Shown: piece after piece, positions 1-64,000 of the stretch | Position numbering within the stretch: the stretch's first letter is position 1 | How the letters are laid out: every line of letters begins with the position of its first letter | Origin: Promethearchaeota archaeon | Lineage (GTDB): Archaea; Asgardarchaeota; Lokiarchaeia; Sigynarchaeales; SOKP01 | Reading direction: 5' to 3' | NCBI GenBank assembly: GCA_030605085.1 | Contig: JAUWBH010000001.1 | Location: forward strand, 1-64,000 | Length of the DNA stretch: 64,000 nucleotides | The notes under the pieces: generated by a model | Seen by the model: the letters and a program-made list of their open reading frames with translations, nothing else | The model's database searches: none | Told to the model about the DNA's origin: nothing | Program-made: the position numbers and the translations under genes

Positions 1-1
1 C

Positions 2-1519
2 TGCGGAAAAACACTATTAGCTAAAGCTGTTGCCAATGAAAGCGAAGCGCATTTTATATCTATAAATGGTCCAGAAATTATGAGTAAATTTTACGGAGAA
101 TCTGAAAAAAAATTACGTAAAATCTTTATAGAAGCAGAGGAGAAAAGTCCATCAATCATTTTCATAGATGAGATTGATGCTATCGCCCCAAAAAGGGAGA
201 CAGTCACAGGAGAAGTGGAGCGTCGAGTTGTCGCACAATTGTTAGCCTTAATGGATGGATTACATAGCAGAGGGAGCGTTATTGTTATAGGCGCTACAAA
301 TAGACCTAACAGCTTAGATTCGGCTTTACGCCGTCCTGGACGATTTGATCGTGAAATTGAAATTAAAGTTCCAAACGAAAAAGGTCGACGAGAAGTCTTC
401 CAAATCCACACACGAAATATGCCTCTTAGTAAGAAAATCTCATTGAAAGAATACTCCCAGATAACTCATGGGTTTGTGGGAGCAGATATATCTGCAGTTT
501 GCCGAGAAGCGGCTATGGCTGCTCTGAGAAGATATTTACCAAAGATTGATTTAGAGTCAGAAGTAATAGATTCTGAATTATTAGAGCAAATTAAAGTAAC
601 CAAAAAAGATTTTGAACAGGCATTAAAAGAAGTAATGCCTTCCGGAATAAGAGAGGTCTTTGTAGAGGTTCCTAATGTAACATGGGAACAAATAGGGGGA
701 TTAGATGAATTGAAACAAAGATTAGTTGAAGCCGTGGATTGGCCTTTATCGCATCCAAAAATATTTGAAAGAATGGGAATTACTCCACCACAAGGAATCT
801 TACTCTACGGCCCTCCAGGTTGTGGCAAAACTCTATTAGCTAGAGCGGTGGCTACGGAGAGTGAAGCAAATTTTATATCAATTAAGGGGCCTGAACTCTT
901 ATCAAAATGGGTGGGGGAAAGTGAAAAAGCGATAAGAGAAGTTTTTCGAATAGCTAAAATGGCAGCGCCATGTATAATATTTTTTGATGAATTTGATTCC
1001 ATCGCACCTAGTAGAGGTCGATACACCTCTGATTCAGGCGTAAGCGAAAAAGTATTATCTCAATTTTTAATCGAATTAGATGGTTTAGAAGTTAATAAGG
1101 ATATCATAGTAATAGCAGCGACTAATCGCCCAGATATAATAGATCCTGCATTAATAAGACCAGGCAGAATTGATCGAATTCTACTTGTTCCTGCTCCCGA
1201 TGAGAAAGGAACATTCGAAATCTTAAAGATTTATGCTAATAGAATGCCCTTAGCAAGTAATTTAAAATTAGAGATCTTAAATGATATGATTAAAGGATTT
1301 TCTGGCGCGGATATAGAAACCTTCTGTCGTGAAGCGGCTATGATTGCACTAAGAGAGAATATTCGCGCACGAAAAGTATCGGAAGAACATTTTAAGGAAG
1401 CAAGAAAATATGTTAATACAAGTATTACTCCCGAGGTAATTGATTGGTACAAAAAGTTCGGAGAGCAATTAAAAAGAAGAAGAATAGAAACAACAAAAGA
1501 AGATCGCTTGTTTGTTTAA
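2..1519 (+). CDS. CDC48/VCP-type AAA+ ATPase, 5' end outside window
   Basis: This is the C-terminal two thirds of a tandem AAA+ unfoldase of the CDC48/p97/VAT family, which extracts and unfolds proteins, often ahead of the proteasome. The frame is open from base 2 and begins inside the D1 Walker A (CGKT). D1 Walker B reads [14 protein letters not shown], followed by the arginine finger stretch [10 protein letters not shown]2 has Walker A GPPGCGKT, Walker [16 protein letters not shown] and a second RPGR motif. D2 Walker B has F where most family members have I/L (FFDEFD), which is a mild change. The C-terminus is basic and ends RLFV, so there is no clear HbYX proteasome-docking tail. Family assignment is secure; the N-terminal substrate-recruitment domain cannot be judged. 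Confidence 0.96.
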
Positions 1520-1635
1520 ATAAGAAAAAATTAATTATAATGAAAATTTATATAATTATATACATTTACTTTCTATTTTTTTGTTTTCATGTTGTTTAAA
1601 AAATTTAATATTAAATAATTATAAGGTGAGTTCAT

Positions 1636-1908
1636 ATCGAGTCATACCGTTGGAACCAAAAACCAATTTTAAATGCTATTATCGACATATTAGTAAAAAA
1701 CAAAGGAGAAGTGCTCGACAAACGGATTGAAGAATTACTCAAAAAGGAATATCCTTTTGTCAATACATTGCAATTAGAGGAAATTTTCATGAAATTGGAA
1801 AGTATGAACATCATTAATGTTTTCAGGGTTTCTAAGAATAAGAAAATGGTCGTTCTCAAAAAAAATAATCAAGCCATCAACGAAAAAATGATGAAAGAAC
1901 TACTCTAA
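1636..1908 (+). CDS. small winged-helix-like protein, probable ATC start
   Basis: About 90 residues rich in helix-forming residues, followed by a beta-hairpin-like tail (FRVSKNKKMVVL), suggest a winged-helix protein; no family is recognised. The only ATG/GTG/TTG in frame is the GTG at 1711, which would remove the predicted first helix (WNQKPILNAIIDILV). The frame is open back to a TGA at 1627. A GGTGA Shine-Dalgarno at 1625-1629 lies 6 nt before ATC at 1636, so I place the start there. The stop overlaps the convergent HerA-like gene by 9 nt. Two other genes in this window show the same SD plus near-cognate arrangement. The start is inferred, while the open frame is seen. Confidence 0.55.
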   Translation: MESYRWNQKPILNAIIDILVKNKGEVLDKRIEELLKKEYPFVNTLQLEEIFMKLESMNIINVFRVSKNKKMVVLKKNNQAINEKMMKELL

Positions 1909-3426
1909 TTTGTAATGTTGCCAATTTAAACAGACTTGAGCGAGAGAATCATCCTCTATTTGCGATTTATATTTTCTTTCTCTTATGTTAATGAAGATTG
2001 GATAGTTAACAGCATTTCCCATTAATATCATCTCGCCTACATTTAAACTAGAGATCATATCTGCATATTCTTTAGTTATTGCTTCAGAGCTATCCATTAG
2101 ATGTCTCAAATCGTATGGATTTCTGAGATTTAACACAATTTTTGAATTACATTGAGAGAGAGTAGTCGTACTTAATTTTTTTGGTCTCTGGGTTATTAAA
2201 CAAAGGCATGCCATAAATTTTCGCCCTTCTCTTGCGATTTTTTCTATTGTAGGTTTAGATATAGCTTTTGAATGCGCTGCTTCAGGACAAAACTGATGCG
2301 CTTCTTCAATAACCAATAAGAAGGGAGGGATTTGATTTGTCCTTCTTAAAAAAAATAAACGATTACATATATAATCCACAATAATTTGTTTTTTTCTGAT
2401 GTTTATTTCATTTTTCATGCTGAAAATGAGTAATTCTTTTTGTTTTACTATATTTTCTAAAATTGGATTTTCTTGAGGACCAAAAACATTTAACCGTTCT
2501 AGTTCTGTCAACCAACCTATTAAAGCTTGTTTTGTATTTTTATTTCCCTCAGCATCTTTTTCGATACATTCTATTAAATTATGAAGGGAATAATATCCTT
2601 TATTATCAGAATCTTTTTTTAATTTTTGTATAAATTTTGATAATTCTCTAACTTGAACATACGAAATTTGTTCTTGATATTTTTTAAAAGAATACGCGTT
2701 CAATTTAGGTACAGCAATTTGAAAATATGAAACATCTTGAATTTTTACTTTATCTTTTAATTCCAGCACATCCTTCAAGTATAAATACTCTCCATGAACA
2801 TCAATTAGAATAATAGCAGGCGTTCCCAATTCATCGTTTCTTGTTAATAGTTCTTCAATAATGACTGAAGTTAAGTAACTTTTCCCCCCACCTGAGATCG
2901 CTAGGATTGAAAAATGTTTATTTAATAGACGATTCATGTTAATTTTAGCGTCGAAATTTGAAACTTTAACTTTTCCTAGGTTTAAGCCGTTGTCGGAATC
3001 GAATCCAATAAAGGCATTAAGAATGTTTTCTTCTACTAAATACACTTCTGCTCCTGGACTTGCGGGGTAAGTCATTCTATGAATTTTTTTAATTTCCTTT
3101 TTGTTCGCTCCATTGAATTCAATTATCCCTAAGCACTTAACAATCGCAATCGCAAATTCAAAATCTTCGCTTGGAAAAAGACCCTTCAAAATGTTAGGAT
3201 TGTTATTGCTATTGTAAGCTTTTATTGTTAAAGCATCTGCAAAATATTCGTTTAATAAAACGATTTTTTCGATATTACCGATTAAAAAACCTTCCGTAGA
3301 TTTTGTATAGACGAACAACCCTTTTTTAACTAAAATCCCATCTCTTCTTTTATTTATGACGAATGGAAACTTGGAAACATCCGGTAATTGATTGTAATTT
3401 AGAATTGTTCCAACTTTAAAGGACAT
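1900..3426 (-). CDS. HerA-like hexameric DNA translocase ATPase
   Basis: A 508-residue FtsK/HerA-superfamily P-loop ATPase. Walker A is AISGGGKSY at about residue 175, Walker B is ILIDVHGEY, and a second acidic motif, LLVIEEAHQF, sits before an ITQRP sensor segment. This order matches archaeal HerA helicases and related VirB4-like translocases, with an N-terminal HAS-barrel-like region before the P-loop. HerA normally works with the nuclease NurA in DNA end resection, but no NurA gene is present in this window, so it may be a divergent HerA paralogue. The ATG start is clear. It is convergent with the small winged-helix gene. Confidence 0.85.
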   Translation of the reverse strand: MSFKVGTILNYNQLPDVSKFPFVINKRRDGILVKKGLFVYTKSTEGFLIGNIEKIVLLNEYFADALTIKAYNSNNNPNILKGLFPSEDFEFAIAIVKCLGIIEFNGANKKEIKKIHRMTYPASPGAEVYLVEENILNAFIGFDSDNGLNLGKVKVSNFDAKINMNRLLNKHFSILAISGGGKSYLTSVIIEELLTRNDELGTPAIILIDVHGEYLYLKDVLELKDKVKIQDVSYFQIAVPKLNAYSFKKYQEQISYVQVRELSKFIQKLKKDSDNKGYYSLHNLIECIEKDAEGNKNTKQALIGWLTELERLNVFGPQENPILENIVKQKELLIFSMKNEINIRKKQIIVDYICNRLFFLRRTNQIPPFLLVIEEAHQFCPEAAHSKAISKPTIEKIAREGRKFMACLCLITQRPKKLSTTTLSQCNSKIVLNLRNPYDLRHLMDSSEAITKEYADMISSLNVGEMILMGNAVNYPIFINIRERKYKSQIEDDSLAQVCLNWQHYKLE

Positions 3427-3574
3427 TATTTTTTAATGCTTAGGTTAAAAGTAATAAATCTACTTGATTTTTATTATGAAAACGATTGAATTTAAAGAAA
3501 ACAAGTGTAGAAATTTTCTAAATTATACTTAAAAAAATAAAATAAAAGATTTAAAGATCGATTTTAATTTTCTA

Positions 3575-4153
3575 TTATTTTTCCTTTTCTTTTTCTAAAT
3601 CCCAGATCATCCGAATAACCAAATATCTTCCGTTATGCCACATCCACACAAAAGTAAAGATGAGTCCTATAACTAGAAAAGCTACAATTCCAGTAAATAA
3701 AACGATCTGTCCCCATGAAAAATCTCCCACGAACTGAAAAGTCCTTGATAGAGAACCAATAAAAACTTCGTAAAAGACCGCAGAAATTAATCCAATTATT
3801 ATAGCAAAAATACATAACATCAAACCCGCAGCAACGATTTTTACTGCTAGTCTATCGCGATAAGTTCCCGGTAATTTTCTCTCTTTGTAAATGAGTTTTG
3901 TTATTAATTTAACACCTTTTTTTGCTAATCCATAGAAGATTATTATCACAAAGAATAGACCTGCTAAAAGAGCAGATATTATTGCAATCTGAAATCCAAA
4001 ACTTAGTCCTTGAAATAATTCCATCTTTCCTTCAGCCATTATAAGATCTGCAATTGTCCACACTGTACCTCCTATAGTAATAATACAAGCGATAACGATG
4101 GCAATGTAAAAAATCATAGCGATAAGTTTTTGAACGTTTTTATAATCACTCAT
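3575..4153 (-). CDS. four-helix integral membrane protein, function unknown
   Basis: A 192-residue protein with four hydrophobic segments (about residues 10-32, 50-74, 105-130 and 150-175) and a lysine/glutamate-rich C-terminus (DLEKEKEK). A basic cytoplasmic-type loop (YKERKLPGTYRDR) lies between helices 2 and 3. I recognise no family. It stands alone between the HerA-like gene and the sugar kinase, with about 150-200 nt of AT-rich spacer on each side. Membrane location is well supported; the role is not. Confidence 0.75.
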   Translation of the reverse strand: MSDYKNVQKLIAMIFYIAIVIACIITIGGTVWTIADLIMAEGKMELFQGLSFGFQIAIISALLAGLFFVIIIFYGLAKKGVKLITKLIYKERKLPGTYRDRLAVKIVAAGLMLCIFAIIIGLISAVFYEVFIGSLSRTFQFVGDFSWGQIVLFTGIVAFLVIGLIFTFVWMWHNGRYLVIRMIWDLEKEKEK

Positions 4154-4355
4154 AAAATTCTCAAATATAATTATTTTTAATTATTAAAGAAAGATCAACG
4201 TTTAAGATATTTAAAATTGATTGTGAATGTTAGAATTATTTAACTTTTCCTAAAACAATGCTAATTACAAAGTTATTTTTCATTGATATAATATTCTTTT
4301 ATTTGAAGTCAAAATTAGTTGCTAAAATTTAAAAAAATTATAAAAAAAACTCCTA

Positions 4356-5924
4356 TTATCCAGAATCGTTAATCTGGGTTAAATTGCTTAAATTCTTGTA
4401 CATATTATTGCGTTTTAGTAATTTATACAATTCGACTGAGTAATTATATAATTTATCGTAAAAAGTATGTTGTTCGTCGCGTGGTGCCCATTTTTTATCG
4501 ACTTTACACAAACTTTCAGCAGCTTTAGCGATATCTGGAAATACACCCGCACCAGAAGCGGCTAAGATAGCAGCACCTAAAGATGTTGCTTCTTCAATTA
4601 TGTTTCTTACACATGTAACTCCCAGAACATCCGCGTAAATCTGATTCCAAAAATCAGAACGAGATCCTCCACCAGTAAGCAATAATTCTTTCGGTTCAAT
4701 TCCCAATTCTTTAAAAACTTCAATATTTTTTCTCACTTCATAGGCAACGCCTTCAAGTACAGCACGATATAAGTCTTTCCGTTCGTGTCCTAAGGCTAAT
4801 CCAAAAATCAAGCCTTTAGCGTATGGATTCCAATGAGGGGCTCCTGCACCGACTAAATGAGGGATTAAAAGCAAACCATTCGCACTAATAGGGGATTTTT
4901 CTGCTTCGGCAGTCATTATATCGTATGGATCTTGCCCTTCCTTCGCAGCCATGCATTCAGCTTGTCCAATATGATCTCTAAACCACCTAAGAACAGCCCC
5001 GGTTGTAAAAATACTTGCTTCTTGGACCCAAGCGCCAGGTATTGCGTGACAACTGCATAAAACCCTCTTTTCAGGGTCAAAGTTTGGTTCGCTTAAATAG
5101 GCAAGGATAAAACTTCCGGTTCCTGTCGTACATTTTATTTTTCCTGGTGATACTACTCCAACACCTAAAGCCGCAGATTGCTGATCTCCTGCACCTGTTA
5201 TTACTAAGGTGTTTTTTTCAAAGTTAGTTTCGTCAGTAACAATTTCTCCAATATCAACACCACTCTCAACTGGATCGGGCATTTTATCCAAACCAAGTCC
5301 CAATTCAGAAGCAATTTTATCAGAATATCTTAATTTTTTAATATCAAACAACATCGTTCTTGATGCGTTAGAAAAATCAGTGACAAACTTTCCAGTTAAT
5401 TTATATATAATGAAGTCTGAGACTAGCAAAAATTTATGAGTTTTTTGATAAATATCCGGTTTCTTATCTTTAAACCATAAAATTTTTGTGGCGGAAAAAT
5501 ATGGATCGATGGTTAATCCAGTTGTTTCGTAAATTTTGTCTAATCCAATCTTATTTTTTATATATTCTACTTGATCTATCGTGCGTCTATCCTGCCAAAC
5601 TAACGCGTTATGGAGTGGGTTACCCTCTTTATCTACTGGAACAATTGTTTCTCTTTAATCTTTCGGAAAGAAATTTTAAACCGAAATTTGATTGGTAATA
5701 GAACAGCTAACTATTTCTGTACTATCGATCCCGCTTTTATTTATAGCGTTTTTAATAGTACTCTTTATGGAAATCCACCATTCGTTAGCGTCTTGCTCCA
5801 CATATGAGGGTGCTGGATACATACTAGAATATTCTTTATAATCCGAACCGATAACACCTCCTGATAAATCAAAAATTATCGTTCGGCATCCCGTTGTTCC
5901 AAGATCTAAAGATGCTACATACAT
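4356..5924 (-). CDS. FGGY-family carbohydrate kinase, interrupted by a 33-nt BHB intron
   Basis: ATP-dependent sugar or polyol kinase of the FGGY family (xylulokinase/glycerol kinase group). The N-terminus has the phosphate-binding LDLGTTGCRT motif. The centre has ALVWQDRRT and SNASRTMLFD, and the C-terminal half has GAGDQQSAALG, TTGTGSF and LLLTGGGSRSDFW. The genomic frame contains two stops, at 5676-5678 and 5655-5657, both inside a 33-nt insertion. Excision gives ...TNQ|RETIVPVD..., the conserved NQRE motif of glycerol kinase-like enzymes, and a protein of about 511 residues, normal for the family. NQRE and ASRTMLFD resemble glycerol kinase, while the GTGSF region resembles other FGGY kinases, so the substrate is open. 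Confidence 0.9.
5655..5687 (-). other. 33-nt BHB-type intron in FGGY kinase gene
   Basis: In the transcript, AATC just before the site pairs with GATT at the insertion's 3' part, giving a 4-bp central helix. Each side has a 3-nt AAA bulge, and the inner stem is TTTCGG/CCGAAA. Cutting after the second base of each bulge, the normal archaeal splicing-endonuclease rule, removes exactly 33 nt. The join is AAT CAA | AGA GAA ACA (N Q R E T), precisely the family motif. The outer helix is weak. Two in-frame stops inside mean that without removal only an 82-residue fragment is made. Confidence 0.85.
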
Positions 5925-6053
5925 TTTAACAACTCCTATTTTTTAAATTTCTAAAAATATATTTTAATATAAATAGAATATGAATAAAAAGTTGTTCTTC
6001 TTAAAATAATTAATTTTCCTTATTAAAATTAAAATAAAATTTCGCTTTTTCTT

Positions 6054-6204
6054 TTATATTTTAGGACTTATCCAATATGGAAATTCAAAAAAGACAATTC
6101 CATTATCATTAAGAATATGAATTTTAAGAAAGTCATCAAACAAACCTACAAGAAACGAGTCTAATTCAAAAAAAAAAATAAGTAGTTATTCCTTTGAATT
6201 TCAT
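6054..6204 (-). pseudogene. possible short gene broken at an 11-T tract
   Basis: Downstream of the zinc-ribbon gene on the same strand, an ATG at 6204 opens a frame (MKFKGITTYFF) that stops at an 11-base T run (6168-6178 on the plus strand as A). With one base fewer, the frame would continue through ELDSFLVGLFDDFLKIHIL and FFEFPYWISPKI to a stop at 6054. The continuation looks protein-like, but there is no recognised family and no clear ribosome-binding site. It could be a homopolymer error, a slippage site, or chance. Confidence 0.25.
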
Positions 6205-6217
6205 TAGCTGTTTTTTT

Positions 6218-6907
6218 TTAATTTCTTTTTTTCATTTCATATCCGCATTGAGGGCAAATTAATTTTCCAAAACCGATTTTGTAATCTTGTATTTCTGCCA
6301 ATAATCCATTACATAGAGGACATCTTGGTTTATGGGCAGGGAACCATTGACCTTGGATATTTGGCATATTTCTCAAAACATTAGAGATTTTCAATCTATT
6401 AAAGTAATCCTTATTGAATCTAAATAATTGTTGCTCCTCAGCAATAGATTTTCCTTTTGCACCTAAAATCATTAGGAATTTAATTTTTGAGGGTGTATTG
6501 AGTATAGATAATGTACGTAAAATTGCATCTTTCTTAAATTCTGAAAACAATTTGGCGAGTTCAGGAGGAGCTAAAGCGACTAAAATAGCTTGAGATTTCT
6601 CTACATCTTTAACTTTTTGAAATAAAAACTGGAACATTCTATTTTCGTTATCAAAAGCCCAAATAAAATTCCAAGTGAGTATATCGTAATCTTCGTTATT
6701 AGGGCCAATAATTCTTTTTATGCATTGTACAAACGAATAATAGTTAAGGTTATATACTTTAGAACGCAAATCATCGAAAAATTCCTCTTCAATAACGGGA
6801 AAACTCTTAAGTACGCTTTTTAAGGATAATAATTTTATTTGAGTCAAATGCTTTGTTTTAAGATCTTCCCATGGAGTATCCACATAAATAGAAAAAAAAT
6901 CACTCAT
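6218..6907 (-). CDS. uncharacterised protein with C-terminal zinc ribbon
   Basis: About 229 residues starting at MSDFFSIYVDTPW; an upstream TTG would add 12 hydrophobic residues and is less likely. The body is helical, with a segment (LVALAPPELAKLFSEF) that faintly resembles FliG/MgtE-N-like superhelical repeats. The C-terminus is a CPLCNG...CPQCGY zinc ribbon. No family is recognised. It is monocistronic, with AT-rich flanks. An adaptor or nucleic-acid-binding role is only a guess from the ribbon. Confidence 0.7.
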   Translation of the reverse strand: MSDFFSIYVDTPWEDLKTKHLTQIKLLSLKSVLKSFPVIEEEFFDDLRSKVYNLNYYSFVQCIKRIIGPNNEDYDILTWNFIWAFDNENRMFQFLFQKVKDVEKSQAILVALAPPELAKLFSEFKKDAILRTLSILNTPSKIKFLMILGAKGKSIAEEQQLFRFNKDYFNRLKISNVLRNMPNIQGQWFPAHKPRCPLCNGLLAEIQDYKIGFGKLICPQCGYEMKKRN

Positions 6908-7089
6908 CAAAATAAATAATAGTTTTAAATGTAATAAATTCAATTAAAAGATTTAGCATCGTGAAATGTGTGTTTCACGAATTTTCACGAAATTTGGACT
7001 TTTAACTCAATTTTCGGAAGAAATGTTTTAAAAAAGAATTATTAAATCTTGGATCACAATTAATTAATGGTATTTAAAAAGTGATTTAT

Positions 7090-8366
7090 ATGTACAATTA
7101 TTTAATTAGTGAAGAAAACAGAAAGTTAAGAGAGGAAGTTCGAGAATTTGTAAAAACCGAAGTACCTCCGTCTTTATTGAAAAAAATGGATCAAAACGAA
7201 ATACAATATCCAGCAGAATATATGTATAGTTTAGCAAAGAATAATTTGATCGGCGTAAGATTTCCAAAAGAATATGGGGGGCGTGGATTAAATTGGGAAA
7301 GTGAGATTATTTGCCTGGAGGAGATAGGCGTGTTAGGAAGTTCTTTGGCTTGTCTATTTTCTTTACCGAGTATATGTGGTGAAGCATTGAATTCGTTTGG
7401 AACAGAGGTGCAAAAGCAAAAGTATCTAAAACCTATGTGTGAAGGAAAAAAATTCACTGCCGAAGCATTAACAGAGCCGAGAGGGGGATCAGATTTTTTT
7501 GGTGCCACATCAACGGCAATAAAAGAAGGAGATCGTTACATATTGAACGGAGAAAAGCGTTTTGTTGTAGGTGCAGAAGGAGCAGACTTCTTTTTAGTTT
7601 ATGCTAGGACAAATCCTAATGCTCCCCCTCACGAATCGATAAGCCTTTTTATAGTAGATAAAACTGACGCTATTGAGACAGCGTATATATATGGATTGCT
7701 AGGTACAAGAGGTGGTGGTGCGGGTAGAATCGTATTTAAAGATGTTGAGGTTCCGGAAGAAAATATTATTTTAGGTGAAGGTGCGGGAGGAAAGATTTTT
7801 TACCAGATGATGGTTCCAGAGCGATTAACAACTGCCGCTGGATTTATTGGGCTAGCCAGAGCTTGCCTTCGGATTGCGACAAAATATAGTACTAAGAGAA
7901 AAGCGTTTGGTCAAACTATAAATAGATTTCAAGCAGTTAATTTCATGATCGCAGATAGCATTACATATTTAGACGCTGCTAGATCAATAGTTTTCAACAC
8001 AGCAAAAAGTATTGACATCGGAGCACCCCCTGCTTTACAGAGAAGATTAGTTTCTGAATCTAAAAAATTTTCAACCAAGGCAGGTTGGAAGGTTATTAAT
8101 AATTCTATGCAAATACTAGGAGGAATTGGTTATACAACCGTTTATCCAATAGAACGCCTTCTCAGGGATTCCAGAATCGGTGAAATATGGACCGGTACAA
8201 ACGAAATCGGGATTGTAATTGACCCCATTTCGGTACATCCGAAATTATGAATTTAATAATTCAGCACGAGTATTATAAAGAAGTTTTAAGTGAGAAATGG
8301 CGTGATCGGGATGTGGAACAAGACGCTATCGACGCTGAACACGAAGAAGAAAAACATTACGGTTAA
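7090..8366 (+). CDS. acyl-CoA dehydrogenase, interrupted by a 38-nt BHB intron
   Basis: FAD-dependent acyl-CoA dehydrogenase that introduces an alpha-beta double bond into acyl-CoA. Family motifs are present: [12 protein letters not shown] (FAD/substrate loop), [12 protein letters not shown], and the C-terminal [21 protein letters not shown] followed by the GTxE segment. The annotated frame would stop at 8250 after a non-homologous tail. Removing 8201-8238 gives [20 protein letters not shown] and an acidic end, as in archaeal homologues, for a total of about 412 residues. The base equivalent to the catalytic Glu cannot be fixed from sequence alone. ATG 7090 is preferred over GTG 7081 because a GTGAT Shine-Dalgarno-like motif precedes it. 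Confidence 0.9.
8201..8238 (+). other. 38-nt BHB-type intron in acyl-CoA dehydrogenase gene
   Basis: A 4-bp central helix GTAC (8195-8198) / GTAC (8233-8236) is flanked by 3-nt bulges AAA (8199-8201) and ATC (8237-8239). The inner stem is CGAAAT (8202-8207) / ATTTCG (8227-8232), extended by GGG/CCC. Cutting after the second base of each bulge joins ACA A|CC GAA ATT ATG, giving T-T-E-I-M, the normal dehydrogenase C-terminal motif. Without removal, the frame runs into a stop at 8248. Confidence 0.85.
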
Positions 8367-8630
8367 AATTTAAGTTTTTTTTTTAAATTATTTATTTTTA
8401 AAACTCAAATGATGAGTATAAAATAAATAGGAATGATTGTTAATTTCTAGAATATACTCTTACTATTTAAAAAACATTAGAATTATTTTAAATCCTGATA
8501 AAAGTTTCCATCTAATAAATTAATGATAGAATTTGATTAATTATTATTGATTAATAAGTACAATAGAAGAACCGAATACTCTAATTTAATAAAAAATTAA
8601 ATTAGAAATTATATGAAAAAAATATATTTA

Positions 8631-9852
8631 TTATTGTTTAGAAAGATATCGGATTCTTACCATTAAGTCGCGTAGCTCAATCTTATCGCTATCAGGTTTA
8701 ATATATTTTTTTTGTGCTCCTTCAGCGAGAGGGACGGACTCGACCAAATTGCCTTGAAGTGAAACCATGTAGCCAAATTTTTCTTCTAATATTAGTTTCA
8801 TAGCAGCTAAACCAAATCTTAATCCTAATATTCGATCAAACGAGTTAGGAGTTCCTGCTCTCATAGTATGTCCAAGTACGACACTACGACATTCAAAATC
8901 TACGCCATTTTTCTGAAATTCTTCCTTTAGATCGTCTCTAAGGTTTAATTCTTTGATTAATATGTTTGATATGTTTAAAGCTGGTAAAATTGGATTGCCA
9001 AATATGTCTTTAGGTAATTTATCAATAGTTTCTTGAGTAATTGTTTTGAAATCGCGTTTTAAAGATTCTTTATCCGGATAAGCACCCTCAGAACACGCAA
9101 TTATGTGATATTTATATCCCGCCCTAGCCCTTCTTTTAAGAACCTCAACAACATCCCTTTCAAAATCAAAGGGTGTTTCGGGAATCAATATAATATCAGC
9201 ACCAGCAGATATTCCGCTATACATTGTAAGAAAGCCAGCATCGCGTCCCATTATTTCAACAATAAATACTCTTTGATGAGATCTAGCTGTAGTTGTTAAA
9301 TTATCCATTGAGTGAGAGGCAAGTTGTACAGCACTCCAGAATCCAAAAGTGTAATGGGTTCCTGCTAAATCGTTATCTATTGTCTTTGGACAACCTATTA
9401 CTTTTGCATTTGTATGTCTATACATCGCATCTGCAACGCCAAGTGTATCATCTTTAGTTTAAAATTGAAACCATTTTAAATCTCCACCAATCGCGATTAG
9501 CGCATCGATGCCAAGTTCGTCAAATTTTGTTGCCATGTTTTTAGAGACTTTAGCGACTTGTTCAGGATCATCTCTATTAATTCCCTTAAAAGGGTTTGTT
9601 CTGCTGGTATATAATATTGTTCCGCCAATCGTATGCAGGTCGTCGTGTTCAGCTATGTTTAATGGTATTGTTAAATTTTCCATGAATCCTTTCCATCCTT
9701 TTTGTATTCCAATGCATTCTATTCCTGTATCAAAAGCTTTTAACATAATTCCATAAAGTACGCTATTAAGCCCGGGGCAGTATACGGCAATCAAGGAGAA
9801 TCTTGAATATGGCTCCGCCGCCCGTTAAAATTCCAACTTTTTTAATAACCGT
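8631..9852 (-). CDS. 6-phosphofructokinase (PPi-type signature), interrupted by two BHB introns
   Basis: Phosphorylates fructose 6-phosphate in glycolysis. After removing 9782-9812 and 9454-9483, the frame reads KKVGILTGGGDCPGLN at the N-terminus, then IAIGGDDTLGV and GCPKTIDNDL, about 386 residues in all. GGDD plus PKTIDND (Asp and Lys at the donor-determining positions) is the signature of pyrophosphate-dependent enzymes, whereas ATP-dependent ones have GGDG and GTIDND. MGRDAGFL matches the substrate loop. The open frame has no ATG, GTG or TTG start: after TGA it runs ACG GTT ATT AAA AAA, and GGTGA lies 6 nt before the ACG at 9850-9852, which I take as a near-cognate start. Introns are inferred from motif restoration and RNA folding. 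Confidence 0.9.
9454..9483 (-). other. 30-nt intron 2 of phosphofructokinase gene (relaxed BHB)
   Basis: The unspliced frame reads IAIGGD then runs into a TAA within the insertion. Removing 30 nt restores GG|A GAT GAT ACA, i.e. GGDDTLGV, the conserved phosphofructokinase motif. A short central helix GGT/ACT (one G-U pair) with bulges GGA and AAA fits the standard cut positions. The inner hairpin is TTAAAAT/ATTTTAA. The central helix is only 3 bp, so this is a relaxed motif. AGAT is repeated at both borders, so the exact ends can slide by up to 4 nt without changing the protein. Confidence 0.7.
9782..9812 (-). other. 31-nt BHB-type intron 1 of phosphofructokinase gene
   Basis: The insertion shifts the frame by one base inside the first glycine-rich loop. 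Central helix GCGG (9818-9815) pairs with CCGT (9787-9784), bulges are AGC and ATA, and the inner stem includes TCAAG/CTTGA. Cutting after the second base of each bulge joins GGA G|AC TGC CCC GGG, giving G-G-G-D-C-P-G-L-N, exactly the conserved motif. Both the length (not a multiple of three) and the codon rebuilt across the junction argue against coincidence. Confidence 0.85.
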
Positions 9853-9896
9853 ATAAAATCACCATAATTATTTTTAATTTGGTACTTTGACTAATT

Positions 9897-10015
9897 AATT
9901 AAGCCATTTTCAATTAAAAAAGTTATGATGATACGTAATATTCTTATATATGACTTAATTAAAATTTGATCAACTTATGATGAAGATAAATTAAGCCATT
10001 TTCTATTAAAAAGTT
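9897..10015. repeat. pair of ~28-bp direct repeats between phosphofructokinase and ZPR1 genes
   Basis: An ATTAAGCCATTTT-core repeat followed by an A-rich run occurs at 9897-9924 and again at 9988-10015 with one substitution and one indel. A TTATGATGA motif also recurs between them. It lies between the phosphofructokinase start and the convergent end of the ZPR1 gene. The purpose is unknown. Confidence 0.6.
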
Positions 10016-10028
10016 TTCAAAAAACTTT

Positions 10029-10589
10029 TCAAATAATATTTGATTTTTTAAAAGAGTATTTCAATTCATCCTGAGGAATTATATAACTTCCACCTTCAGA
10101 ATCTGTTATTTTTAATGTAAATTTAAGTTGTCCCTTTTTAGCTTTTTGTAAGTCCTTTAATATCGCTTCAATCTTATTTATTTGGGGCTCATCATCGTCT
10201 AAATTATTCCGATATATTTGAACAGCACTTTCAAATCTTAGTAATATGCCCTCTACATTTGTATAATAAAAATCAGCGCTTGGGCCAGGCTCTACAGCTA
10301 AATCTAATTCTGGAATTTCTATTTTTCCAGTTGGAGATCTATAGATTTTTGATTTTAAGTCTTCCTCGTTTGTTACTTTTAAAGTCATTATACCAGGTTC
10401 CATGTTTGTCGTTAGAGGGATAATGTCATTTTTTATAAAATTACAACTATCACACTCAAATTTCAAAATTAACATTTTATCTCCATCTGAAAGGTCATAG
10501 ATACTCTTATGTATTTTTATATTTCCACCTTCACATGCAGGACATTTTAAAGCAAATTCCTCTTCAGTTTTTTTAGCTTTCTCAGACAT
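10029..10589 (-). CDS. ZPR1-type zinc-finger protein
   Basis: 186 residues with a CPAC...CDSC zinc finger (residues 15-50), followed by the ZPR1 beta-rich domain (TLKVTNEEDLKSKIYRSP, then IEIPELDL). Eukaryotic ZPR1 binds and helps fold translation factor eEF1A and has two such modules, while archaea have one; here one module fits the usual archaeal length. Monocistronic with an ATG start. The family call is confident; the eEF1A-chaperone role in archaea is inference from eukaryotes. Confidence 0.88.
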   Translation of the reverse strand: MSEKAKKTEEEFALKCPACEGGNIKIHKSIYDLSDGDKMLILKFECDSCNFIKNDIIPLTTNMEPGIMTLKVTNEEDLKSKIYRSPTGKIEIPELDLAVEPGPSADFYYTNVEGILLRFESAVQIYRNNLDDDEPQINKIEAILKDLQKAKKGQLKFTLKITDSEGGSYIIPQDELKYSFKKSNII

Positions 10590-10981
10590 CAGTTTAGGTA
10601 AAAGAATGCATTTTTATTATATTAATATGTCTCTATTTTTTTTTTTTGATAATAAGATGCTCGAAACCATTAACTCATCTATTAAGATTTAAGGTTATAA
10701 AATAATTTCGAAAATTTTTTATTGTACCCGATTTTTTCGATATTAAATATTATATTAATTGATTATTAACACATGATATAAAGTTGAGAAGGAATGATAA
10801 AAATTAGTAAATATTGCGAATCACTTGTTCAAAGCTTTGTATTGGTGTTAAATATTTTACTTATTTTATTACATGTAGTAATTTTATAATTGCAACCATA
10901 AAAATGTGTTTTTCTGCGTTTTGATTGGTTGCATTGGTGATATAACATATAAAAATCAAAAAAGGAAAAAGTTGGAAAAAT
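10590..10981. other. intergenic region upstream of the por operon
   Basis: About 390 nt of AT-rich sequence separates the divergent ZPR1 and porG genes. It must hold both promoters, but I see no convincing TATA/BRE pair or operator. AAAAAGGAAAAAG just before 10982 could be a weak ribosome-binding site for porG. No coding potential was found. Confidence 0.5.
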
Positions 10982-11551
10982 ATGAACGAAATAGTTGAGG
11001 TGACATTTCATGGTCGGGGTGGTCAGACCTCCATTACAGGTAGTCAGTTGTTAGCGGAATTTGTTTTCGAAAAAGGGTTTAAAGATACAATTGCAATTCC
11101 AATTATCGGTGCTGAGAGAAGGGGTGCTCCAATTCAAGCTTTTACAAAATTTTCACGAAATAAACCCATAAGAACTTATGATAGCGTTAAAAATCCAGAT
11201 TATATGTTTATTTTTGACACTTCACTCTTAAATATTCCAAAAGTTCAAGACACTATCAAAGAAGGAGTTACTCTAATAGTGGATAGTGTGAAACCTCTCG
11301 ATAAAACAAGATTACCTAATAATGTCAAGGTATATATCGTCGATGCAACAGGGATTTGCATCAAAAGAGGTTTCATGCATTCGAGCGGACCGATTTTAAA
11401 TATCCCCATGTTGGGCGCATTTGGCAAAGTGACTGACTATTATGACCTTGAAATAATGGAAAAAGTGTTAAGAAAGGAGTTTGGAGAAAAAAAGATAGAA
11501 AAAAATATGATCGTAGCTAAAGATGGCTACGAATCTGTGAAGGAGGCATAA
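10982..11551 (+). CDS. porG: pyruvate/2-oxoacid:ferredoxin oxidoreductase, gamma subunit
   Basis: 189 residues beginning VEVTFHGRGGQTSITGSQLLAE, the hallmark of the gamma subunit, with GAERRGAPIQAF following. It forms part of the thiamine-pyrophosphate enzyme that oxidatively decarboxylates a 2-oxoacid to acyl-CoA and reduces ferredoxin. It is first in a four-gene operon (gamma-delta-alpha-beta) with gaps of 3 nt or overlaps. AGGAGG lies before the next gene at its 3' end. The gene order matches archaeal pyruvate oxidoreductases, so pyruvate is the likely substrate. Confidence 0.93.
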   Translation: MNEIVEVTFHGRGGQTSITGSQLLAEFVFEKGFKDTIAIPIIGAERRGAPIQAFTKFSRNKPIRTYDSVKNPDYMFIFDTSLLNIPKVQDTIKEGVTLIVDSVKPLDKTRLPNNVKVYIVDATGICIKRGFMHSSGPILNIPMLGAFGKVTDYYDLEIMEKVLRKEFGEKKIEKNMIVAKDGYESVKEA

Positions 11552-11554
11552 AAG

Positions 11555-11902
11555 ATGTCTGATACAGAAAAATGGAAAAAAATTAATAAGTCAAAGAAGG
11601 AACGTCCAAAAGTTCAAGAATATAAAAATTGGGAAGAATTGTCTCCAATACCTATTTCATTGCCGATAGATGGGGCAATTGGTATTACGGGTGATTGGAG
11701 AACCTTTCGACCTGTAATTGATCAACAGAAATGCAATAAATGTGGATTCTGTTGGATGTATTGTCCAGAAGGAACAATTTCAAGGAGGGAAGATGGAACT
11801 TTTGTAATTGACTATGTATATTGTAAAGGCTGTGGAATTTGCGCAAAAGAATGTCCAACTAAAAATATTAAAATGGTAAGGGAGAGTGAAATTATAAAAT
11901 GA
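11555..11902 (+). CDS. porD: pyruvate/2-oxoacid:ferredoxin oxidoreductase, delta (ferredoxin-like) subunit
   Basis: 115 residues with two 4Fe-4S motifs: CNKCGFCWMYCP at about residue 67 and CKGCGICAKECP at about residue 96. These carry electrons from the thiamine-pyrophosphate site to soluble ferredoxin. A strong GGAGG ribosome-binding site lies in the porG tail. The stop overlaps the porA start (ATGA), indicating translational coupling. Length and cluster spacing are typical for PorD. Confidence 0.95.
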   Translation: MSDTEKWKKINKSKKERPKVQEYKNWEELSPIPISLPIDGAIGITGDWRTFRPVIDQQKCNKCGFCWMYCPEGTISRREDGTFVIDYVYCKGCGICAKECPTKNIKMVRESEIIK

Positions 11903-13158
11903 CTAAAGTAGAATTAACTGATTTTGTACAAAATAAAGAAACGAAAATTATTAAAGGAAATGTGGCAGCTGCCATTGCTGCTAAATCTGCTAGGGTACAG
12001 GTTATTAGTGCATACCCAATTACACCCCAAACAACAGTAGTAGAAAAGTTGTCTGAATTTGCTGATGGAGGATACATGCCGGGAACACAATATATTAAAA
12101 TGGAAAGTGAACATTCTGTAATGGCTGCTACAATTGGAGCTAGTATGGCAGGAACTCGAACTTTCACAGCAACTTGTGGTCAAGGACTTTTTTATATGTA
12201 TGAAATGATTCATTGGGCAGCAGGAGTTAGATTACCAATAGTTACAGCAATTGTTTCTAGAGGAACAGCACCACCTTGGAATATTTGGGCTGACTTCTCA
12301 GATGTTATTAGCTGTCGCGACACAGGATGGATGAGTTCTTTCTGTTCCAGCCACCAAGAGATTTATGATGAGATATTAATGTCGTATAAAGTGTGCGAAG
12401 ATTCTGATGTTCTCTTACCGAAATTTGTAGCCTATGGAGGTTTTATATTATCCCATACATCAAAACCAGTTACAATTGAGGACCAAGGTAAGGTTGATGG
12501 TTTTCTTCCCCCCCTTCCAGACGAAAAAGGCTGGCCACATATTTGGATAGATCCTGAACGACCTCTTATGCATGGGAATCTTATAATGCCTTCTGGTTTC
12601 TACACAGAATTCCGGATGAAATTACATATAGCCCTGATGGAGGCGAGAGAGAAAATAAAAAGCGTAGCGCGAGAATTTGAAAAGGTTTTTGGTAGAAGCT
12701 ATGGAAATGGGTTAATTCAAGAATATAAGATGGATGGTGCTGATGTAGCAATGCTAATCTATGGTGATTTAGCGCTACAAATGGAAGAGGCTGTAGATCA
12801 AGTTAGAGAAGAGGGTTATAAAGTCGGAATGATTAAATTAAGACATTTTAGGCCGTTTCCAGTAGAAGATATCATAGAGGTTGCTAAAAAGATAAAAGTC
12901 CTTGGTGTTATTGATCGAGCTATAGCATTTGGTTCTCAAACGGGAGGTCCAGTTTCTTGCGAAGTTAAAACAGCTTTGCATAATATTGAAGGAACTGCTA
13001 AAGTTTTCCCGATGATGAATGGAATCGGTGGAAGAGAAGTCACTCTTGAACAGCAAAAGAATCAATTAAAACTTTTAGTTAAATTTAACGAGACTGGAGA
13101 GCTGCCAAAGGATATGATCGTTGGAACCTATTGGGATGGTTTATTGGAGGTGGATTAA
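11899..13158 (+). CDS. porA: pyruvate/2-oxoacid:ferredoxin oxidoreductase, alpha subunit
   Basis: 419 residues. The N-terminal pyrimidine-binding domain contains AYPITPQTTVVEKL and MESEHSVMAATIGAS, both conserved in PorA; the C-terminal domain has GDLALQMEEAVDQVREEGYKVG and the conserved KLRHFRPFP. It supplies the active-site glutamate and the aminopyrimidine side of the thiamine-pyrophosphate pocket. It overlaps porD by 4 nt and is followed by porB 2 nt later. Intact. Confidence 0.95.
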   Translation: MTKVELTDFVQNKETKIIKGNVAAAIAAKSARVQVISAYPITPQTTVVEKLSEFADGGYMPGTQYIKMESEHSVMAATIGASMAGTRTFTATCGQGLFYMYEMIHWAAGVRLPIVTAIVSRGTAPPWNIWADFSDVISCRDTGWMSSFCSSHQEIYDEILMSYKVCEDSDVLLPKFVAYGGFILSHTSKPVTIEDQGKVDGFLPPLPDEKGWPHIWIDPERPLMHGNLIMPSGFYTEFRMKLHIALMEAREKIKSVAREFEKVFGRSYGNGLIQEYKMDGADVAMLIYGDLALQMEEAVDQVREEGYKVGMIKLRHFRPFPVEDIIEVAKKIKVLGVIDRAIAFGSQTGGPVSCEVKTALHNIEGTAKVFPMMNGIGGREVTLEQQKNQLKLLVKFNETGELPKDMIVGTYWDGLLEVD

Positions 13159-13160
13159 AA

Positions 13161-14099
13161 ATGGTATCATTAAAAAATGTAATGGATGATGAGATATCTT
13201 GTCAAGAGTGGTTCCTTCCAGGGAATTCATGTTGTGCGGGATGTGGTCTTGAAATTGCACTTCGATGGGCGATGAAAGCTTTGGGATCAAAAGTTGCTAT
13301 GATAACTCCTGCAAGTTGCTTAAATGTAGTTATAGGATTATGGCCAAAAACTGCACCTAAATTTTCCCAGTTCAATATGGCATTCGCAGCAGGGGCTGCC
13401 GCCGCTACAGGAGTTGCTGCTGCTTTTAAAGCAAAAGATCATAAGTTTCCTGGGAAGGGTTGGGATGAAATGGTTTCAATTTGTTTTGCCGGAGATGGTG
13501 GAACTATGGATATTGGAATTCAAGGTTTAAGCGGAGCTGCTGAACGAAATTCAAATATAATATATGTTTGTTATGATAATGAGGCCTATATGAATACAGG
13601 AATCCAAAGGTCATCTTCAACACCCCATGGAGCTATAACAACAACAACTCCATTTGGAAAAGAGAGATACAAAAAGAATGTTCCTGAGATCATGGCAGCT
13701 CATGAAATTCCATATGTAGCTACTTGTTCAATTTCAGAGCCTTTGGATATATATGAAAAATTTAAAAAGGCAAAATCGATAGAAGGATGTAAATATATTC
13801 AAATCTTTGCTCCTTGTCCACCAGGGTGGGGTTACCTAGCTGAAGATTCCATTGAAATCGCTCGACTTGCTGTAAAAACAGGATTATGGACTTTATATGA
13901 AATCGAAAATGGAGTTTTAACGCTTTCAAAAAAAAGCAAACCATTGGTAGATCCCGCTAAAAGACTCCCTATGATAGAGTACATTTCAAAGCAAAAACGA
14001 TTCGCAGGAATTTCTGAAAAGACCTTGATTGAAATTCAAGAACGAATAGACCATAATTGGAAAAAAATTGTTGATCAATTAGAATGTCAATCTAGATAA
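13161..14099 (+). CDS. porB: pyruvate/2-oxoacid:ferredoxin oxidoreductase, beta subunit
   Basis: About 312 residues starting at MVSLKNVMDD, with GGAGGTG at 13146-13152 as its ribosome-binding site; a longer upstream frame exists but lacks this. CCAGCG near the N-terminus and a later Cys are cluster ligands. CFAGDGGTMDIGIQGLSGA is the thiamine-pyrophosphate-binding motif (GDG...), and YDNEAYMNTGIQRSSSTP is the family's substrate-loop signature. It is last in the operon. Confidence 0.95.
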   Translation: MVSLKNVMDDEISCQEWFLPGNSCCAGCGLEIALRWAMKALGSKVAMITPASCLNVVIGLWPKTAPKFSQFNMAFAAGAAAATGVAAAFKAKDHKFPGKGWDEMVSICFAGDGGTMDIGIQGLSGAAERNSNIIYVCYDNEAYMNTGIQRSSSTPHGAITTTTPFGKERYKKNVPEIMAAHEIPYVATCSISEPLDIYEKFKKAKSIEGCKYIQIFAPCPPGWGYLAEDSIEIARLAVKTGLWTLYEIENGVLTLSKKSKPLVDPAKRLPMIEYISKQKRFAGISEKTLIEIQERIDHNWKKIVDQLECQSR

Positions 14100-14178
14100 T
14101 TCGAAATTAGAGAAGCAAATAACTTTTTAATTTTATATTTTTAATAAATATATTTTTAGACTCACTTAATTTAAAAAA

Positions 14179-14883
14179 ATGGGTTTTTTAGTAAAGCTTT
14201 CTGGGAAAAATATTGATGAGATTAAGTTATATCTTGAAATTGCCGTTGAAAATATCGTTGAAGGAAAATTAATTGCTTTCCCCACTAATAGTGTATACGG
14301 TTTAGGGTGTGATCCGCTTAATCTAGATGCAATTGAACGAATCTACAATATAAAATTCCGGGATCGGAATAAAGGATTCTTATTGTTAATTTCTGATATG
14401 GATGAGGCGTTGAAAATCGCAGAATTTAATGAGTTTGCTATAAAATTAGCCAAAAATTTCTGGCCTGGGCAATTAACATTAATTTTAAAAAGAAAAGAAC
14501 CTAATATCATTCCATTAGAAGTATCTGTTTTTCAAAAGACAATAGGAGTTAGGGTCCCAGAAAACGTAATTATTTTAAATATTTTAAAAATTTTGAAATC
14601 TAAAGGTCATTTTGGGGGTATCATAGGAACCTCGGCGAATTACTCTGGAGAACCTCCCTCTGTCAGTGGTAATAAAGTTGCTAAAAAATTTTTAGAACCT
14701 ATTGATTTTATTATTGATGGTGGAAAATCAAAATCGCAAATTCCTACCACAATTGTTGATTGTTCTACTGATAAATTAAATTTTTTGCGAATTGGAAAGA
14801 TATCTGAAGAAGAAGTAAGAAATTTTTTATCTGAAAATGAAATTCAAAAAAGGAATATTGGTGATTTGAACGAAGAATTTTAA
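14179..14883 (+). CDS. threonylcarbamoyl-AMP synthase (Sua5/YrdC/TsaC)
   Basis: 234-residue YrdC-domain protein that makes threonylcarbamoyl-AMP, the first step of the t6A modification of ANN-decoding tRNAs. AFPTNSVYGLGCD, KFRDRNKGFLLL, WPGQLTLIL and GTSANYSGEPPSV are all family motifs. It lacks the extra C-terminal Sua5 domain, so it is YrdC-length. The 3' end overlaps the Tan1-like gene. The KEOPS subunit Cgi121, the next enzyme in the same pathway, is 0.5 kb away on the other strand. Confidence 0.93.
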   Translation: MGFLVKLSGKNIDEIKLYLEIAVENIVEGKLIAFPTNSVYGLGCDPLNLDAIERIYNIKFRDRNKGFLLLISDMDEALKIAEFNEFAIKLAKNFWPGQLTLILKRKEPNIIPLEVSVFQKTIGVRVPENVIILNILKILKSKGHFGGIIGTSANYSGEPPSVSGNKVAKKFLEPIDFIIDGGKSKSQIPTTIVDCSTDKLNFLRIGKISEEEVRNFLSENEIQKRNIGDLNEEF

Positions 14884-15388
14884 TCTTTTAGTTTCAACCT
14901 CGAGATTTAACGAAACTAACGCTACAGCAGAACTATGGTTTACACTGCTAATTTGTGGAGATAATTATCCGATTATCTCCAATCTAGAATATTTAGGATT
15001 AATAAGTGCTTTAACAAATATAGGTTGCGAAATTGTAATTCAAAAAATTAAAAGCATTTTAAAAAATGACCATAATTTTTTTCAATTTATCCTAAAAATT
15101 GTACCAATAGATTTTGTATGCGAGACGAATGTTAAGGTTATAAGTCAAATTGTAGAAAATCGTTACAAAGAATTTATCAACGAAAATGAATCCTTTAAGA
15201 TAGAATTAAAGCGAAGAAATAACGATTTAATTGATAGGGACAATTTTGTAGAATTTGTTGCTAAAAATATCGATAATCGAGTTAATCTTAAAAATCCTGA
15301 TAAAATAATAAGGATTGAAGTTTTAGGTAATTATAGCGGAATATCTTTTCTAAAACCAGATAATATAATAAAGATAAAAAGTAAATGA
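14870..15388 (+). CDS. THUMP-domain protein, Tan1-like (tRNA ac4C), probable ACG start
   Basis: About 172 residues: FNLLVSTSRFNE at the N-terminus and a THUMP C-terminus ending VNLKNPDKIIRIEVLG...GISFLKPDNII, as in Tan1, the tRNA-binding partner in N4-acetylcytidine formation. The frame has no ATG, GTG or TTG after a TGA at 14867. GGTGA at 14860-14864 sits 5 nt before ACG at 14870, taken here as a near-cognate start. The gene overlaps the end of the Sua5 gene. Alternatives are a small frameshift or an upstream ATG at 14837 with read-through of the TGA. Confidence 0.75.
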   Translation, partial: TKNFNLLVSTSRFNETNATAELWFTLLICGDNYPIISNLEYLGLISALTNIGCEIVIQKIKSILKNDHNFFQFILKIVPIDFVCETNVKVISQIVENRYKEFINENESFKIELKRRNNDLIDRDNFVEFVAKNIDNRVNLKNPDKIIRIEVLGNYSGISFLKPDNIIKIKSK

Positions 15389-15420
15389 ATATTTACGAAG
15401 ATTTCCTTAGATTTTTTTAT

Positions 15421-16101
15421 TTAAATTTTTTCTAAGCTTAATAAGGACATTTTTTCGCAGATTAAATCGTGTATTGCTAAAAACAAATAATCAAGGTTAT
15501 CAATTATTTGATTATTGCTAATATTCTTTATCCCATAAGATTTTAGGACTATATTAATTTGATCATCGGAAATTCCAAAAAAATTTTTAATTGTATTATA
15601 TCTTTCAACAGATTTATCATTTAGATCGATTTTTATTTCTTTAGCTTTTAAATTATGTAAAATTTCCTCGTTAATTTTTTCTAAATTATTTTCAGACGAA
15701 ATGATGCAATAACTCATTTTTCCTGATGATAATTCAGTAGCCTTAATTCCAAACGCTTCAATTCCATATTTTATTTGTCGTTTAGCAACTAAATATAGAA
15801 AAAGTTCAATGTTTTTTCTTTTTGAAATATTAACATCATTAAGAAATGCCCTCTGTATATAGTAACAAGCGGTAAAGATATGATCTTGATTTAGAACATA
15901 TTTATTGGAAAAAAATTGCAATGTAGAGCCTTTATAATTCTTTTGAATATTTTCAATTAAATTAAATATAAAATCTAATGCTTCAGTTTTATTTTTCAAA
16001 TTATTCAAATCCTGGAATTTTTTTAAATCGATACTAATTTGATTAATTCCTACAAAATAGTTCAAATCCAAATCATTAATGTTAAATTGTTTTACAATCA
16101 T
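15421..16101 (-). CDS. KEOPS complex subunit Cgi121
   Basis: 226 residues. The segment FTACYYIQRAF followed by LFLYLVAKRQIKYGIEAFGIK is the Cgi121 core (the '...LxGxRQIxxAxxxFG' motif). Cgi121 binds the Bud32 kinase and tRNA in the KEOPS complex that transfers threonylcarbamoyl to tRNA A37. The protein has an extended C-terminal helical region (after about residue 150) relative to the ~150-residue archaeal norm. Convergent with the Tan1-like gene, 32 nt apart. Recognition rests on the core motif. Confidence 0.75.
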   Translation of the reverse strand: MIVKQFNINDLDLNYFVGINQISIDLKKFQDLNNLKNKTEALDFIFNLIENIQKNYKGSTLQFFSNKYVLNQDHIFTACYYIQRAFLNDVNISKRKNIELFLYLVAKRQIKYGIEAFGIKATELSSGKMSYCIISSENNLEKINEEILHNLKAKEIKIDLNDKSVERYNTIKNFFGISDDQINIVLKSYGIKNISNNQIIDNLDYLFLAIHDLICEKMSLLSLEKI

Positions 16102-16134
16102 TTTATAAATTCTTTAGATATAATTTTAATGAGA

Positions 16135-16653
16135 TTATTTTATATTTAATCGTGTTTGATGTTTTTTTAGAAAATCCCGAATTTTTTTCCCATATTGAGC
16201 AGTATATTGATTACTTGGTTTATGTCCACATTTTCTGCATTTATCGTCATATGTTGAATTGATAGTCCCACAATCGGGACATGAATAATATTTAATCATC
16301 TCTTGCATCCATTTTTTATATCCCATTCTTACAATTTGAGCTTGAGAATTCCATAATTCAAATCTATGAGCGCCGCCTACCTGAAAATCTTTTAATTCAT
16401 CACATGGAAATTCAGAACATTTCCCACAAAAATCTATTCCTTTTTCTTGAGCGCATGAATAAAGCTTGCATGAATCGCAATATGCGATTCGAGTGTTTGA
16501 ACGGCAACCTAAACACTTCATTTCCTCAACTGGAGTAGTAAATAGATTTGCTAATCTTTCAAGCCTTTTAGGATCTTCCGTTGTGCCAATAAATATGGTA
16601 CAGCTTGGACAAAAAAGACCACAAACTGCAGCATGCTGCTTATTAAACTTCAT
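16135..16653 (-). CDS. DUF3795-type cysteine-rich protein with zinc ribbon
   Basis: 172 residues. The first 90 carry many cysteines in the pattern CGLFCPSC...CLGC...YCDSCKLYSC...CGKCSEFPCD, typical of DUF3795. A second zinc ribbon, CPDCGTINSTYDDKCRKCG, follows. These proteins are widespread in anaerobes; their function is not established, though metal or Fe-S binding is likely. ATG start; it is upstream of the IS remnant on the same strand. Confidence 0.8.
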   Translation of the reverse strand: MKFNKQHAAVCGLFCPSCTIFIGTTEDPKRLERLANLFTTPVEEMKCLGCRSNTRIAYCDSCKLYSCAQEKGIDFCGKCSEFPCDELKDFQVGGAHRFELWNSQAQIVRMGYKKWMQEMIKYYSCPDCGTINSTYDDKCRKCGHKPSNQYTAQYGKKIRDFLKKHQTRLNIK

Positions 16654-16717
16654 AAATGGTTTTTTAATTTGTTAATATTAAATCATTTTCAAATACTAAA
16701 ATCTTAATTACAATCAT

Positions 16718-17540
16718 ACTTGAACTACTAGCCCTTAAAAGGGCGAGATTCCTTCTTCCTCGAAAACTGCCCGAAGAGATTCCGAAGGATCTCTTTAGGT
16801 CTTACATCTTCTCCAAAGGCGTGACTTAATCGTTCGCTTATTATTTGTTTCTCGTTCGCGTCGTCTTGAGCTTCCAAGGTGAAAGACACGAAATACTTGT
16901 TCGATTTCGTCTTTTTGACGGTGGCGCGTTTGATCTTTTCAGAAAACACCCTCTCATCGTTATATTTTATCCATCCTAATTTCGGTAACTTTACTTTCTT
17001 TCGTTCAAAATCAATCTTGATATTTCCATTCGTTTGCTTGGTCGTATAACTTTCCTTCCCCTTCCTTGACTTGAATTTCGGAAAGCCCACCTTACGACCA
17101 TTCTTCAAACCGTTAAAAAAGTTTTGATACGCCTCAAATAAGTGTTCCCTTGAGGATCGTAACGCAATGGAGTCAGCTTCTTTTAGAAAAAGAAACTCTG
17201 CTTTGTATTGCTTTTCGGTTTTGTAGGTATAATCTTTAAGAGCTTCTTTATCGTCTTTTAACCGTTCATAGACTTCTTTCCTCTCGTTTAACATCCAGTT
17301 ATAGACGAAGCGACTACACCCGATTGTCTTGTGAATCTGAGTCCGTTGCATCTTATTCGGATATATCCGAACGTTCATAGCTTGAATCATTTGCTTATAA
17401 AAAGAAGTAATCATCATTTAAATGGATTACGGGTCGGTGGTTTTTTGATTTTTTCTTTGAAAAAATAAGGCTCAATTCATCACCACCATAAATGGGGGTG
17501 TTTTCTTGAGCGGTCAGGATAAAAATAGCGATTTTTATTT
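16718..17540 (-). mobile_element. IS200/IS605-type element, internally deleted (non-autonomous)
   Basis: The right end has a small hairpin GCCCTT/AAGGGC (16731-16744) that contains the stop codon of the internal gene and is followed in the element's sense by TAGTAGTTCAAG, as in IS605-type right ends. The left end has a subterminal hairpin GCTCAA/TTGAGC (17470-17511) enclosing an imperfect CACC...GGTG stem. Such elements transpose as single strands through subterminal hairpins and lack terminal inverted repeats. No tnpA is present. The left end abuts the 3' end of ecfT. The outer left boundary is approximate. Confidence 0.75.
16728..17417 (-). pseudogene. TnpB-like (OrfB) remnant with catalytic core deleted in frame
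   Basis: 229 residues. The N-terminus is a classic OrfB HTH domain (MNVRIYPNKMQRTQIHKTIG, CSRFVYNWML, then FPKFKSRKGKESYTT). After about residue 190 it jumps directly to a TnpB C-terminal tail (HAFGEDVRPKEI ... RKKESRPFKG). The RuvC-like catalytic residues and the four-cysteine zinc finger are missing, so no guide-RNA nuclease activity is expected. The frame is nevertheless open throughout and the element ends are intact, so it may be mobilised in trans or the shortened protein may be retained. Confidence 0.8.
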
Positions 17541-17561
17541 TAAAGATTTTAGAATATAGTT

Positions 17562-18329
17562 TTATACGGGAAGACTCCAAAGTAGCCATTCGGGCATCAT
17601 GTTAATAAATAAACGAATATAAATTACAACTATTAAAAAAAATAGTAAATATATAGTAAAGAGCCAATCTTTAATTGAATATTTTATAGTATAATAATAC
17701 GAACGTTCTTTGGTACTTCCAAACGCTCTTGATTCAAGCGCTTCGGCCACATAGAAAGCTCTTTTTATTGAACAGATTATTAGTGGTACCAATAGGGGGA
17801 ATAGATTTTTAATTTGATTTATTAGTCCGCTTTGCTGTAATTCGTAACCTCTGCTCTGCTGTGCATCCAATATATGTTGAGCTTCCATGGCTATAGTGGG
17901 CACAAATCTAAAAGCTAAAGAGAATGAAAACGCATATGGGTATGGAATTTTCATAGATACCAAAGAAAGCGCTAATTCGTCAGGGTGTACAGTTAAAAAA
18001 AAAAGTGAAAACGCAGTCATCATGATACACATTCTTAAGATCATTGCGATAGCGTACGATAGGCTCAAAAAGAATGTATTCATAACAATAATCATTAGTA
18101 TCAAGAACGAAAGCCCTCTAATACTCTTTGCCCATTCCTTAACCATTTTACCAATTAAGATTAAAGGAATTAAACTTAAAAGGATTAAGAAAAGAGGAAC
18201 GATTTCGGTAAACATTAAAGCAGTTATACTATATATTATGGAAAATAATAGTTTTGCCCTTGGATCCAGATTATGAACGAAAGAATCTTTCTTTTGAAAC
18301 TTAAATGCGTTTAGAAATTCTAAAGACAT
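17562..18329 (-). CDS. ecfT: ECF transporter transmembrane (T) component
   Basis: 255 residues with about five to six membrane helices and the two coupling motifs of EcfT: QQSRGYE at about residue 165 and ESRAFGS at about residue 205, which contact the two ATPases. Together with the two ABC ATPases it forms an energising module for vitamin or metal uptake. No substrate-binding S component lies nearby, so a shared (group II) module is likely. The end of the gene borders the IS605-type element, and the last residues may have been altered by insertion. Confidence 0.9.
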   Translation of the reverse strand: MSLEFLNAFKFQKKDSFVHNLDPRAKLLFSIIYSITALMFTEIVPLFLILLSLIPLILIGKMVKEWAKSIRGLSFLILMIIVMNTFFLSLSYAIAMILRMCIMMTAFSLFFLTVHPDELALSLVSMKIPYPYAFSFSLAFRFVPTIAMEAQHILDAQQSRGYELQQSGLINQIKNLFPLLVPLIICSIKRAFYVAEALESRAFGSTKERSYYYTIKYSIKDWLFTIYLLFFLIVVIYIRLFINMMPEWLLWSLPV

Positions 18330-19199
18330 TTAGTTATTTTCACCATGAGTTTTGCTTAATTTATTTTTTAAATAATCTACCAAAAAATTAATCATTTCAA
18401 TCTTGGAATTTATCTCGAAAGGTGAACGAATCCCTATATTTTTTAACGCAAGATTAAATTGACTAACTTGTGGTAAGATTAAATGAGATTTCTTAGCTAA
18501 AAATTCGTTATTCAATATTTGTTTTGTCGGACCATCAGCAATTATTTTTCCATCTGCCATTAAAAGAGTTCGAGGTATATTTTCCACTGCAAATTCAACA
18601 TTATGAGTTATAATAATAACGGTTTTTCCGCTATTATTTTCTTCTTTAATTAATTTTATAAAGAAATCTATTTCGTAAGTGTCTTGACCTAAAGTTGGCT
18701 CGTCAAAGACCAATATCTCTGGATTTCTACAAAAAATTGAAGCTAGTGCTAACTTTTTTGTTTCTCCGCCTGATAGGTTTAGAGGGGATCTCTCTCTATA
18801 TTTTTCGAGATTAAAGGTTTTTAAGATGTTATTTATTCTATCTTGAATTTCTTCTTTACTAAGATCAAGACTTTTTAAGGAAAATTTAATTTCCTCTTCT
18901 ACTGTATTAGAAAATACTTGATGCATTGGATTTTGGAATATTATTCCAACTTTCTGAGATAACTTACCTATACTTTTAGATTTGATATTTTCATCATTAA
19001 TATAAATATTACCTTTTGAAGGGCGAATAAGACCGTTTAAAGTTCTAATAAGTGTTGTTTTCCCCGCCCCATTCTTTCCCATTATTCCAATTAATTCTCC
19101 TTTATTTATATTTAAATTAATTTTTCTTAACGCCACTGTACCATTCGGATAAGTGTAATCTACATCATTTATTACAATTAAAGGCAATCCATTAGACAA
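18330..19199 (-). CDS. ECF transporter ATP-binding protein (EcfA-type)
   Basis: 289-residue ABC ATPase: Walker A GKNGAGKTT, Q-loop IIFQNP, signature LSGGETKKLALA, Walker B ILVFDEPTLG, and the switch His in ITHNVE. It couples ATP hydrolysis to the T component. The signature has E at the last position of LSGGE instead of Q, as is common in EcfA. It directly abuts ecfT (1-nt spacing) and is preceded by the second ATPase. Confidence 0.93.
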   Translation of the reverse strand: MSNGLPLIVINDVDYTYPNGTVALRKINLNINKGELIGIMGKNGAGKTTLIRTLNGLIRPSKGNIYINDENIKSKSIGKLSQKVGIIFQNPMHQVFSNTVEEEIKFSLKSLDLSKEEIQDRINNILKTFNLEKYRERSPLNLSGGETKKLALASIFCRNPEILVFDEPTLGQDTYEIDFFIKLIKEENNSGKTVIIITHNVEFAVENIPRTLLMADGKIIADGPTKQILNNEFLAKKSHLILPQVSQFNLALKNIGIRSPFEINSKIEMINFLVDYLKNKLSKTHGENN

Positions 19200-19217
19200 T
19201 TAGATCATCCTTTCATT

Positions 19218-20063
19218 TTAATTTATGTGTTTAAGACAATTTATGGCCTCGTTAATAGAAGCAGGAATTTTACCATCGTATAATTTTTCCTTTATTAATT
19301 GAGTAAATATCGAGTAAATAACTGGTTTATTTATGTTTAATTTTTGGAAATTTTCACTATTTAAAACCTTATCTCGCTCATCATGTTCAAGGACTTTTCC
19401 ATCATTTAATAAAATAATTTCATCTGCAAACGGGACTAATAAATCTAATCGGTGTTCACTAATGATTATTGTCATTTTTGTGTTAATTTGGATTTTTTTC
19501 AATAACTTAATGATTTTAAGGGCGAAGGCAGGGGATAAAAGTGCGGTAGGTTCATCTAATATAAGGACTTTAGGTTCTAAGACCAAGATCGACGCAATTG
19601 CAACTTTTTGTTGTTCTCCACCGCTTAACTCGAAAGGTGCTTTATCCAAAAGGTGTTCGATTTTGGTGAGATTAATCACTTTTTTAATTCTTTTAACCAT
19701 CTCATCCTTAGGAATCCCTAAATTTTCCAATCCAAAAGCAATTTCGTGTTCTACATTCATTGAGATTAACTGATTTTCAGGATTTTGAAAGACTATTCCA
19801 ACAAATGTAGATAATTCTGCAATAGGCGTTTCAGAAGTATCCATTCGACTTTCGCCAACTTCTACATACCCTCTGTAATAGCCCGCATAAAATTGTGGAA
19901 TCAAACCATTCATACTTCTAATTAAAGTAGTTTTACCACTCCCAGTAGGACCCACAAGTAATATAAATTTATTTTTCTCAATTTTTAAATTAATATTATT
20001 TAATTGATATTCCTCATTTCTTTTATAACGAAAATAAAAATTGTTATATCTAATTAAACACAT
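19218..20063 (-). CDS. ECF transporter ATP-binding protein (EcfA-type, second)
   Basis: 281-residue ABC ATPase with Walker A GPTGSGKTT, Q-loop IVFQNPENQ, signature LSGGEQQKVA, Walker B VLILDEPTAL and switch His in SEHRLD. It pairs with the downstream ATPase as the heterodimer of an ECF module. First gene in the three-gene operon ecfA-ecfA-ecfT. ATG start. Confidence 0.93.
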   Translation of the reverse strand: MCLIRYNNFYFRYKRNEEYQLNNINLKIEKNKFILLVGPTGSGKTTLIRSMNGLIPQFYAGYYRGYVEVGESRMDTSETPIAELSTFVGIVFQNPENQLISMNVEHEIAFGLENLGIPKDEMVKRIKKVINLTKIEHLLDKAPFELSGGEQQKVAIASILVLEPKVLILDEPTALLSPAFALKIIKLLKKIQINTKMTIIISEHRLDLLVPFADEIILLNDGKVLEHDERDKVLNSENFQKLNINKPVIYSIFTQLIKEKLYDGKIPASINEAINCLKHIN

Positions 20064-20100
20064 AGTAAAGTTTACAAATTCTATTGTTATGAAGAAATTT

Positions 20101-21120
20101 TTATTTATTTAAAATTTGTTTTATTTTATCGATAATTCTATTAATAACGGTTTCTAACTCATTTTTCACATTAATAGATGCTGCACCATCATGTCCCCCA
20201 CCGCTAACCATCATGTCACATTCTCCTGTAATATCCTCTAAAATTTTACCTAGATGTAAGCCGGTTTTTAAACAAACTTCTTTTTTAGCTCTAGTACTTA
20301 TTCTATATTCAGATTTTTTCTTCGAAGCTACTATTCCTACGTCAAATCCTACCTTTGTTAGCAAACTGGCCACACTCGCTTCAAAACTACCTACATGTGT
20401 TACTCCAATCAACCAATCTCCTTCTTGAATTAATTGGACTCTTTGTAAACCTTTAATTTTTGCAATTTTTTCAGATAGGTCCTTTTTAATCTTTAGCGTT
20501 GAGAGGATTTCTTGATAATCTAATTGCTCGTTAAACAGTTTTGAAACATGTATGATAGTTTCTTTGTTTCCGTACCTGAAAAAGCCAGAATCAGCTAAAA
20601 TAGCTGCTATAAGAAGATATCTATATGGAAGTGTTAAATCTACATCAAATTCTTCGCATAATTCAAATATAATTTCTGCTGTAGAAGAATATTCATCAAT
20701 TATGATATTTAAATAAGTAAGGTTGCCACTATATTCTCTTTTCAGATTTAAGTGATGATCCAAAAAAATAAAGGGAATATCTAAATTAAATAAATTAAAA
20801 TAATTGTGAAATTTTACTTGATCTAAGTTATTTGTATCTAAAATAATAATTGCATCAATTTGTGAAATATCAATATCGTATTTGGGTGTAAATTTAATTT
20901 CGGGAAATTTTTCAGCAAATTTATCGCAAAATTCTCTTGTTGGTTTGGTAAATTTTGGGAAAATTAAATATACATCATTAGTATTGTAATATTGATTAAT
21001 AAAAAATTTTAGGACGAGACAAGACGCGATTCCGTCTATATCCACTGATTTATGAGAAGTAATGACTATTTTTTTATTTTTTAAAAAAGCTACAAAATTT
21101 TCAAATTTGGATTTTAACAT
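20101..21120 (-). CDS. DHH-family phosphoesterase (nanoRNase/RecJ-like)
   Basis: 339 residues. Motifs of the DHH phosphatase core appear in order: ITSHKSVDIDGIAS (metal-binding), IIILDTNN, FLDHHLN (DHH) and LADSGFF. The DHHA1 substrate domain has SGGGHDGAAS near the C-terminus. Such archaeal proteins hydrolyse short oligonucleotides or cyclic dinucleotides; which one applies is not shown by sequence. It lies 4 nt downstream of prefoldin beta and looks cotranscribed. Confidence 0.9.
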   Translation of the reverse strand: MLKSKFENFVAFLKNKKIVITSHKSVDIDGIASCLVLKFFINQYYNTNDVYLIFPKFTKPTREFCDKFAEKFPEIKFTPKYDIDISQIDAIIILDTNNLDQVKFHNYFNLFNLDIPFIFLDHHLNLKREYSGNLTYLNIIIDEYSSTAEIIFELCEEFDVDLTLPYRYLLIAAILADSGFFRYGNKETIIHVSKLFNEQLDYQEILSTLKIKKDLSEKIAKIKGLQRVQLIQEGDWLIGVTHVGSFEASVASLLTKVGFDVGIVASKKKSEYRISTRAKKEVCLKTGLHLGKILEDITGECDMMVSGGGHDGAASINVKNELETVINRIIDKIKQILNK

Positions 21121-21124
21121 GCGT

Positions 21125-21487
21125 TCAAGAACTTTTATTTTGAAGATCAGCTTGAATGGAAGCTCTCATGGTATCAATTTGTTTTTTAGTTCTCTCTATC
21201 TTTTGAGTTAATATTTTAGAACGCATTTCAAGTGTTACTTTCAAGGACTTTTTTTCGTCAAGAAGCTTGTTTTTTTCACTTTTTACCAAGATTCCACCAA
21301 TAGATTTGTATACAGCATCATCAGGATTAATTTTTTCTAATTCTTCTATTGCTAATTCAGTATCTCTTAAGGAGGACTCAATTTGAAATTTTTGCTGTGT
21401 TAAATATTCCATCGTAGCTGATAGATTTTGTAATTGTATGACTTTATTTTTTACCTCAGGATCGAGATTATCAAGGTTAATCGTCAT
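21125..21487 (-). CDS. pfdB: prefoldin beta subunit
   Basis: 120 residues with two coiled-coil helices flanking a short beta linker (DDAVYKSIGGILVKS), the beta-type prefoldin architecture. Beta subunits form the hexameric chaperone with alpha subunits, presenting unfolded proteins to the thermosome. In many archaea it closes the exosome-ribosomal cluster next to pcc1 and rpl37ae, as here. Confidence 0.9.
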   Translation of the reverse strand: MTINLDNLDPEVKNKVIQLQNLSATMEYLTQQKFQIESSLRDTELAIEELEKINPDDAVYKSIGGILVKSEKNKLLDEKKSLKVTLEMRSKILTQKIERTKKQIDTMRASIQADLQNKSS

Positions 21488-21649
21488 TGTACTTATTATT
21501 GATTTTATTTTTAGTAGTTATATAAATTCATTAGCTATTATATCTTTTTTCAATTATTCTAACTTTAAAATCAAATATAAAGACAAAAAATTTTTATTAA
21601 AATAATTTTAATCCCATAAAATATAGATTATTTACTCACAGATAGGATT

Positions 21650-21913
21650 TTACTCGCAAAGTTTTAAAGTGTTGTCAATAATTTTACCCAAGCTAACTAT
21701 ATCGTTAATAGAAGCCCGAAAAGCTGTAATGTCAGTGCTTTCTATATAAAAAATTAAAGATTTATTTTTTTTTTCTATCTGCATTTTAGTTCGATTAGAT
21801 TTTAGATTATTAAATTCTGGTAAAAACGAGTTATAAGAGATATCTCGAGTTTGAGAATCGTTAAATTGTAGTTCTATGGTGGATTTTATTGAATAATAAT
21901 TATTTTGACTCAT
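21650..21913 (-). CDS. KEOPS complex subunit Pcc1
   Basis: 87-residue small protein with the Pcc1/CTAG pattern: STIELQF, SFLPEFNNLKSNR and TAFRASINDIVSLGKIID. Pcc1 dimerises KEOPS and binds Kae1 for tRNA t6A synthesis. It overlaps the L37Ae gene by 1 nt and belongs to the exosome superoperon. Together with Sua5 and Cgi121, a large part of the t6A pathway is in this window. Confidence 0.82.
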   Translation of the reverse strand: MSQNNYYSIKSTIELQFNDSQTRDISYNSFLPEFNNLKSNRTKMQIEKKNKSLIFYIESTDITAFRASINDIVSLGKIIDNTLKLCE

Positions 21914-22206
21914 TATTCTTCAATTACTTCTAATTCTCGTTGCTTCCGCTTGGCAATTCGGAACGATTCGGCACCTCGTGGAGTTTCAATGTAATATGCT
22001 CCTCCCGTAAATTTTGCTTCACACTTCCTACAATGCCAAATACCGGTGGAAATCCTATTAACAGAACCTTTTGTTTCACATCTTGGACATTTGGTTTGTT
22101 TACTCTTCATCTTTTCCATAATCTGACGATATCGTTTCCTGAGGGTGCTCCCATACCTAGCCCCAAATTTTCCATCGATTCCGACTTTTTTAACCAATAT
22201 GACCAC
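21913..22206 (-). CDS. rpl37ae: large ribosomal subunit protein eL43 (L37Ae)
   Basis: 97 residues. VGIDGKFGARYGSTLRKR and the zinc ribbon CPRC...WHCRKCEAKFTGGAY are the family's hallmarks. The start may be GTG 22206 or the TTG four codons downstream (MVKKVG). In most archaea the RNA polymerase subunit RpoP follows this gene; here pcc1 follows directly with no gap, so rpoP has moved or been lost from the cluster. Confidence 0.93.
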   Translation of the reverse strand: MVILVKKVGIDGKFGARYGSTLRKRYRQIMEKMKSKQTKCPRCETKGSVNRISTGIWHCRKCEAKFTGGAYYIETPRGAESFRIAKRKQRELEVIEE

Positions 22207-22394
22207 TAATAACGAAAAATATTATTACAAATTTATTTGTTAATTAAATAAGTAAAATTAGCAATCCTAAATTAATTTTTTTATTTATTTTAATTGAAAG
22301 TTCAGCTTAAATTATTAGAACATTAGGTTATAATGAAATTTAAAAAAAAATTAACAAAAAAAATTAAAAATACATTATTAAAAATAAAAAATTA

Positions 22395-23219
22395 TTAAAA
22401 TTTGGCTTTATATTGCCAAAGATTCAAGTCTTTTCTTAAATTACGAGCTATTTCAAGAGATTTCTTGCTCAACATTTTAATTTCATCAAAAGAAAAAGTT
22501 GTTGCTCCACTTTTTTGGATGGATGTTATTTTATTTTCTGTACAGGATATTGAGATTTTACCATCACAGACCAATTCTTCTGGCAAATTAGGATCTAAAA
22601 AAATTATTTCGGCAATTTTTCCATATGTTATGGCTAATGGTAATTCTTTTATAATAGATTCACCAGTCAAATAGTTTCCCGTCCATTCTAATCCGTTTTC
22701 TGTTAGTTTTCCTTCAGGTATCTTAGAGGAAATTAGTGTAACTAAGGAACTTACGCTACCACAATCAATTAAATTCCCTCCATAATTTATTACGTACATA
22801 TCTATAAATAAAATATAAACATATTCGTTTTCCTTTATACAAAGTTTTTTAGTTTGTACGCAATCTGCATGGCGAATTCCCCGATCTACTACTCTTGCTA
22901 ATTCAATTGATTGTTTGTCGGGTGGACCTCTTTCAAATAATGGTGAGGCTAAAGGTAATAATTCTGCCATAACTGTACAGACGCCTTCGTCTGGCATGTC
23001 TGGAAATGGTACTCCAACATCGTATTTTAATCCAGTTATGATTCTTGTATCTCCTAATTGGACATCAGCGGAACCTTCTGCCGAAGCGATAAAGTCAGCA
23101 GTTATCTTAAATTCACGATAATCCCATAAACCCCTACCGTCAATTCTTTTTTCTTTTCTCAAGTTATCTTTTATATATTTACGTTCTATTGTTGAGATTA
23201 CTCGTTTTACATCCATCAT
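22395..23219 (-). CDS. rrp42: exosome complex subunit Rrp42
   Basis: 274-residue RNase PH-fold protein, the catalytically inactive partner of Rrp41 in the archaeal exosome ring. The RNase PH core is seen in RIDGRGLWDYR, SADVQLGDTRIITG, VDRGIRHADCV and YGGNLIDCG. Rrp42 provides RNA-binding residues while Rrp41 holds the active site. Two nt separate it from rrp41. A 188-nt AT-rich gap to rpl37ae downstream suggests a break in the transcript or a separate promoter. Confidence 0.93.
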   Translation of the reverse strand: MMDVKRVISTIERKYIKDNLRKEKRIDGRGLWDYREFKITADFIASAEGSADVQLGDTRIITGLKYDVGVPFPDMPDEGVCTVMAELLPLASPLFERGPPDKQSIELARVVDRGIRHADCVQTKKLCIKENEYVYILFIDMYVINYGGNLIDCGSVSSLVTLISSKIPEGKLTENGLEWTGNYLTGESIIKELPLAITYGKIAEIIFLDPNLPEELVCDGKISISCTENKITSIQKSGATTFSFDEIKMLSKKSLEIARNLRKDLNLWQYKAKF

Positions 23220-23221
23220 TA

Positions 23222-24007
23222 TTAATTAACCTCTCCATTCCTTTTTGGTTGTGATTGTTTTTCAACATCTTCTTGAATGCGAAGATATTTATTTTTTAAA
23301 GCAGCTAATTGCATTTCGTAAACTTTGCTGGCTGCATTTTTAGCGAGATCTAAGAGTATATTCATCTCTTCCGCATTAATATCCCCGTCGAATTGTAATA
23401 ACGCAATCTCGTTATTAAACCATGTAATAGCTATAGGTAGATCTGCTTCTCCTGCCTTGTCTTCTATTCCTGAAAGGTCTACAACAATCTTTCCATCAAT
23501 TTTTCCCATTGCTAACGCTGTTATTAAACTTTTCATAGGGATACCTGCATCAGCTAAGGCTAAAGATGCAACAGTTGTGCTCGCGCATCGCGTACCACCA
23601 TCAGCATCAATAATTTCAATAAACACTTCAAAACATGTACCAGGGTATAGTTCAAGAAATAATACTGGTTGTAAACAGTCAGTAATTATCATCGAAATTT
23701 CTTTTTCACGACGACCAGGAGCTGGTCTTTTTCTTTCGAATACAGAGTATGTCGCCATGCGGTAAAAAACTCTTAAAATTCCCCTATCTGGTTTGGCTAA
23801 ATGATGGGGGTGTACTTCTCTGGGTCCATAAACGGCAGCGAAAATTTTATTATTACCCCATTCTAAATATGCAGATCCATCAGCGTTTTTCAAAACACCT
23901 GTTTGCATTTTAATAGGGCGTAATTCATTATTATCACGACCATCCAATCTTTTGCCATCTTCTCGAAACAATTTATCCGGATACTCATCTTTAATCAATA
24001 AAACCAT
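23222..24007 (-). CDS. rrp41: exosome complex catalytic subunit Rrp41
   Basis: 261-residue RNase PH-type phosphorolytic 3'-5' exoribonuclease. KRLDGRDNNELRPI, GPREVHPHH, RPAPGRREKE, TRCASTTVASLALADAGI and DLSGIEDKAGEADLP (metal- and phosphate-binding aspartates) are the active-subunit signatures. It degrades RNA or adds heteropolymeric tails within the exosome. It sits between rrp4 and rrp42, 2 nt from each. Confidence 0.95.
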   Translation of the reverse strand: MVLLIKDEYPDKLFREDGKRLDGRDNNELRPIKMQTGVLKNADGSAYLEWGNNKIFAAVYGPREVHPHHLAKPDRGILRVFYRMATYSVFERKRPAPGRREKEISMIITDCLQPVLFLELYPGTCFEVFIEIIDADGGTRCASTTVASLALADAGIPMKSLITALAMGKIDGKIVVDLSGIEDKAGEADLPIAITWFNNEIALLQFDGDINAEEMNILLDLAKNAASKVYEMQLAALKNKYLRIQEDVEKQSQPKRNGEVN

Positions 24008-24009
24008 AT

Positions 24010-24795
24010 TTAATCAAGACCTCTTTGTTTTTTTTCATCTTTAACAAATGCTTGGATCCTATCAGTCAGCCCAGTAGTATGTGCTTCTCTCTCTATTTTG
24101 TTTATTGCTTTAATAAGAATACGCTCGTATTCGATATTATCTCCCCGCAACCAAATACGCCCATTCTGAGTTACAAAGATATTGCAATTTGTTAAACTTT
24201 TCAACATTTTTATCATCGACCCATTGCGTCCAATTACACGCGGTATTTTTGGGGGATCTATTGAAATTACTATACCACCTATTTTTTTCCCGAGATATTT
24301 TCCAACAGTTGTTAATTCGGGTTTATTCAAGCGATCTGCGGAAAGTATTTTCACAACTAAAACATCTCCAATTTTGAATTTATCGGTAGAAACATTTTCC
24401 TCACTAAAAACACCTCTTCGACCACCTCTTCCTAATCGTCCCTTTTCTCTCTTTATCGTATTTTTAGGTTTCAGTTGAGCAAAATCTTTCGCATTAATTT
24501 CGCATTTGTATTTTACTGGATTTTTATCGACCACTACAGCGATGACTTTGTCTCCTGGATGAGGTGTGTAAATACCTCTAAGAGGAATGACATTTATATA
24601 ATTTTTATTAATATTTTTTAATCCTATTACAAGCGAAATAATTTTATCTTTTTCTTTATTTAATATTGTTCCTCTTCCAGGCAAAAAATTTGTGGTATCC
24701 TCAGATAAAATTTCTCCGGGTACGACTAGTTCTCTTATAATTTCTTCATCTACGAGCTTATCTTGTTCATTTGTTAATTGTTCATTTTCTTCCAT
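24010..24795 (-). CDS. rrp4: exosome RNA-binding cap subunit Rrp4
   Basis: 261 residues: an N-terminal beta domain (VPGEILSED, FLPGRGT), an S1 domain (GDVLVVKILSADRLNKPELT) and a KH-type GXNG loop (IPRVIGRNGSMIKML). It caps the RNase PH ring and recruits RNA. GRGGRRG in the S1 region is unusually glycine- and arginine-rich. Cotranscribed with rrp41. Confidence 0.94.
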   Translation of the reverse strand: MEENEQLTNEQDKLVDEEIIRELVVPGEILSEDTTNFLPGRGTILNKEKDKIISLVIGLKNINKNYINVIPLRGIYTPHPGDKVIAVVVDKNPVKYKCEINAKDFAQLKPKNTIKREKGRLGRGGRRGVFSEENVSTDKFKIGDVLVVKILSADRLNKPELTTVGKYLGKKIGGIVISIDPPKIPRVIGRNGSMIKMLKSLTNCNIFVTQNGRIWLRGDNIEYERILIKAINKIEREAHTTGLTDRIQAFVKDEKKQRGLD

Positions 24796-24894
24796 ATATC
24801 TTTACTCACTCTCTTCATATTAATTATTCGTAAACCTAACTTATCAAAAAAACAATGTAAACAAGATATAATTTGTAATTTATGGGTTAGAAAC

Positions 24895-25686
24895 TTAAGT
24901 TTTTAGAAGTTTAGTCTGAACCCTTCCATGAGTTAATTTATTCAATTTATCAATTAATTCCATTTGTAATCCAGCCGGTAAACTGACGATAGAAACCCAA
25001 GATCCATCAGATTGCCATTCTTCCTTTTTTATTTGTGTTAATTGAGCTACAATGTTGTAACCTTTTGCCGTAAAGGACGAAGGTATTTTAATTGCTAACT
25101 CGACTTGTTCCATTCGAATTGGTATAATTGTTTGAATTTTTTTAACAACATCGTCAACTTGTTCTTCAGCATTTCTCATTAAATCAATCTTCACCTGTGC
25201 CTCTTGAATTGCTTTTTCTATCCGTTGGACTGGATGAGGTTTTTTATTTTGAGGATTTATTGCGTTTTTACTGATAATGCTTATTATTTTTTTTAATTTT
25301 TTTTGTCTCTCTTCTTCCCTCTGAGCTTTTGTCCAATGAATTTCTCCTTCTAAAAGGATCTGACCTGCAATTCTCATTCCATCAGTTGTGTTAAATACAG
25401 CCTCCATATCACCATCAGTTGCTTTCTTACCTCTTTTTAAATCTTCAAACACCGTAAAACTTTCAAAAATTAATTCCAAATTAATTTTTGGATTATTTGT
25501 TAATTCATCAACAGACATACGAGATTTTTGCTTTCCTTCTTTTAATCTTCTATCGATTTCGTTTCGTATAATTTTTTTTGCGTCCCAAGCCTTCTCTGGG
25601 TCCATTAATAGTTCAAAAACCCTCCCAGCTTTTTCAATGCGTCCAATAATATAACCGCCTATGTTTATTCTTGCTCTATCAATCAT
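24895..25686 (-). CDS. sdo1: ribosome maturation protein SBDS homologue
   Basis: 263 residues with the SBDS three-domain layout: an N-terminal FYSH domain (ARINIGGYIIGRIEKAGRVFELLMDP), a helical middle domain (HPVQRIEKAIQEAQVKID), and a C-terminal ferredoxin-like domain (SWVSIVSLPAGLQMELI). SBDS releases aIF6 from 50S subunits together with an EF-2-like GTPase. Archaeal order psmA-sbds-rrp4-rrp41-rrp42 is preserved. Confidence 0.94.
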   Translation of the reverse strand: MIDRARINIGGYIIGRIEKAGRVFELLMDPEKAWDAKKIIRNEIDRRLKEGKQKSRMSVDELTNNPKINLELIFESFTVFEDLKRGKKATDGDMEAVFNTTDGMRIAGQILLEGEIHWTKAQREEERQKKLKKIISIISKNAINPQNKKPHPVQRIEKAIQEAQVKIDLMRNAEEQVDDVVKKIQTIIPIRMEQVELAIKIPSSFTAKGYNIVAQLTQIKKEEWQSDGSWVSIVSLPAGLQMELIDKLNKLTHGRVQTKLLKT

Positions 25687-25800
25687 ATTATTGCGAGTTC
25701 CTTATTTTTTTAAAATTAACTCTATATTTCTCTCATATCCTATGTCTTTTCAAGATATTGAAAGATCAAAAAATAAGGTAATTACCTTGATTTTTAAAAT

Positions 25801-26553
25801 TTATAATTCTTTTAATAACTGTTCCTTCTCATCTATACTTAACAATTTGAATTTTAATTCTTTTTTCTCAATAAGGGCTATATCACAAGTATTTTCATTC
25901 AAATTATCACCCATTAATTCTTTTAATGTTCTTAACGGTAATAATTTTAAATCTTCATCGCTTACATCATCTTTATAATTTTCTTCAAGGTATGTTCTTG
26001 CTTCGGTCGCTCCCGACCCAATCGCAAAAGCTTTATAGCCCCACATAGCCCCAGAGGGATCTGTTAAATATAACGATGGACCATTAGAATCGATTCCAGC
26101 AACTAAGAAAGAAACTCCAAAAGGCCTTACCCCAGCATTCTGGGTGAATGCTTGTTTATATTCACAAATATTTAAAGTGGCATCTTTCACGGAAATTTTC
26201 TCATCATAACTTAATAAATTTATTTGAGCTTGAATTCTAGCACGGTCAATAAGAACACGCGCATCAGCTGTTAAACCTGCGATTGCCACTCCAATATGAT
26301 CATCAATTTTAAAAATTTTTTCAGAACCTATCGTTTCTTGAAGTTCTGAACTTTTCTTTTCAACAGCAAACACAACTGAATTTTTATTTCTACATACAAT
26401 AGCTGTTGTACCTCTCCGTACAGCTTCAATCGCATATTCTACTTGAAAAAGACGACCTTCTGGCGAAAATTACCTATTTTTTGAGAAGTTCAAAAAATTT
26501 TGGGTAATCGCCATGTCGTAACCTCTTCCTGCTTGCTGGAACATATTTTTCAT
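25801..26553 (-). CDS. psmA: proteasome alpha subunit, interrupted by a short BHB intron
   Basis: 20S core alpha-ring protein. The unspliced frame from ATG 26553 (or ATG 26544) reads MFQQAGRGYDMAIT then reaches a stop after about 10 unrelated residues. Past the insertion it continues SPEGRLFQVEYAIEAVRRGTTA, the alpha-subunit signature, and the rest is normal to about 237 residues. An excision of 30 nt gives AITQFSPEGRL, matching family length; strict BHB cutting gives 33 nt and AITHSPEGRL, one residue short. GGAG lies 4 nt upstream of ATG 26553. First gene of the exosome superoperon. Confidence 0.92.
26468..26500 (-). other. BHB-type intron in psmA (33 nt by structure, 30 nt by protein)
   Basis: This site gives a complete textbook BHB. 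The outer helix is GGCGA/TCGCC, the central helix is TTACC/GGTAA, the bulges are CAA and TTT, and the inner stem is a perfect 9-bp ATTTTTTGA/TCAAAAAAT with loop ACTTC. The rule of cutting after the second bulge base removes 26468-26500. Protein conservation would prefer 26471-26500 (T-Q-F-S-P-E-G). An in-frame TAG is not read because the frame differs, but a TAA in frame ends the unspliced protein. Confidence 0.85.
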
Positions 26554-26812
26554 CAATCTCCTTATTTTTTAACTAATTTCTCTAAATTCCTAAATTAATT
26601 TTATTTACATTATTTTTTTTAACTGGTTAAAGAGAAGTAATAAACACTTCTATAAAAATTTTTTTTAAATATTTTAAAATCAATATAAGATTGGAAAAGT
26701 GTTACTTATTTTAATTAATGGAATTAATGTTTCCTTTAATAATTTTTAATTAAAATTTAAAAGGTCATATAAATTTATAAAAAAGTAGAGAGGACATCTA
26801 AATCGTAGTAAA

Positions 26813-27190
26813 TTACGACCAAGCTACCTTATTAACAAATATAGACCACTCTAATAAAATCAAACCCGTATTTTTTGTTGTATGTATAATTAGATACGAA
26901 TCTCCTTCTTTAGTTATGGAACCTGCCATATTTCCCTTACCCTTCCTTATATTTTTAGCAGCCAGCTGGATTTTATCGTTTTTTAAAATAGTAAATCTAT
27001 TTTTTTGAAAGATAAGAGAAGGTTCTTTATCTTTCCATGCCCTAAGAATTGCTTTTGATTCTTCGTTGGATAATTCGAAATCACCTGACTTAAAAATCAC
27101 TTCTCCTTTATCGTCTAAAAGAAAGACTTCCTCAACACCTTTATGATCGTTTAGATCTTCGACTAAACGCTTAAATTTATGTTTGTCCAT
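26813..27190 (-). CDS. profilin-like protein (Asgard type)
   Basis: 125 residues. VFLLDDKGEVIFKSGDFELS, a helix with ILRAWKDKEPS, then a beta-rich half (FTILKNDKIQLAAKNI, KGKGNMAGSITKEGDSYLII) and a terminal helix match the size and strand order of profilin, especially the KGKG...GSI-x-K segment. Profilins bind actin, and Asgard archaea encode functional ones. Sequence identity to eukaryotic profilin is low, so a Roadblock/longin-type fold is the alternative. Monocistronic, 260 nt upstream of psmA on the same strand. Confidence 0.55.
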   Translation of the reverse strand: MDKHKFKRLVEDLNDHKGVEEVFLLDDKGEVIFKSGDFELSNEESKAILRAWKDKEPSLIFQKNRFTILKNDKIQLAAKNIRKGKGNMAGSITKEGDSYLIIHTTKNTGLILLEWSIFVNKVAWS

Positions 27191-27357
27191 TTTTTTTAAT
27201 TTAATTATGTTCTTCTTTTTTTTTATTTTAAAATAAAAATTCTCTAATTTAAAACTTTTTAAAATAATTTATATATGTTAAAGAGGGGTAAAATTTTTTA
27301 CATAATTAGAACTAGTTAGTTTAAATTTCACAGTTTCTTGCTATTTGATGTAGTTCA

Positions 27358-28143
27358 ATGGGAAAAACTTTAGTTTTATTTGATAAAATTTATAATACAA
27401 TTTCGGAAAGAAATAGAAAGGATGTTTTCATAAAATATTTAAGATATTTGAGAGAAAATGTTAAAGGTTTTCCAAATACAACGATAGAAATCAGAAAATT
27501 GAGAAATTTCGATAGTAGATTTGAAATTTTCATAAGTGGTCCAGAAGAAGTTTTCGTCTTTAACTTTTTAAAAAAGGAAGTAGGGAGCATTCACGAGTTT
27601 AGAGAAGTTAAAGTAGGGAATGTATATAAAGGAAATTTGGTTGATGTAGGGAAGGTTGGATTTGGTATTTTTGTTGATTGTGCGGTTTTAAATCCGAAGG
27701 TGGATGTTTTAATAACCCTTCACACGCTCAGAGATCAATTAGGCAATGCTAAAAAAGTATCATTAAGGGATATAATTAAAACCTACGATTTTATTGATCA
27801 TTTTCCTGTAAATGTTAAAATTACAAGAATTAATCAAGAGGAATGTAAATTACAAGGTGAGATAAGTGACGAGTTTTTAACACTTTATAAGAAAGTTTTA
27901 AACGCAAATATTGAAGGAATATTTGTAAGTGGTGCCACGAAAAACCAATTTAAAAAAGCCCTTTTAAAGAAGGGTCATTTCCGAGATATAATATCGATAA
28001 AAAGATATGGGTTTTTGGAGCATATTGCTCTACTAAAACAAAATACTGACGCACCCGGAATTATTTCCAATATAGGAAAGCATCTGGAAAATTGTAAATT
28101 AAGTGCAATCAGACCGTCACGAGTAAGAACATTATATATTTAA
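27358..28143 (+). CDS. DUF2110-type archaeal protein
   Basis: 261-residue conserved archaeal protein of unknown function. It has an alpha/beta start (LVLFDKIYNTISERNRKDVF), a VGNVYKGNLVDVGKVGFGIFVDC segment resembling an S1/OB-like strand pattern, and a C-terminal region ending SAIRPSRVRTLYI. This agrees with my memory of DUF2110, but I cannot confirm it. Possible RNA binding is inferred only from the OB-like stretch. Followed by two tRNA genes on the opposite strand. Confidence 0.6.
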   Translation: MGKTLVLFDKIYNTISERNRKDVFIKYLRYLRENVKGFPNTTIEIRKLRNFDSRFEIFISGPEEVFVFNFLKKEVGSIHEFREVKVGNVYKGNLVDVGKVGFGIFVDCAVLNPKVDVLITLHTLRDQLGNAKKVSLRDIIKTYDFIDHFPVNVKITRINQEECKLQGEISDEFLTLYKKVLNANIEGIFVSGATKNQFKKALLKKGHFRDIISIKRYGFLEHIALLKQNTDAPGIISNIGKHLENCKLSAIRPSRVRTLYI

Positions 28144-28153
28144 GGAAAATTAG

Positions 28154-28228
28154 TGAGCCAGGGGAGAATCGAACTCCCGACCTATGCGGTGTAAGCGCAT
28201 CGTCATAACCAGGCTAGACCACTGGCTC
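28154..28228 (-). tRNA. tRNA-Val (anticodon TAC)
   Basis: Acceptor GAGCCAG/CTGGCTC with A73, anticodon arm ATGCG-CTTACAC-CGCAT (anticodon TAC), and T-arm GGGAG-TTCGATT-CTCCC. The cloverleaf is complete, with no intron and no encoded CCA. Confidence 0.95.
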
Positions 28229-28261
28229 CTATAAACGCAAACTGAGATACTTTATTAAAAA

Positions 28262-28344
28262 CGCAAACGGAGGGATTCGAACCCTCGAGTCCATTGGACA
28301 CCGGTTTAGCAGACCGGCGCACTACCAAGCTATGCGACGTTTGC
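28262..28344 (-). tRNA. tRNA-Ser (anticodon GCT)
   Basis: Acceptor GCAAACG/CGTTTGC with discriminator G, anticodon arm CCGGT-CTGCTAA-ACCGG (anticodon GCT), a long class II variable arm (GTCC-AATG-GACT region) and T-arm GAGGG-TTCGAAT-CCCTC. No intron. A second tRNA-Ser (TGA) lies 0.9 kb away. Confidence 0.95.
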
Positions 28345-28488
28345 AATTTTTACGAGTATTTTTAATTTTCTTTGCTCTATGAGACTAAATGTAATTATTC
28401 TATATTTTGAATATAACAAATCAAAATTTTAATATTTTATTATAGTGAATTAGAAAATTATATAAGAAAAAGAAATGAGATAAAAAAA

Positions 28489-28977
28489 TTATTCAGAAAT
28501 TATCTCAAAGACCATCTTTTCAATGATTGGTTTCTTTGTATATCTTTTATCGTAATACCACCCTACAAGATGAGCTTTCTGGTCCTTGTCTTCTATTAGA
28601 GGTATTACTATTATCATAACACCGTTACTAAGATATTTTAAAATTCTTTTGTCTATGTTGTGGAGTTTTTCGTTTCCAGAAGGATGTGAATGGGCTTGCC
28701 AGACGATATCAATTCCAAGCTCTTGCTTAAACTTTCGCATGTTGTATATTTTGGATTTTTTGTATCGCATCCAGCTTCTAGGTTTAATATGAGTTTTATT
28801 TCTCCTTAAATCAGAATTTATTATGAATTTACTGACAATTCCGAAATTTTCTTTTCGATCAGCGAATATCCAAAAATGGACGATATTAGGGTATTCTTCC
28901 TTTGCTTTCTCAGTAATTTCCTTAAATATTCTTTCTGGGATTAGATATCTAAAATCCTTAGCACTATTACTACTCAT
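28489..28977 (-). CDS. JAMM/MPN+ metalloprotease-like protein
   Basis: 162 residues with the zinc-binding motif QAHSHPSGNEKLHNID, i.e. H-x-H-x10-D, as in Rpn11-like deubiquitinases and bacterial RadC-type JAMM proteins. The canonical motif has Ser three residues before the Asp; here that position is His (LHNID), so catalysis may be altered. A Glu upstream for the zinc-bound water is likely in the first strand but not certain. It may process ubiquitin-like modifiers; no ubiquitin or E1/E2 genes are seen nearby. ATG start; possible monocistron. Confidence 0.8.
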   Translation of the reverse strand: MSSNSAKDFRYLIPERIFKEITEKAKEEYPNIVHFWIFADRKENFGIVSKFIINSDLRRNKTHIKPRSWMRYKKSKIYNMRKFKQELGIDIVWQAHSHPSGNEKLHNIDKRILKYLSNGVMIIVIPLIEDKDQKAHLVGWYYDKRYTKKPIIEKMVFEIISE

Positions 28978-29236
28978 TTAACACAACTTTACTCGTTTTT
29001 TATTTTACCCTATCGATTCTAATGAAGGCTAAAATTTATATTTTTCGATACATAATTTTGACAGTTTTACCATTAAAAGTAGAGTGAAAAAGTACTTATT
29101 TTATAAAGGTACAATCTGGTATAAATTTTTTGAGAAAAATCTCTTAGTAGTATCCTTACATATTTGTAATTCGTAAAAATAATATGTAAAAATAAATTTC
29201 TTAAGATCATTAACTCATTAGAAAAATTTTTTCATA

Positions 29237-29338
29237 GCAGATGTAGCCTAGTTGGTAAGACGCCGGCCTTGAGCATTGATTACGATCGAGAAAGCCGGTG
29301 CGCGCAAGCGCTCGGGGGTTCGAGTCCCTCCATCTGCG
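29237..29338 (+). tRNA. tRNA-Ser (anticodon TGA) with 19-nt canonical intron
   Basis: Acceptor GCAGATG/CATCTGC with discriminator G. Anticodon stem CCGGC/GCCGG encloses loop CTTGAG|A after splicing (anticodon TGA, 29270-29272). The variable arm GCGC-GCAA-GCGC makes it class II, and the T-arm is GGGGG-TTCGAGT-CCCTC. The D-stem has one C-A mismatch. The intron is annotated separately. Confidence 0.92.
29274..29292 (+). other. tRNA-Ser intron at position 37/38
   Basis: 19 nt. Central helix CTTG/CGAG, bulges AGC and AAA, inner stem ATTG/CGAT with loop ATTA. Cutting after the second base of each bulge gives a 7-nt anticodon loop. It serves as an internal control for the BHB rule applied to the protein-coding insertions in this window. 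Confidence 0.92.
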
Positions 29339-29359
29339 CTCGTTGGAAAAAGTAAAAAA

Positions 29360-29455
29360 GGGCTATTGGCGCAGTCAGGTAGCGCAGCAGGCTCTTAACC
29401 TGATGGTCGGGGGTTCGACACGCTCGCTTTGAGTGCGAGATTCCCTCATAGCCCG
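29360..29455 (+). tRNA. tRNA-Lys (anticodon CTT) with 22-nt T-loop intron
   Basis: Acceptor GGGCTAT/ATAGCCC with G73, D-stem GCGC/GCGC, anticodon loop CTCTTAA (anticodon CTT at 29394-29396), T-stem GGGGG/CCCTC. The T-loop starts TTCGAC and is interrupted by 22 nt. Removal gives TTCGACT, a normal 7-nt T-loop. The 27-43 pair in the anticodon stem is a G-A mismatch. Confidence 0.92.
29420..29441 (+). other. non-canonical tRNA-Lys intron in the T-loop
   Basis: 22 nt between T-loop positions 59 and 60. Central helix TTCG/CGAG (one G-U), bulges ACA and ATT, inner stem CGCTC/GAGTG with loop GCTTT. Standard cutting gives TTCGACT. T-loop introns are rare outside Thermoproteales and some other lineages, and imply a splicing endonuclease with broad specificity. 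Confidence 0.88.
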
Positions 29456-29562
29456 CTCTTACCTTATAACTATTATTAAATGCTAATTTTATTATAATGC
29501 TATCACTCAAATTAAAAACACAGTTTGAATTAATATAAAAGGACTTATATCAGAAATAAAAT

Positions 29563-30459
29563 TCAGATGTTTTGTATATTTCCGAAAATAACTTCGAAAT
29601 CTGAGAAGTCAAAAGGTTTTAGAATGTACCCATCTGCTTTTGTCTCCTCTAATTTTTTCTCTACCTCAGAACCAGGAATAGCGGTCAAAAAATAAACCGG
29701 AATATCGTTAGTTTTTTTGTTTGATTTAATTATTTTACAGAGATCATAGCCTGAAAGGTCAGGGAGGATAATATCCAACAAGATTAACTTCGGCATTGCG
29801 TTTTTTAATTCTTCGAGTCCCTTAGTTCCACTTATAACACCCTTACAATGATAGCCTTTGCTCTCAAAGTAACTTGTTATTAATCGAATTGTCGGGAGGT
29901 CGTCTTCGATTAATAAAATATCGTACTGCGATGGTTCAACATTAATATTGTCTAGAATATTGATGATTTTATTCTCAAGTAATGTACTTTGGTCAAAAAT
30001 GTTTTTTATTGTTGAATAAACTTCTTCGCTTAAATCATTCTTATGATTTTCGAGCAATAATTGTGAAAATCCTTTTATCGTAGTTAAAGGTTCCTTTAAA
30101 GCGTGCGAAATATTAGAGATCGTTTGAACATCCATGTTTAGTAAGTCTTCGTTCATTAAGTTTGATTTTTGTTCTATAAAAAATGAAACACTCTCCCTAA
30201 TTAATTTAGAGATAGTTGAGTAATTATGCTCTTTAATAAATTCTTGCCAGTTCTTTTTTGAATCTTCCGAAATATATAAGGAAATTCGCTCTTTGTCCCT
30301 GTCATAAATTTTTCCTCCTACTTGCCATTTTTTAAATCCTTCGGTGACCACCCCACGCCAAACTGAATATTTTCCCGTCTCATCTTCATATTTCAGCATC
30401 TCCTCGGTCTTATCAATATCATCATAGTCCTCTTCGTTATTTTTAAGATTTTTCGGCAT
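29563..30459 (-). CDS. RHH-HisKA-REC protein without kinase ATPase domain (copy 1)
   Basis: 298 residues. The N-terminal 50 residues are acidic and contain KYSVWRGVVTEGFKKW. Then comes a ribbon-helix-helix-like segment (RISLYISEDSKKNWQEF, YSTISKLIRESVSFF), a HisKA dimerisation helix with the phospho-acceptor box SHALKEPLTTIKGFSQLL (about residue 118), and directly after it a receiver domain (LLIEDD, LLLDIILPDLSG, LTAIPGS, YILKPFDF). No HATPase domain follows, so the His cannot be self-phosphorylated in the usual way. About 60% similar to the next gene. Confidence 0.85.
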   Translation of the reverse strand: MPKNLKNNEEDYDDIDKTEEMLKYEDETGKYSVWRGVVTEGFKKWQVGGKIYDRDKERISLYISEDSKKNWQEFIKEHNYSTISKLIRESVSFFIEQKSNLMNEDLLNMDVQTISNISHALKEPLTTIKGFSQLLLENHKNDLSEEVYSTIKNIFDQSTLLENKIINILDNINVEPSQYDILLIEDDLPTIRLITSYFESKGYHCKGVISGTKGLEELKNAMPKLILLDIILPDLSGYDLCKIIKSNKKTNDIPVYFLTAIPGSEVEKKLEETKADGYILKPFDFSDFEVIFGNIQNI

Positions 30460-30783
30460 ATTACATCGCTATAGAATTGTGTTTTTTATAAAAAAAAGTT
30501 AGATTTTCTATTTTTTTCATACTTTTTATAAAAATTCTAACAATTAATTTTATTATTTATCAAATAATGTTATGTCTTTGATAAATATAAAACTTATTTT
30601 TTTGTCAATATACTCTCTATAATTTAAAAGTAATAAGCTTCTTCACTTAGTAAAACTTTAATTGTCTTTATAAGAAATCGTAGAACAAGTATTTTTACAT
30701 AATTTATATAAAATTACCTTTTAATCAGAATTTTTTTACATCAAACTTTCTATTTATTATTCAATATGTCCTGAAAAAAAATA

Positions 30784-31650
30784 TTAATTTTTAGTTTTTA
30801 TAATATCAAATAAAATGTTAAAGTCTGAAAAATTAAAGGGTTTTAAGATATATCCATTCGCCCCAGTCTCCACTAACTGTTTTTCGACTTCAGAACCTGA
30901 TATAGCTGTTAAAAAATAAACTGGAGTCTCCTTATATTCTTTATCTGATTTAATAGTTTTGCAAATATCGTATCCCGAAAGATCTGGAAGTATGATGTCG
31001 AGGAGTATCAGCTTCGGCTTAGCGTTCTTTAGCTCCTCGATACCTTTCAGACCACTTACAACCCCTTTACAAACGTATCCTTTACTTTCAAAATAACTGG
31101 TAATTAATCGAATCGTTGCAACATCGTCTTCAATTAACAAGATATCGTATCTAGTAGTCTGCCCTTTAATGTTATCCAAAAAATTTATTATTTTATTCTC
31201 AAGATGAATGCTCTGTTCAAAAATACTTCTCACGGTTGATAATACGGTTTCATTAAGTTGTTCTTTATAATTTTCAAGGAGCAACTGTGAATACCCTTTT
31301 ATTGAAGTCAATGGCTCCTTTAACGCGTGAGAAATGCTAGAAATTGTCTTAGGATTTATTTTATTACTTTTAACCTCAATAAAATAATTGACACTATCTC
31401 TTATAAGCTTACTTATCGTAGAATAGTTGCTATGTTCAATAAAAGTGGTCCAGTCATTTTTTGTATCTTCTGACACATATAAAGAGATACGCTCCTTATC
31501 CCTGTTATATATTTTCTCTCCTTTCAACCATTTTTTAAACCCCTCGGTAATTACTCCGCGCCAACGGGCATATTTTCCCGTTTCCTTCTCGTACCGAAGC
31601 ATATCTTCGGTTTTATTTTCGTCGTCATCAAACCCTTTTTTATTACTCAT
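30784..31650 (-). CDS. RHH-HisKA-REC protein without kinase ATPase domain (copy 2)
   Basis: 288 residues, a tandem paralogue of the 29563 gene with the same domain order: acidic N-terminus with ARWRGVITEGFKKW, RHH-like segment (RISLYVSEDTKNDWTTF), H-box SHALKEPLTSIKGYSQLL, and receiver (LLIEDDVATIRLI, LLLDIILPDLSGYD, YILKPFNF). It lacks a histidine-kinase ATPase domain. About 320 nt of AT-rich sequence separates the copies, so each probably has its own promoter. Confidence 0.85.
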   Translation of the reverse strand: MSNKKGFDDDENKTEDMLRYEKETGKYARWRGVITEGFKKWLKGEKIYNRDKERISLYVSEDTKNDWTTFIEHSNYSTISKLIRDSVNYFIEVKSNKINPKTISSISHALKEPLTSIKGYSQLLLENYKEQLNETVLSTVRSIFEQSIHLENKIINFLDNIKGQTTRYDILLIEDDVATIRLITSYFESKGYVCKGVVSGLKGIEELKNAKPKLILLDIILPDLSGYDICKTIKSDKEYKETPVYFLTAISGSEVEKQLVETGANGYILKPFNFSDFNILFDIIKTKN

Positions 31651-32097
31651 TTTTAAGAGAACTGAGAGTTATTTTTTAATTCTTTTTTACCACAATTAAA
31701 AAAAAGATTATAAAAATGTATAAAAATTTTATTTTATACCGACCTTTTTTTATAACCATAATAAACTAATTCAATTTAAAGTTAATTATATCAAAAAAAT
31801 GGAGTATGAATAGTAAAAAAAAAAATTTAGATTTATTATAAAATAAAAATTATTTTTCTAGCACCTATATCTTAATAGATTTCTGTTGTTAAAAACATTG
31901 TACAATAACTAATCTAAAATCTCTTAAAAATCTAGAATCAGGAGTTAATTTTGAAGAAATTCCGGAAAAATTTATGAATTTCTTATTCACTTTTAGAAAT
32001 TATAAAGAATACTTAATTCGATATAATAAATAATTTTGATACTTTATTTATGAAAATTATAACAAAAATCCTATTTTTTACCACAATCTATTTTTGA

Positions 32098-32313
32098 TTA
32101 TTTTTTTGTAAACAATTGTTGTTTTTTAAAACTATTCTTACAACCGAAAAGACTATAATCACAGTAAATGGCAAAAAAGTAGAATAGTAGTAAAATTAAC
32201 AACAACTTTAGAATCGTCTGGAATTCTTTCTCTTTCCTTAAGATCTTCATTATTTTCTTCTTGATATTGCTCAAGAATATTTTCGTAAAAGAGTGTGTCT
32301 CTTTACAATTCAT
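32098..32313 (-). CDS. possible small single-pass membrane peptide
   Basis: 71 residues with ATG start: a basic N-terminus, one strong hydrophobic stretch (ILKLLLILLLFYFFAIYC) and a basic C-terminus. No homology is recognised and only a weak AAAGAG precedes it. Hydrophobic ORFs arise by chance in AT-rich DNA, so this is tentative. Confidence 0.25.
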   Translation of the reverse strand: MNCKETHSFTKIFLSNIKKKIMKILRKEKEFQTILKLLLILLLFYFFAIYCDYSLFGCKNSFKKQQLFTKK

Positions 32314-32532
32314 CTCTTTAATTCAATATTCGTTTTCAATTCCAATATTGTTTGAGACAGTCGTGAAATTTGAGCTGTGTAAAAATATTGTGCAATCGTA
32401 AACACTAATTAAATTAGAATTTATAATATCAATTGATAAAGAACTGTTCTTCTCGCTATTGAATCACTTCCCTTAACATTTTTTTTACCTTTTCTTGTAT
32501 TTCTAAAGGTTCTGGTCTTAATTTTTTTCTTT

Positions 32533-32717
32533 TATGTGATATTTTTTTATAGGCAATTATTATGTGATATTTTTTTATAGGCAACCACGCTAACGCTGCT
32601 CGCTATAGCCACAATAGAACACGCAAGTATTCCAAATTAATAAAAAAAAATTTTTAAATCTATTTCTTTTTTTTTTTATGTTAGTAGTAATATTATTATG
32701 TCAGTAGTAATATTATT
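32533..32717. repeat. two short tandem duplications
   Basis: A 24-bp unit starting TATGTGATATTT and ending TATAGGCAA is perfectly duplicated at 32533-32556 and 32561-32584. A separate 20-bp unit with core AGTAGTAATATTATT occurs at 32678-32697 and 32698-32717 with one mismatch. These look like replication slippage products in degenerate DNA. Confidence 0.75.
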
Positions 32718-33031
32718 ATGTGATATTGACCAAAATAATAGAATAACATAATTTCCATTAAATTAAGCGATTCACTTGACAGTTGAACTTATGTAATAAA
32801 AAAAAGGTTATTAGAGGACGATCGACTTAGTCGGTAAGGAATTTTGGAACATTTTTTAATTACTGATCACATTTTATTTTGCGATTAAATTGACCAACTT
32901 AAGATGCATAATTATATATTTACATCTTACATCGTTAAAATTATTTTACTTTGACATATAATCTTAAATATGTATATTTCTTTAATAAAATTAAATAAAT
33001 TTATCTAAATTATACCTGAGTTGCAATCAGT

Positions 33032-33900
33032 TTGGCTCTTGAAGATATTGTGAAGGATTGGGAGAAGAGTCTTATAAGTAGCGATTGCGCTATCAATTCT
33101 ATAATTTTATTGTTGTATAATGTTGACAGAGAAGAAATTAGGTACGACTGTATTACGGTGCTCGAAAGAATTGAATCTAAAACAAAAAAAAGAAATGAAA
33201 AGATTTTCAAAGTTCTAGAAAATTTCTTGATATCCGATGAGAATTCAATGGTTAGATTAAACGCTGTATCGGTAATTTTAACTTATTATCTAGAAAGAGG
33301 AATTTCAGTATTAAAATGGGTAGTAGAGCACGATCCGTCTCCTTGTGTGTTGTTGAAGCTTTATCAATGGTGTTGGAATAGCAACGATCAGTGCGCTAAG
33401 CTTTTAAAGGAGCAAGTAGGTGAGCTTTTTTCCGCAAGATACGGTGTGATTCTTTTTGGAACTTGAATTGAGCCGAGAATATTACGCTTTAACAAAAAAT
33501 ATTTCTTACAATAAATTGGTTGACAGTTCAAGGGAATCTTTTAACGGTCTTACTAGACTCGATTATTTTAAAGAGTTTGGAACAGAGAATATTGATGAAA
33601 TCATTAATATCAATGGAAGACATAATCAAAAGTGCTATAGATTTTACGCAGTTCGTGACAAGCGAGTAGTGTAAGAGATATATTGATTTTTAACTTAAGC
33701 AATTTCGGAGAGATTCCAGAAGAGATAAGCTCTATGGAGCGCCTTTAGGAGACGCACTTCCCAAACAACGAAATTAAATATGTTCCTGAATCAATTAGCT
33801 CGATTAAGCATCTTAGTTGCCTATATCTAACATATAACAAAATAATGACAGTTCCAGAATCGATTAATTTGCTTACATCCCTTGAAATATTAAAAAATCA
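33032..33900 (+). pseudogene. decayed HEAT/leucine-rich-repeat protein gene
   Basis: Three open segments in different frames line up as one former gene. 33032-33466 is a helical HEAT-like part (RLNAVSVILTYYLERG, WVVEHDPSPCVLLKLYQWC). 33456-33674 continues in another frame after a frameshift (LSREYYALTKNISYNKLV). From about 33695 leucine-rich repeats follow (IPEEISSMERL, VPESISSIKHLSCLYLTYNKI, VPESINLLTSLEIL), with a stop inside. Asgard genomes have many HEAT and LRR proteins. Not functional as read. Confidence 0.7.
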
Positions 33901-34343
33901 AATATTCATTTATATACACAAATGATCCTTTTTTTTGTCTTAAAAATTTTAATATTCGTAGCACACAGATTTTAAATCGTACACAAATATTTTATATCAT
34001 ATAATCTTTGTGATCATGTTAAATATCGTTCTTTACAACAAAAATTCTATTTTTACTAAAATAAACATTTAATTAAATAGAAAAAAAGAGAATAATTGTT
34101 CGTTATTTCGTAATAGAATTAAATTTTTTATAAATTACGCAAAGGTTTAAATACTAAATTTGTGTTATGATTCGTAACACAAATTTTCTTTTGTTGTAAA
34201 ATTTTCTTCGTTTGAGGTAAAAAAGCAGTTTTAAAGTAAAAAACACGAAAGGAATAATATTTTAGTTATAATAAAAATAAAATAAAATAAAAATAGCACA
34301 CAGAATATTAAAAATAGCTTTAAATTTTGAGGTAAAGAATATT
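33901..34343. other. intergenic region upstream of TFB gene
   Basis: About 440 nt of AT-rich sequence. TAGCACACAGA occurs at about 33957 and again (ATAGCACACAGAATA) at about 34292, flanking a stretch with several ACACAAAT motifs (e.g. 33979, 34166). This could be a regulatory site or a trace of rearrangement. No coding potential found. Confidence 0.45.
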
Positions 34344-35231
34344 ATGGTAATTCATCAAGAAATACAACAAATTTCAAACTTATGTCCAGAGTGTGGTGGT
34401 GTAGTTCATGAATTTCAAGAGAGGGGAGAAACCGTATGTAGACAGTGTGGTTTAATTATTAACGAACGAAATTTAGATACATCTCATAGCGGGATTAGAG
34501 CTTATACCAAACAAGAGAAAGACAAAAAAGAGCGAACGGGATGTCCAATCTCTATTTTAATGCCTGATATTGGATTAAGTACTATTATTGATAGGACTAA
34601 AATTAAAAATCCTGATTTGAGGCGTGCTGCAAAATGGAACACACACATGACATGGGAAAAGAGGAACATGTTAATTGCGATTACCGAGTTAAAAAGAATT
34701 GGTAGCAATTTAAATTTTCCAGAAAGAGTAAAGAAAGCCGCAGTAAGACTTTATAAAGAGGTTTTCAAAAGGAAGTTGTTAAGAGGTCGGTCGATAAACG
34801 GTATGGTAGCGGCGTGTTCCTATTTTGTATGCAAAGAAGAGAAAGTCCCGATTACGCTCCAAGAAATTTTGGACGAGGCGTCCATAAACGCTAACATTGT
34901 TAAAAAGTGTTATAAAATATTAGTAAGGGAATTGAATCTAAAGTCTCCGCATGTTGATCCTATTTCGCTTATACCTCGGTATTGCGCAGATTTAGGTTTA
35001 GATATTGAGGTCGAAAAAGAAACCATTAAGATGTTAAAAAACTTTATTAAGAAAACCTCTATTTGCGATAAAGATCCAAAAGGATTATGTGCTGGAGCAA
35101 TATATTTAGTAGCTAAGCTTAAAAACAAAAAAGTCAGCCAAAAAGAGATCTCTAGAATAATAAATGTCACGGAAGTAACGCTTCGTTCGCGCTACAAAGA
35201 ATTGCTAAAAAGCATTAGTTTTAATTTTTAA
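34344..35231 (+). CDS. tfb: transcription initiation factor TFB
   Basis: 295-residue archaeal TFIIB. The N-terminal zinc ribbon is CPECGG...CRQCGLI, followed by the B-reader/linker region (SHSGIRAYTKQEKDKKERTG, then IGLSTIID). Two cyclin-like repeats follow: KKAAVRLYKEVFKRKLLRGRS and KMLKNFIKKTSICDKDPKGLCAGA. It bridges TBP-DNA and RNA polymerase. The B-finger segment is shorter than in canonical TFB, so it may be one of several TFB paralogues. ATG start. Confidence 0.95.
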   Translation: MVIHQEIQQISNLCPECGGVVHEFQERGETVCRQCGLIINERNLDTSHSGIRAYTKQEKDKKERTGCPISILMPDIGLSTIIDRTKIKNPDLRRAAKWNTHMTWEKRNMLIAITELKRIGSNLNFPERVKKAAVRLYKEVFKRKLLRGRSINGMVAACSYFVCKEEKVPITLQEILDEASINANIVKKCYKILVRELNLKSPHVDPISLIPRYCADLGLDIEVEKETIKMLKNFIKKTSICDKDPKGLCAGAIYLVAKLKNKKVSQKEISRIINVTEVTLRSRYKELLKSISFNF

Positions 35232-35420
35232 ATAAGTTTGATGTTTGAAGGTATAATATATTTTATTTTTCTCTTTTTTTGAATAAGAGTGATTTAGAAA
35301 GCGAAAATCATACAAGAGAATATTTCCCTAAAAGATTACACCATCAGAGCTAATATATACCATTCTTAATTAACTTTTAATTCAAAAAGAACATCGCTTA
35401 AGGCGATAATTTTGGCGATT

Positions 35421-36149
35421 TTAATTTTGATATCCTGTTCTACGAGCCGCTATTTGCCCGACTTTGCGGCCAGGAGGCGCATTTCGACTAGTTGTTGTTG
35501 GCTTATGAGGAGATTGTTTGGCACCTCCACCGTATGGATGAGATGCAGCAACCATTGCAACGCCACGGACCACCGGCCATTTTATTGCTTTAGAGCGAAC
35601 ATAATGGAATTTAGTCCCCGCTTTAAGCATTGGTTTGTCAGTTCGTCCGCCTCCGCTTATTACACCAATTGTGCATAGGCAATTTTCGTTAAACCATTTT
35701 CTTTTTTTAGATCGAAACAATAATTCTACTTTATTTCCCTCTTTGTCCCTTACAATTGCATCTACTCCGGAAGCACGTGCAAATTTACCTCCATCTTGCG
35801 GAGTGCCTTCAATATTGCATACGATCGTACCTAATGGTATTTCCTTCAGGGGTAAAATGTTTCCTACTTTAACTTCGCCCTTTTTTGCTTGTACATGCTC
35901 GTCTCCTTCAAAAATCCCTTCTGGCGCCAACCACAAATCTTTTTTACCATCTTCATATTTGATTTTTGCTACAGGTGCCATTCTTCCAGGGGAATGCACT
36001 AATTCAATTACTTTAAATTTAAATTCTTTTTCTCCTTCTTTAAAAGGGCGATATTTGACAGCACCTACATGACGATGCGATGGTGATCGTGCCCATAGAT
36101 TTCCACGTCCTTTTCTCTGCGCGAGTATCCGTTTACCCATGCGGTTCAC
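35421..36149 (-). CDS. rpl2: large ribosomal subunit protein uL2
   Basis: 242 residues: GKRILAQRKGRGNLWARSPSHRH at the N-terminus, then PLKEIPLGTIVCNIE, GGKFARASG and the conserved VRGVAM close to the peptidyl-transferase centre. The loop after it reads VAASHPYGGGAKQSPHKP, where most organisms have N-x-x-D/E-HP-H/F-GGG. It stands alone, away from the usual S10/spc operon, at least in this window. Stop codon just before a small gap to GatD/E. Confidence 0.93.
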   Translation of the reverse strand: MNRMGKRILAQRKGRGNLWARSPSHRHVGAVKYRPFKEGEKEFKFKVIELVHSPGRMAPVAKIKYEDGKKDLWLAPEGIFEGDEHVQAKKGEVKVGNILPLKEIPLGTIVCNIEGTPQDGGKFARASGVDAIVRDKEGNKVELLFRSKKRKWFNENCLCTIGVISGGGRTDKPMLKAGTKFHYVRSKAIKWPVVRGVAMVAASHPYGGGAKQSPHKPTTTSRNAPPGRKVGQIAARRTGYQN

Positions 36150-36208
36150 TAAAATTTATCTAATTAAGTTTATCTAATAGTTCAAACTTTAAATTTTTTA
36201 CTATTTTC

Positions 36209-37567
36209 CTATATCTTTTTATTTTGTAATAATTCATCGATGTTATAGTTGAAAGCAATAGGAATTTCTCGATCTATAAATTCGCCAGCTACATTTTTTA
36301 ACAATAATTCTTCAATTTTTTCGGGATCGTTAGTTTGCCCTAGTACCCATCCAAGTTTTACATATCCAACTTCAGGTAATACATTTTTTCCGGGTATTAC
36401 ACCCATATTTTGTAATTCTCTTCCGGTTGAATAAACATTCATTCCTACAAAACCATGTAAGGTTTGCGTGGTCATTAGGACTGTTATTCCTTCTTGAATT
36501 GCTCGTTCGACAGAATCATAAATAGTCGTACTTACATGACCAAGTCCCGTTCCAGCGAAAACGATGCCTTTATATCCTTTGTCAATGTAAAATTCAATTA
36601 TTTCGTTTTCCATTCCTGGGTACGAATATAATAATGCTACTTTTTTTTCGAAATTGGTAAGTGTTATTGTTTCTGAATTCGATCTTTTTCTGTAATTATT
36701 TTTAAACATGGTTATTTTTCTATTCTTTACCATTCCTAATGGGATATCATCTATCGTTCTGAATGTGTGTCTTACAGAAGAATGCATTTTTCTGACTAAG
36801 GTCCCTTTATGGATTAATCCATAATCGTGTGCTGAAGAACCTAACATAGTAACGACAACTTCAGCGATATCGGAACTAGCAACCGTTGCAGCGTTAATTA
36901 AATTTAAGGCCGCATCCGAGGAGGGTCTATCAGAACTCCTTTGGCTTCCCACTAACACAACAGGAATTGACAAATCCTTTAACATAAAAGATAAAGCTGC
37001 ACTTGTATAACCCATTGTATCTGTTCCATGTCCAATAATGACGCCATCTTTACCAGAATTAGCCGCTTTTGCAACTTTTTCGGCTAATTTTTGCCAATAA
37101 TCAGGTTTCATGTTCTCTGATAAAATTTCAAATACGATTTCCGTCTCAAGATTACAAATTTCTGCCAATTCAGGGACTGCACTAAATAATTCACCCGGAG
37201 TAAACGACGGGATTACCGCCCCAGTCGTATAATCTAATCGTGACGCAACAGTTCCTCCCGTTCCTAACAGCGTTATATTAGGGAGTTTCGTATTTTTAGG
37301 AAATATTTTTTCCGGAATTTTATAGTGTGCTTCTTTTTTACCAATTTTTTTTATTTCAATAATATTAGAAGCTTTAATTCCAATATTGTAATTATTTTCT
37401 AATTTGATTTCAATATAATCAGGGTCTGAATATTCGTTTCTAGGCAATATTATTCCTTCGTATTCTCCACTCTTGGTTTTAATATGCAATATATCCCAAA
37501 TATTAATCCCATTTTTTGCTAGTATGTCTTTTCCTTTACCTTTGTAACCCATTAAGCTTTCTGCCAA
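36209..37567 (-). CDS. gatD: glutamyl-tRNA(Gln) amidotransferase subunit GatD
   Basis: 452 residues. It is an asparaginase-like amidase that supplies ammonia to GatE. An N-terminal GatD-specific domain precedes the asparaginase core: TLLGTGGTVASRLDYTTGAV (catalytic Thr) and IGHGTDTMGYTSAALSFML (second Thr, Asp), then VLVGSQRSSDRPSSDAALN. Directly downstream of gatE (1 nt). The archaeal-only GatDE route makes Gln-tRNA(Gln). Confidence 0.96.
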   Translation of the reverse strand: MAESLMGYKGKGKDILAKNGINIWDILHIKTKSGEYEGIILPRNEYSDPDYIEIKLENNYNIGIKASNIIEIKKIGKKEAHYKIPEKIFPKNTKLPNITLLGTGGTVASRLDYTTGAVIPSFTPGELFSAVPELAEICNLETEIVFEILSENMKPDYWQKLAEKVAKAANSGKDGVIIGHGTDTMGYTSAALSFMLKDLSIPVVLVGSQRSSDRPSSDAALNLINAATVASSDIAEVVVTMLGSSAHDYGLIHKGTLVRKMHSSVRHTFRTIDDIPLGMVKNRKITMFKNNYRKRSNSETITLTNFEKKVALLYSYPGMENEIIEFYIDKGYKGIVFAGTGLGHVSTTIYDSVERAIQEGITVLMTTQTLHGFVGMNVYSTGRELQNMGVIPGKNVLPEVGYVKLGWVLGQTNDPEKIEELLLKNVAGEFIDREIPIAFNYNIDELLQNKKI

Positions 37568-39487
37568 TTATTTCAACTCCTTTAATTTTTTTTGTAGAAT
37601 ATTTTTTAATTCTTCAGAAACTATTTTTCCATCTATTTTTCCTCTAACTCTTTTCATAACTTCTCCCATTAATGGGCCAGTTGCTCTCATTTCTTTTTCT
37701 TTTATGAGGTCTAAGGCATTGTTCACGATTTCATTAATAATCTTTTTGAGATCTTCGATTGATATCACTTTAATTTTTAATTTCTTTTTCACTTCTTCTA
37801 TTGTAAGCTCTGGAGAATCTGCTTTTAAAGTCATTATTTCTTCAATAGCTTCCTTCCCAATTTCTTTCTTTTTCAAAAGGGTAAAAATATCTTTATAATC
37901 GGATTCAGTTATGTTATTAACATTCTTTCCGTCTCTTCTTAATGCGGTAACGGTTTCTAACAAAGTCGTAATTATTAAAGTTGGATTATCGGGATAAATT
38001 CCGACTAAATCGTTGAAGAGGTTCAAATTACCAATAAAAATTAATTCTTTAATCAATCGTTCTTCTATTTTATAATTTTTCGAGTAATTCTTAATTATAA
38101 CCCATGGATATTCAGGAATAGTTTTTTTAACTTTTTTAATATCGTCATCAGTATTGATTATCGCTTGAGAATCAGTATCAGGATATAGTCTCGCACCTCC
38201 ATGTAATTCTCTTAAAAATTCCGTATTTCCGTTCTCTAAAGCTCTTCGAGTTTCAGACGGGACTCCTTTAAAGGCGTGCTTAACTCTTTTAATGATAACA
38301 TTTATGGCTTTGTCTAGTTCTTTTTTAGTTCCTAACACTAATACAAAACAATCCTCGTCTTTAGACTTTAATTGATTTTTAATCTTTTTAATATCATCGT
38401 CAGAAAATTTGTATTTTTTTAAATCTTCGTCGGAATGAATTAAACCTTTCAAACCTGAAATCGACTCCATTTTACTACTAACTTCAGTACCAAATCTATA
38501 ATCTAGCATCAATTCTATTCCAAAAATACCTTTAAATCCCTTAAAGTTAAGACCAAATAATTTTTTTCCCGATTTAATTCCTTTTGCGATGAAGTTAGAT
38601 TTAGTTTTACCCATTGGTTTAGTCAAATCAATAGGCTTATTAGGTAAATTAATTTCACTTAAATTTCTATTTCGTAATTCTTCTTTAATTTTAACAAGTT
38701 TTAATTGTCTTGATACTTCGTGGTTTATTAAAACAGGAATCCAATCTAATTTTTGTACCCCTTTAATTTCAATTCTAGTACCTTCCTTGATACTTACATT
38801 GATATCCTGTCGTATTGAACCTAGAACTTTTTTAACTTTAGTTGACCATAATAATAGTCCCAGTCTTTCAGCACACACTCTACATTCCTTTGGATTGGTT
38901 ATGTCCGGCTTTGTTGTAATTTCTACTAAAGGAATTCCTAATCGATCTAGTCTAAAATAATTGGTTCTTTTCTCCGTTTTTATTTTTCTCGCAGCATCTT
39001 CTTCTAAGCATATAATATCAATTCCTATTTTTTTACCATTCTCTAATTCAACATACCCATCTTTTCCTAAAATCATTGTTCTCTGAAAACCACAGGGGAC
39101 ACTTCCATCGAGATAATTTTTTCTGCAAACATGCATTTCTTCGATAATATTTGCGTTAAGAAGTAATCCAATTTCGATTGCGATTTTTCTGGCTTCATCA
39201 TTACATTCGAAGGGGGGAGTTTCATCTAATTCATAAGTACATATTACATCGTTATAACTTTCATATATAATATTCATACCTTTTTCGTATTCAGTGAGCA
39301 TTGCCTCATCATATGTACCCATTTCACCCAAAACAGGCCTCATAAAGCGCTTTAAAGTAAAATCAGGTTCTCTTGTTCCTTGGAGTTCATTCGGACATCT
39401 GCAAAACAGCTTAGTTTTAGAGTCAATTTGTTGATGAATTTCGAGACCACACTTTAGACCTAATTTTTGATAATCATGTTCATTCAT
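37568..39487 (-). CDS. gatE: glutamyl-tRNA(Gln) amidotransferase subunit GatE
   Basis: 639 residues with LGLKCGLEIHQQIDSKTKLFCRCP at the N-terminus, the kinase-like GatB-family core with DGSVPCGFQRT and the EITTKPDI motif, an inserted AspRS-type domain (FGIELMLDYRFGTEVSS) that marks GatE versus GatB, and a C-terminal YqeY-like tail (GPLMGEVMKRVRGKIDG). It activates Glu-tRNA(Gln) for amidation. Cotranscribed with gatD. Confidence 0.96.
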   Translation of the reverse strand: MNEHDYQKLGLKCGLEIHQQIDSKTKLFCRCPNELQGTREPDFTLKRFMRPVLGEMGTYDEAMLTEYEKGMNIIYESYNDVICTYELDETPPFECNDEARKIAIEIGLLLNANIIEEMHVCRKNYLDGSVPCGFQRTMILGKDGYVELENGKKIGIDIICLEEDAARKIKTEKRTNYFRLDRLGIPLVEITTKPDITNPKECRVCAERLGLLLWSTKVKKVLGSIRQDINVSIKEGTRIEIKGVQKLDWIPVLINHEVSRQLKLVKIKEELRNRNLSEINLPNKPIDLTKPMGKTKSNFIAKGIKSGKKLFGLNFKGFKGIFGIELMLDYRFGTEVSSKMESISGLKGLIHSDEDLKKYKFSDDDIKKIKNQLKSKDEDCFVLVLGTKKELDKAINVIIKRVKHAFKGVPSETRRALENGNTEFLRELHGGARLYPDTDSQAIINTDDDIKKVKKTIPEYPWVIIKNYSKNYKIEERLIKELIFIGNLNLFNDLVGIYPDNPTLIITTLLETVTALRRDGKNVNNITESDYKDIFTLLKKKEIGKEAIEEIMTLKADSPELTIEEVKKKLKIKVISIEDLKKIINEIVNNALDLIKEKEMRATGPLMGEVMKRVRGKIDGKIVSEELKNILQKKLKELK

Positions 39488-39543
39488 AATTGATCAAACA
39501 TTCACTTATAAATTACAGAATATATAGTAACACGCGACAAAAT

Positions 39544-39699
39544 TTATTTTTCAGGATCTATTTTGCCTTTTTGAATATCAAAACACCACTTGTTTTTACA
39601 ACCTTTAAAACAGAAAACATGGTTTGGAGTAGGTTGACAAATATTTATGTGTGTTACTTTCGTTCTATTCATTGATTTTCCGCAATAATCACATTTCAT
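39544..39699 (-). CDS. small TRASH-like zinc protein
   Basis: 51 residues beginning MKCDYCGKSM, with further cysteines in the order C...CFKGCKNKWC, a treble-clef/TRASH-like arrangement of four to five ligands. Such domains bind metals in chaperones or sensors. It lies between elp3 and gatE on the same strand. The ATG start is clear; no strong ribosome-binding site. Function unknown. Confidence 0.6.
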   Translation of the reverse strand: MKCDYCGKSMNRTKVTHINICQPTPNHVFCFKGCKNKWCFDIQKGKIDPEK

Positions 39700-39819
39700 T
39701 TTTTACACTTTTAAATTTTTATGGCTATAACTAAATACAATATCTAATCAGTTTTAATCATTATTTTTATTATGAATATTATTTTTTCAAAAAAAATTTG
39801 TTTAAATTAGTTATAAATA

Positions 39820-41463
39820 CTAATTAAAAAAATTCGTTTCATACAGTTTTTTTGAGACATAAGGACCGTCTAGGGTGTATTCCATTTTATAAAACCAATC
39901 TCTTGCTCCGATACCTGAAATGACATCTAACTTTTTAGCATCAAAATCTTCTAAGGATATTTTTTCAGCTTGGTTTAATAGCAATTTACCATAACCTCTA
40001 TGTTGTATTTGTGAAAATCCATTTGGCTTTAAATCTTTAGGCACTAACTCTCCAACGACTTTAATTTCTCTTACAATCAAAGTTTTTCCATCGTTTAATT
40101 CAGGTCTATGAGCTAATTCAGAAGGTTCTCTCAAGCGTAAATATCCCACTAAATAGTTCTCTTTTTTATTTTCGTAAGATAGAAATATTTCGTTGCCTTG
40201 AGAAGCTTCATAATCTAAACGGTATAATTTAATGTCGTCAAAAGAACTCTCATCTATGATTTTTTTTCTTTTACTTATCCCATATTCGCGACATCTAATA
40301 CAATTACATTCGGCATTTAATTGTTTCAATCTTTCTTGAATGATTTGCCTTAAATTGCTTTTTTTACACCCAGCTTCTATCAAATATGCTGGTATGTCTC
40401 TCATAATTCTTTGAATTCTGACATAAGGGGGTACCTTTTGTTTTACATCTGCAATTAAGTTAATTAATTCGCCAAGAGAATACGGAGCATACTTTCCATT
40501 TATCCACCAATTATATAATTCAGTACCTTTAATTACTAAGCAAGGATAAATCTTTAACATATCTGGGCAGTAATCAGGATTACTGAATAAATTATCGAAT
40601 GTTTCTAAATCTTTAGAATAATTAGATCCTGGTAAATTGGGCATCATGTGAGCGTTGACCTTTAAGCCAGCGTCTTTTGATATTCTAATAGCTTCAATGC
40701 TATCAGCCGTGGTATGACCCCTTTTTACTAACTCGTATATATCGTCGTAAACCGTTTGAATTCCAATTTCAACGCGAGTGGTTCCATAATTCAGCATTCT
40801 ATCAATTTCTTTTTCTTTGCAATAATCAGGTCTAGTCTCAATTGTAATACCAATTACGCTTCTTTTGGATTTTTCGGCAATCATTTTAGCATCTTTTAAA
40901 TTTTTAACTTTTTTATTGATTATTCCCTCTAAAGCACCTTTAATAAATTCTTCTTGATAGTCGAACTCTGTAGATAAAAAAGTTCCTCCTTGAATAACGA
41001 GGGAAATTTTATCTACATTATGCCCAATTGCTTCTAGATCTCTTATTCGAGATTGTACTTGCTCAAAGGGATCATAATTGCAGTTTACAGAGCGCATTGC
41101 TGAGGGTTCTCTACCAGTATAAGACTGTGCGACCTTGATTCCAGGTTGGGACGCTTCACCCGGACAATAAATACATTTTCCCGGACAAGGTAGAGGTTTA
41201 GTCATAATAGCAATTACGGAAACACCAGATAAAGTCCTAATTGCTCTTCTTTTTAAAAGTTTGGTAACTATTGACTTTTCTTTTTCTGAAGCATATGATA
41301 ATATGGTAGCATTCTTAATTACCTTATTATAATTAAATATTTTACTGAAACGCCCTTTAATCTTAGTTATTTTATCCTTTGATACATTAGGATTCTTAAT
41401 CAAGTAATTAATAACTTCCCTGGAAATTTTTTTCTCAATTTTAAAATCAGTTGTTTCATTCAT
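39820..41463 (-). CDS. elp3: tRNA uridine(34) acetyltransferase Elp3
   Basis: 547-residue Elp3: radical SAM domain with KPLPCPGKCIYCPG (three cysteines near residue 95) and a C-terminal GNAT acetyltransferase domain (FSQIQHRGYGKLLLNQAEKI). It adds carboxymethyl groups at wobble U34. Archaeal Elp3 acts alone, without the other Elongator subunits. Full length, ATG start. Confidence 0.96.
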   Translation of the reverse strand: MNETTDFKIEKKISREVINYLIKNPNVSKDKITKIKGRFSKIFNYNKVIKNATILSYASEKEKSIVTKLLKRRAIRTLSGVSVIAIMTKPLPCPGKCIYCPGEASQPGIKVAQSYTGREPSAMRSVNCNYDPFEQVQSRIRDLEAIGHNVDKISLVIQGGTFLSTEFDYQEEFIKGALEGIINKKVKNLKDAKMIAEKSKRSVIGITIETRPDYCKEKEIDRMLNYGTTRVEIGIQTVYDDIYELVKRGHTTADSIEAIRISKDAGLKVNAHMMPNLPGSNYSKDLETFDNLFSNPDYCPDMLKIYPCLVIKGTELYNWWINGKYAPYSLGELINLIADVKQKVPPYVRIQRIMRDIPAYLIEAGCKKSNLRQIIQERLKQLNAECNCIRCREYGISKRKKIIDESSFDDIKLYRLDYEASQGNEIFLSYENKKENYLVGYLRLREPSELAHRPELNDGKTLIVREIKVVGELVPKDLKPNGFSQIQHRGYGKLLLNQAEKISLEDFDAKKLDVISGIGARDWFYKMEYTLDGPYVSKKLYETNFFN

Positions 41464-41618
41464 CTTATTTAATTAAGGAAAGGAAGAATTAGAGAAAACT
41501 TTTTATATTCTAAATTTGTAGATATATTTCATAAAGTTAATATTTTGCGATTTAAATCGAGATTATATTGTAATCATTAAATAAATAAATTTAAATAAAA
41601 AATAAGATAATTAGAAAT

Positions 41619-42923
41619 TTAAATTCTTTCTACTACTGTGGCAATACCAACGCCGCCTCCCCCGCACATCAACTGCAATCCGTATCGTTTATTATAATTG
41701 TTTAGGTAATGGACCATTTCGCCGAAATAAACAACTCCTGATGCCCCAATTGGATGTCCTATGGAAATAGCACCCCCAGTTGGGTTCTGTCTTGGATCGT
41801 CAAACTCATAGCCAAGGTCTTTACAAAAAGCGAGACATGGAGAAGCAAAAGCCTCATTTGGTTCTATGCAGTCTAGATCATCAACAGTTATGTCAGCGCG
41901 TTTTAAAGCTTTTCTACTCGCAGGTATAGGAGCGGTTAGCATGATTGTCACTTCATCTCCTGCAACAGCTGTAGATAATACACATGCCAGAGGTTTCAAT
42001 CCTAATGACTCTGCTTTTTCTTCAGACATTAATAAAGTCGCAGCGGCTCCATCAACTATTTGTGACGAATTTCCCGCTGTGACTCTTCCATTCTTTCTAC
42101 GAAACACTGGTTTGAGCGAACTTAACATTTGCCAACTTTTTTCCGGTTCATCTAAATATCCAGTTCGCACGGTTTGATCTTTTGTTACAGTAACTGTTTC
42201 TTGTTTTTGTTTGCCAGTTTCCTCATCTTTTATAGGTTGCATTTGTTCATCAGTATATTTCTTCAAATAAGATACTGGAACAACTCTTTTAAAATACTCA
42301 TCTTCTTTTCGCATCGCTTTAGTTGCTTTCACATGCGACCACGCACCAAATTCGTCTAAATCTTTGCGGGTTAACCCATAACGATCACAAATCATCTCAG
42401 CTGAAACTCCTTGTGGTACAAATATTTTCATAAAATCTTGCATTTTTTGGGACCAAATAACCGGGTATTTTTTTACTTGAGTCACAATCTCAAATGTAAT
42501 TCCCATCCGGTAATGAGTCATTGATTCTACACCCGCAGCAATCATCATTTCACCATCACCAACCTTTATTGCATTTGCGCATGTGTTTATCGCCTGAAGT
42601 CCTGCATTACAATATCTATCCACTGTTGCTCCTGCAATTTCTATGGGCAAGCCAGCCATTATAACTGCTACTCTTCCAATATTGCCTCCTTGCTCACCTA
42701 TTTGTGATAAACACCCTACATGACAATCTTCAATTTCGCTTGGATCGAAGTCTGAACATTTATCTTTCGTCCTTTCAATTAGCTTTTGTAGCACTGTTAT
42801 TAATAAATCTTGTGCCGAACACTCTCTAAAAGCACCCCCCAATTTTCCCATCTGCTTTCTGCTTGATTTTCCAATTGGAGTTCTTATAGCATCTACAACC
42901 ACACATTCTTTTAATTCTCTCAT
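41619..42923 (-). CDS. acetyl-CoA acetyltransferase/3-ketoacyl-CoA thiolase
   Basis: 434 residues with VDAIRTPIGK at the N-terminus, the nucleophile in VDRYCNAGLQAINTCANAI, NEAFASP (HNEAF-equivalent region), NPTGGAISIGHPIGASG (catalytic His) and MCGGGGVGIATVVE with the C-terminal cysteine. The segment around residue 190-240 (KKYTDEQMQPIKDEETG) is an expanded lid. The substrate is probably acetoacetyl- or short ketoacyl-CoA, fitting the acyl-CoA dehydrogenase at 7 kb. Intact. Confidence 0.94.
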   Translation of the reverse strand: MRELKECVVVDAIRTPIGKSSRKQMGKLGGAFRECSAQDLLITVLQKLIERTKDKCSDFDPSEIEDCHVGCLSQIGEQGGNIGRVAVIMAGLPIEIAGATVDRYCNAGLQAINTCANAIKVGDGEMMIAAGVESMTHYRMGITFEIVTQVKKYPVIWSQKMQDFMKIFVPQGVSAEMICDRYGLTRKDLDEFGAWSHVKATKAMRKEDEYFKRVVPVSYLKKYTDEQMQPIKDEETGKQKQETVTVTKDQTVRTGYLDEPEKSWQMLSSLKPVFRRKNGRVTAGNSSQIVDGAAATLLMSEEKAESLGLKPLACVLSTAVAGDEVTIMLTAPIPASRKALKRADITVDDLDCIEPNEAFASPCLAFCKDLGYEFDDPRQNPTGGAISIGHPIGASGVVYFGEMVHYLNNYNKRYGLQLMCGGGGVGIATVVERI

Positions 42924-43015
42924 TTAAATCAACATTTTTTTTAAAATTAATATTTAAAATCATATATTTAAAATATTTCTAAGTAAATCTTAATTATTAT
43001 ATCAGTATAAAGTCT

Positions 43016-43909
43016 TTATAAATTGATTGATATTTTCGTAAAATCAATTAATTCATCATTAATGTTCAAGTTTTTCAAAATATCCTCTGCCTCACTTATC
43101 ATTTTATTTATCATTTCCTCGACCGTTATCATTTTATCGGTTTTTGGGATTGCCATAGACATGTCGGTGTATTGTGGTCTGTTAGACTTGAAATGTAAAA
43201 CTTTCTCAATAAAATCTGGATCAAAACAATTTGCATTAATTATTTGTCTTTTCCAGACTTCGGGAATTGGACTTTCAATAGTAGGGAGGAAAGCAGTACA
43301 CATGTGAACAGCCTGAGCACCTAAGATTAAAGCAGCTAACATTCCCTTACCATCACTAATCCCGCCAGATGCTATGAATGGTTTTTTTAATAACATATTG
43401 GCATTAATTAAATTTATCAATAATGTGTTTTGTTGAGGATTCTTCAATCCACCTCCTTCAAGTCCCGTTAAAATTATTGCGTCAACATCCATTTTTTCCG
43501 CCGATAAAGCATGTCTCATCGTGGTGGCTTTATGAATCCAGATCATTTCTTTTTCTTTTATTTTCTTCCCTAAGTATTCAGCTCTGAAAGCTGCTGTTAT
43601 TATGGTAATTATACCCTCCTCTTCTGCTATATCTAGATATTGAAAAAATGGGTGTCCGGGTTTAACATTACTATCCACGGAGAAATTAATACCAAATGGA
43701 TTATTTGAAATTTTTTTAACATGCTGAATTGCATTTTTGAACTCATCGTTACTTTCATAAGCACTAGCTGTGAGAATACCCACTCCACCAGCTTTACTTA
43801 TAGCCGCAGCCAAATCCTTATTATCGTAGCCAGCGAAGGCACCTAAAATAATAGGATACTGACAACCGATCATTTCGGTAATAGCTGTTTTCCATTTCAA
43901 ATTTAACAC
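43016..43909 (-). CDS. nitronate monooxygenase/2-nitropropane dioxygenase-like flavoprotein
   Basis: 297-residue TIM-barrel FMN protein: ITEMIGCQYPIILGAFAGYDN at the N-terminus, GGVGILTASAYES, LTGLEGGG and KPFIASGGISDGKGMLAALILGAQAVHMCTAF. This is the NPD family, with diverse substrates. It lies 16 nt downstream of pyrK and is probably cotranscribed. Substrate uncertain: the family also contains enoyl-ACP reductases. Confidence 0.85.
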   Translation of the reverse strand: MLNLKWKTAITEMIGCQYPIILGAFAGYDNKDLAAAISKAGGVGILTASAYESNDEFKNAIQHVKKISNNPFGINFSVDSNVKPGHPFFQYLDIAEEEGIITIITAAFRAEYLGKKIKEKEMIWIHKATTMRHALSAEKMDVDAIILTGLEGGGLKNPQQNTLLINLINANMLLKKPFIASGGISDGKGMLAALILGAQAVHMCTAFLPTIESPIPEVWKRQIINANCFDPDFIEKVLHFKSNRPQYTDMSMAIPKTDKMITVEEMINKMISEAEDILKNLNINDELIDFTKISINL

Positions 43910-43925
43910 TTAAAATCATTAATGT

Positions 43926-44780
43926 TTAATCTAAAGATATTTTCTTTCCTGAAAAATCTCTTTTATTTACTCCAAAATCTTGTATTTTCTTTAGATATTC
44001 TGAACTAAATACAGGTCCATCTTTACAAACTAATAGACCAAGAGGATCTAAAGCACACAGACCACATAGTCCACAGCCACATCTCATAATTCGCTCAAGA
44101 CTAGCTTGTAATTCGATATTTTTTTTTTCACATATTTGCATAATCTTGAACATCATTTTTTCCGGGCCACATGTGTAAGCTATAGCTTGTGCTAATTCCT
44201 CTTGTTTGTATTTCTCTAATATTTTTTCGAATATTTCGGACGCAGTTCCTTCTAAACCATAACTACCATCATCAGTACAAAAGTGAAATTCGGGAGAACC
44301 CTCATTGTATACTTGGAATTCGTCCATATACATCAAGTTAATATCTGTTTTAGCCCCTTCGATAATTGTATATTTAAAATTCCCTTTTTTTAGTACAGCA
44401 GAGAGAGATTTTAACGCAGCCATTCCAATCCCACCTCCAATCAAGAAAATCTTTTTATGATTATTTTCTGGAAGTTTAAAATGATTACCTAAGGGGCCTC
44501 TCACACCTATATAATCTCCAATTTTTAAGTTATGGATGGCATTTGTGCATTCTCCTACGTTTTTAACAGTTATAGCCCAATTTCCATTATCATCGTAAGC
44601 AGATATTGACATAGGAACTTCATCTACTCCGGGTACCCATATCATAAGAAATTGTCCTGGTTTAGGGTGTATATAATTTTCAGAATTACCTTTTTTCGCA
44701 TTAAAAATGATGGTTTTAATCCCCTCGCATTCATTGAGAATTCTATGAATTTTTACAGTTCTTATGACATTCTTAGTCAA
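43926..44780 (-). CDS. pyrK: dihydroorotate dehydrogenase electron-transfer subunit (PyrK)
   Basis: 284 residues: FAD-binding region (FLMIWVPGVDEVPMSIS), NAD domain (FLIGGGIGMAAL), and a C-terminal 2Fe-2S cluster CGCGLCGLCALDPLGLLVC. It channels electrons from PyrDB to NAD. Overlaps pyrD by 8 nt. It is longer than usual at the N-terminus (VIRTVKIHRILNECEGIK). Confidence 0.92.
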   Translation of the reverse strand: MTKNVIRTVKIHRILNECEGIKTIIFNAKKGNSENYIHPKPGQFLMIWVPGVDEVPMSISAYDDNGNWAITVKNVGECTNAIHNLKIGDYIGVRGPLGNHFKLPENNHKKIFLIGGGIGMAALKSLSAVLKKGNFKYTIIEGAKTDINLMYMDEFQVYNEGSPEFHFCTDDGSYGLEGTASEIFEKILEKYKQEELAQAIAYTCGPEKMMFKIMQICEKKNIELQASLERIMRCGCGLCGLCALDPLGLLVCKDGPVFSSEYLKKIQDFGVNKRDFSGKKISLD

Positions 44781-45699
44781 AATCAGGCACCTCTTGAGTT
44801 ATAAATTGATGAGTTAAACCTTTTATTTCGCTTATAGAATTATGTTCGTTATTCTTAAGGTATCTAATTAGTTCTTTATTAATTTCAGTAAAAATTTCGG
44901 TACCGGTATATAATGCAGTACCGATTTGTACCAATGAGGCTCCAGCAAGAAAAAATTCTACTACATCTTGCCAAGAATCTATTCCTCCACAACCTATTAT
45001 AGGGATTTTCAAGATTTTATACAAGTCATAAACTTTCTTCACAGCTATAGGATGTATTGCCTTCCCAGAAAGCCCTCCACTTCCATGAGACAATATAGGT
45101 CTTTTTGTATTCACATCGATTTTCATTGCACTTACGGTATTTATCGCAACAACAGCATCAGCACCTCCTTTTTCTGCAGCAATACCAATTTCTCCAATAT
45201 TTGTCACATTGGGATTCAATTTTATAAAAAGGGGAACAGTTAGTTTTTCTTTCAGAAATTTCACAAATGTATAAGTCAAGTCTTTATCAATTCCAATGGA
45301 AGAGACTTCTGCATGGGGGCAAGAGATATTAATTTCAATTGCATCTGCACCTGCTTTTTCAGCTTTAGCTGCAACATCAAGATAAACTTCTTTGGTATCT
45401 CCAAAAACACTCACGATTAATGGAATATTATACTTCTTAATTTCTTTTATTTCTGGAATGAAATTATCTATGCCCGGATTGCCGAGTCCAACCGCGTTCA
45501 TGAAAGTGCCAGGATAGATTTCAATGATAGACGGGTTTTTGTAGCCTTTTCTTGGTTTTGGGCCTATTGATTTCGTCGTAACGGCACCGGCACCAGCATC
45601 CATTACTCTCTTCATTGAAGAAAAAGAGACTCCTAAAATTCCAGAAGCCAAAATTATTGGAGATTTTAGATTTAAACCAGAAATATTTGTTTCTAGCAT
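44773..45699 (-). CDS. pyrD: dihydroorotate dehydrogenase, catalytic subunit (type 1B)
   Basis: 308-residue FMN-binding TIM barrel for pyrimidine synthesis: LKSPIILASGILGVS, GAGAVTTKSIGPKPRKG, NAVGLGNPG, INISCPHAEV (the Cys that acts as base in type 1 enzymes), and FAGASLVQIGTAL. Type 1B is implied by the neighbouring pyrK. First of three genes. Confidence 0.95.
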   Translation of the reverse strand: MLETNISGLNLKSPIILASGILGVSFSSMKRVMDAGAGAVTTKSIGPKPRKGYKNPSIIEIYPGTFMNAVGLGNPGIDNFIPEIKEIKKYNIPLIVSVFGDTKEVYLDVAAKAEKAGADAIEINISCPHAEVSSIGIDKDLTYTFVKFLKEKLTVPLFIKLNPNVTNIGEIGIAAEKGGADAVVAINTVSAMKIDVNTKRPILSHGSGGLSGKAIHPIAVKKVYDLYKILKIPIIGCGGIDSWQDVVEFFLAGASLVQIGTALYTGTEIFTEINKELIRYLKNNEHNSISEIKGLTHQFITQEVPDFD

Positions 45700-45785
45700 T
45701 TTTTAAAAGAAAATAATGCTTATTATTTTATAATCATTTTTATTAAAGAAATTTTAATCCCGATATAAATAGTTTGATTTGAAAA

Positions 45786-47006
45786 ATGAAGAGTTACATC
45801 GTGGATACTCTGTGTGGAATATTTGCTCTCGATGAAAGTGGTAACATTGTGAGTTTTAGAGACTTTGACGACGATGATCAAAAAATCTTGGATTTTTATG
45901 AAACTCTCGAAAAAGGGTTATTATTAAAAGAATACGAAGATCTTCTTTCAGAATTAAAATTAGCTGGTTTTTCTGAATACGCTTTTGATAATAAAAATAT
46001 AGAATTACTCACTTCAGAAAAGTTAGGATATAAAACTTTCTTGGAGAGCGAATCCTTAGAATTCAAAAATTTTCGATTAAATTTAACGGAACAATTAAAA
46101 AAAATTGGCTTATCTAAATCTCGCAATGATATTTTAGCAAAATATAAAAGAATTAACGAAGAACTAATTAGAAAAAAAGTCAGTCAAATTGGGGGACAAA
46201 GTGATTTAACGATCATTCAAATTATTGAAACATTAGAGATATTAAAGAAATCAATAAATTTATTCTCAATGCGTCTCAGGGAATGGTACGGATTACATTT
46301 TCCCGAATTGACAGATAAGGTTATTTCGGATGATATTCTTTTAGCGAAAATGATTTCAATATTAGGCAATAGAGAAAATTATACTATTAAAAATATAAGA
46401 GATAAATTTAGTTTAAATGAAAATCTTATAGAAAATATATTTATAAGAGCTTCTCAATCAATGGGAGCAGATATCGATCTAACTATGGTGAAAGGTTATA
46501 GTAATCAGATTTTATCTTTAGATTCTTATAGAAAAGACTTAGAGGGTCATTTGGACGATTTAATTGAAAAAACAGCACCTAATTTAAGGGCTCTTGTAGG
46601 TCCGTTGATAGGAGCGAAGTTGATTGCCAAAGCAGGGAGTTTAAAACGATTAGCATTCATGCCAGCGTCTAGAATTCAGTTATTAGGGGCTGAGAGAGCG
46701 CTATATAGGTTTCTTAAAACAGGAGGTAAAGATAAAAGACCTAAACACGGTTTAATATTTCAATGGAATCAAATTAGGAGCAGTAATGTAAATATTAGGG
46801 GTAATATCAGTCGTTTAATTTCTGGAAAAATTGGGATCGCTTCAAAAGTAGATTATTTTGGTGGCGAATTTATAGGAGATGTTTTAACACAAAAAGTAAT
46901 AGAAAAAATAGAAGAAATAAAGAGAAAACATCCTAAGTATCCAAAAAAAATCCAACCAAAAAGAGGAAAACAAAAAAGAAAAAACCAGAAAAAAAGAAAG
47001 AAATAG
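45786..47006 (+). CDS. nop5: C/D box snoRNP protein Nop5 (Nop56/58)
   Basis: 406 residues: an N-terminal domain binding fibrillarin, a coiled coil (residues 130-260), and the Nop domain (RALVGPLIGAKLIAKAGSLKRL, PASRIQLLGAERALYRFL, HGLIFQWNQI). A lysine- and arginine-rich C-terminal tail follows. It is the scaffold of C/D sRNPs guiding 2'-O-methylation. Operon with fibrillarin, directly abutting. Confidence 0.96.
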   Translation: MKSYIVDTLCGIFALDESGNIVSFRDFDDDDQKILDFYETLEKGLLLKEYEDLLSELKLAGFSEYAFDNKNIELLTSEKLGYKTFLESESLEFKNFRLNLTEQLKKIGLSKSRNDILAKYKRINEELIRKKVSQIGGQSDLTIIQIIETLEILKKSINLFSMRLREWYGLHFPELTDKVISDDILLAKMISILGNRENYTIKNIRDKFSLNENLIENIFIRASQSMGADIDLTMVKGYSNQILSLDSYRKDLEGHLDDLIEKTAPNLRALVGPLIGAKLIAKAGSLKRLAFMPASRIQLLGAERALYRFLKTGGKDKRPKHGLIFQWNQIRSSNVNIRGNISRLISGKIGIASKVDYFGGEFIGDVLTQKVIEKIEEIKRKHPKYPKKIQPKRGKQKRKNQKKRKK

Positions 47007-47720
47007 ATGGTAAACCAAAAAATGAGCGAAATAGAGATTAGAAGTCACCCGAAATTCTACGAAGTTTACATTTCAGGATCCCATGATAAACCTAAACTTT
47101 ATTCTAAAAACTTAATACCCGGAAGTAAAATATCTAACGAGAAATTGATCAATTATAAAGGGATTGAATATAGAGAATGGGATCCATATAGGAGTAAGTT
47201 AGCTGCTTTAATATTGGAAAAACCTTTTACAAATTTTCTTTCAAATAAAATGAATTGCTTATATTTAGGAGCAGCCTCTGGGACTACAATCTCACATCTT
47301 TCAGATATTCTTAGGGAAGGAGTGATTTACGGCGTTGAATTTGCAGGACGAATAATAAGACAATTAATTCAAAATATATCCAACAGACCAAACATAATCT
47401 CAATCTTTGGTGACGCTCGGTATCCTGAAAGTTATGCGAACTCAATTTTTACGGATATTGATGTAATTTATCAAGATGTAGCTCAACCAACTCAAGCAGA
47501 AATTGCGATTTCTAACGGAAATTACTATCTAAAAGATGGTGGTCTCATTATCATCGCTATTAAATCTCAATCAATTGATAGCATTGTAAAATCTGAAAAG
47601 ATTTATGAGAGAGAAAAAAATATTTTTGAAAACGCTGGATACGATATAGTTGAAAGCATAAATATAGATAAATATGCTGCTAATCATATTGTTTTAATCG
47701 TTCAAAAAACACTGAAATAA
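47007..47720 (+). CDS. flpA: fibrillarin (rRNA/tRNA 2'-O-methyltransferase)
   Basis: 237 residues with a SAM-dependent methyltransferase core: YLGAASGTTISHLSDIL, YGVEFAGR, FGDARYPESY and IYQDVAQPTQAEI (the K-D-K-E catalytic residues sit around these strands). It begins immediately after nop5 and partners it. Annotated ATG at 47007, with an internal MSEIEIRSH start also possible. Confidence 0.96.
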   Translation: MVNQKMSEIEIRSHPKFYEVYISGSHDKPKLYSKNLIPGSKISNEKLINYKGIEYREWDPYRSKLAALILEKPFTNFLSNKMNCLYLGAASGTTISHLSDILREGVIYGVEFAGRIIRQLIQNISNRPNIISIFGDARYPESYANSIFTDIDVIYQDVAQPTQAEIAISNGNYYLKDGGLIIIAIKSQSIDSIVKSEKIYEREKNIFENAGYDIVESINIDKYAANHIVLIVQKTLK

Positions 47721-47739
47721 ATTACTAGAAGAAAAATAA

Positions 47740-48441
47740 TTATTTTAAGTAATCAGTAATTTTTTTACTTCCTACTTCCTCGTTCAAGATTTTCTTAGTT
47801 GTAATCCATGTTTTACGAGCAAATTTCGGGGCTTTTTTGTTTTTTTTGACCCAATCTCGAAGAAAATCTGTAGTTCTTTTATCAGAGGGATAGCCGGACC
47901 CAATATCTCCAAATCTCTGTTTTAAATCATCAATTAATGAATCTCGTTTGTCTTTTGCAATTATTGATCCTGCTGAGACTATTGGATAAATATCATCTGC
48001 TCTATGTTTAGAAATTATTTTTTTTGTCTTATAATCTAAAAGATTTTTTATTGATTCTCCAAATCTTTCTTCGTTAACATCAGCAGCGTCTAAATAAACA
48101 ATATCAGGCTTTAATTTGTTTACAATTTTTGCCATTTTTAATACTTCAAGTTGATTCATGGTAATCTTATTTTTTACTCTTTCATCAATTTCTTGTGCTG
48201 ATACCACAATAATTTCGTATGAATGACAGTTTTCTTTTATTAAGCTGGCTAATTTCTGCCTCTTTTTCGCAGACAATTTTTTAGAGTCTTTAACTCCAAT
48301 TTCAGATAAATAATTCAATTTAAATTTTGTAAAACAAACGCCACATAAAACCATTGGCCCTAAAACTGGGCCTCTACCCGCCTCATCGATTCCACACAAT
48401 AATTCTATGGAATTATTTTCAATTTTCTTTGAAGATTTCAA
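47740..48441 (-). CDS. rnhB: ribonuclease HII
   Basis: 233 residues with LCGIDEAGRGPVLGPMVLCGV (catalytic D, E), DSKKLSAKKR, VYLDAADVNEERFGES (catalytic D), SKHRADDIYPIVSAGSIIAKD and GSGYPSDKRT. Removes RNA from RNA/DNA hybrids. Convergent with flpA and overlapping the next gene on the same strand by 23 nt. Confidence 0.96.
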   Translation of the reverse strand: MKSSKKIENNSIELLCGIDEAGRGPVLGPMVLCGVCFTKFKLNYLSEIGVKDSKKLSAKKRQKLASLIKENCHSYEIIVVSAQEIDERVKNKITMNQLEVLKMAKIVNKLKPDIVYLDAADVNEERFGESIKNLLDYKTKKIISKHRADDIYPIVSAGSIIAKDKRDSLIDDLKQRFGDIGSGYPSDKRTTDFLRDWVKKNKKAPKFARKTWITTKKILNEEVGSKKITDYLK

Positions 48442-49459
48442 CGAAGTCCTCCTCGTTTTCCATATTTTCTAAATTTTTCGTCTTAACTATAGGGATCTGA
48501 ATTTTTTTAAAAATGTCTGGAATTTTAAAATCATCATTTACTATAAAAAGAGCGTGCTTATGAAACAATTCAGCAAATTTCATAAGATGATTGATGTTTA
48601 TTTTAGTTATTTTATCATTTTCATTTTCATGTGAAACGCCTGAGAAAAGAGGATAAAAATTATCTTCATATTTTTCACTTAGAAGGAAATTCTTGGAAGA
48701 TAGAGATAACTTAAATGGTACTTGTCCTTTTTTATACCAAACTGTAGACATACCGATATGTTTAAAAATATCTTGAAGATTAATTTCGAAATCTGTTAAA
48801 TCTTTTCCTTCAGAATCGTACTCGTGGTCAAATTGGACCTTTATCTGCCACTCAAATAAATTAATATTACGGAATATTGATTTATCTTCAAGTATTTCAA
48901 TTATCTTTTTGGCAATTTTTTGTGAAGGGCGCATGCTTTCGTTTTCGTAAGAACAAATAGTTCTTTTTGTAACTCCAAGTTGTTCGGAGATCTCTTTTCT
49001 GGAAATATTTTTTTGCTCTCTCAATGTTTTCATTAGATTTCCATCCAAAAAAAGAACATTTCCTCCTTTCCTACTAAGAATATAAGGATAAATACCATTA
49101 ACTAATGTATTCTTTAGTGTCCTAAGTGATATAAAAGGTAACCCTTCTCTAATATAAATTGCATTATCTTCTAACTTTTGATATCGATTCTTAATTCCTA
49201 TTAATATTGGCTTAGAATTTAACAATAAGGATAAAGATTTAATACTTTTTATTACATTATCGTTTAAATTGTCGATGTTAGGAAACAATTTAACGAGGAA
49301 AACATCGTTATCTTTTTTAATTAAAGAGTCAAAGCAATATTTACCCTTTTTTGAAGCTGTAGTTTCAAAAACAAATGTTTCGAACTGAGCTTCTTTTAAC
49401 AATAAATCGATTCTTTTTTTAATGTTTTCGATTGTCAATTTCCTAATAGAAAAAAACAA
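48419..49459 (-). CDS. archaeal HTH transcriptional regulator with nuclease-like N-terminus
   Basis: 346 residues. The N-terminus (about 100 residues) resembles a restriction-endonuclease-like fold (FETTASKKGKYCFDSLIKKD, FLVKLFPNID); a helix-turn-helix follows at about residue 155 (LREQKNISRKEISEQLGVTKRTI). This matches a conserved archaeal family often annotated as a putative regulator. The start is TTG 49459 or a second TTG at 49438 after AGGAAA. Its 3' end overlaps rnhB by 23 nt. Confidence 0.75.
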   Translation of the reverse strand: MFFSIRKLTIENIKKRIDLLLKEAQFETFVFETTASKKGKYCFDSLIKKDNDVFLVKLFPNIDNLNDNVIKSIKSLSLLLNSKPILIGIKNRYQKLEDNAIYIREGLPFISLRTLKNTLVNGIYPYILSRKGGNVLFLDGNLMKTLREQKNISRKEISEQLGVTKRTICSYENESMRPSQKIAKKIIEILEDKSIFRNINLFEWQIKVQFDHEYDSEGKDLTDFEINLQDIFKHIGMSTVWYKKGQVPFKLSLSSKNFLLSEKYEDNFYPLFSGVSHENENDKITKININHLMKFAELFHKHALFIVNDDFKIPDIFKKIQIPIVKTKNLENMENEEDFVEIFKEN

Positions 49460-50175
49460 AATATTATTTAAAATTTATTTTTTTTCCCAATTTCAGATAA
49501 CGAAATTTAATATTTTTGTAGAAAGATTTTTTTTAAATTAGATCTTAAGTTTTGCATTTTTTTATAAAAAATACTGAAGATCTTAATTCTATTAATTTAA
49601 TATCTAAACTATTCATATTTTAGAGATAAAAGCGTAAAATTTTGTAAATTTTGAAAATCTTTCTTATATCGAAGCACTAAAATGAGATAAAAAAAAAGTT
49701 GATTATATTATTCAATACTTCATTATCCTTAATATTTGCCCTATTTTAATATCTAAACCTTTCTCAATTCAGAGATACATGCATAAAATTATGAAAAATT
49801 TGAACTTTTTCTTCATATAGGAGCCCAATTTTATAAAAGAAAGATATAAGGAAAAAAGTGAATTAGAACGTTCAATATGTTATTATTTCTGAAAATTCTG
49901 ACGCATTAACATTAAAATCTTTATTTTTTCAAATAACAAGTTATAGCATATTATTTTTAAGCAATACATACTTTTAAAGGAAAGATTTTAACTATTAAGA
50001 AAACTTGGAAAAATCTTGATGTTAAGCTTTAAAATTCCAGTTATCTTTTAAATGTACAATTCCTTACTAAAATTATTAAAATTATTAATAATTACAAATT
50101 ACAAAACTTAAGTTAGATTCATTAATTTAAAAATATAGATAAAACAACGATTTAAATAAATAAAAAGTTGATTAA
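49460..50175. repeat. 716-nt non-coding region with a ~105-nt imperfect duplication, upstream of metK
   Basis: No gene was found. A unit starting TTTAATATCTAAAC at about 49596 recurs at 49745, and both copies continue in parallel: ...AGAGATA..GC.TAAAATT.TG.AAA.TTT..., ending near 49700 and 49850, at a spacing of 149 nt. Several A and T tracts follow. It precedes metK, so it may carry the promoter or an untranslated RNA, but I see no SAM-binding motif. Confidence 0.6.
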
Positions 50176-51405
50176 ATGTTAAAAATTGATAAATCAAACG
50201 CGCTTCCTATCGAAAAAAGCGATTTCCCAGAGCTAGTCGAAAGAAAAGGGGTAGGACACCCCGATTCTGTTTGTGATGCTGCTGCTGATATGTGTTCTAG
50301 AATGCTTTGTCTGTACTATTTTGAACATTTTGGTCGTTATTATCACCATAATGTTGATAAAGCAGCCCTTGTGGGCGGAATCTCTAAACCAGAATTTGGG
50401 GGAGGCATTATCCTTGAGCCAGAATATTTCCTTATAGTAGGGCGAGCAATCAACCAGATTATGAGAGAGAATAAGTTAGAATACATTCCCGTAGCTACTA
50501 TCTGTCTAGATGCGTGCAGACAAACTGTATCGAACATTTTTAGAAATTTGGATTTGGCTAAACATATGCAATTTGATTACGCAGTTAGACCAGGATCTAT
50601 AGATTTAACGGGAGTATTTGAAGAATCAGATGATATTGAGCAAGTTCCTTTAGCGAACGACACTAGTTTTGGTGTTGGATACGCACCATTATCTGATGTC
50701 GAAAAGATTACTCTTGAAGCAGAAAGATTGTTAAATTCGGATGCTTTTAAAGATAAATGCCCAGGTTCCGGAGAGGATCTGAAGGTAATGACAACAAGGA
50801 TAAAAAATGAGGTAGACATTACTCTTTGCTGTGCTATGGTTAGCAAATATATTAACAATAAAGATGAATACATAAATTACACTAATCAAATGAAAGATGC
50901 GGTTTTAGATCTTGCGGCTAAGATAATACCTGAGAAAGAAGTTTCTTGTTCGATAAATGTGGGAGATAATATTGAAAAAGGCATATTATATTTAACAATT
51001 ACCGGTACATCGGCTGAAGCGGGAGATGACGGTGAAGTAGGGAGAGGGAATAGAAGCAACGGTTTGATAATTCCATGTCGCCTTATGAGCTTAGAAGCCG
51101 TATGCGGAAAAAATCCAATTAATCATGTCGGTAAAATCTATAATGTCCTTTCCACAAACATGGCTCGAGAGATCGTAGAAAGAGGGCAAGGGGATATTAT
51201 TGAATGTTATGTAAAATTATTATCCCAAATTGGAAGAGCAATCACTGATCCTTGGGTTAATTCAATAAGTTTGATTACAGCTGATAACATTAACTTTGCA
51301 AGCGTGGAAAGAATAGCTAAAGAAGTTTCTGAAGAAAAGTTAGGTAAAAGAAACATAATCAATTTAAGAGAGCGACTTATTGCGGGTAAAGAACAAGTTT
51401 TTTAA
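50176..51405 (+). CDS. mat: S-adenosylmethionine synthetase (archaeal type)
   Basis: 409 residues of the archaeal MAT family, unrelated in most sequence to bacterial MetK. It contains FPELVERKGVGHPDSVCDAAAD, HHNVDKAALVGG, TSFGVGYAPLSDVE, and GDDGEVGRGNRSNGLI, plus NINFASVERIAKE. Makes SAM for tRNA/rRNA methylation, used by fibrillarin nearby. Start ATG. Intact. Confidence 0.96.
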   Translation: MLKIDKSNALPIEKSDFPELVERKGVGHPDSVCDAAADMCSRMLCLYYFEHFGRYYHHNVDKAALVGGISKPEFGGGIILEPEYFLIVGRAINQIMRENKLEYIPVATICLDACRQTVSNIFRNLDLAKHMQFDYAVRPGSIDLTGVFEESDDIEQVPLANDTSFGVGYAPLSDVEKITLEAERLLNSDAFKDKCPGSGEDLKVMTTRIKNEVDITLCCAMVSKYINNKDEYINYTNQMKDAVLDLAAKIIPEKEVSCSINVGDNIEKGILYLTITGTSAEAGDDGEVGRGNRSNGLIIPCRLMSLEAVCGKNPINHVGKIYNVLSTNMAREIVERGQGDIIECYVKLLSQIGRAITDPWVNSISLITADNINFASVERIAKEVSEEKLGKRNIINLRERLIAGKEQVF

Positions 51406-51508
51406 TCGTTCATTTTTAAAAAGTAAAATTTTTTCTTTTTAATTCTTTTTTTTAATTATATATATGTGAATTTCAAATCTATTAAAATCAAGTTTATGTG
51501 AGAATAAA

Positions 51509-51793
51509 TTGAGCTTAGATAAATGGATAAAACCTGAAAAGAAAAAGAAAGATACTGAGAAAAAACCAGAACTAAAAAAAAAAGAGACTATTAAGAAAAA
51601 GGTTCAACCCAAAACTTTGAGCAATGAAACTTCTTCGATAGAATCGTCTGTAAAATCGTCAACAAAATATCCTAAATATACTCTTATTTGTCCTAAATGT
51701 AAATTCCAGAAAATTTTAAGAAAAAAAGTATTAAATGAGAGAGACAAGATTTGTAGGCATTGTAAAAATACAATGAACATAAAAAAAGTCTGA
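51509..51793 (+). CDS. small lysine-rich protein with C-terminal zinc ribbon
   Basis: 94 residues: 50 lysine-rich residues (KPEKKKKDTEKKPELKKKE) and serine-rich linker, then LICPKCKFQKIL...CRHCKNTM. Start TTG at 51509. The basic tail suggests nucleic-acid binding; no family recognised. Confidence 0.6.
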   Translation: MSLDKWIKPEKKKKDTEKKPELKKKETIKKKVQPKTLSNETSSIESSVKSSTKYPKYTLICPKCKFQKILRKKVLNERDKICRHCKNTMNIKKV

Positions 51794-51836
51794 GAGAATT
51801 GAATATCTTTGAAATTCTAAAAAAAAATGACTATTA

Positions 51837-52808
51837 TTATGCTTGTACTTTTTTTATAATAGTTTTCTTTCTTTCAAAAAGTTCTTTTTGTTTCTCAATT
51901 AACACATTATCATCAAGAATAATTTTATTGAGTTCTTCCTCACACATAGGTTTTAAGTAATTTTTAAACGCATCTTTGTTATGTACTAATGTCTTCAATT
52001 CTCGAAGAAAAAACATTCCTTCTGGAGGTCTTAGTGGGCTATTTATGACACTTTCTCTTTTTATTCTTTCAATTCCTTTTGAAGATTCTCCTGTTGGTGG
52101 TGCTGACATAGTCCTTAACGATAATTTTTTTAATGCAATGTTAACTTCTTTTAACTGGTTTTCTACTTTTTTCAGTCTCTCATAGCCATCTTTTATCATA
52201 AAATTTATTGAATCCTTTTCAAGACTAGTATTTACGATATTTAGATTTTCTTCTATTCCGTAGGGAAATTTAGGAGGAGGTTTTGGAAAATCTTGATCAT
52301 CATATTCTTTGTAATGGATCTTTGGGATTTTCTTTTTAATTTTATTACTTTTAATATTATTTTTATCGTAAATTATTTCCTGTTTGAAGGCTTTACTTAT
52401 ATCTTTCACCGGGTTAAGGCTATAGTTATTGAGATCAATGCCATAATCGTCAGTTAAAGAGATTTCAGACATTTGAAACTTTTTATTAATTGAAATTCTT
52501 TTTTTAGGTCCTGAATGTAAGAAAATAGTTAAACACTCAATATTTATCTCAAGGTCATCCGGATCGCAGGGTTCATCTAATTCAATTGAAAATGCCAGAG
52601 CGTCATAAGAAAAATACAACTCTTTAATTGAGACTAAAAAAGGCATCTCTCCATAATAATTCTCATTTTTAAAAGTTTTAGAGATATTAAATTGGAGATT
52701 TAAGCTTCTTACTGTGTCTGGAAGGTATTCTGATTTTTCTGAGTTATCTTTTTTAAATTCAAAAATTAATTTTTTTTGTTCGTCCCAATTAACTTGATCA
52801 AGTTCCAT
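51837..52808 (-). CDS. hypothetical protein with coiled-coil middle
   Basis: 323 residues. The first 130 look like a beta-rich domain (LVSIKELYFSYDALAFSIELD); the middle is proline-rich (DFPKPPPKFPYG); residues 200-260 form a short coiled coil (GYERLKKVENQLKEVNIALKKL). No family recognised. Convergent with the 51509 gene. Confidence 0.6.
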   Translation of the reverse strand: MELDQVNWDEQKKLIFEFKKDNSEKSEYLPDTVRSLNLQFNISKTFKNENYYGEMPFLVSIKELYFSYDALAFSIELDEPCDPDDLEINIECLTIFLHSGPKKRISINKKFQMSEISLTDDYGIDLNNYSLNPVKDISKAFKQEIIYDKNNIKSNKIKKKIPKIHYKEYDDQDFPKPPPKFPYGIEENLNIVNTSLEKDSINFMIKDGYERLKKVENQLKEVNIALKKLSLRTMSAPPTGESSKGIERIKRESVINSPLRPPEGMFFLRELKTLVHNKDAFKNYLKPMCEEELNKIILDDNVLIEKQKELFERKKTIIKKVQA

Positions 52809-53161
52809 CTTCTATTCTAAAACCTCATTTCTCAAATTTTAAAATCTCCACTAACTCAAGACAGTATAATTCTATTAAATTTTTATGTTATCATCAAGAG
52901 ATTTAAGTTTTTAGTTTTGCTAATATTTGTTAGATTCAAATTTTTTTTTTTTTTTACCATGTAAACTATTAGTCATCTTCCAAATATAAATTGAAGAGAG
53001 TGTCGGTTTTATAATTCTCATATTTCTTTTCTAAAACTTAGAATTCAAGTCTTATTACCTAATTATTTAATTATCCAATAAAAGTAGTAAAATTAAGAAA
53101 TTTGGTTATAATATATTGTAAGAAGTCTAAATGAGGATCATAAATTTTTCCTTAATTTATA
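52809..53161. other. intergenic AT-rich spacer
   Basis: About 350 nt with an uninterrupted run of 17 T at 52940-52956 and no coding potential. Nothing recognisable. Confidence 0.5.
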
Positions 53162-53398
53162 CTAATCTAAATTAGGTTTTCTTGGAAGATTTCTTAGATC
53201 AAATTTTGATTCACAATTAGGACAAGTATCTTTCTTTTTCTTATATTTTAAAATAAGATATATAATAAATCCTATTCCAGTTAGTACAAGAAAACAAAGA
53301 AACTCGTGATATATATCATTGAAACTTTTACGTTGAAGCTCTACTTCACATTCACATGTTTCGCAGTAAACTATTATCTTTTTTCCCATATATATCAT
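53162..53398 (-). CDS. small zinc-binding membrane protein
   Basis: 78 residues: an N-terminal CETCECEVEL pair, one membrane helix (FLCFLVLTGIGFIIYLIL), and a C-terminal CPNCESKFDL. The two cysteine pairs would sit on opposite sides of the membrane segment or fold back together. No family recognised. A small acidic ORF (53430-53549) precedes it. Confidence 0.5.
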   Translation of the reverse strand: MIYMGKKIIVYCETCECEVELQRKSFNDIYHEFLCFLVLTGIGFIIYLILKYKKKKDTCPNCESKFDLRNLPRKPNLD

Positions 53399-53429
53399 TA
53401 ATTCTTATTATATGAAAGATGATAGTAAA

Positions 53430-53549
53430 TCAATCCTCTTTTTTTTTCTTGCCCGTCAATATGTCCCATGTGCTCCCAACACCTAAATTTTTTAATTTTT
53501 CTCGCTCATTTTCAATTTCTTTTTCGTCTACTTCTTCGTCTTCACTCAT
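53430..53549 (-). CDS. short acidic ORF
   Basis: 39 residues: an acidic start (MSEDEEVDEKEIENE), NLGVGSTWDILTGKKKKED. ATG start; immediately upstream of the 53162 gene on the same strand. It is too short for a family call; the biased composition may still reflect a real small protein. Confidence 0.35.
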   Translation of the reverse strand: MSEDEEVDEKEIENEREKLKNLGVGSTWDILTGKKKKED

Positions 53550-53711
53550 ATTAGATACCAATTAAATTAATTGTGTAATAAAAAAAAAAATTTCCTTTAG
53601 TATTTTAAGTATATAAAAATTTATATTTTAAATTTTATATTTAATAAAAAATGAAGATTTTATTAAAATTAAAGATTGATTTTAAAGTAGAACATAAAAA
53701 AGGGAAAATTA

Positions 53712-54704
53712 ATGTCAAAATGTTATCATTGCGGAGAGGAAATTATAGGAGAACCTTTTCATTGTAATGAATGTGGTCAAGATTATTGTTATTTGCATAA
53801 AGAACCACTAAATCACGAATGTAATATTGTAAAAGAGAGCCTAAATATTGAGCAAGTTCAACCATCGAGACCAACTTATACTGAAATACCTTCTAACCAA
53901 CAACTATACTCAGATAGTTCTGTAGTGCGTGGAACAACAGATGGTTCATTTGTATGGTACCGTCAAGAAAGTTCCATTCCTGAAAATGCATTTGATCCCG
54001 ATTCTGGCATAGAATTTAAAGGAATTTTATTACCTCACAAATCAGAATCTTTACATTTATTAATTGGAGCAACTCTAATTTTTTTAATAGGCTTAATGGG
54101 TTTTTACAGCACGACCTTAATTACTTTAGGTTATGGGTGGGCTATATTTATGTTGGCAGGTTTCTATACAACAGCATTTTTATTTCACGAGTTTGGCCAT
54201 CGGCAGGTAGCGAAACATTTCGGATTTCAAACAAAATTCCGGCTTCTTACATTTGGAATGATTCTGACAGCTTTTAGTTTATTGATAGGAATAGTCACTT
54301 TAGTATTAGGGTCAATGCCTATTCCAACTTTGGCGCTACCTGGAGCGGTAGTAGTTTTAGGTTTAGAAAAGGTAGATAGAAAGACAGGATTGTGTAAAGC
54401 TGCGGGTCCTATAATTAATTTAGTATATGGAGCAATTCTTTTACTGGCATCTTTTATCGTTCCAACATATCCATTGAATATCTTTATTGCGTATGCTGCC
54501 GCTTTAAATTTCATGTTAGGAGCATTTAATATGATTCCTATTGGCATTTTAGATGGAAGAAATATATGGCAATGGAACAAAATCTTATATTTAATCTTAT
54601 TTGCTTTATTAATAGGTTTACTGGTTGTTACCTATGCTAATATCCTCGCACCAACAGAAACGAACATATACGTTCCGAAAGAATGGAAGTCTTCTGCCAG
54701 TTAG
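53712..54704 (+). CDS. AN1 zinc finger fused to a site-2-protease-like (M50) membrane protein
   Basis: 330 residues. Residues 1-40 are an AN1-type finger (CYHCGEEII...CNECGQDYCYLH...H-x-C). The rest is a membrane protease of the M50/site-2 class: FLFHEFGHRQVAKHFG (zinc-binding HExxH) at about residue 160 and the second motif FNMIPIGILDGRN (N-x-P-x-G-x-L-D-G) at about residue 275. AN1 fingers often bind ubiquitin-pathway proteins. The next gene has the same finger fused to a rhomboid-like domain. Confidence 0.85.
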   Translation: MSKCYHCGEEIIGEPFHCNECGQDYCYLHKEPLNHECNIVKESLNIEQVQPSRPTYTEIPSNQQLYSDSSVVRGTTDGSFVWYRQESSIPENAFDPDSGIEFKGILLPHKSESLHLLIGATLIFLIGLMGFYSTTLITLGYGWAIFMLAGFYTTAFLFHEFGHRQVAKHFGFQTKFRLLTFGMILTAFSLLIGIVTLVLGSMPIPTLALPGAVVVLGLEKVDRKTGLCKAAGPIINLVYGAILLLASFIVPTYPLNIFIAYAAALNFMLGAFNMIPIGILDGRNIWQWNKILYLILFALLIGLLVVTYANILAPTETNIYVPKEWKSSAS

Positions 54705-54993
54705 CATATTTAAAAAATAATTTTTAATATTTCAATTTTTTTTTAGAATATATACTTTTTATTTAATCGTTGCTATGAAAATAATCGTGATCTTAAAGGA
54801 ACAAGCCTGTCTTTAAGCGTTCCTTTAATTTTAAAAAATCGAAACGTTTAACAAAAAGAATTTATAACTTTGTTTTTTATATTATTTTATAAATTTTAAA
54901 ATATACTTTTAAACTGTTCATACAAAAAAATTATCTTTTTATATCCTTAAAAAAATAATAAAAAGAATTATAAAACCTCCTGGTTGATAAATT

Positions 54994-55926
54994 GTGACAT
55001 TTTGCGAACATTGTGGAGAAAAAATTGGGTATTTGCCATTTAAATGCAAATACTGTGGTGGGACTTACTGTAAAAAACATAGATTACCAGAAAATCATGA
55101 TTGTTCTTTTGAATTAAAGCACGTACCAGTTGTGCCAACCACAACAAGAGATGCCCGTCCCCGCTATCAAGACGCGACATCAGAAAGAGATTACGAATAT
55201 AAAATGGAAAAGCAAAGAAGGAGGTACCTTAAACAACGAGAACGTCAAATGAAACGAGCGGCTAGAGGTATGGATAGTAGTTTACCAGGAACGGGACAAG
55301 CTAAAGGGACAAACATTATAATTATTATGATTGTTATCTTTTCTATAACGACAACTATTTTAGCTATTTTTGGATTATCACACCTTATCGCGTTTAGTCT
55401 TTGGGGCGTATTAAATTTATTTTTATGGACGATAATTACAGCACTTTTTATAAGCTATTCAGCAAGTCTTTTTGGTCTTTTTTTCCTATTAATTTTAATA
55501 ATGTTCCTTTACAATATTGCGAAAAACATTGAAATAAGATTTGGAACGAAATTCTTAATAGGATTATACATATTTTGCGCTGCTTTTACAGCATTATTTT
55601 ATATTTTAATTAGATTACTATTGGGACCTATTTATCCGATTGGTATAATTATTATCCCTGTAGGTTTAGCTACTGGAGCAATAATAGGGCTCATATCATT
55701 CATAGTATATTTCAATCCAAATAGAGAAATGATGATGTTCTGTTATTTTGTTCCGTTAAAAATGAAAGGAAAAACCCTTTTGATTGTGTTAATTTTGTTT
55801 AGATTAATTCCAAAACTTCTTTTTGGATATTTTTATGGTCCAATCCAATATTGTTACTATTTTCCGGATTTAGGAGGAATGATAGGGGCCTATATAGTAT
55901 TTCGTAGTAAATATAAATCTCGATAA
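54994..55926 (+). CDS. AN1 zinc finger fused to a catalytically dead rhomboid-like protein
   Basis: 310 residues. The N-terminal AN1-type finger (CEHCGEKIG...CKYCGGTYCKKHRLPENHDC) is followed by a basic linker and six hydrophobic segments. WTIITALFISYSA resembles the rhomboid first loop, but the GxSG serine site reads GLATGAIIGL and the last helix DLGGMIGAY has Asp where His is required. Therefore a pseudoprotease (Derlin/iRhom-like role is inference). GTG start at 54994. Confidence 0.75.
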   Translation: MTFCEHCGEKIGYLPFKCKYCGGTYCKKHRLPENHDCSFELKHVPVVPTTTRDARPRYQDATSERDYEYKMEKQRRRYLKQRERQMKRAARGMDSSLPGTGQAKGTNIIIIMIVIFSITTTILAIFGLSHLIAFSLWGVLNLFLWTIITALFISYSASLFGLFFLLILIMFLYNIAKNIEIRFGTKFLIGLYIFCAAFTALFYILIRLLLGPIYPIGIIIIPVGLATGAIIGLISFIVYFNPNREMMMFCYFVPLKMKGKTLLIVLILFRLIPKLLFGYFYGPIQYCYYFPDLGGMIGAYIVFRSKYKSR

Positions 55927-56020
55927 CTGTTATTTTGATTTAAATCCGTAAAAAATATCAAGGAAAATAATTTTTATTTTATATCTTTAAAACATGATAA
56001 TCATTAATTGGTAAAAGAAA

Positions 56021-56680
56021 ATGCCGGAAAATGAGGAAATTTCTAGAATTGTCGAATTAAACGAGGATTTAATAGAAAACAACGAAAAATTAGCCGCTCA
56101 AAACAACGCAATTTTAAAGAAACACAGTATTAAATCTTTTGATGTTGTAGGGGCAATTGGCGCAGGAAAGACGGCAATTTTGGAAAAAATTGTAGAGACA
56201 ATTTCAAAGAAGAGTCGAGTTCTTGTTATAAATGGAGATGTAGCAACTAGAGTGGATGCAGATAGAATTGAACAACACGGAGCAAAATCGATTCAAATTA
56301 ATACAGGACGAGAATGCGCTTTAAATGCATATCACATTTCACAAGTTATAAAAAATATTGATTTAAGCGAATACGATATACTTTTCATCGAAAATGTGGG
56401 GAATCTGATCTGTCCTTCTGATTTCATATTAGGTGCTGAAAAACGAATAATCGTAGTTTCAATAACAGAAGGAGGTCATGTTGTTCGAAAACACCCTATG
56501 TTATTCAAATTTTCTGATATTACTGTGATTAATAAAGTTGATTTAAAGGAATATCTTGATGTAGACATAGATGAGATGGTTAGAGATGCTGAAGAAATTA
56601 ATCCAAATCTTAAAATATTTACGACAAGTGCGAAAACAGGAGAAAAAATGTCTGACCTTATTAAAGCATTAGAAATTTAA
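56021..56680 (+). CDS. hypB: hydrogenase maturation GTPase HypB
   Basis: 219 residues: VVGAIGAGKTAI (P-loop), NGDVATRVDADRIEQHG, NTGRECALNAYHI, FIENVGNLICPSDF and INKVDLKEY. HypB delivers nickel to [NiFe]-hydrogenase precursor. It lacks the N-terminal His/Cys-rich nickel store of some HypB. No hydrogenase genes are in the window. The last 21 codons have a diverged duplicate at 59757 beyond a 3-kb insertion. Confidence 0.95.
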   Translation: MPENEEISRIVELNEDLIENNEKLAAQNNAILKKHSIKSFDVVGAIGAGKTAILEKIVETISKKSRVLVINGDVATRVDADRIEQHGAKSIQINTGRECALNAYHISQVIKNIDLSEYDILFIENVGNLICPSDFILGAEKRIIVVSITEGGHVVRKHPMLFKFSDITVINKVDLKEYLDVDIDEMVRDAEEINPNLKIFTTSAKTGEKMSDLIKALEI

Positions 56681-56717
56681 AAATCTTTTATATTCTTTTT
56701 GTTTTATATCTTTAGAT

Positions 56718-58769
56718 TTAAGATTCAGGTATTAAATTTCTAAATTTTAATAAATTGGAAGTTTTAATATTTTCTAAATCCTCAAAACTTAAACCAGCGT
56801 CTCTAAATAGTTTTTCAAAAAAAATCTTACAATTGCGTAACCCTTGGGATGGTCTTGCTACTGAGTATACTTCCCAACTTTTAAATCCAAATTCATTTAC
56901 ATATATCCAATAAAGTTTACTATCCAATAGAGTTTCTATAAAATCTACACTCGTTAAAAGTTCAATCGTCCTTTTTCTTCGATATTTTTTAACAGCGTCT
57001 GTATAAGTATCAGCAAATTCTTTTTGGAATATAGAAGTTCGATCTTTTTTTTTCCAAGATGCTTGAAATGATATTTTGTTTTTATATCCTAGTTTTTTAG
57101 AAATTCTTTCCATACCTATATCTTTTACGAACCACTCGATCCATGTGTCTATAGGTATTCTTTTAACTTTTTTATTATCTCCAAGTTCTTCTAGCAATTC
57201 TTTAGCGATTTGTTCTAAATTTTCCCATTTAAAACCTTCATTACTCATTGCTAACCTCAAATTGGTAATACTGAGTTCGAAAAACCATTTCTTAAAGTTT
57301 TTCTTACTTTTATAAGAAGGATGACGACGAAGAGTGGTAGCAATACTCTGCCAATCGAAATTTTCCTTGTTTTCTAATAACTTTTGGAAGACGGGTTTAA
57401 AAAACAATTCTAATGCGTCATCCCAACTCTTCCAAAATTTCACAATCCTAGAATAAATAGTTCTAGAATGAATTTTTATATGATAACACTCTTTAAGCAT
57501 TTCATTTATTTGTGGTCCATCATAACCTAATGAAAGTAAAAATACAATATCATATATTGGTAAAGATATGTGTCCGAGTCTTGTAGCAAAAGCAATCATA
57601 TTGAGTCCTTTTGGATTCAGAGTGCCTTGAACAAGCTTACCACCTATTAAACGAGTGTAATTTTTTATCCACCAGACTTCTCGATCTTTTGTTGTTTCAT
57701 AATTCCTGTGAACTTCGATAACTTCCATATTAAAATATGTTCCATAAAGCTTTTTAGCAATTTCTATTATAACTTTTTTAACTTGCCATTTATCTTTCCC
57801 TAGTATATTTTTTCTGATAAAATCATTTAAAGGTGATATTGTTGAGTCATATGTTTTATTACTTCTAAGAAAATTTTCTATTGCTATTAAAATCACATGT
57901 TCTATCATTCTACTAGGCATTTCATAATTCTTCATGTATGAATCTATCGCATCATGTACATGCTCGGAAAATCTTTCAAATTTTGTCTTCCATGTACGAC
58001 CTATATAAATTGGTTCTATTAAATCTAGAAAAACTTTCATTGGTTTTATATATTTAATACTATATATTATACCACCATATTTTATATCATTTTGATCTGA
58101 GAGTTTATCAAACCCCTCTTGACCTTTTGAGAGATAAAAATTTCCATCTATCATTTTTTGAAGGTGTTGTTTGTTCTTAATATATCGAGGGAGGTCACTT
58201 TCTTCCATAAGTTTTTGAAGTACATAAGTTGCAGCTATAAAGGCTATGATTCTAACCTCAGATGTGTATTCCAGTTGAGCTAGCTTGTTAAACATTTTAA
58301 GACTGATATCTTTTTTATTAGCCAACTCATTGAGCAAGTATACACGGTTCGATTTAGAACTTTCTTTATTTTTAATTATTTGGAATATTTGTTCGTTTTT
58401 TTTACCTAATAATGATTTCAATTCTTTAGAAGGAAGTTCACTTAATATCGGTAAGGAATCAATATTATTATGTTCCTGACTCATAATCGGTTCTATTTCA
58501 TTTGAATCTAATTCTTCATTGTTATTCTCTCCATTAAACTCGTCGTTATTATTATTTTTCATCGTATCTTTTTCTATAAGTTTCTTATTATACTCCTCGA
58601 TTTTTTCGTTTAACATTAATTGGCTAATGGGTTCGCACGATAAAGTTGCTTTGGGTATCCACTTATGTTTTAAATTCGCATCCCAATTTCTTAGTAAATC
58701 CTCTCCTATAAAGCGTATGTAGTTAGTAGAGGGAATTCTTCCGCATTTGCCTTCAATTAGATCGAACAC
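56718..58769 (-). CDS. GIY-YIG homing-endonuclease-like protein
   Basis: 683 residues. At about residue 235, GGIIYSIKYI...IYIGRTWKTKFERFSEHV, then EVIEVH...DREVWWIKNY give the GIY-YIG nuclease core (Tyr, Arg, His, Glu). Flanking it are a helical N-terminal region and, after KGLNMIAFATR, two or more DNA-binding modules (LSLGYDGPQINEMLKECYHI). GTG start. It is the likely mobility gene of the cassette behind hypB. Not inside an intron or intein. Confidence 0.72.
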   Translation of the reverse strand: MFDLIEGKCGRIPSTNYIRFIGEDLLRNWDANLKHKWIPKATLSCEPISQLMLNEKIEEYNKKLIEKDTMKNNNNDEFNGENNNEELDSNEIEPIMSQEHNNIDSLPILSELPSKELKSLLGKKNEQIFQIIKNKESSKSNRVYLLNELANKKDISLKMFNKLAQLEYTSEVRIIAFIAATYVLQKLMEESDLPRYIKNKQHLQKMIDGNFYLSKGQEGFDKLSDQNDIKYGGIIYSIKYIKPMKVFLDLIEPIYIGRTWKTKFERFSEHVHDAIDSYMKNYEMPSRMIEHVILIAIENFLRSNKTYDSTISPLNDFIRKNILGKDKWQVKKVIIEIAKKLYGTYFNMEVIEVHRNYETTKDREVWWIKNYTRLIGGKLVQGTLNPKGLNMIAFATRLGHISLPIYDIVFLLSLGYDGPQINEMLKECYHIKIHSRTIYSRIVKFWKSWDDALELFFKPVFQKLLENKENFDWQSIATTLRRHPSYKSKKNFKKWFFELSITNLRLAMSNEGFKWENLEQIAKELLEELGDNKKVKRIPIDTWIEWFVKDIGMERISKKLGYKNKISFQASWKKKDRTSIFQKEFADTYTDAVKKYRRKRTIELLTSVDFIETLLDSKLYWIYVNEFGFKSWEVYSVARPSQGLRNCKIFFEKLFRDAGLSFEDLENIKTSNLLKFRNLIPES

Positions 58770-58859
58770 TATAAATCTACTTTATCATTATATTTAAATA
58801 TATTAGAAATTTCACGAGAATTGAAAACGATCTATTGGATACTTACAAATACTAATACT

Positions 58860-59714
58860 ATGGGAAAAGAAATTAAACCACCATTCCTTTTTGAAAAACA
58901 AAAGGAAATGCTACTATTCAATAATAATGTCCTATTAGATTATGGTTTATTCCCTACAGAACCATTTATTGTATTTGTTGAAGGAGGAACTGAATACGAT
59001 ATTTTAAACGCTTATAAGAGACGAAGGTTTGGATTTGAAAATTTGGGTTTTGTAAATTTTAAAGGAACGGGAAACTTGAGGGATACTATTCAAAATATTA
59101 GTAATTACTTCAAAAATCGTCTCTCTTTTATCCTTCTTGATTATGAAACCCCAGAACATTATGAGAATATAAAAATGATTCTTATCAATCATTGAATTAG
59201 TCTTGAAGAGGATGTTCATTTTTTCATTCCCGATTTTGTAACAGAAAATTTTACAGTTAAACAAGTTCTAGAGTCTTATTTAAAATGGTTGGATAATAAA
59301 AATTTTTCTTTAAGAGAGGATGATAAAATTGATTTAATCTCTCAATTAGAATACGCAAAAGAAATTAGGAAACAAATCGCAAAAGATACCTACAAACCGA
59401 TTAGTTATAAAGGTGACATTCGATTTGAGCACATTTTAATAAATAATTCTTTAAAGCTTTTTCATAATGAATTAATTAAATCATATTCTAAAAAAAATAA
59501 TTTTGATAAAAAAGGAAGAAAGTTTTCACAGAAATTTAAGGCAGAACTCTGTCCGTTCCTTACTGATATTGTTATAAAGTGGTTTAGTAAAGATGAACGC
59601 TCAGATTTTTCATTTGAAACTGCACTTTTACCATTCTATAAAAAAACGGAAGAATATAAATTAAAACTAATGAAGAAAAAATTTCAATATTCTCCCTATA
59701 AATTTTTTTATTAG
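58860..59714 (+). pseudogene. TOPRIM (OLD-like) protein with an in-frame TGA
   Basis: The frame from ATG 58860 has TOPRIM motifs: FIVFVEGGTEYDIL (catalytic Glu) and FILLDYETPEHY (DxE-like pair). A TGA at 59193 breaks it, and the same frame continues (ISLEEDVHFFIPDFVTENFTV) to 59714, about 285 residues in total. The flanking sequence reads in family register, with Gly expected at the TGA (one base from GGA). No SECIS-like hairpin was seen. Probably a nonsense mutation. Confidence 0.65.
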
Positions 59715-59756
59715 AAATAGTTATATATTCCATATATCTAAATAAATATTTAGGTT

Positions 59757-59822
59757 AAATTTACAACAAATGCAAAAACTGGAGAACATATTTCCGAACT
59801 TATAGAAGCTTTAAAAATTTAA
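59757..59822 (+). pseudogene. orphan duplicate of the hypB 3' end
   Basis: 22 codons read KFTTNAKTGEHISELIEALKI then TAA. The intact hypB ends with the matching stretch KIFTTSAKTGEKMSDLIKALEI. About 15 of 21 residues are identical. There is no upstream reading frame for it. Confidence 0.8.
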
Positions 59823-59903
59823 ATTATTAAACTAAGAATTATATGAGAAGAAAATAAATAATTACATAATTTAAGCAAATAAAAAAATTGGAACTGAGAT
59901 ATT

Positions 59904-60317
59904 ATGTCTTTAAGACAGTATAATACAGAATTAGGATCTTTAATTGATAAAGTAGTAAAAGTATATCTTAGGGACGACAAATTTTTTGTTGGACAATTAA
60001 AAGGAGTGTCGGAAGAATCAAACATTATTTTAATAAATGTTACAAACGAAAAGAATAAAACATTTCCAAAAATACTTGTAAGAAGTTCTTTTTATAATTA
60101 TATTAGTGTTGAAGAAGAACCATTCCCCATGAGAGCTTTAGCTGATAGAATTAGCAAAATATTTTCAAAAGGACATGTTAATTACATTATAGAGCAAAAT
60201 ATTATCTCAATTTTGAACGGAAAAATTATCATGGACGAAAATGGAGTTAGAGGCACTGGTCCTTCAGCAGAAAGAGTAAAGAAAATCTTCGAACAATTTA
60301 AAATGGATAGGGAATAA
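59904..60317 (+). CDS. Sm/Lsm-domain protein (SmAP-type) with C-terminal extension
   Basis: 137 residues: an Lsm fold in the first 70 (LIDKVVKVYLRDDKFFVGQLKGVSEESNIILINV), with Sm1 and Sm2 strands, followed by a 65-residue helical extension (RALADRISKIFSKGHVNYI, GTGPSAERVKKIFEQF). Sm-like proteins bind U-rich RNA as rings. The extension is typical of SmAP3-like types. ATG start. Confidence 0.82.
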   Translation: MSLRQYNTELGSLIDKVVKVYLRDDKFFVGQLKGVSEESNIILINVTNEKNKTFPKILVRSSFYNYISVEEEPFPMRALADRISKIFSKGHVNYIIEQNIISILNGKIIMDENGVRGTGPSAERVKKIFEQFKMDRE

Positions 60318-60343
60318 TTTTTTTTTTAAATTTAAATTTTTAA

Positions 60344-60877
60344 TTAAGATTTATTATCCTGGAAAATATTAAGTAAATTTTTTAACTGTAAATCTTGGAT
60401 GATATTTTTAAGTACGGACTTCCCTAAGGGGGTTATTTTTACAATTTCTAAATTGTCTATTTTTATTTTCCTTAAATAATCGTTCTCGATTAAAAATTCA
60501 ACATCCGATGTCCAAACTTCAGAAAACATCTCTTTTAAATCGTTTAAATTGATGTTTTCGTCAACTTCTTTACTAAGAGCTAAGATTAAAGCCAAAGTGC
60601 CATATTGACTTGGAGTAATATTATCATCTTTTCCTTCTGATGTTAATACGAAATATTTTTGTTCTAAAAATTTTGTTGTTATCAATTCAAAACCAACATT
60701 CTTGAGATTTGCATAAACTTTATTAATTATTTGATCGAAATCGAACGAACTTTCGCATAAGTTTTTCAAGTCTTCTTCTCTTATCATTTTTTGTTTATTT
60801 GTTAATATTATTTTTGTTATAGTTTTAACCGCTTCTTCAGAACTTTGATTTTCCATAGGTTTATTCATCTTGTTCAA
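60344..60877 (-). CDS. KITE/MAGE-like tandem winged-helix protein (tentative)
   Basis: 177 residues in two winged-helix-like halves. The second half (ITPSQYGTLALILALSKEV...LIENDYLRKIKIDNLEIVKITPLG) has the pattern of MAGE/Nse3 and ScpB-type KITE proteins, which bind kleisins in SMC complexes. Overlaps the 60861 gene by 17 nt. Assignment from pattern only. Confidence 0.45.
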   Translation of the reverse strand: MNKMNKPMENQSSEEAVKTITKIILTNKQKMIREEDLKNLCESSFDFDQIINKVYANLKNVGFELITTKFLEQKYFVLTSEGKDDNITPSQYGTLALILALSKEVDENINLNDLKEMFSEVWTSDVEFLIENDYLRKIKIDNLEIVKITPLGKSVLKNIIQDLQLKNLLNIFQDNKS

Positions 60878-62462
60878 TCTTTATGACATTTATATTTTCT
60901 ATAGGTTTTTTCATTTCTAAATTAGATATAATAAATACGAGGATATATTTTTTTAGATTATCATTCTTTTCGAATACAGGTAAAATTTTTCTTATAGTTC
61001 TAAAAACAGAACCCCGTCTGTTATATTTGCTCGGAAATAGCAAATTTGAAAAAATAATGTGTTTAGACTCTGAGTGAATTTTAAATGATATATAAAATAA
61101 AATTACAAAAAAAATCTTTTCTGGGGTCGTTAATTCTTCAAAATTTAGGCTTTCCTTATTAAATCTAATAAATTCTGTCTTAATAAAGAAATTTTTGTAT
61201 TCCTCATTAATTATTATTTTAAAATGAGCTTTTATATTAATTTCATATAAAAAAGTATTAAGTATCATTTCGAGATCATTTATTATATTTTCAATTTTTC
61301 TAAAGTTTTCTATACATTTGATAACTTCATCTTTTTCGTAAGTGATAATCAAATCATCTTTATTAGACACTAATTTTCCATCAATTTCTTTTAGTTTTTT
61401 TAATATTTTTGATAAGTTTGAAGGATTTTCGATGTCTAAATGTTTATTGGACTCTTTTATTATATTTATTTTACTTTCTATTTTTTGAATTTCATTTTCA
61501 ATTTCCTGCGACGGTTTTATCGATTCTAATTTAGTAAAATCAATATCTCTAAGCGTTTCGTTTTCAGACTCTATAAGAGTATTTTCTAATTCAACTCGAA
61601 TATTTTTTAAACGAGTTTCATCGTTTTTAATAACTTCAAGTAAAGAATAGTAGTCTTTTTTTAACCTATCATAATTAGGAGTAATTTCATTTAATTTCAA
61701 CTGAGATTCGTTAATTTTTAAATTAATTTGCTTAATTTGATACTGAGTCTCCCTTGCTTTTTTTTGTAAGGATTTAATTCTTTCGGACTTTGATTGGTTT
61801 TTGACAAAATTGATAGCATTATTTAAGTTTTTTTCGTTTTTATGTGAAGGATCACTCATTTCTCGAGTAATTCTATTAATTTGACTAAAGCATTCTTTTT
61901 TTTGTTTATTTAATTCTTGTATTTGTAAATTAAAATCTTTAACTGTGTTCTTGATTTGATCTCTCTGATTTTTTAGATTAAAAAAATCTTCTTCAAAATA
62001 TTTTAATTTTCTTTTATTTTTGCTGTAAGACTCGTTTAATTTATTAAATAAATCACTTTTAGCTGCAATTTCGCTTGATCTTAATTTGATTTTTGATAAT
62101 TCTAATTCCTTTAGTAGTTGGCTTTTCTTGTTTAAAAATAAATTATAGTCTAAAATGAGTATTAATGATTGAATGAGATTGATATATTCAATCATAAGTT
62201 CTGTATTTAAAATTGTTGTTTTTCGATATTCCCTTAGAAATTCAAGCAAATTTAGAGATTTATCTAAATTAAGATAATTTTTTCCTCCATTTGTGAATAT
62301 ACTAATAAAATTTTCCATGGAAATTGAATTAAAATCATCTAAGGCATCAAAAAGATCATCCTTTTGAATTAAAGCTATTTTATTTTTCTTAAATTTTCCC
62401 AAAATTAATGTAAATCTGTCTTTTATAGATATTTTATTATCTCCGATGAAAAAATCAAACAT
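60861..62462 (-). CDS. coiled-coil protein with degenerate SMC-like head
   Basis: 533 residues. A globular N-terminus lacks a Walker A; residues about 130-400 are long coiled coils (KKARETQYQIKQINLKI); the C-terminus (FEELTTPEKIFFVILFYISF, then SKHIIFSNLLF, ILVFI) follows the SMC/Rad50 C-terminal layout of signature, Walker B and last strand, but the LSGGE-like signature and Walker B are eroded. Likely a structural SMC relative; alternatively an unrelated coiled-coil protein. Cotranscribed with flanking genes. Confidence 0.5.
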   Translation of the reverse strand: MFDFFIGDNKISIKDRFTLILGKFKKNKIALIQKDDLFDALDDFNSISMENFISIFTNGGKNYLNLDKSLNLLEFLREYRKTTILNTELMIEYINLIQSLILILDYNLFLNKKSQLLKELELSKIKLRSSEIAAKSDLFNKLNESYSKNKRKLKYFEEDFFNLKNQRDQIKNTVKDFNLQIQELNKQKKECFSQINRITREMSDPSHKNEKNLNNAINFVKNQSKSERIKSLQKKARETQYQIKQINLKINESQLKLNEITPNYDRLKKDYYSLLEVIKNDETRLKNIRVELENTLIESENETLRDIDFTKLESIKPSQEIENEIQKIESKINIIKESNKHLDIENPSNLSKILKKLKEIDGKLVSNKDDLIITYEKDEVIKCIENFRKIENIINDLEMILNTFLYEINIKAHFKIIINEEYKNFFIKTEFIRFNKESLNFEELTTPEKIFFVILFYISFKIHSESKHIIFSNLLFPSKYNRRGSVFRTIRKILPVFEKNDNLKKYILVFIISNLEMKKPIENINVIKIEQDE

Positions 62463-62480
62463 TTTCGAGCTTATTTGAAG

Positions 62481-63530
62481 TCACATCTCATTTTTTTTAG
62501 GCTTGATTTTTTTTATATGAGCTTTATATTCATCTTCTTTTCTTTTTTTTCTTTCGCGTATTACATCAATAGGATTTTTTTCATCATCTTCCTGAATAAA
62601 ATATTTTTCTTCAAAATCTATATTGAATTTAGATTTAAATTTCTCAATTTTTTCGGAAATTTCTTTAGATAACTCTAATTTCTCTAATTTTTGTTTTTTT
62701 GAATCAAGATTAGATAGCTTTTCTCTTTTTTTTTTTCGAATTTTTCTTTCAAACTCTCGATTAGATAATTTGATATAATCTTCATAAGACCGTCGTTGTT
62801 GGGCTTGTTTTTGTTTAAGCTTTTCTAATTTTTCACTTTCTTTACTTTTTTCAATTATTTTTTTTTTAGATTCTAACTCTTCTTTAGTAAGTTTTTTATC
62901 AATATCCAATAAAAATTCTTTAAAGGTTAAATTTGGCTCGAGAAAAAACGCATTTTTAAAATCGTCTTTTAAAATCTGATCTATATCTCCAGGAATTTTA
63001 CTTTCTTCAATTTCATATCTTTTTTCTAATAGTTCTTCGTAGAATTTATCACACTTTTTTACCGTTGATAAAAATAATGAATTTTGTTTTAGAAAATCTA
63101 ATAAATCTAACCATTGATCTAAAGAGATGGCAAGAACATAAGAAGGTTCTTTTATTATTTTACTAATTTTCTTGCGTTCTATTAACGATAATCCAATTCT
63201 TTTTGTAAAATTCTGATGTAGCTCTAATTTTTTTAAGGTATCTTTAAACGATTCTTTATATTTTTTAATTAAACTATCTTGAAAAAAAAGGAAACTATAG
63301 ACATTATTATTCGAAATAGCTTTTAATTTACTGTTTATTTCTTTTAAAATTGATGATATTTCTTTACCTAGATTGAGGAAATTCTTATCGTTGATATTTT
63401 TAGAGAAAAGTTCCTCTTTCAAAATAAAATTATCGTAGATATTGTCTAAGATGATTACATTTCCCTGTAATTTTTCAATAGGTTTTGTAATTTCCTTAAT
63501 TTTTTCAAGATTAAATAACTGATTTTCCAT
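62481..63530 (-). CDS. coiled-coil protein of unknown function
   Basis: 349 residues: a helical N-terminal half, and a very charged coiled-coil C-terminus (KKIIEKSKESEKLEKLKQKQ, RKIRKKKREKLSNLDSKKQ) ending in a lysine-rich tail. No family recognised. It is 18 nt upstream of the SMC-like gene and 42 nt downstream of the AAA gene, thus probably one operon. Possibly a kleisin-like or bridging partner (guess). Confidence 0.55.
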   Translation of the reverse strand: MENQLFNLEKIKEITKPIEKLQGNVIILDNIYDNFILKEELFSKNINDKNFLNLGKEISSILKEINSKLKAISNNNVYSFLFFQDSLIKKYKESFKDTLKKLELHQNFTKRIGLSLIERKKISKIIKEPSYVLAISLDQWLDLLDFLKQNSLFLSTVKKCDKFYEELLEKRYEIEESKIPGDIDQILKDDFKNAFFLEPNLTFKEFLLDIDKKLTKEELESKKKIIEKSKESEKLEKLKQKQAQQRRSYEDYIKLSNREFERKIRKKKREKLSNLDSKKQKLEKLELSKEISEKIEKFKSKFNIDFEEKYFIQEDDEKNPIDVIRERKKRKEDEYKAHIKKIKPKKNEM

Positions 63531-63572
63531 AATTTTGACTTTTTTTTTTTAAATAATATTAAAAAGAAATTT

Positions 63573-64000
63573 TTATATTTCTGGAGGACCTGTAGTGGGT
63601 TTTTTTTTGTTAATATTTGAGCTTTTTTTAATTGGTCTTGCATTACTAAGAATATCTTGCCTTTCAACATGAATAGCCGTCCCACCTACAAGTTTTAAGG
63701 AATTATAAAAAAGATCATAAGTTAAAAGTTCCGTATTTATTGCTTTTAATAACGCAACTTTCGTTCCTCTTTCAATATCAGAACCAGAATATCCATATGT
63801 CAATTCTAATAATCCTTCGATAATATCCTTTTTATTAGCTTCGTTCCATAAAAAATTATCATCAAATTCAGAAATTTTACGACCTAATTTTCGTTCTAAA
63901 TCCTTTTTTATAGATTGAATTTTTTCGTATTCATCAGTTAATTTTTCGAAAATTAATTTATCAACACCTATTTTTGCTTTTTTTACATTATTTAAGAAGG
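63573..64000 (-). CDS. AAA+ ATPase, C-terminal lid only (5' end outside window)
   Basis: The frame continues past the window edge. Visible is a helical segment (KLIFEKLTDEYEKIQSI) and the AAA lid/second-region motif TYGYSGSDIERGTKVALLKAI, matching the GxSGxDI of classical AAA proteins such as Vps4 or spastin. A proline- and lysine-rich tail (KKKPTTGPPEI) ends it. The Walker motifs are not in the window. First gene of the four-gene cluster. Confidence 0.7.
   Translation of the reverse strand, partial: FLNNVKKAKIGVDKLIFEKLTDEYEKIQSIKKDLERKLGRKISEFDDNFLWNEANKKDIIEGLLELTYGYSGSDIERGTKVALLKAINTELLTYDLFYNSLKLVGGTAIHVERQDILSNARPIKKSSNINKKKPTTGPPEI

Follow-up and report, generated by a model that had tools for sequence, protein, structure and literature searches.

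How can four conserved enzyme genes of a Promethearchaeota archaeon, a Lokiarchaeon, specify intact proteins when five short inserts break their reading frames? The 64,000-nucleotide stretch analysed here (contig JAUWBH010000001.1, referred to as the window) contains all five of the frame-breaking inserts of 30–38 nt claimed in the original prediction (33, 31, 30, 38 and 30 nt). Each causes a frameshift or puts a stop codon into the frame read from upstream, each lies at one point in a conserved protein motif, with a break point defined by uninterrupted homologues, and the motif is restored upon removal. The split motifs are, we presume, active-site motifs. We consider it very probable that the five inserts are introns of the bulge-helix-bulge (BHB) type, predicted to be excised from the mRNA by the splicing endonuclease EndA and followed by joining by RtcB. 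Their behaviour as BHB introns is supported, at the level of sequence, by their position, their geometry, their recurrence elsewhere and the covariation of one of them.

The gene for an FGGY (sugar/glycerol-type) kinase lies on the minus strand at 4356–5924, with exons 5688–5924 and 4356–5654 recognized from the open reading frame and the joined translation, in which ITNQRETIVPVD is restored; its 33 nt intron is at 5655–5687 (AATC-AA^A...GATT-AA^A, where ^ is the cut). The ATP-type phosphofructokinase (PFK) gene (8631–9852, minus strand) has three exons according to its joined translation and to tblastn against 39 relatives' loci; it has no in-frame ATG, GTG or TTG start, and an ACG at 9850–9852 aligns with the start Met. 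PFK intron 1 (9782–9812, minus strand, 31 nt; GCGG-AG^C...CCGT-AT^A) splits the Asp codon between GGGD and CPGLN, and PFK intron 2 (9452–9481, minus strand, 30 nt; GTGG-AG^A...CTAA-AG^A, with a weak central helix) that between IGGD and DT. The acyl-CoA dehydrogenase gene is on the plus strand (7090–8366, exons 7090–8200 and 8239–8366), an open reading frame with unbroken homologues, and excision of its 38 nt intron (8201–8238; GTAC-AA^A...GTAC-AT^C) restores 11 protein letters. In psmA, which encodes the proteasome alpha subunit (25801–26544, minus strand; exons 26500–26544 and 25801–26469 in the joined translation), removal of the 30 nt intron (26470–26499; ACCC-AA^A...AGGT-AA^T, the central helix having a single C-A mismatch) restores AITQFSPEGR. 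The predicted exon junctions at window or carrier sites join GGAG to ACTGCCC, GGTGGAG to ACGATAC, ACCAATCAA to AGAGAAAC and GATTACCCAA to TTTTCGCC. The window is locally rich in such introns, with four genes of which three lie near each other.

Cuts were ranked under a fixed BHB geometry of pre-tRNA topology, with a four-base central helix, three-base bulges and a cut after the second bulge base, each excision being compared with 555–765 neighbouring cut pairs. The scored set of 17 excisions (15 in mRNAs, two in tRNAs) contains several homologous sites and is a selection, with three of the ten PFK intron 1 sequences and one of the seven PFK intron 2 sequences. In 9 of the 17, no other cut pair scores as high as the restoring excision (or a slide with an identical product), and in 13 no more than five pairs, the excision included, reach its score. 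The other four are PFK intron 1 in the window (24 equal-scoring pairs) and in relative L110 (17), the FGGY intron of L225 (9) and the Helarchaeal Rrp4 intron (87); in a separate ranking, where the restoring excision comes first in 10 of the 15 mRNA cases, these four rank 9, 6, 5 and 52, respectively. The original prediction that a fold search finds exactly the restoring excision thus holds for the FGGY kinase and the dehydrogenase, where the restoring cut is the unique best among 765 and 745 pairs, and nearly for PFK intron 2 (three pairs score as high) and psmA (4 of 753, itself included); for PFK intron 1 in the window, the cut is only loosely predicted. The two tRNA introns 3 kb from psmA were also said to follow the same rule, and indeed the strict rule fits both: they lie at 29274–29292 in tRNA-Ser(TGA) (29237–29338, plus strand; Rfam tRNA and BHB scan) and at 29420–29441, in the T arm, in tRNA-Lys(CTT) (29360–29455, plus strand; ARAGORN and BHB scan).

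With this geometry, the first base of both bulges is A in all 17 scored introns. Full or partial pairing joins the exon's final four bases ahead of the 5' bulge to a four-base segment close to the 3' end of the insert; in most cases a hairpin opens one nucleotide into the insert from the 5' cut and closes immediately before that segment. The pairing score of this central helix, in which G-U counts half, is at least 3.0 of 4 in 14 of the 15 mRNA cases (12 of 15 in the separate ranking); it is 2.0–2.5 of 4 for PFK intron 2 (62.5% paired). The outer helix adjoining the 3' bulge is present in both tRNA introns, in PFK intron 2 (96.7% paired) and in Rrp4 (4 of 4), and is weak by the bulge in FGGY, PFK intron 1, the dehydrogenase and both psmA introns (1.0–3.0 of 4); among the mRNA introns, the relaxed BHB form thus predominates over the strict one. 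PFK intron 1 has an outer helix that pairs well only given a four-base 3' bulge (92%), and its inner stem is interrupted in the window. Despite the loose prediction of its cut, PFK intron 1 is supported by covariation: across ten sequences 95.3% of cells are paired, against at most 51.9% in slid controls, and five pairs, all in the inner helix, have changed on both sides, a number that none of 500 shuffles reached (kinship uncorrected). The aligned PFK intron 2 sequences show no covariation. The FGGY central helix is AATC/GATT in the window and AACC/GGTT in L225, a two-sided change, while one central pair is lost in L163. Two introns that share a site in Elp3 have GTGG/CCAT in common and differ in their hairpins.

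PFK intron 1 occurs at the same site in 9 of the 39 relatives' PFK loci and intron 2 in 6 of the 39, in both cases with diverged sequence (five partial matches and one paralogue were left out of this survey). FGGY kinase relatives are present in all 50 genomes, at least two of which have an intron at the same site (L163 and L225, 30 nt each); for both genes, therefore, interrupted and uninterrupted relatives exist. The psmA and dehydrogenase inserts were found at their sites in the window contig only: AITQFSPEGR or its equivalent is continuous in all 59 Asgard loci examined (80 loci fetched), and the dehydrogenase is unbroken in 38 relatives' matches of at least 59% identity, among the matches listed. 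In fifteen distant dehydrogenase paralogues the reported stops were at the gene end or were absent from a second alignment. Other carriers among relatives are RtcB, where two strains have an intron within the catalytic motif, Elp3, Helarchaeal psmA and Helarchaeal Rrp4, which brings the total to nine sites in seven families besides cbf5, with lengths of 25–38 nt, in Lokiarchaeia and Helarchaeota. The breaks seen in MAT (genome G011) and RtcB (G058) are stretches of N and not introns, and stops flagged at 18 loci of Elp3, one of GatE and two of GatD fall within the last ten residues or are gone in a second alignment. The mRNA introns are patchy among related strains.

Proteins that could act on such introns are encoded in the same lineages. 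The splicing endonuclease domain PF01974 is present in 50 of 50 genomes, with two or more matches in 41, and RtcB in 53 of the 58 relatives' genomes. The relatives read have two kinds of EndA subunit, one with a His/Lys region, whose nearest solved relative is Aeropyrum pernix EndA and whose G-PL..KPR loop aligned to it, and another lacking that His. We propose a model in which the pre-mRNA would fold into the BHB structure, a broad-specificity, heteromeric (alpha-beta) EndA would cut both bulges after the second base, and RtcB would ligate the exons, the intron being lost. Since the inserts split conserved motifs, unspliced transcripts would be expected to give truncated, inactive enzymes.

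Could the inserts instead be artefacts, or be dealt with in another way? Hairpin-like sequences placed in the contig by sequencing or assembly error would agree with the restriction of the psmA and dehydrogenase inserts to the window contig, and N-filled gaps do occur in metagenome-assembled genomes. However, the PFK and FGGY inserts are found at identical sites in such genomes that, judging by their contig names, come from different projects and assemblers, and they have diverged while still pairing. Recurrence at one site with diverged sequence cannot be explained by assembly error, which could thus concern only the two inserts seen in a single contig; as an account of the whole set we find it very improbable. 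We give as little credence to the idea that the genes are decaying pseudogenes with ordinary insertions: a stop or frame break is present in every one of the four, but removal of the inserts restores the motifs exactly, and the four joined genes show no other damage save the lack of a standard start codon in PFK. Moreover, 252–254 codons are open in the downstream PFK exons at 12 carrier loci, with dN/dS values of 0.024–0.093 in the computable pairs and 0 for L111/L115; these exons are under purifying selection.

Ribosomes are known to hop over message segments in T4 gene 60 and at the byp elements of yeast mitochondria, and the inserts, short and hairpin-forming, resemble what such translational bypassing would require. 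At PFK intron 1, however, the Asp codon is split between G and AC with a single possible cut (one slide, in the window and in L110), so that there is no landing codon for the peptidyl-tRNA that would yield the conserved Asp, and matching take-off and landing codons were not found there. Bypassing would also leave unexplained why the exon–intron helix is maintained and why tRNA introns, which are never translated, fit the same rule, and we regard it as highly unlikely, if marginally less so than error or decay. Recoding of the insert stop codons, with translation of the inserts, has a precedent in the selenocysteine and pyrrolysine recoding of some Asgard lineages described in a section of PMC9723677; its probability is negligible, as the 31 and 38 nt inserts shift the frame, TAA is among the insert stops and homologues have no insert peptide. 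Other intron classes were rejected: the ribozyme core of group I or II introns takes hundreds of bases, compared with 25–38 nt here, and no RNA family other than tRNA reaches the Rfam gathering score in the window, while the ends of the scored introns vary and are not the GT-AG of spliceosomal introns.

The PFK genes also bear on how the introns move. The junction codons of intron 1 are GGC GGA GAC in 10 of 10 carriers and in none of the 26 non-carrier loci (kinship uncorrected). The possibility that the PFK introns are ancestral, and patchy owing to many independent losses and not to exchange between strains, is in keeping with a site identical in all carriers read, and with non-carriers of intron 1 that lack the carriers' exon letters, so that neither insertion nor loss has left a trace. 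Against it, a 40-row PFK tree needs nine changes for intron 1 and six for intron 2; the near-identical genes of L111 and L115 differ in intron 1, within a tract that has many more mismatches than the remaining gene; and the PFK of L112 differs by about 18% from that of L091 between flanks that are 97–98% identical over some 210 bases per side. We regard ancestral loss as a possible but rather unlikely account, and the PFK introns appear, from these alignments, to travel with recombined exon stretches and not to be inserted afresh each time.

How frequent are these introns? Over 200 loci (2.17 Mb with overlaps, from relatives and the window itself), a homology scan yielded only the PFK, FGGY, window psmA, window dehydrogenase and two Helarchaeal introns. 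After filtering it gave 18 rows, of which 10 are named introns and 8 were dismissed by eye (L024, L027, L031, L032, L039, L047, L053 and L054, with 3–9 supporting loci), as they resemble antisense or low-complexity frames; the unfiltered scan gave 687 rows, mostly of this same kind among those listed. A de novo scan for a BHB plus an open frame gave no enrichment in the Loki set (46 in-frame joins and 25–51 for shifted cuts) or in the window (3 and 1–5). In the Helarchaeal sample it gave 11 in-frame joins and 4–6 for shifted cuts, but by eye the 11 resembled gene–gene junctions or chance. No intron was recognized in GatE, GatD or MAT (58, 56 and 54 of 58 genomes), stop counts, used for these three and for FGGY, the dehydrogenase and Elp3, being blind to in-frame inserts that lack a stop. 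The mRNA introns are thus rare overall, and the high density claimed at first is supported for the window locally and not as a trait of the genome. They may have affected annotation: of the best 120 listed entries nearest PFK exon 3, 12 (the window's own included) begin with the first Met that follows intron 2 and 17 with the first Met past the intron 1 motif (mostly protein entries alone), a sign that systematic truncation of proteins may occur in Asgard gene catalogues.

A broader reading, for and against which we feel evenly divided, is that Lokiarchaea and Helarchaea possess a second type of mRNA splicing, in which mobile introns of about 30 nt, lodged in the active-site motifs of genes for metabolism and information processing, would be removed by EndA and RtcB and spread by homologous recombination with matched exon letters. 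Because the RtcB intron lies in the catalytic motif, the ligase would then have to splice its own message, an inherent feedback switch that would couple splicing capacity to itself. If the introns are spliced, the closest archaeal relatives of eukaryotes would have a simple way of splicing mRNA, and carriers and non-carriers among close strains make spliceosome-free intron gain and loss directly testable in a lineage next to eukaryotes.

An intron in the cbf5 pre-mRNA of Crenarchaeota was reportedly described by Watanabe in 2002. As of 2009, cbf5 was the only gene family with confirmed archaeal mRNA introns, and its intron concerns one gene in Desulfurococcales and Sulfolobales (Yokobori, 2009; PMC2738675). 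A search of the CC-licensed PMC literature gave no report of Asgard mRNA introns, and the sections seen of PMC12397907, PMC13149111, PMC12817955, PMC12918454 and PMC12558985 mention none. In contrast with cbf5, the introns found here affect PFK (two sites), the FGGY kinase, acyl-CoA dehydrogenase, psmA (two sites), RtcB, Elp3 and Rrp4, measure 25–38 nt, and are patchy between close strains of Lokiarchaeia and Helarchaeota. Like archaeal tRNA BHB introns, which according to an excerpt of PMC11291895 are abundant in some Asgard genomes, they have a four-base central helix and three-base bulges with a predicted cut after the second base; they differ by lying in mRNAs, within conserved protein motifs, and by an outer helix that is often weak or displaced. 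The two predicted subunit kinds encoded by Lokiarchaeal genomes recall the heteromeric (alpha-beta)2 EndA of Crenarchaea (PMC6379350, in part). The predicted removal of an mRNA intron by a nuclease and a ligase, with no spliceosome, also has a eukaryotic parallel. In the splicing of XBP1 and HAC1 mRNA, IRE1 is the nuclease and RtcB or a tRNA ligase joins the exons; that system differs from the one proposed here in its nuclease, its RNA motif and its stress trigger.

Four genes of the window are broken by five inserts, of 33, 31, 30, 38 and 30 nt. Excision of the 33-nt insert of the FGGY kinase gene (5655–5687, minus strand) restores ITNQRETIVPVD, and excision of the two inserts of the phosphofructokinase (PFK) gene, intron 1 (31 nt; 9782–9812, minus strand) and intron 2 (30 nt; 9452–9481, minus strand), restores GGGDCPGLN and IGGDDTLG respectively. 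Removal of the 38-nt insert of the acyl-CoA dehydrogenase gene (8201–8238, plus strand), cut according to the bulge-helix-bulge (BHB) rule, restores a stretch of 11 residues, and removal of the 30-nt psmA insert (26470–26499, minus strand) restores AITQFSPEGR. The window is a Lokiarchaeal contig: the protein encoded by psmA exon 2 is 91% identical to psmA of a Lokiarchaeota MAG, and all except one of the 80 loci retrieved with this exon carry an Asgard label. PFK lacks an in-frame ATG, GTG or TTG near its start in three intron 1 carriers (the window and loci L115 and L110 from relatives); where the start Met aligns, the window has ACG (9850–9852), and L115 and L110 have ATA. Elsewhere in the window, two tandem, similar genes (29563–31650) each seem to combine three parts, the first resembling a DNA-binding domain, the second a kinase-dimerisation domain and the last being a response regulator, and a 229-amino-acid ORF (16728–17417) is one that we take to be truncated and TnpB-like.

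AITQFSPEGR or its equivalent is uninterrupted in 59 of the 59 psmA loci examined (80 fetched), as is the dehydrogenase in the relatives' matches listed (n = 38, at least 59% identity). Inserts at these two points are known from the window contig alone, and this presence in a single contig would fit an assembly error. Such an error cannot explain the PFK and FGGY inserts, however, because inserts at the same sites are found in MAGs whose contig names indicate different projects and assemblers. PFK is present in 44 of 50 Lokiarchaeal genomes, and the 39 loci read have intron 1 in 9 cases, intron 2 in 6 and both in 4; the FGGY kinase codon broken in the window also carries an insert in genomes G003 and G029, the only two of 50 with a stop inside the near match. 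As for ribosomal hopping (bypassing) over the inserts, PFK intron 1 of the window has a single possible cut, which splits the Asp codon, so that hopping cannot give the conserved Asp. Nor does it help to suppose that the stops are read as amino acids (recoding), because the 31-nt and 38-nt inserts shift the frame.

Cleavage at a BHB occurs after the second bulge base. We scored a fixed rule, with the 4-base central helix and two 3-base bulges described in a passage of PMC6379350, for every cut pair within 15 bases of the restoring excision in 17 introns, including 3 of the 10 PFK intron 1 and 1 of the 7 PFK intron 2 sequences; where several slides gave the same product the rule-fitting slide was chosen, and the P values account for that choice. 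The restoring excision was the unique best among 555–765 cut pairs in 9 of the 17 (FGGY in the window, dehydrogenase, Helarchaeal psmA, RtcB twice, Elp3 twice and both tRNA introns), and at most five cut pairs scored as high in 13 of the 17. The misses were FGGY of locus L225 (9 cut pairs scoring as high), PFK intron 1 of the window (24) and of L110 (17), and Helarchaeal Rrp4 (87). An earlier scoring of 15 cases had placed the restoring excision first, alone or tied, in 10. The original prediction, that the rule gives the exact restoring cut in the kinase, PFK intron 1 and the dehydrogenase, thus holds for FGGY and the dehydrogenase but only loosely for PFK intron 1 of the window. Its extension to tRNA-Ser(TGA) (intron at 29274–29292) and tRNA-Lys(CTT) (29420–29441) was borne out, both having unique best cut pairs and an outer helix. 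The intron of tRNA-Lys(CTT) interrupts the T arm, which is not a canonical site. A is the first base of both bulges in all 17 introns, some of the sites being homologous. The tRNA introns, PFK intron 2 and Rrp4 have the outer helix that defines a strict BHB; in the remaining mRNA introns scored, a set without RtcB and Elp3, this helix is weak or displaced.

Across 10 sequences of PFK intron 1, 95.3% of cells are paired, against at most 51.9% in slid versions. Both partners have changed in five pairs, every one of them in the inner helix, and 0 of 500 shuffles were as high; the further pair types were not above shuffles (234/500). In the central helix, where changes are between G-C and G-U, pairing reaches 100%. 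Among 6 distinct sequences of PFK intron 2 covariation is absent, the outer (96.7% paired) and inner (100%) helices being nearly invariant and the central helix 62.5% paired. The FGGY central helix pairs AATC with GATT in the window and AACC with GGTT in L225, and is short of one pair in locus L163, while in Elp3 GTGG/CCAT is common to two differing hairpins at one site. The exon letters also differ with intron presence: the intron 1 junction codons GGC GGA GAC occur in 10/10 carriers versus 0/26 non-carrier loci, and the intron 2 junction ATC GGT GGA GAC GAT AC in 6/7 carriers (the window differs) versus 0/27, counts that exclude loci without a readable motif (4/40 and 6/40, respectively) and ignore shared ancestry. 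For the 120 PFK codons analysed downstream of the introns, dN/dS values are 0.024–0.093 in computable carrier pairs and 0 for L111/L115, dS being saturated in many pairs.

A 40-row PFK tree requires 9 changes for intron 1 and 6 for intron 2. The L111 and L115 genes are almost identical for most of their length and differ in intron 1 and in a mismatch-rich tract that starts upstream and ends about 60 bases beyond the intron. L112 and L091 differ by about 18% within PFK, with flanks 97–98% identical over about 210 bases per side. The divergent tracts of both pairs are sharply bounded, as after homologous replacement. Counted from the GGG motif, the initial 60 bases, with intron 1 among them, have 2 differences between L112 and L115, and much of the remaining PFK has 5–7 per 30. 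The divergent tracts may be chimeric contigs; the simplest reading of these alignments is that gene pieces would have been exchanged through homologous recombination.

Five further conserved families (RtcB, Elp3, GatE, GatD and MAT) were searched in 58 genomes, and two have introns. RtcB (53/58 genomes) is split by 29 nt at one point, within GGVGY|DINCGVR, a motif that we take to be catalytic, in G035 (L250:433–461) and G037 (L251:1285–1313), with a predicted BHB; an intron in the splicing ligase's own gene may allow self-feedback of splicing. Elp3 (match in 57/58 genomes, many weak) has a 31-nt split at one point in G029 and G007. Two introns occur in the Helarchaeal MAG Hel_GB_A, one of 31 nt in psmA, at a different point from that of the window, and one of 25 nt in Rrp4. 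No intron was recognised in GatE (58 genomes), GatD (56) or MAT (54), 200 loci (2.17 Mb, overlaps included) scanned by homology gave no retained sites beyond those named, and in-frame excisions were not enriched in a structure-only scan of the Loki set. Introns are therefore rare, yet distributed over several genes, and the high density first proposed as a trait is not upheld by either scan. Splits of MAT in G011 and of RtcB in G058 were runs of N, and stops in 18 Elp3, 1 GatE and 2 GatD loci were gene ends or absent on checking.

PF01974 is found in 50/50 genomes of Lokiarchaeal relatives (the window's own not being among them), with at least two matches in 41. Eleven of these proteins were compared: 7 are of a first kind, with a His and Lys region, and 4 of another kind, without the His. 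The one first-kind protein searched aligns best to the tRNA-splicing endonuclease EndA of Aeropyrum pernix. By pattern, first-kind loci have a G-PL..KPR loop in 27/30 cases and the His-Lys stretch in 23/30. The loop aligns to an A. pernix stretch containing a Lys; presumably it is the EndA specificity loop with its key Lys, and a passage of PMC6379350 is supportive. That passage restricts efficient removal of relaxed BHB introns to (alpha-beta)2 and epsilon2 enzymes.

A literature search that excluded most subscription papers and all preprints found no paper on Asgard mRNA introns. Abundant tRNA introns are described in a passage of PMC11291895 for the Asgard groups Atabeyarchaeia and Freyarchaeia. 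Archaeal pre-mRNA splicing has been demonstrated for cbf5, which, as a passage of PMC2738675 puts it, was in 2009 the sole confirmed gene, others being predicted.
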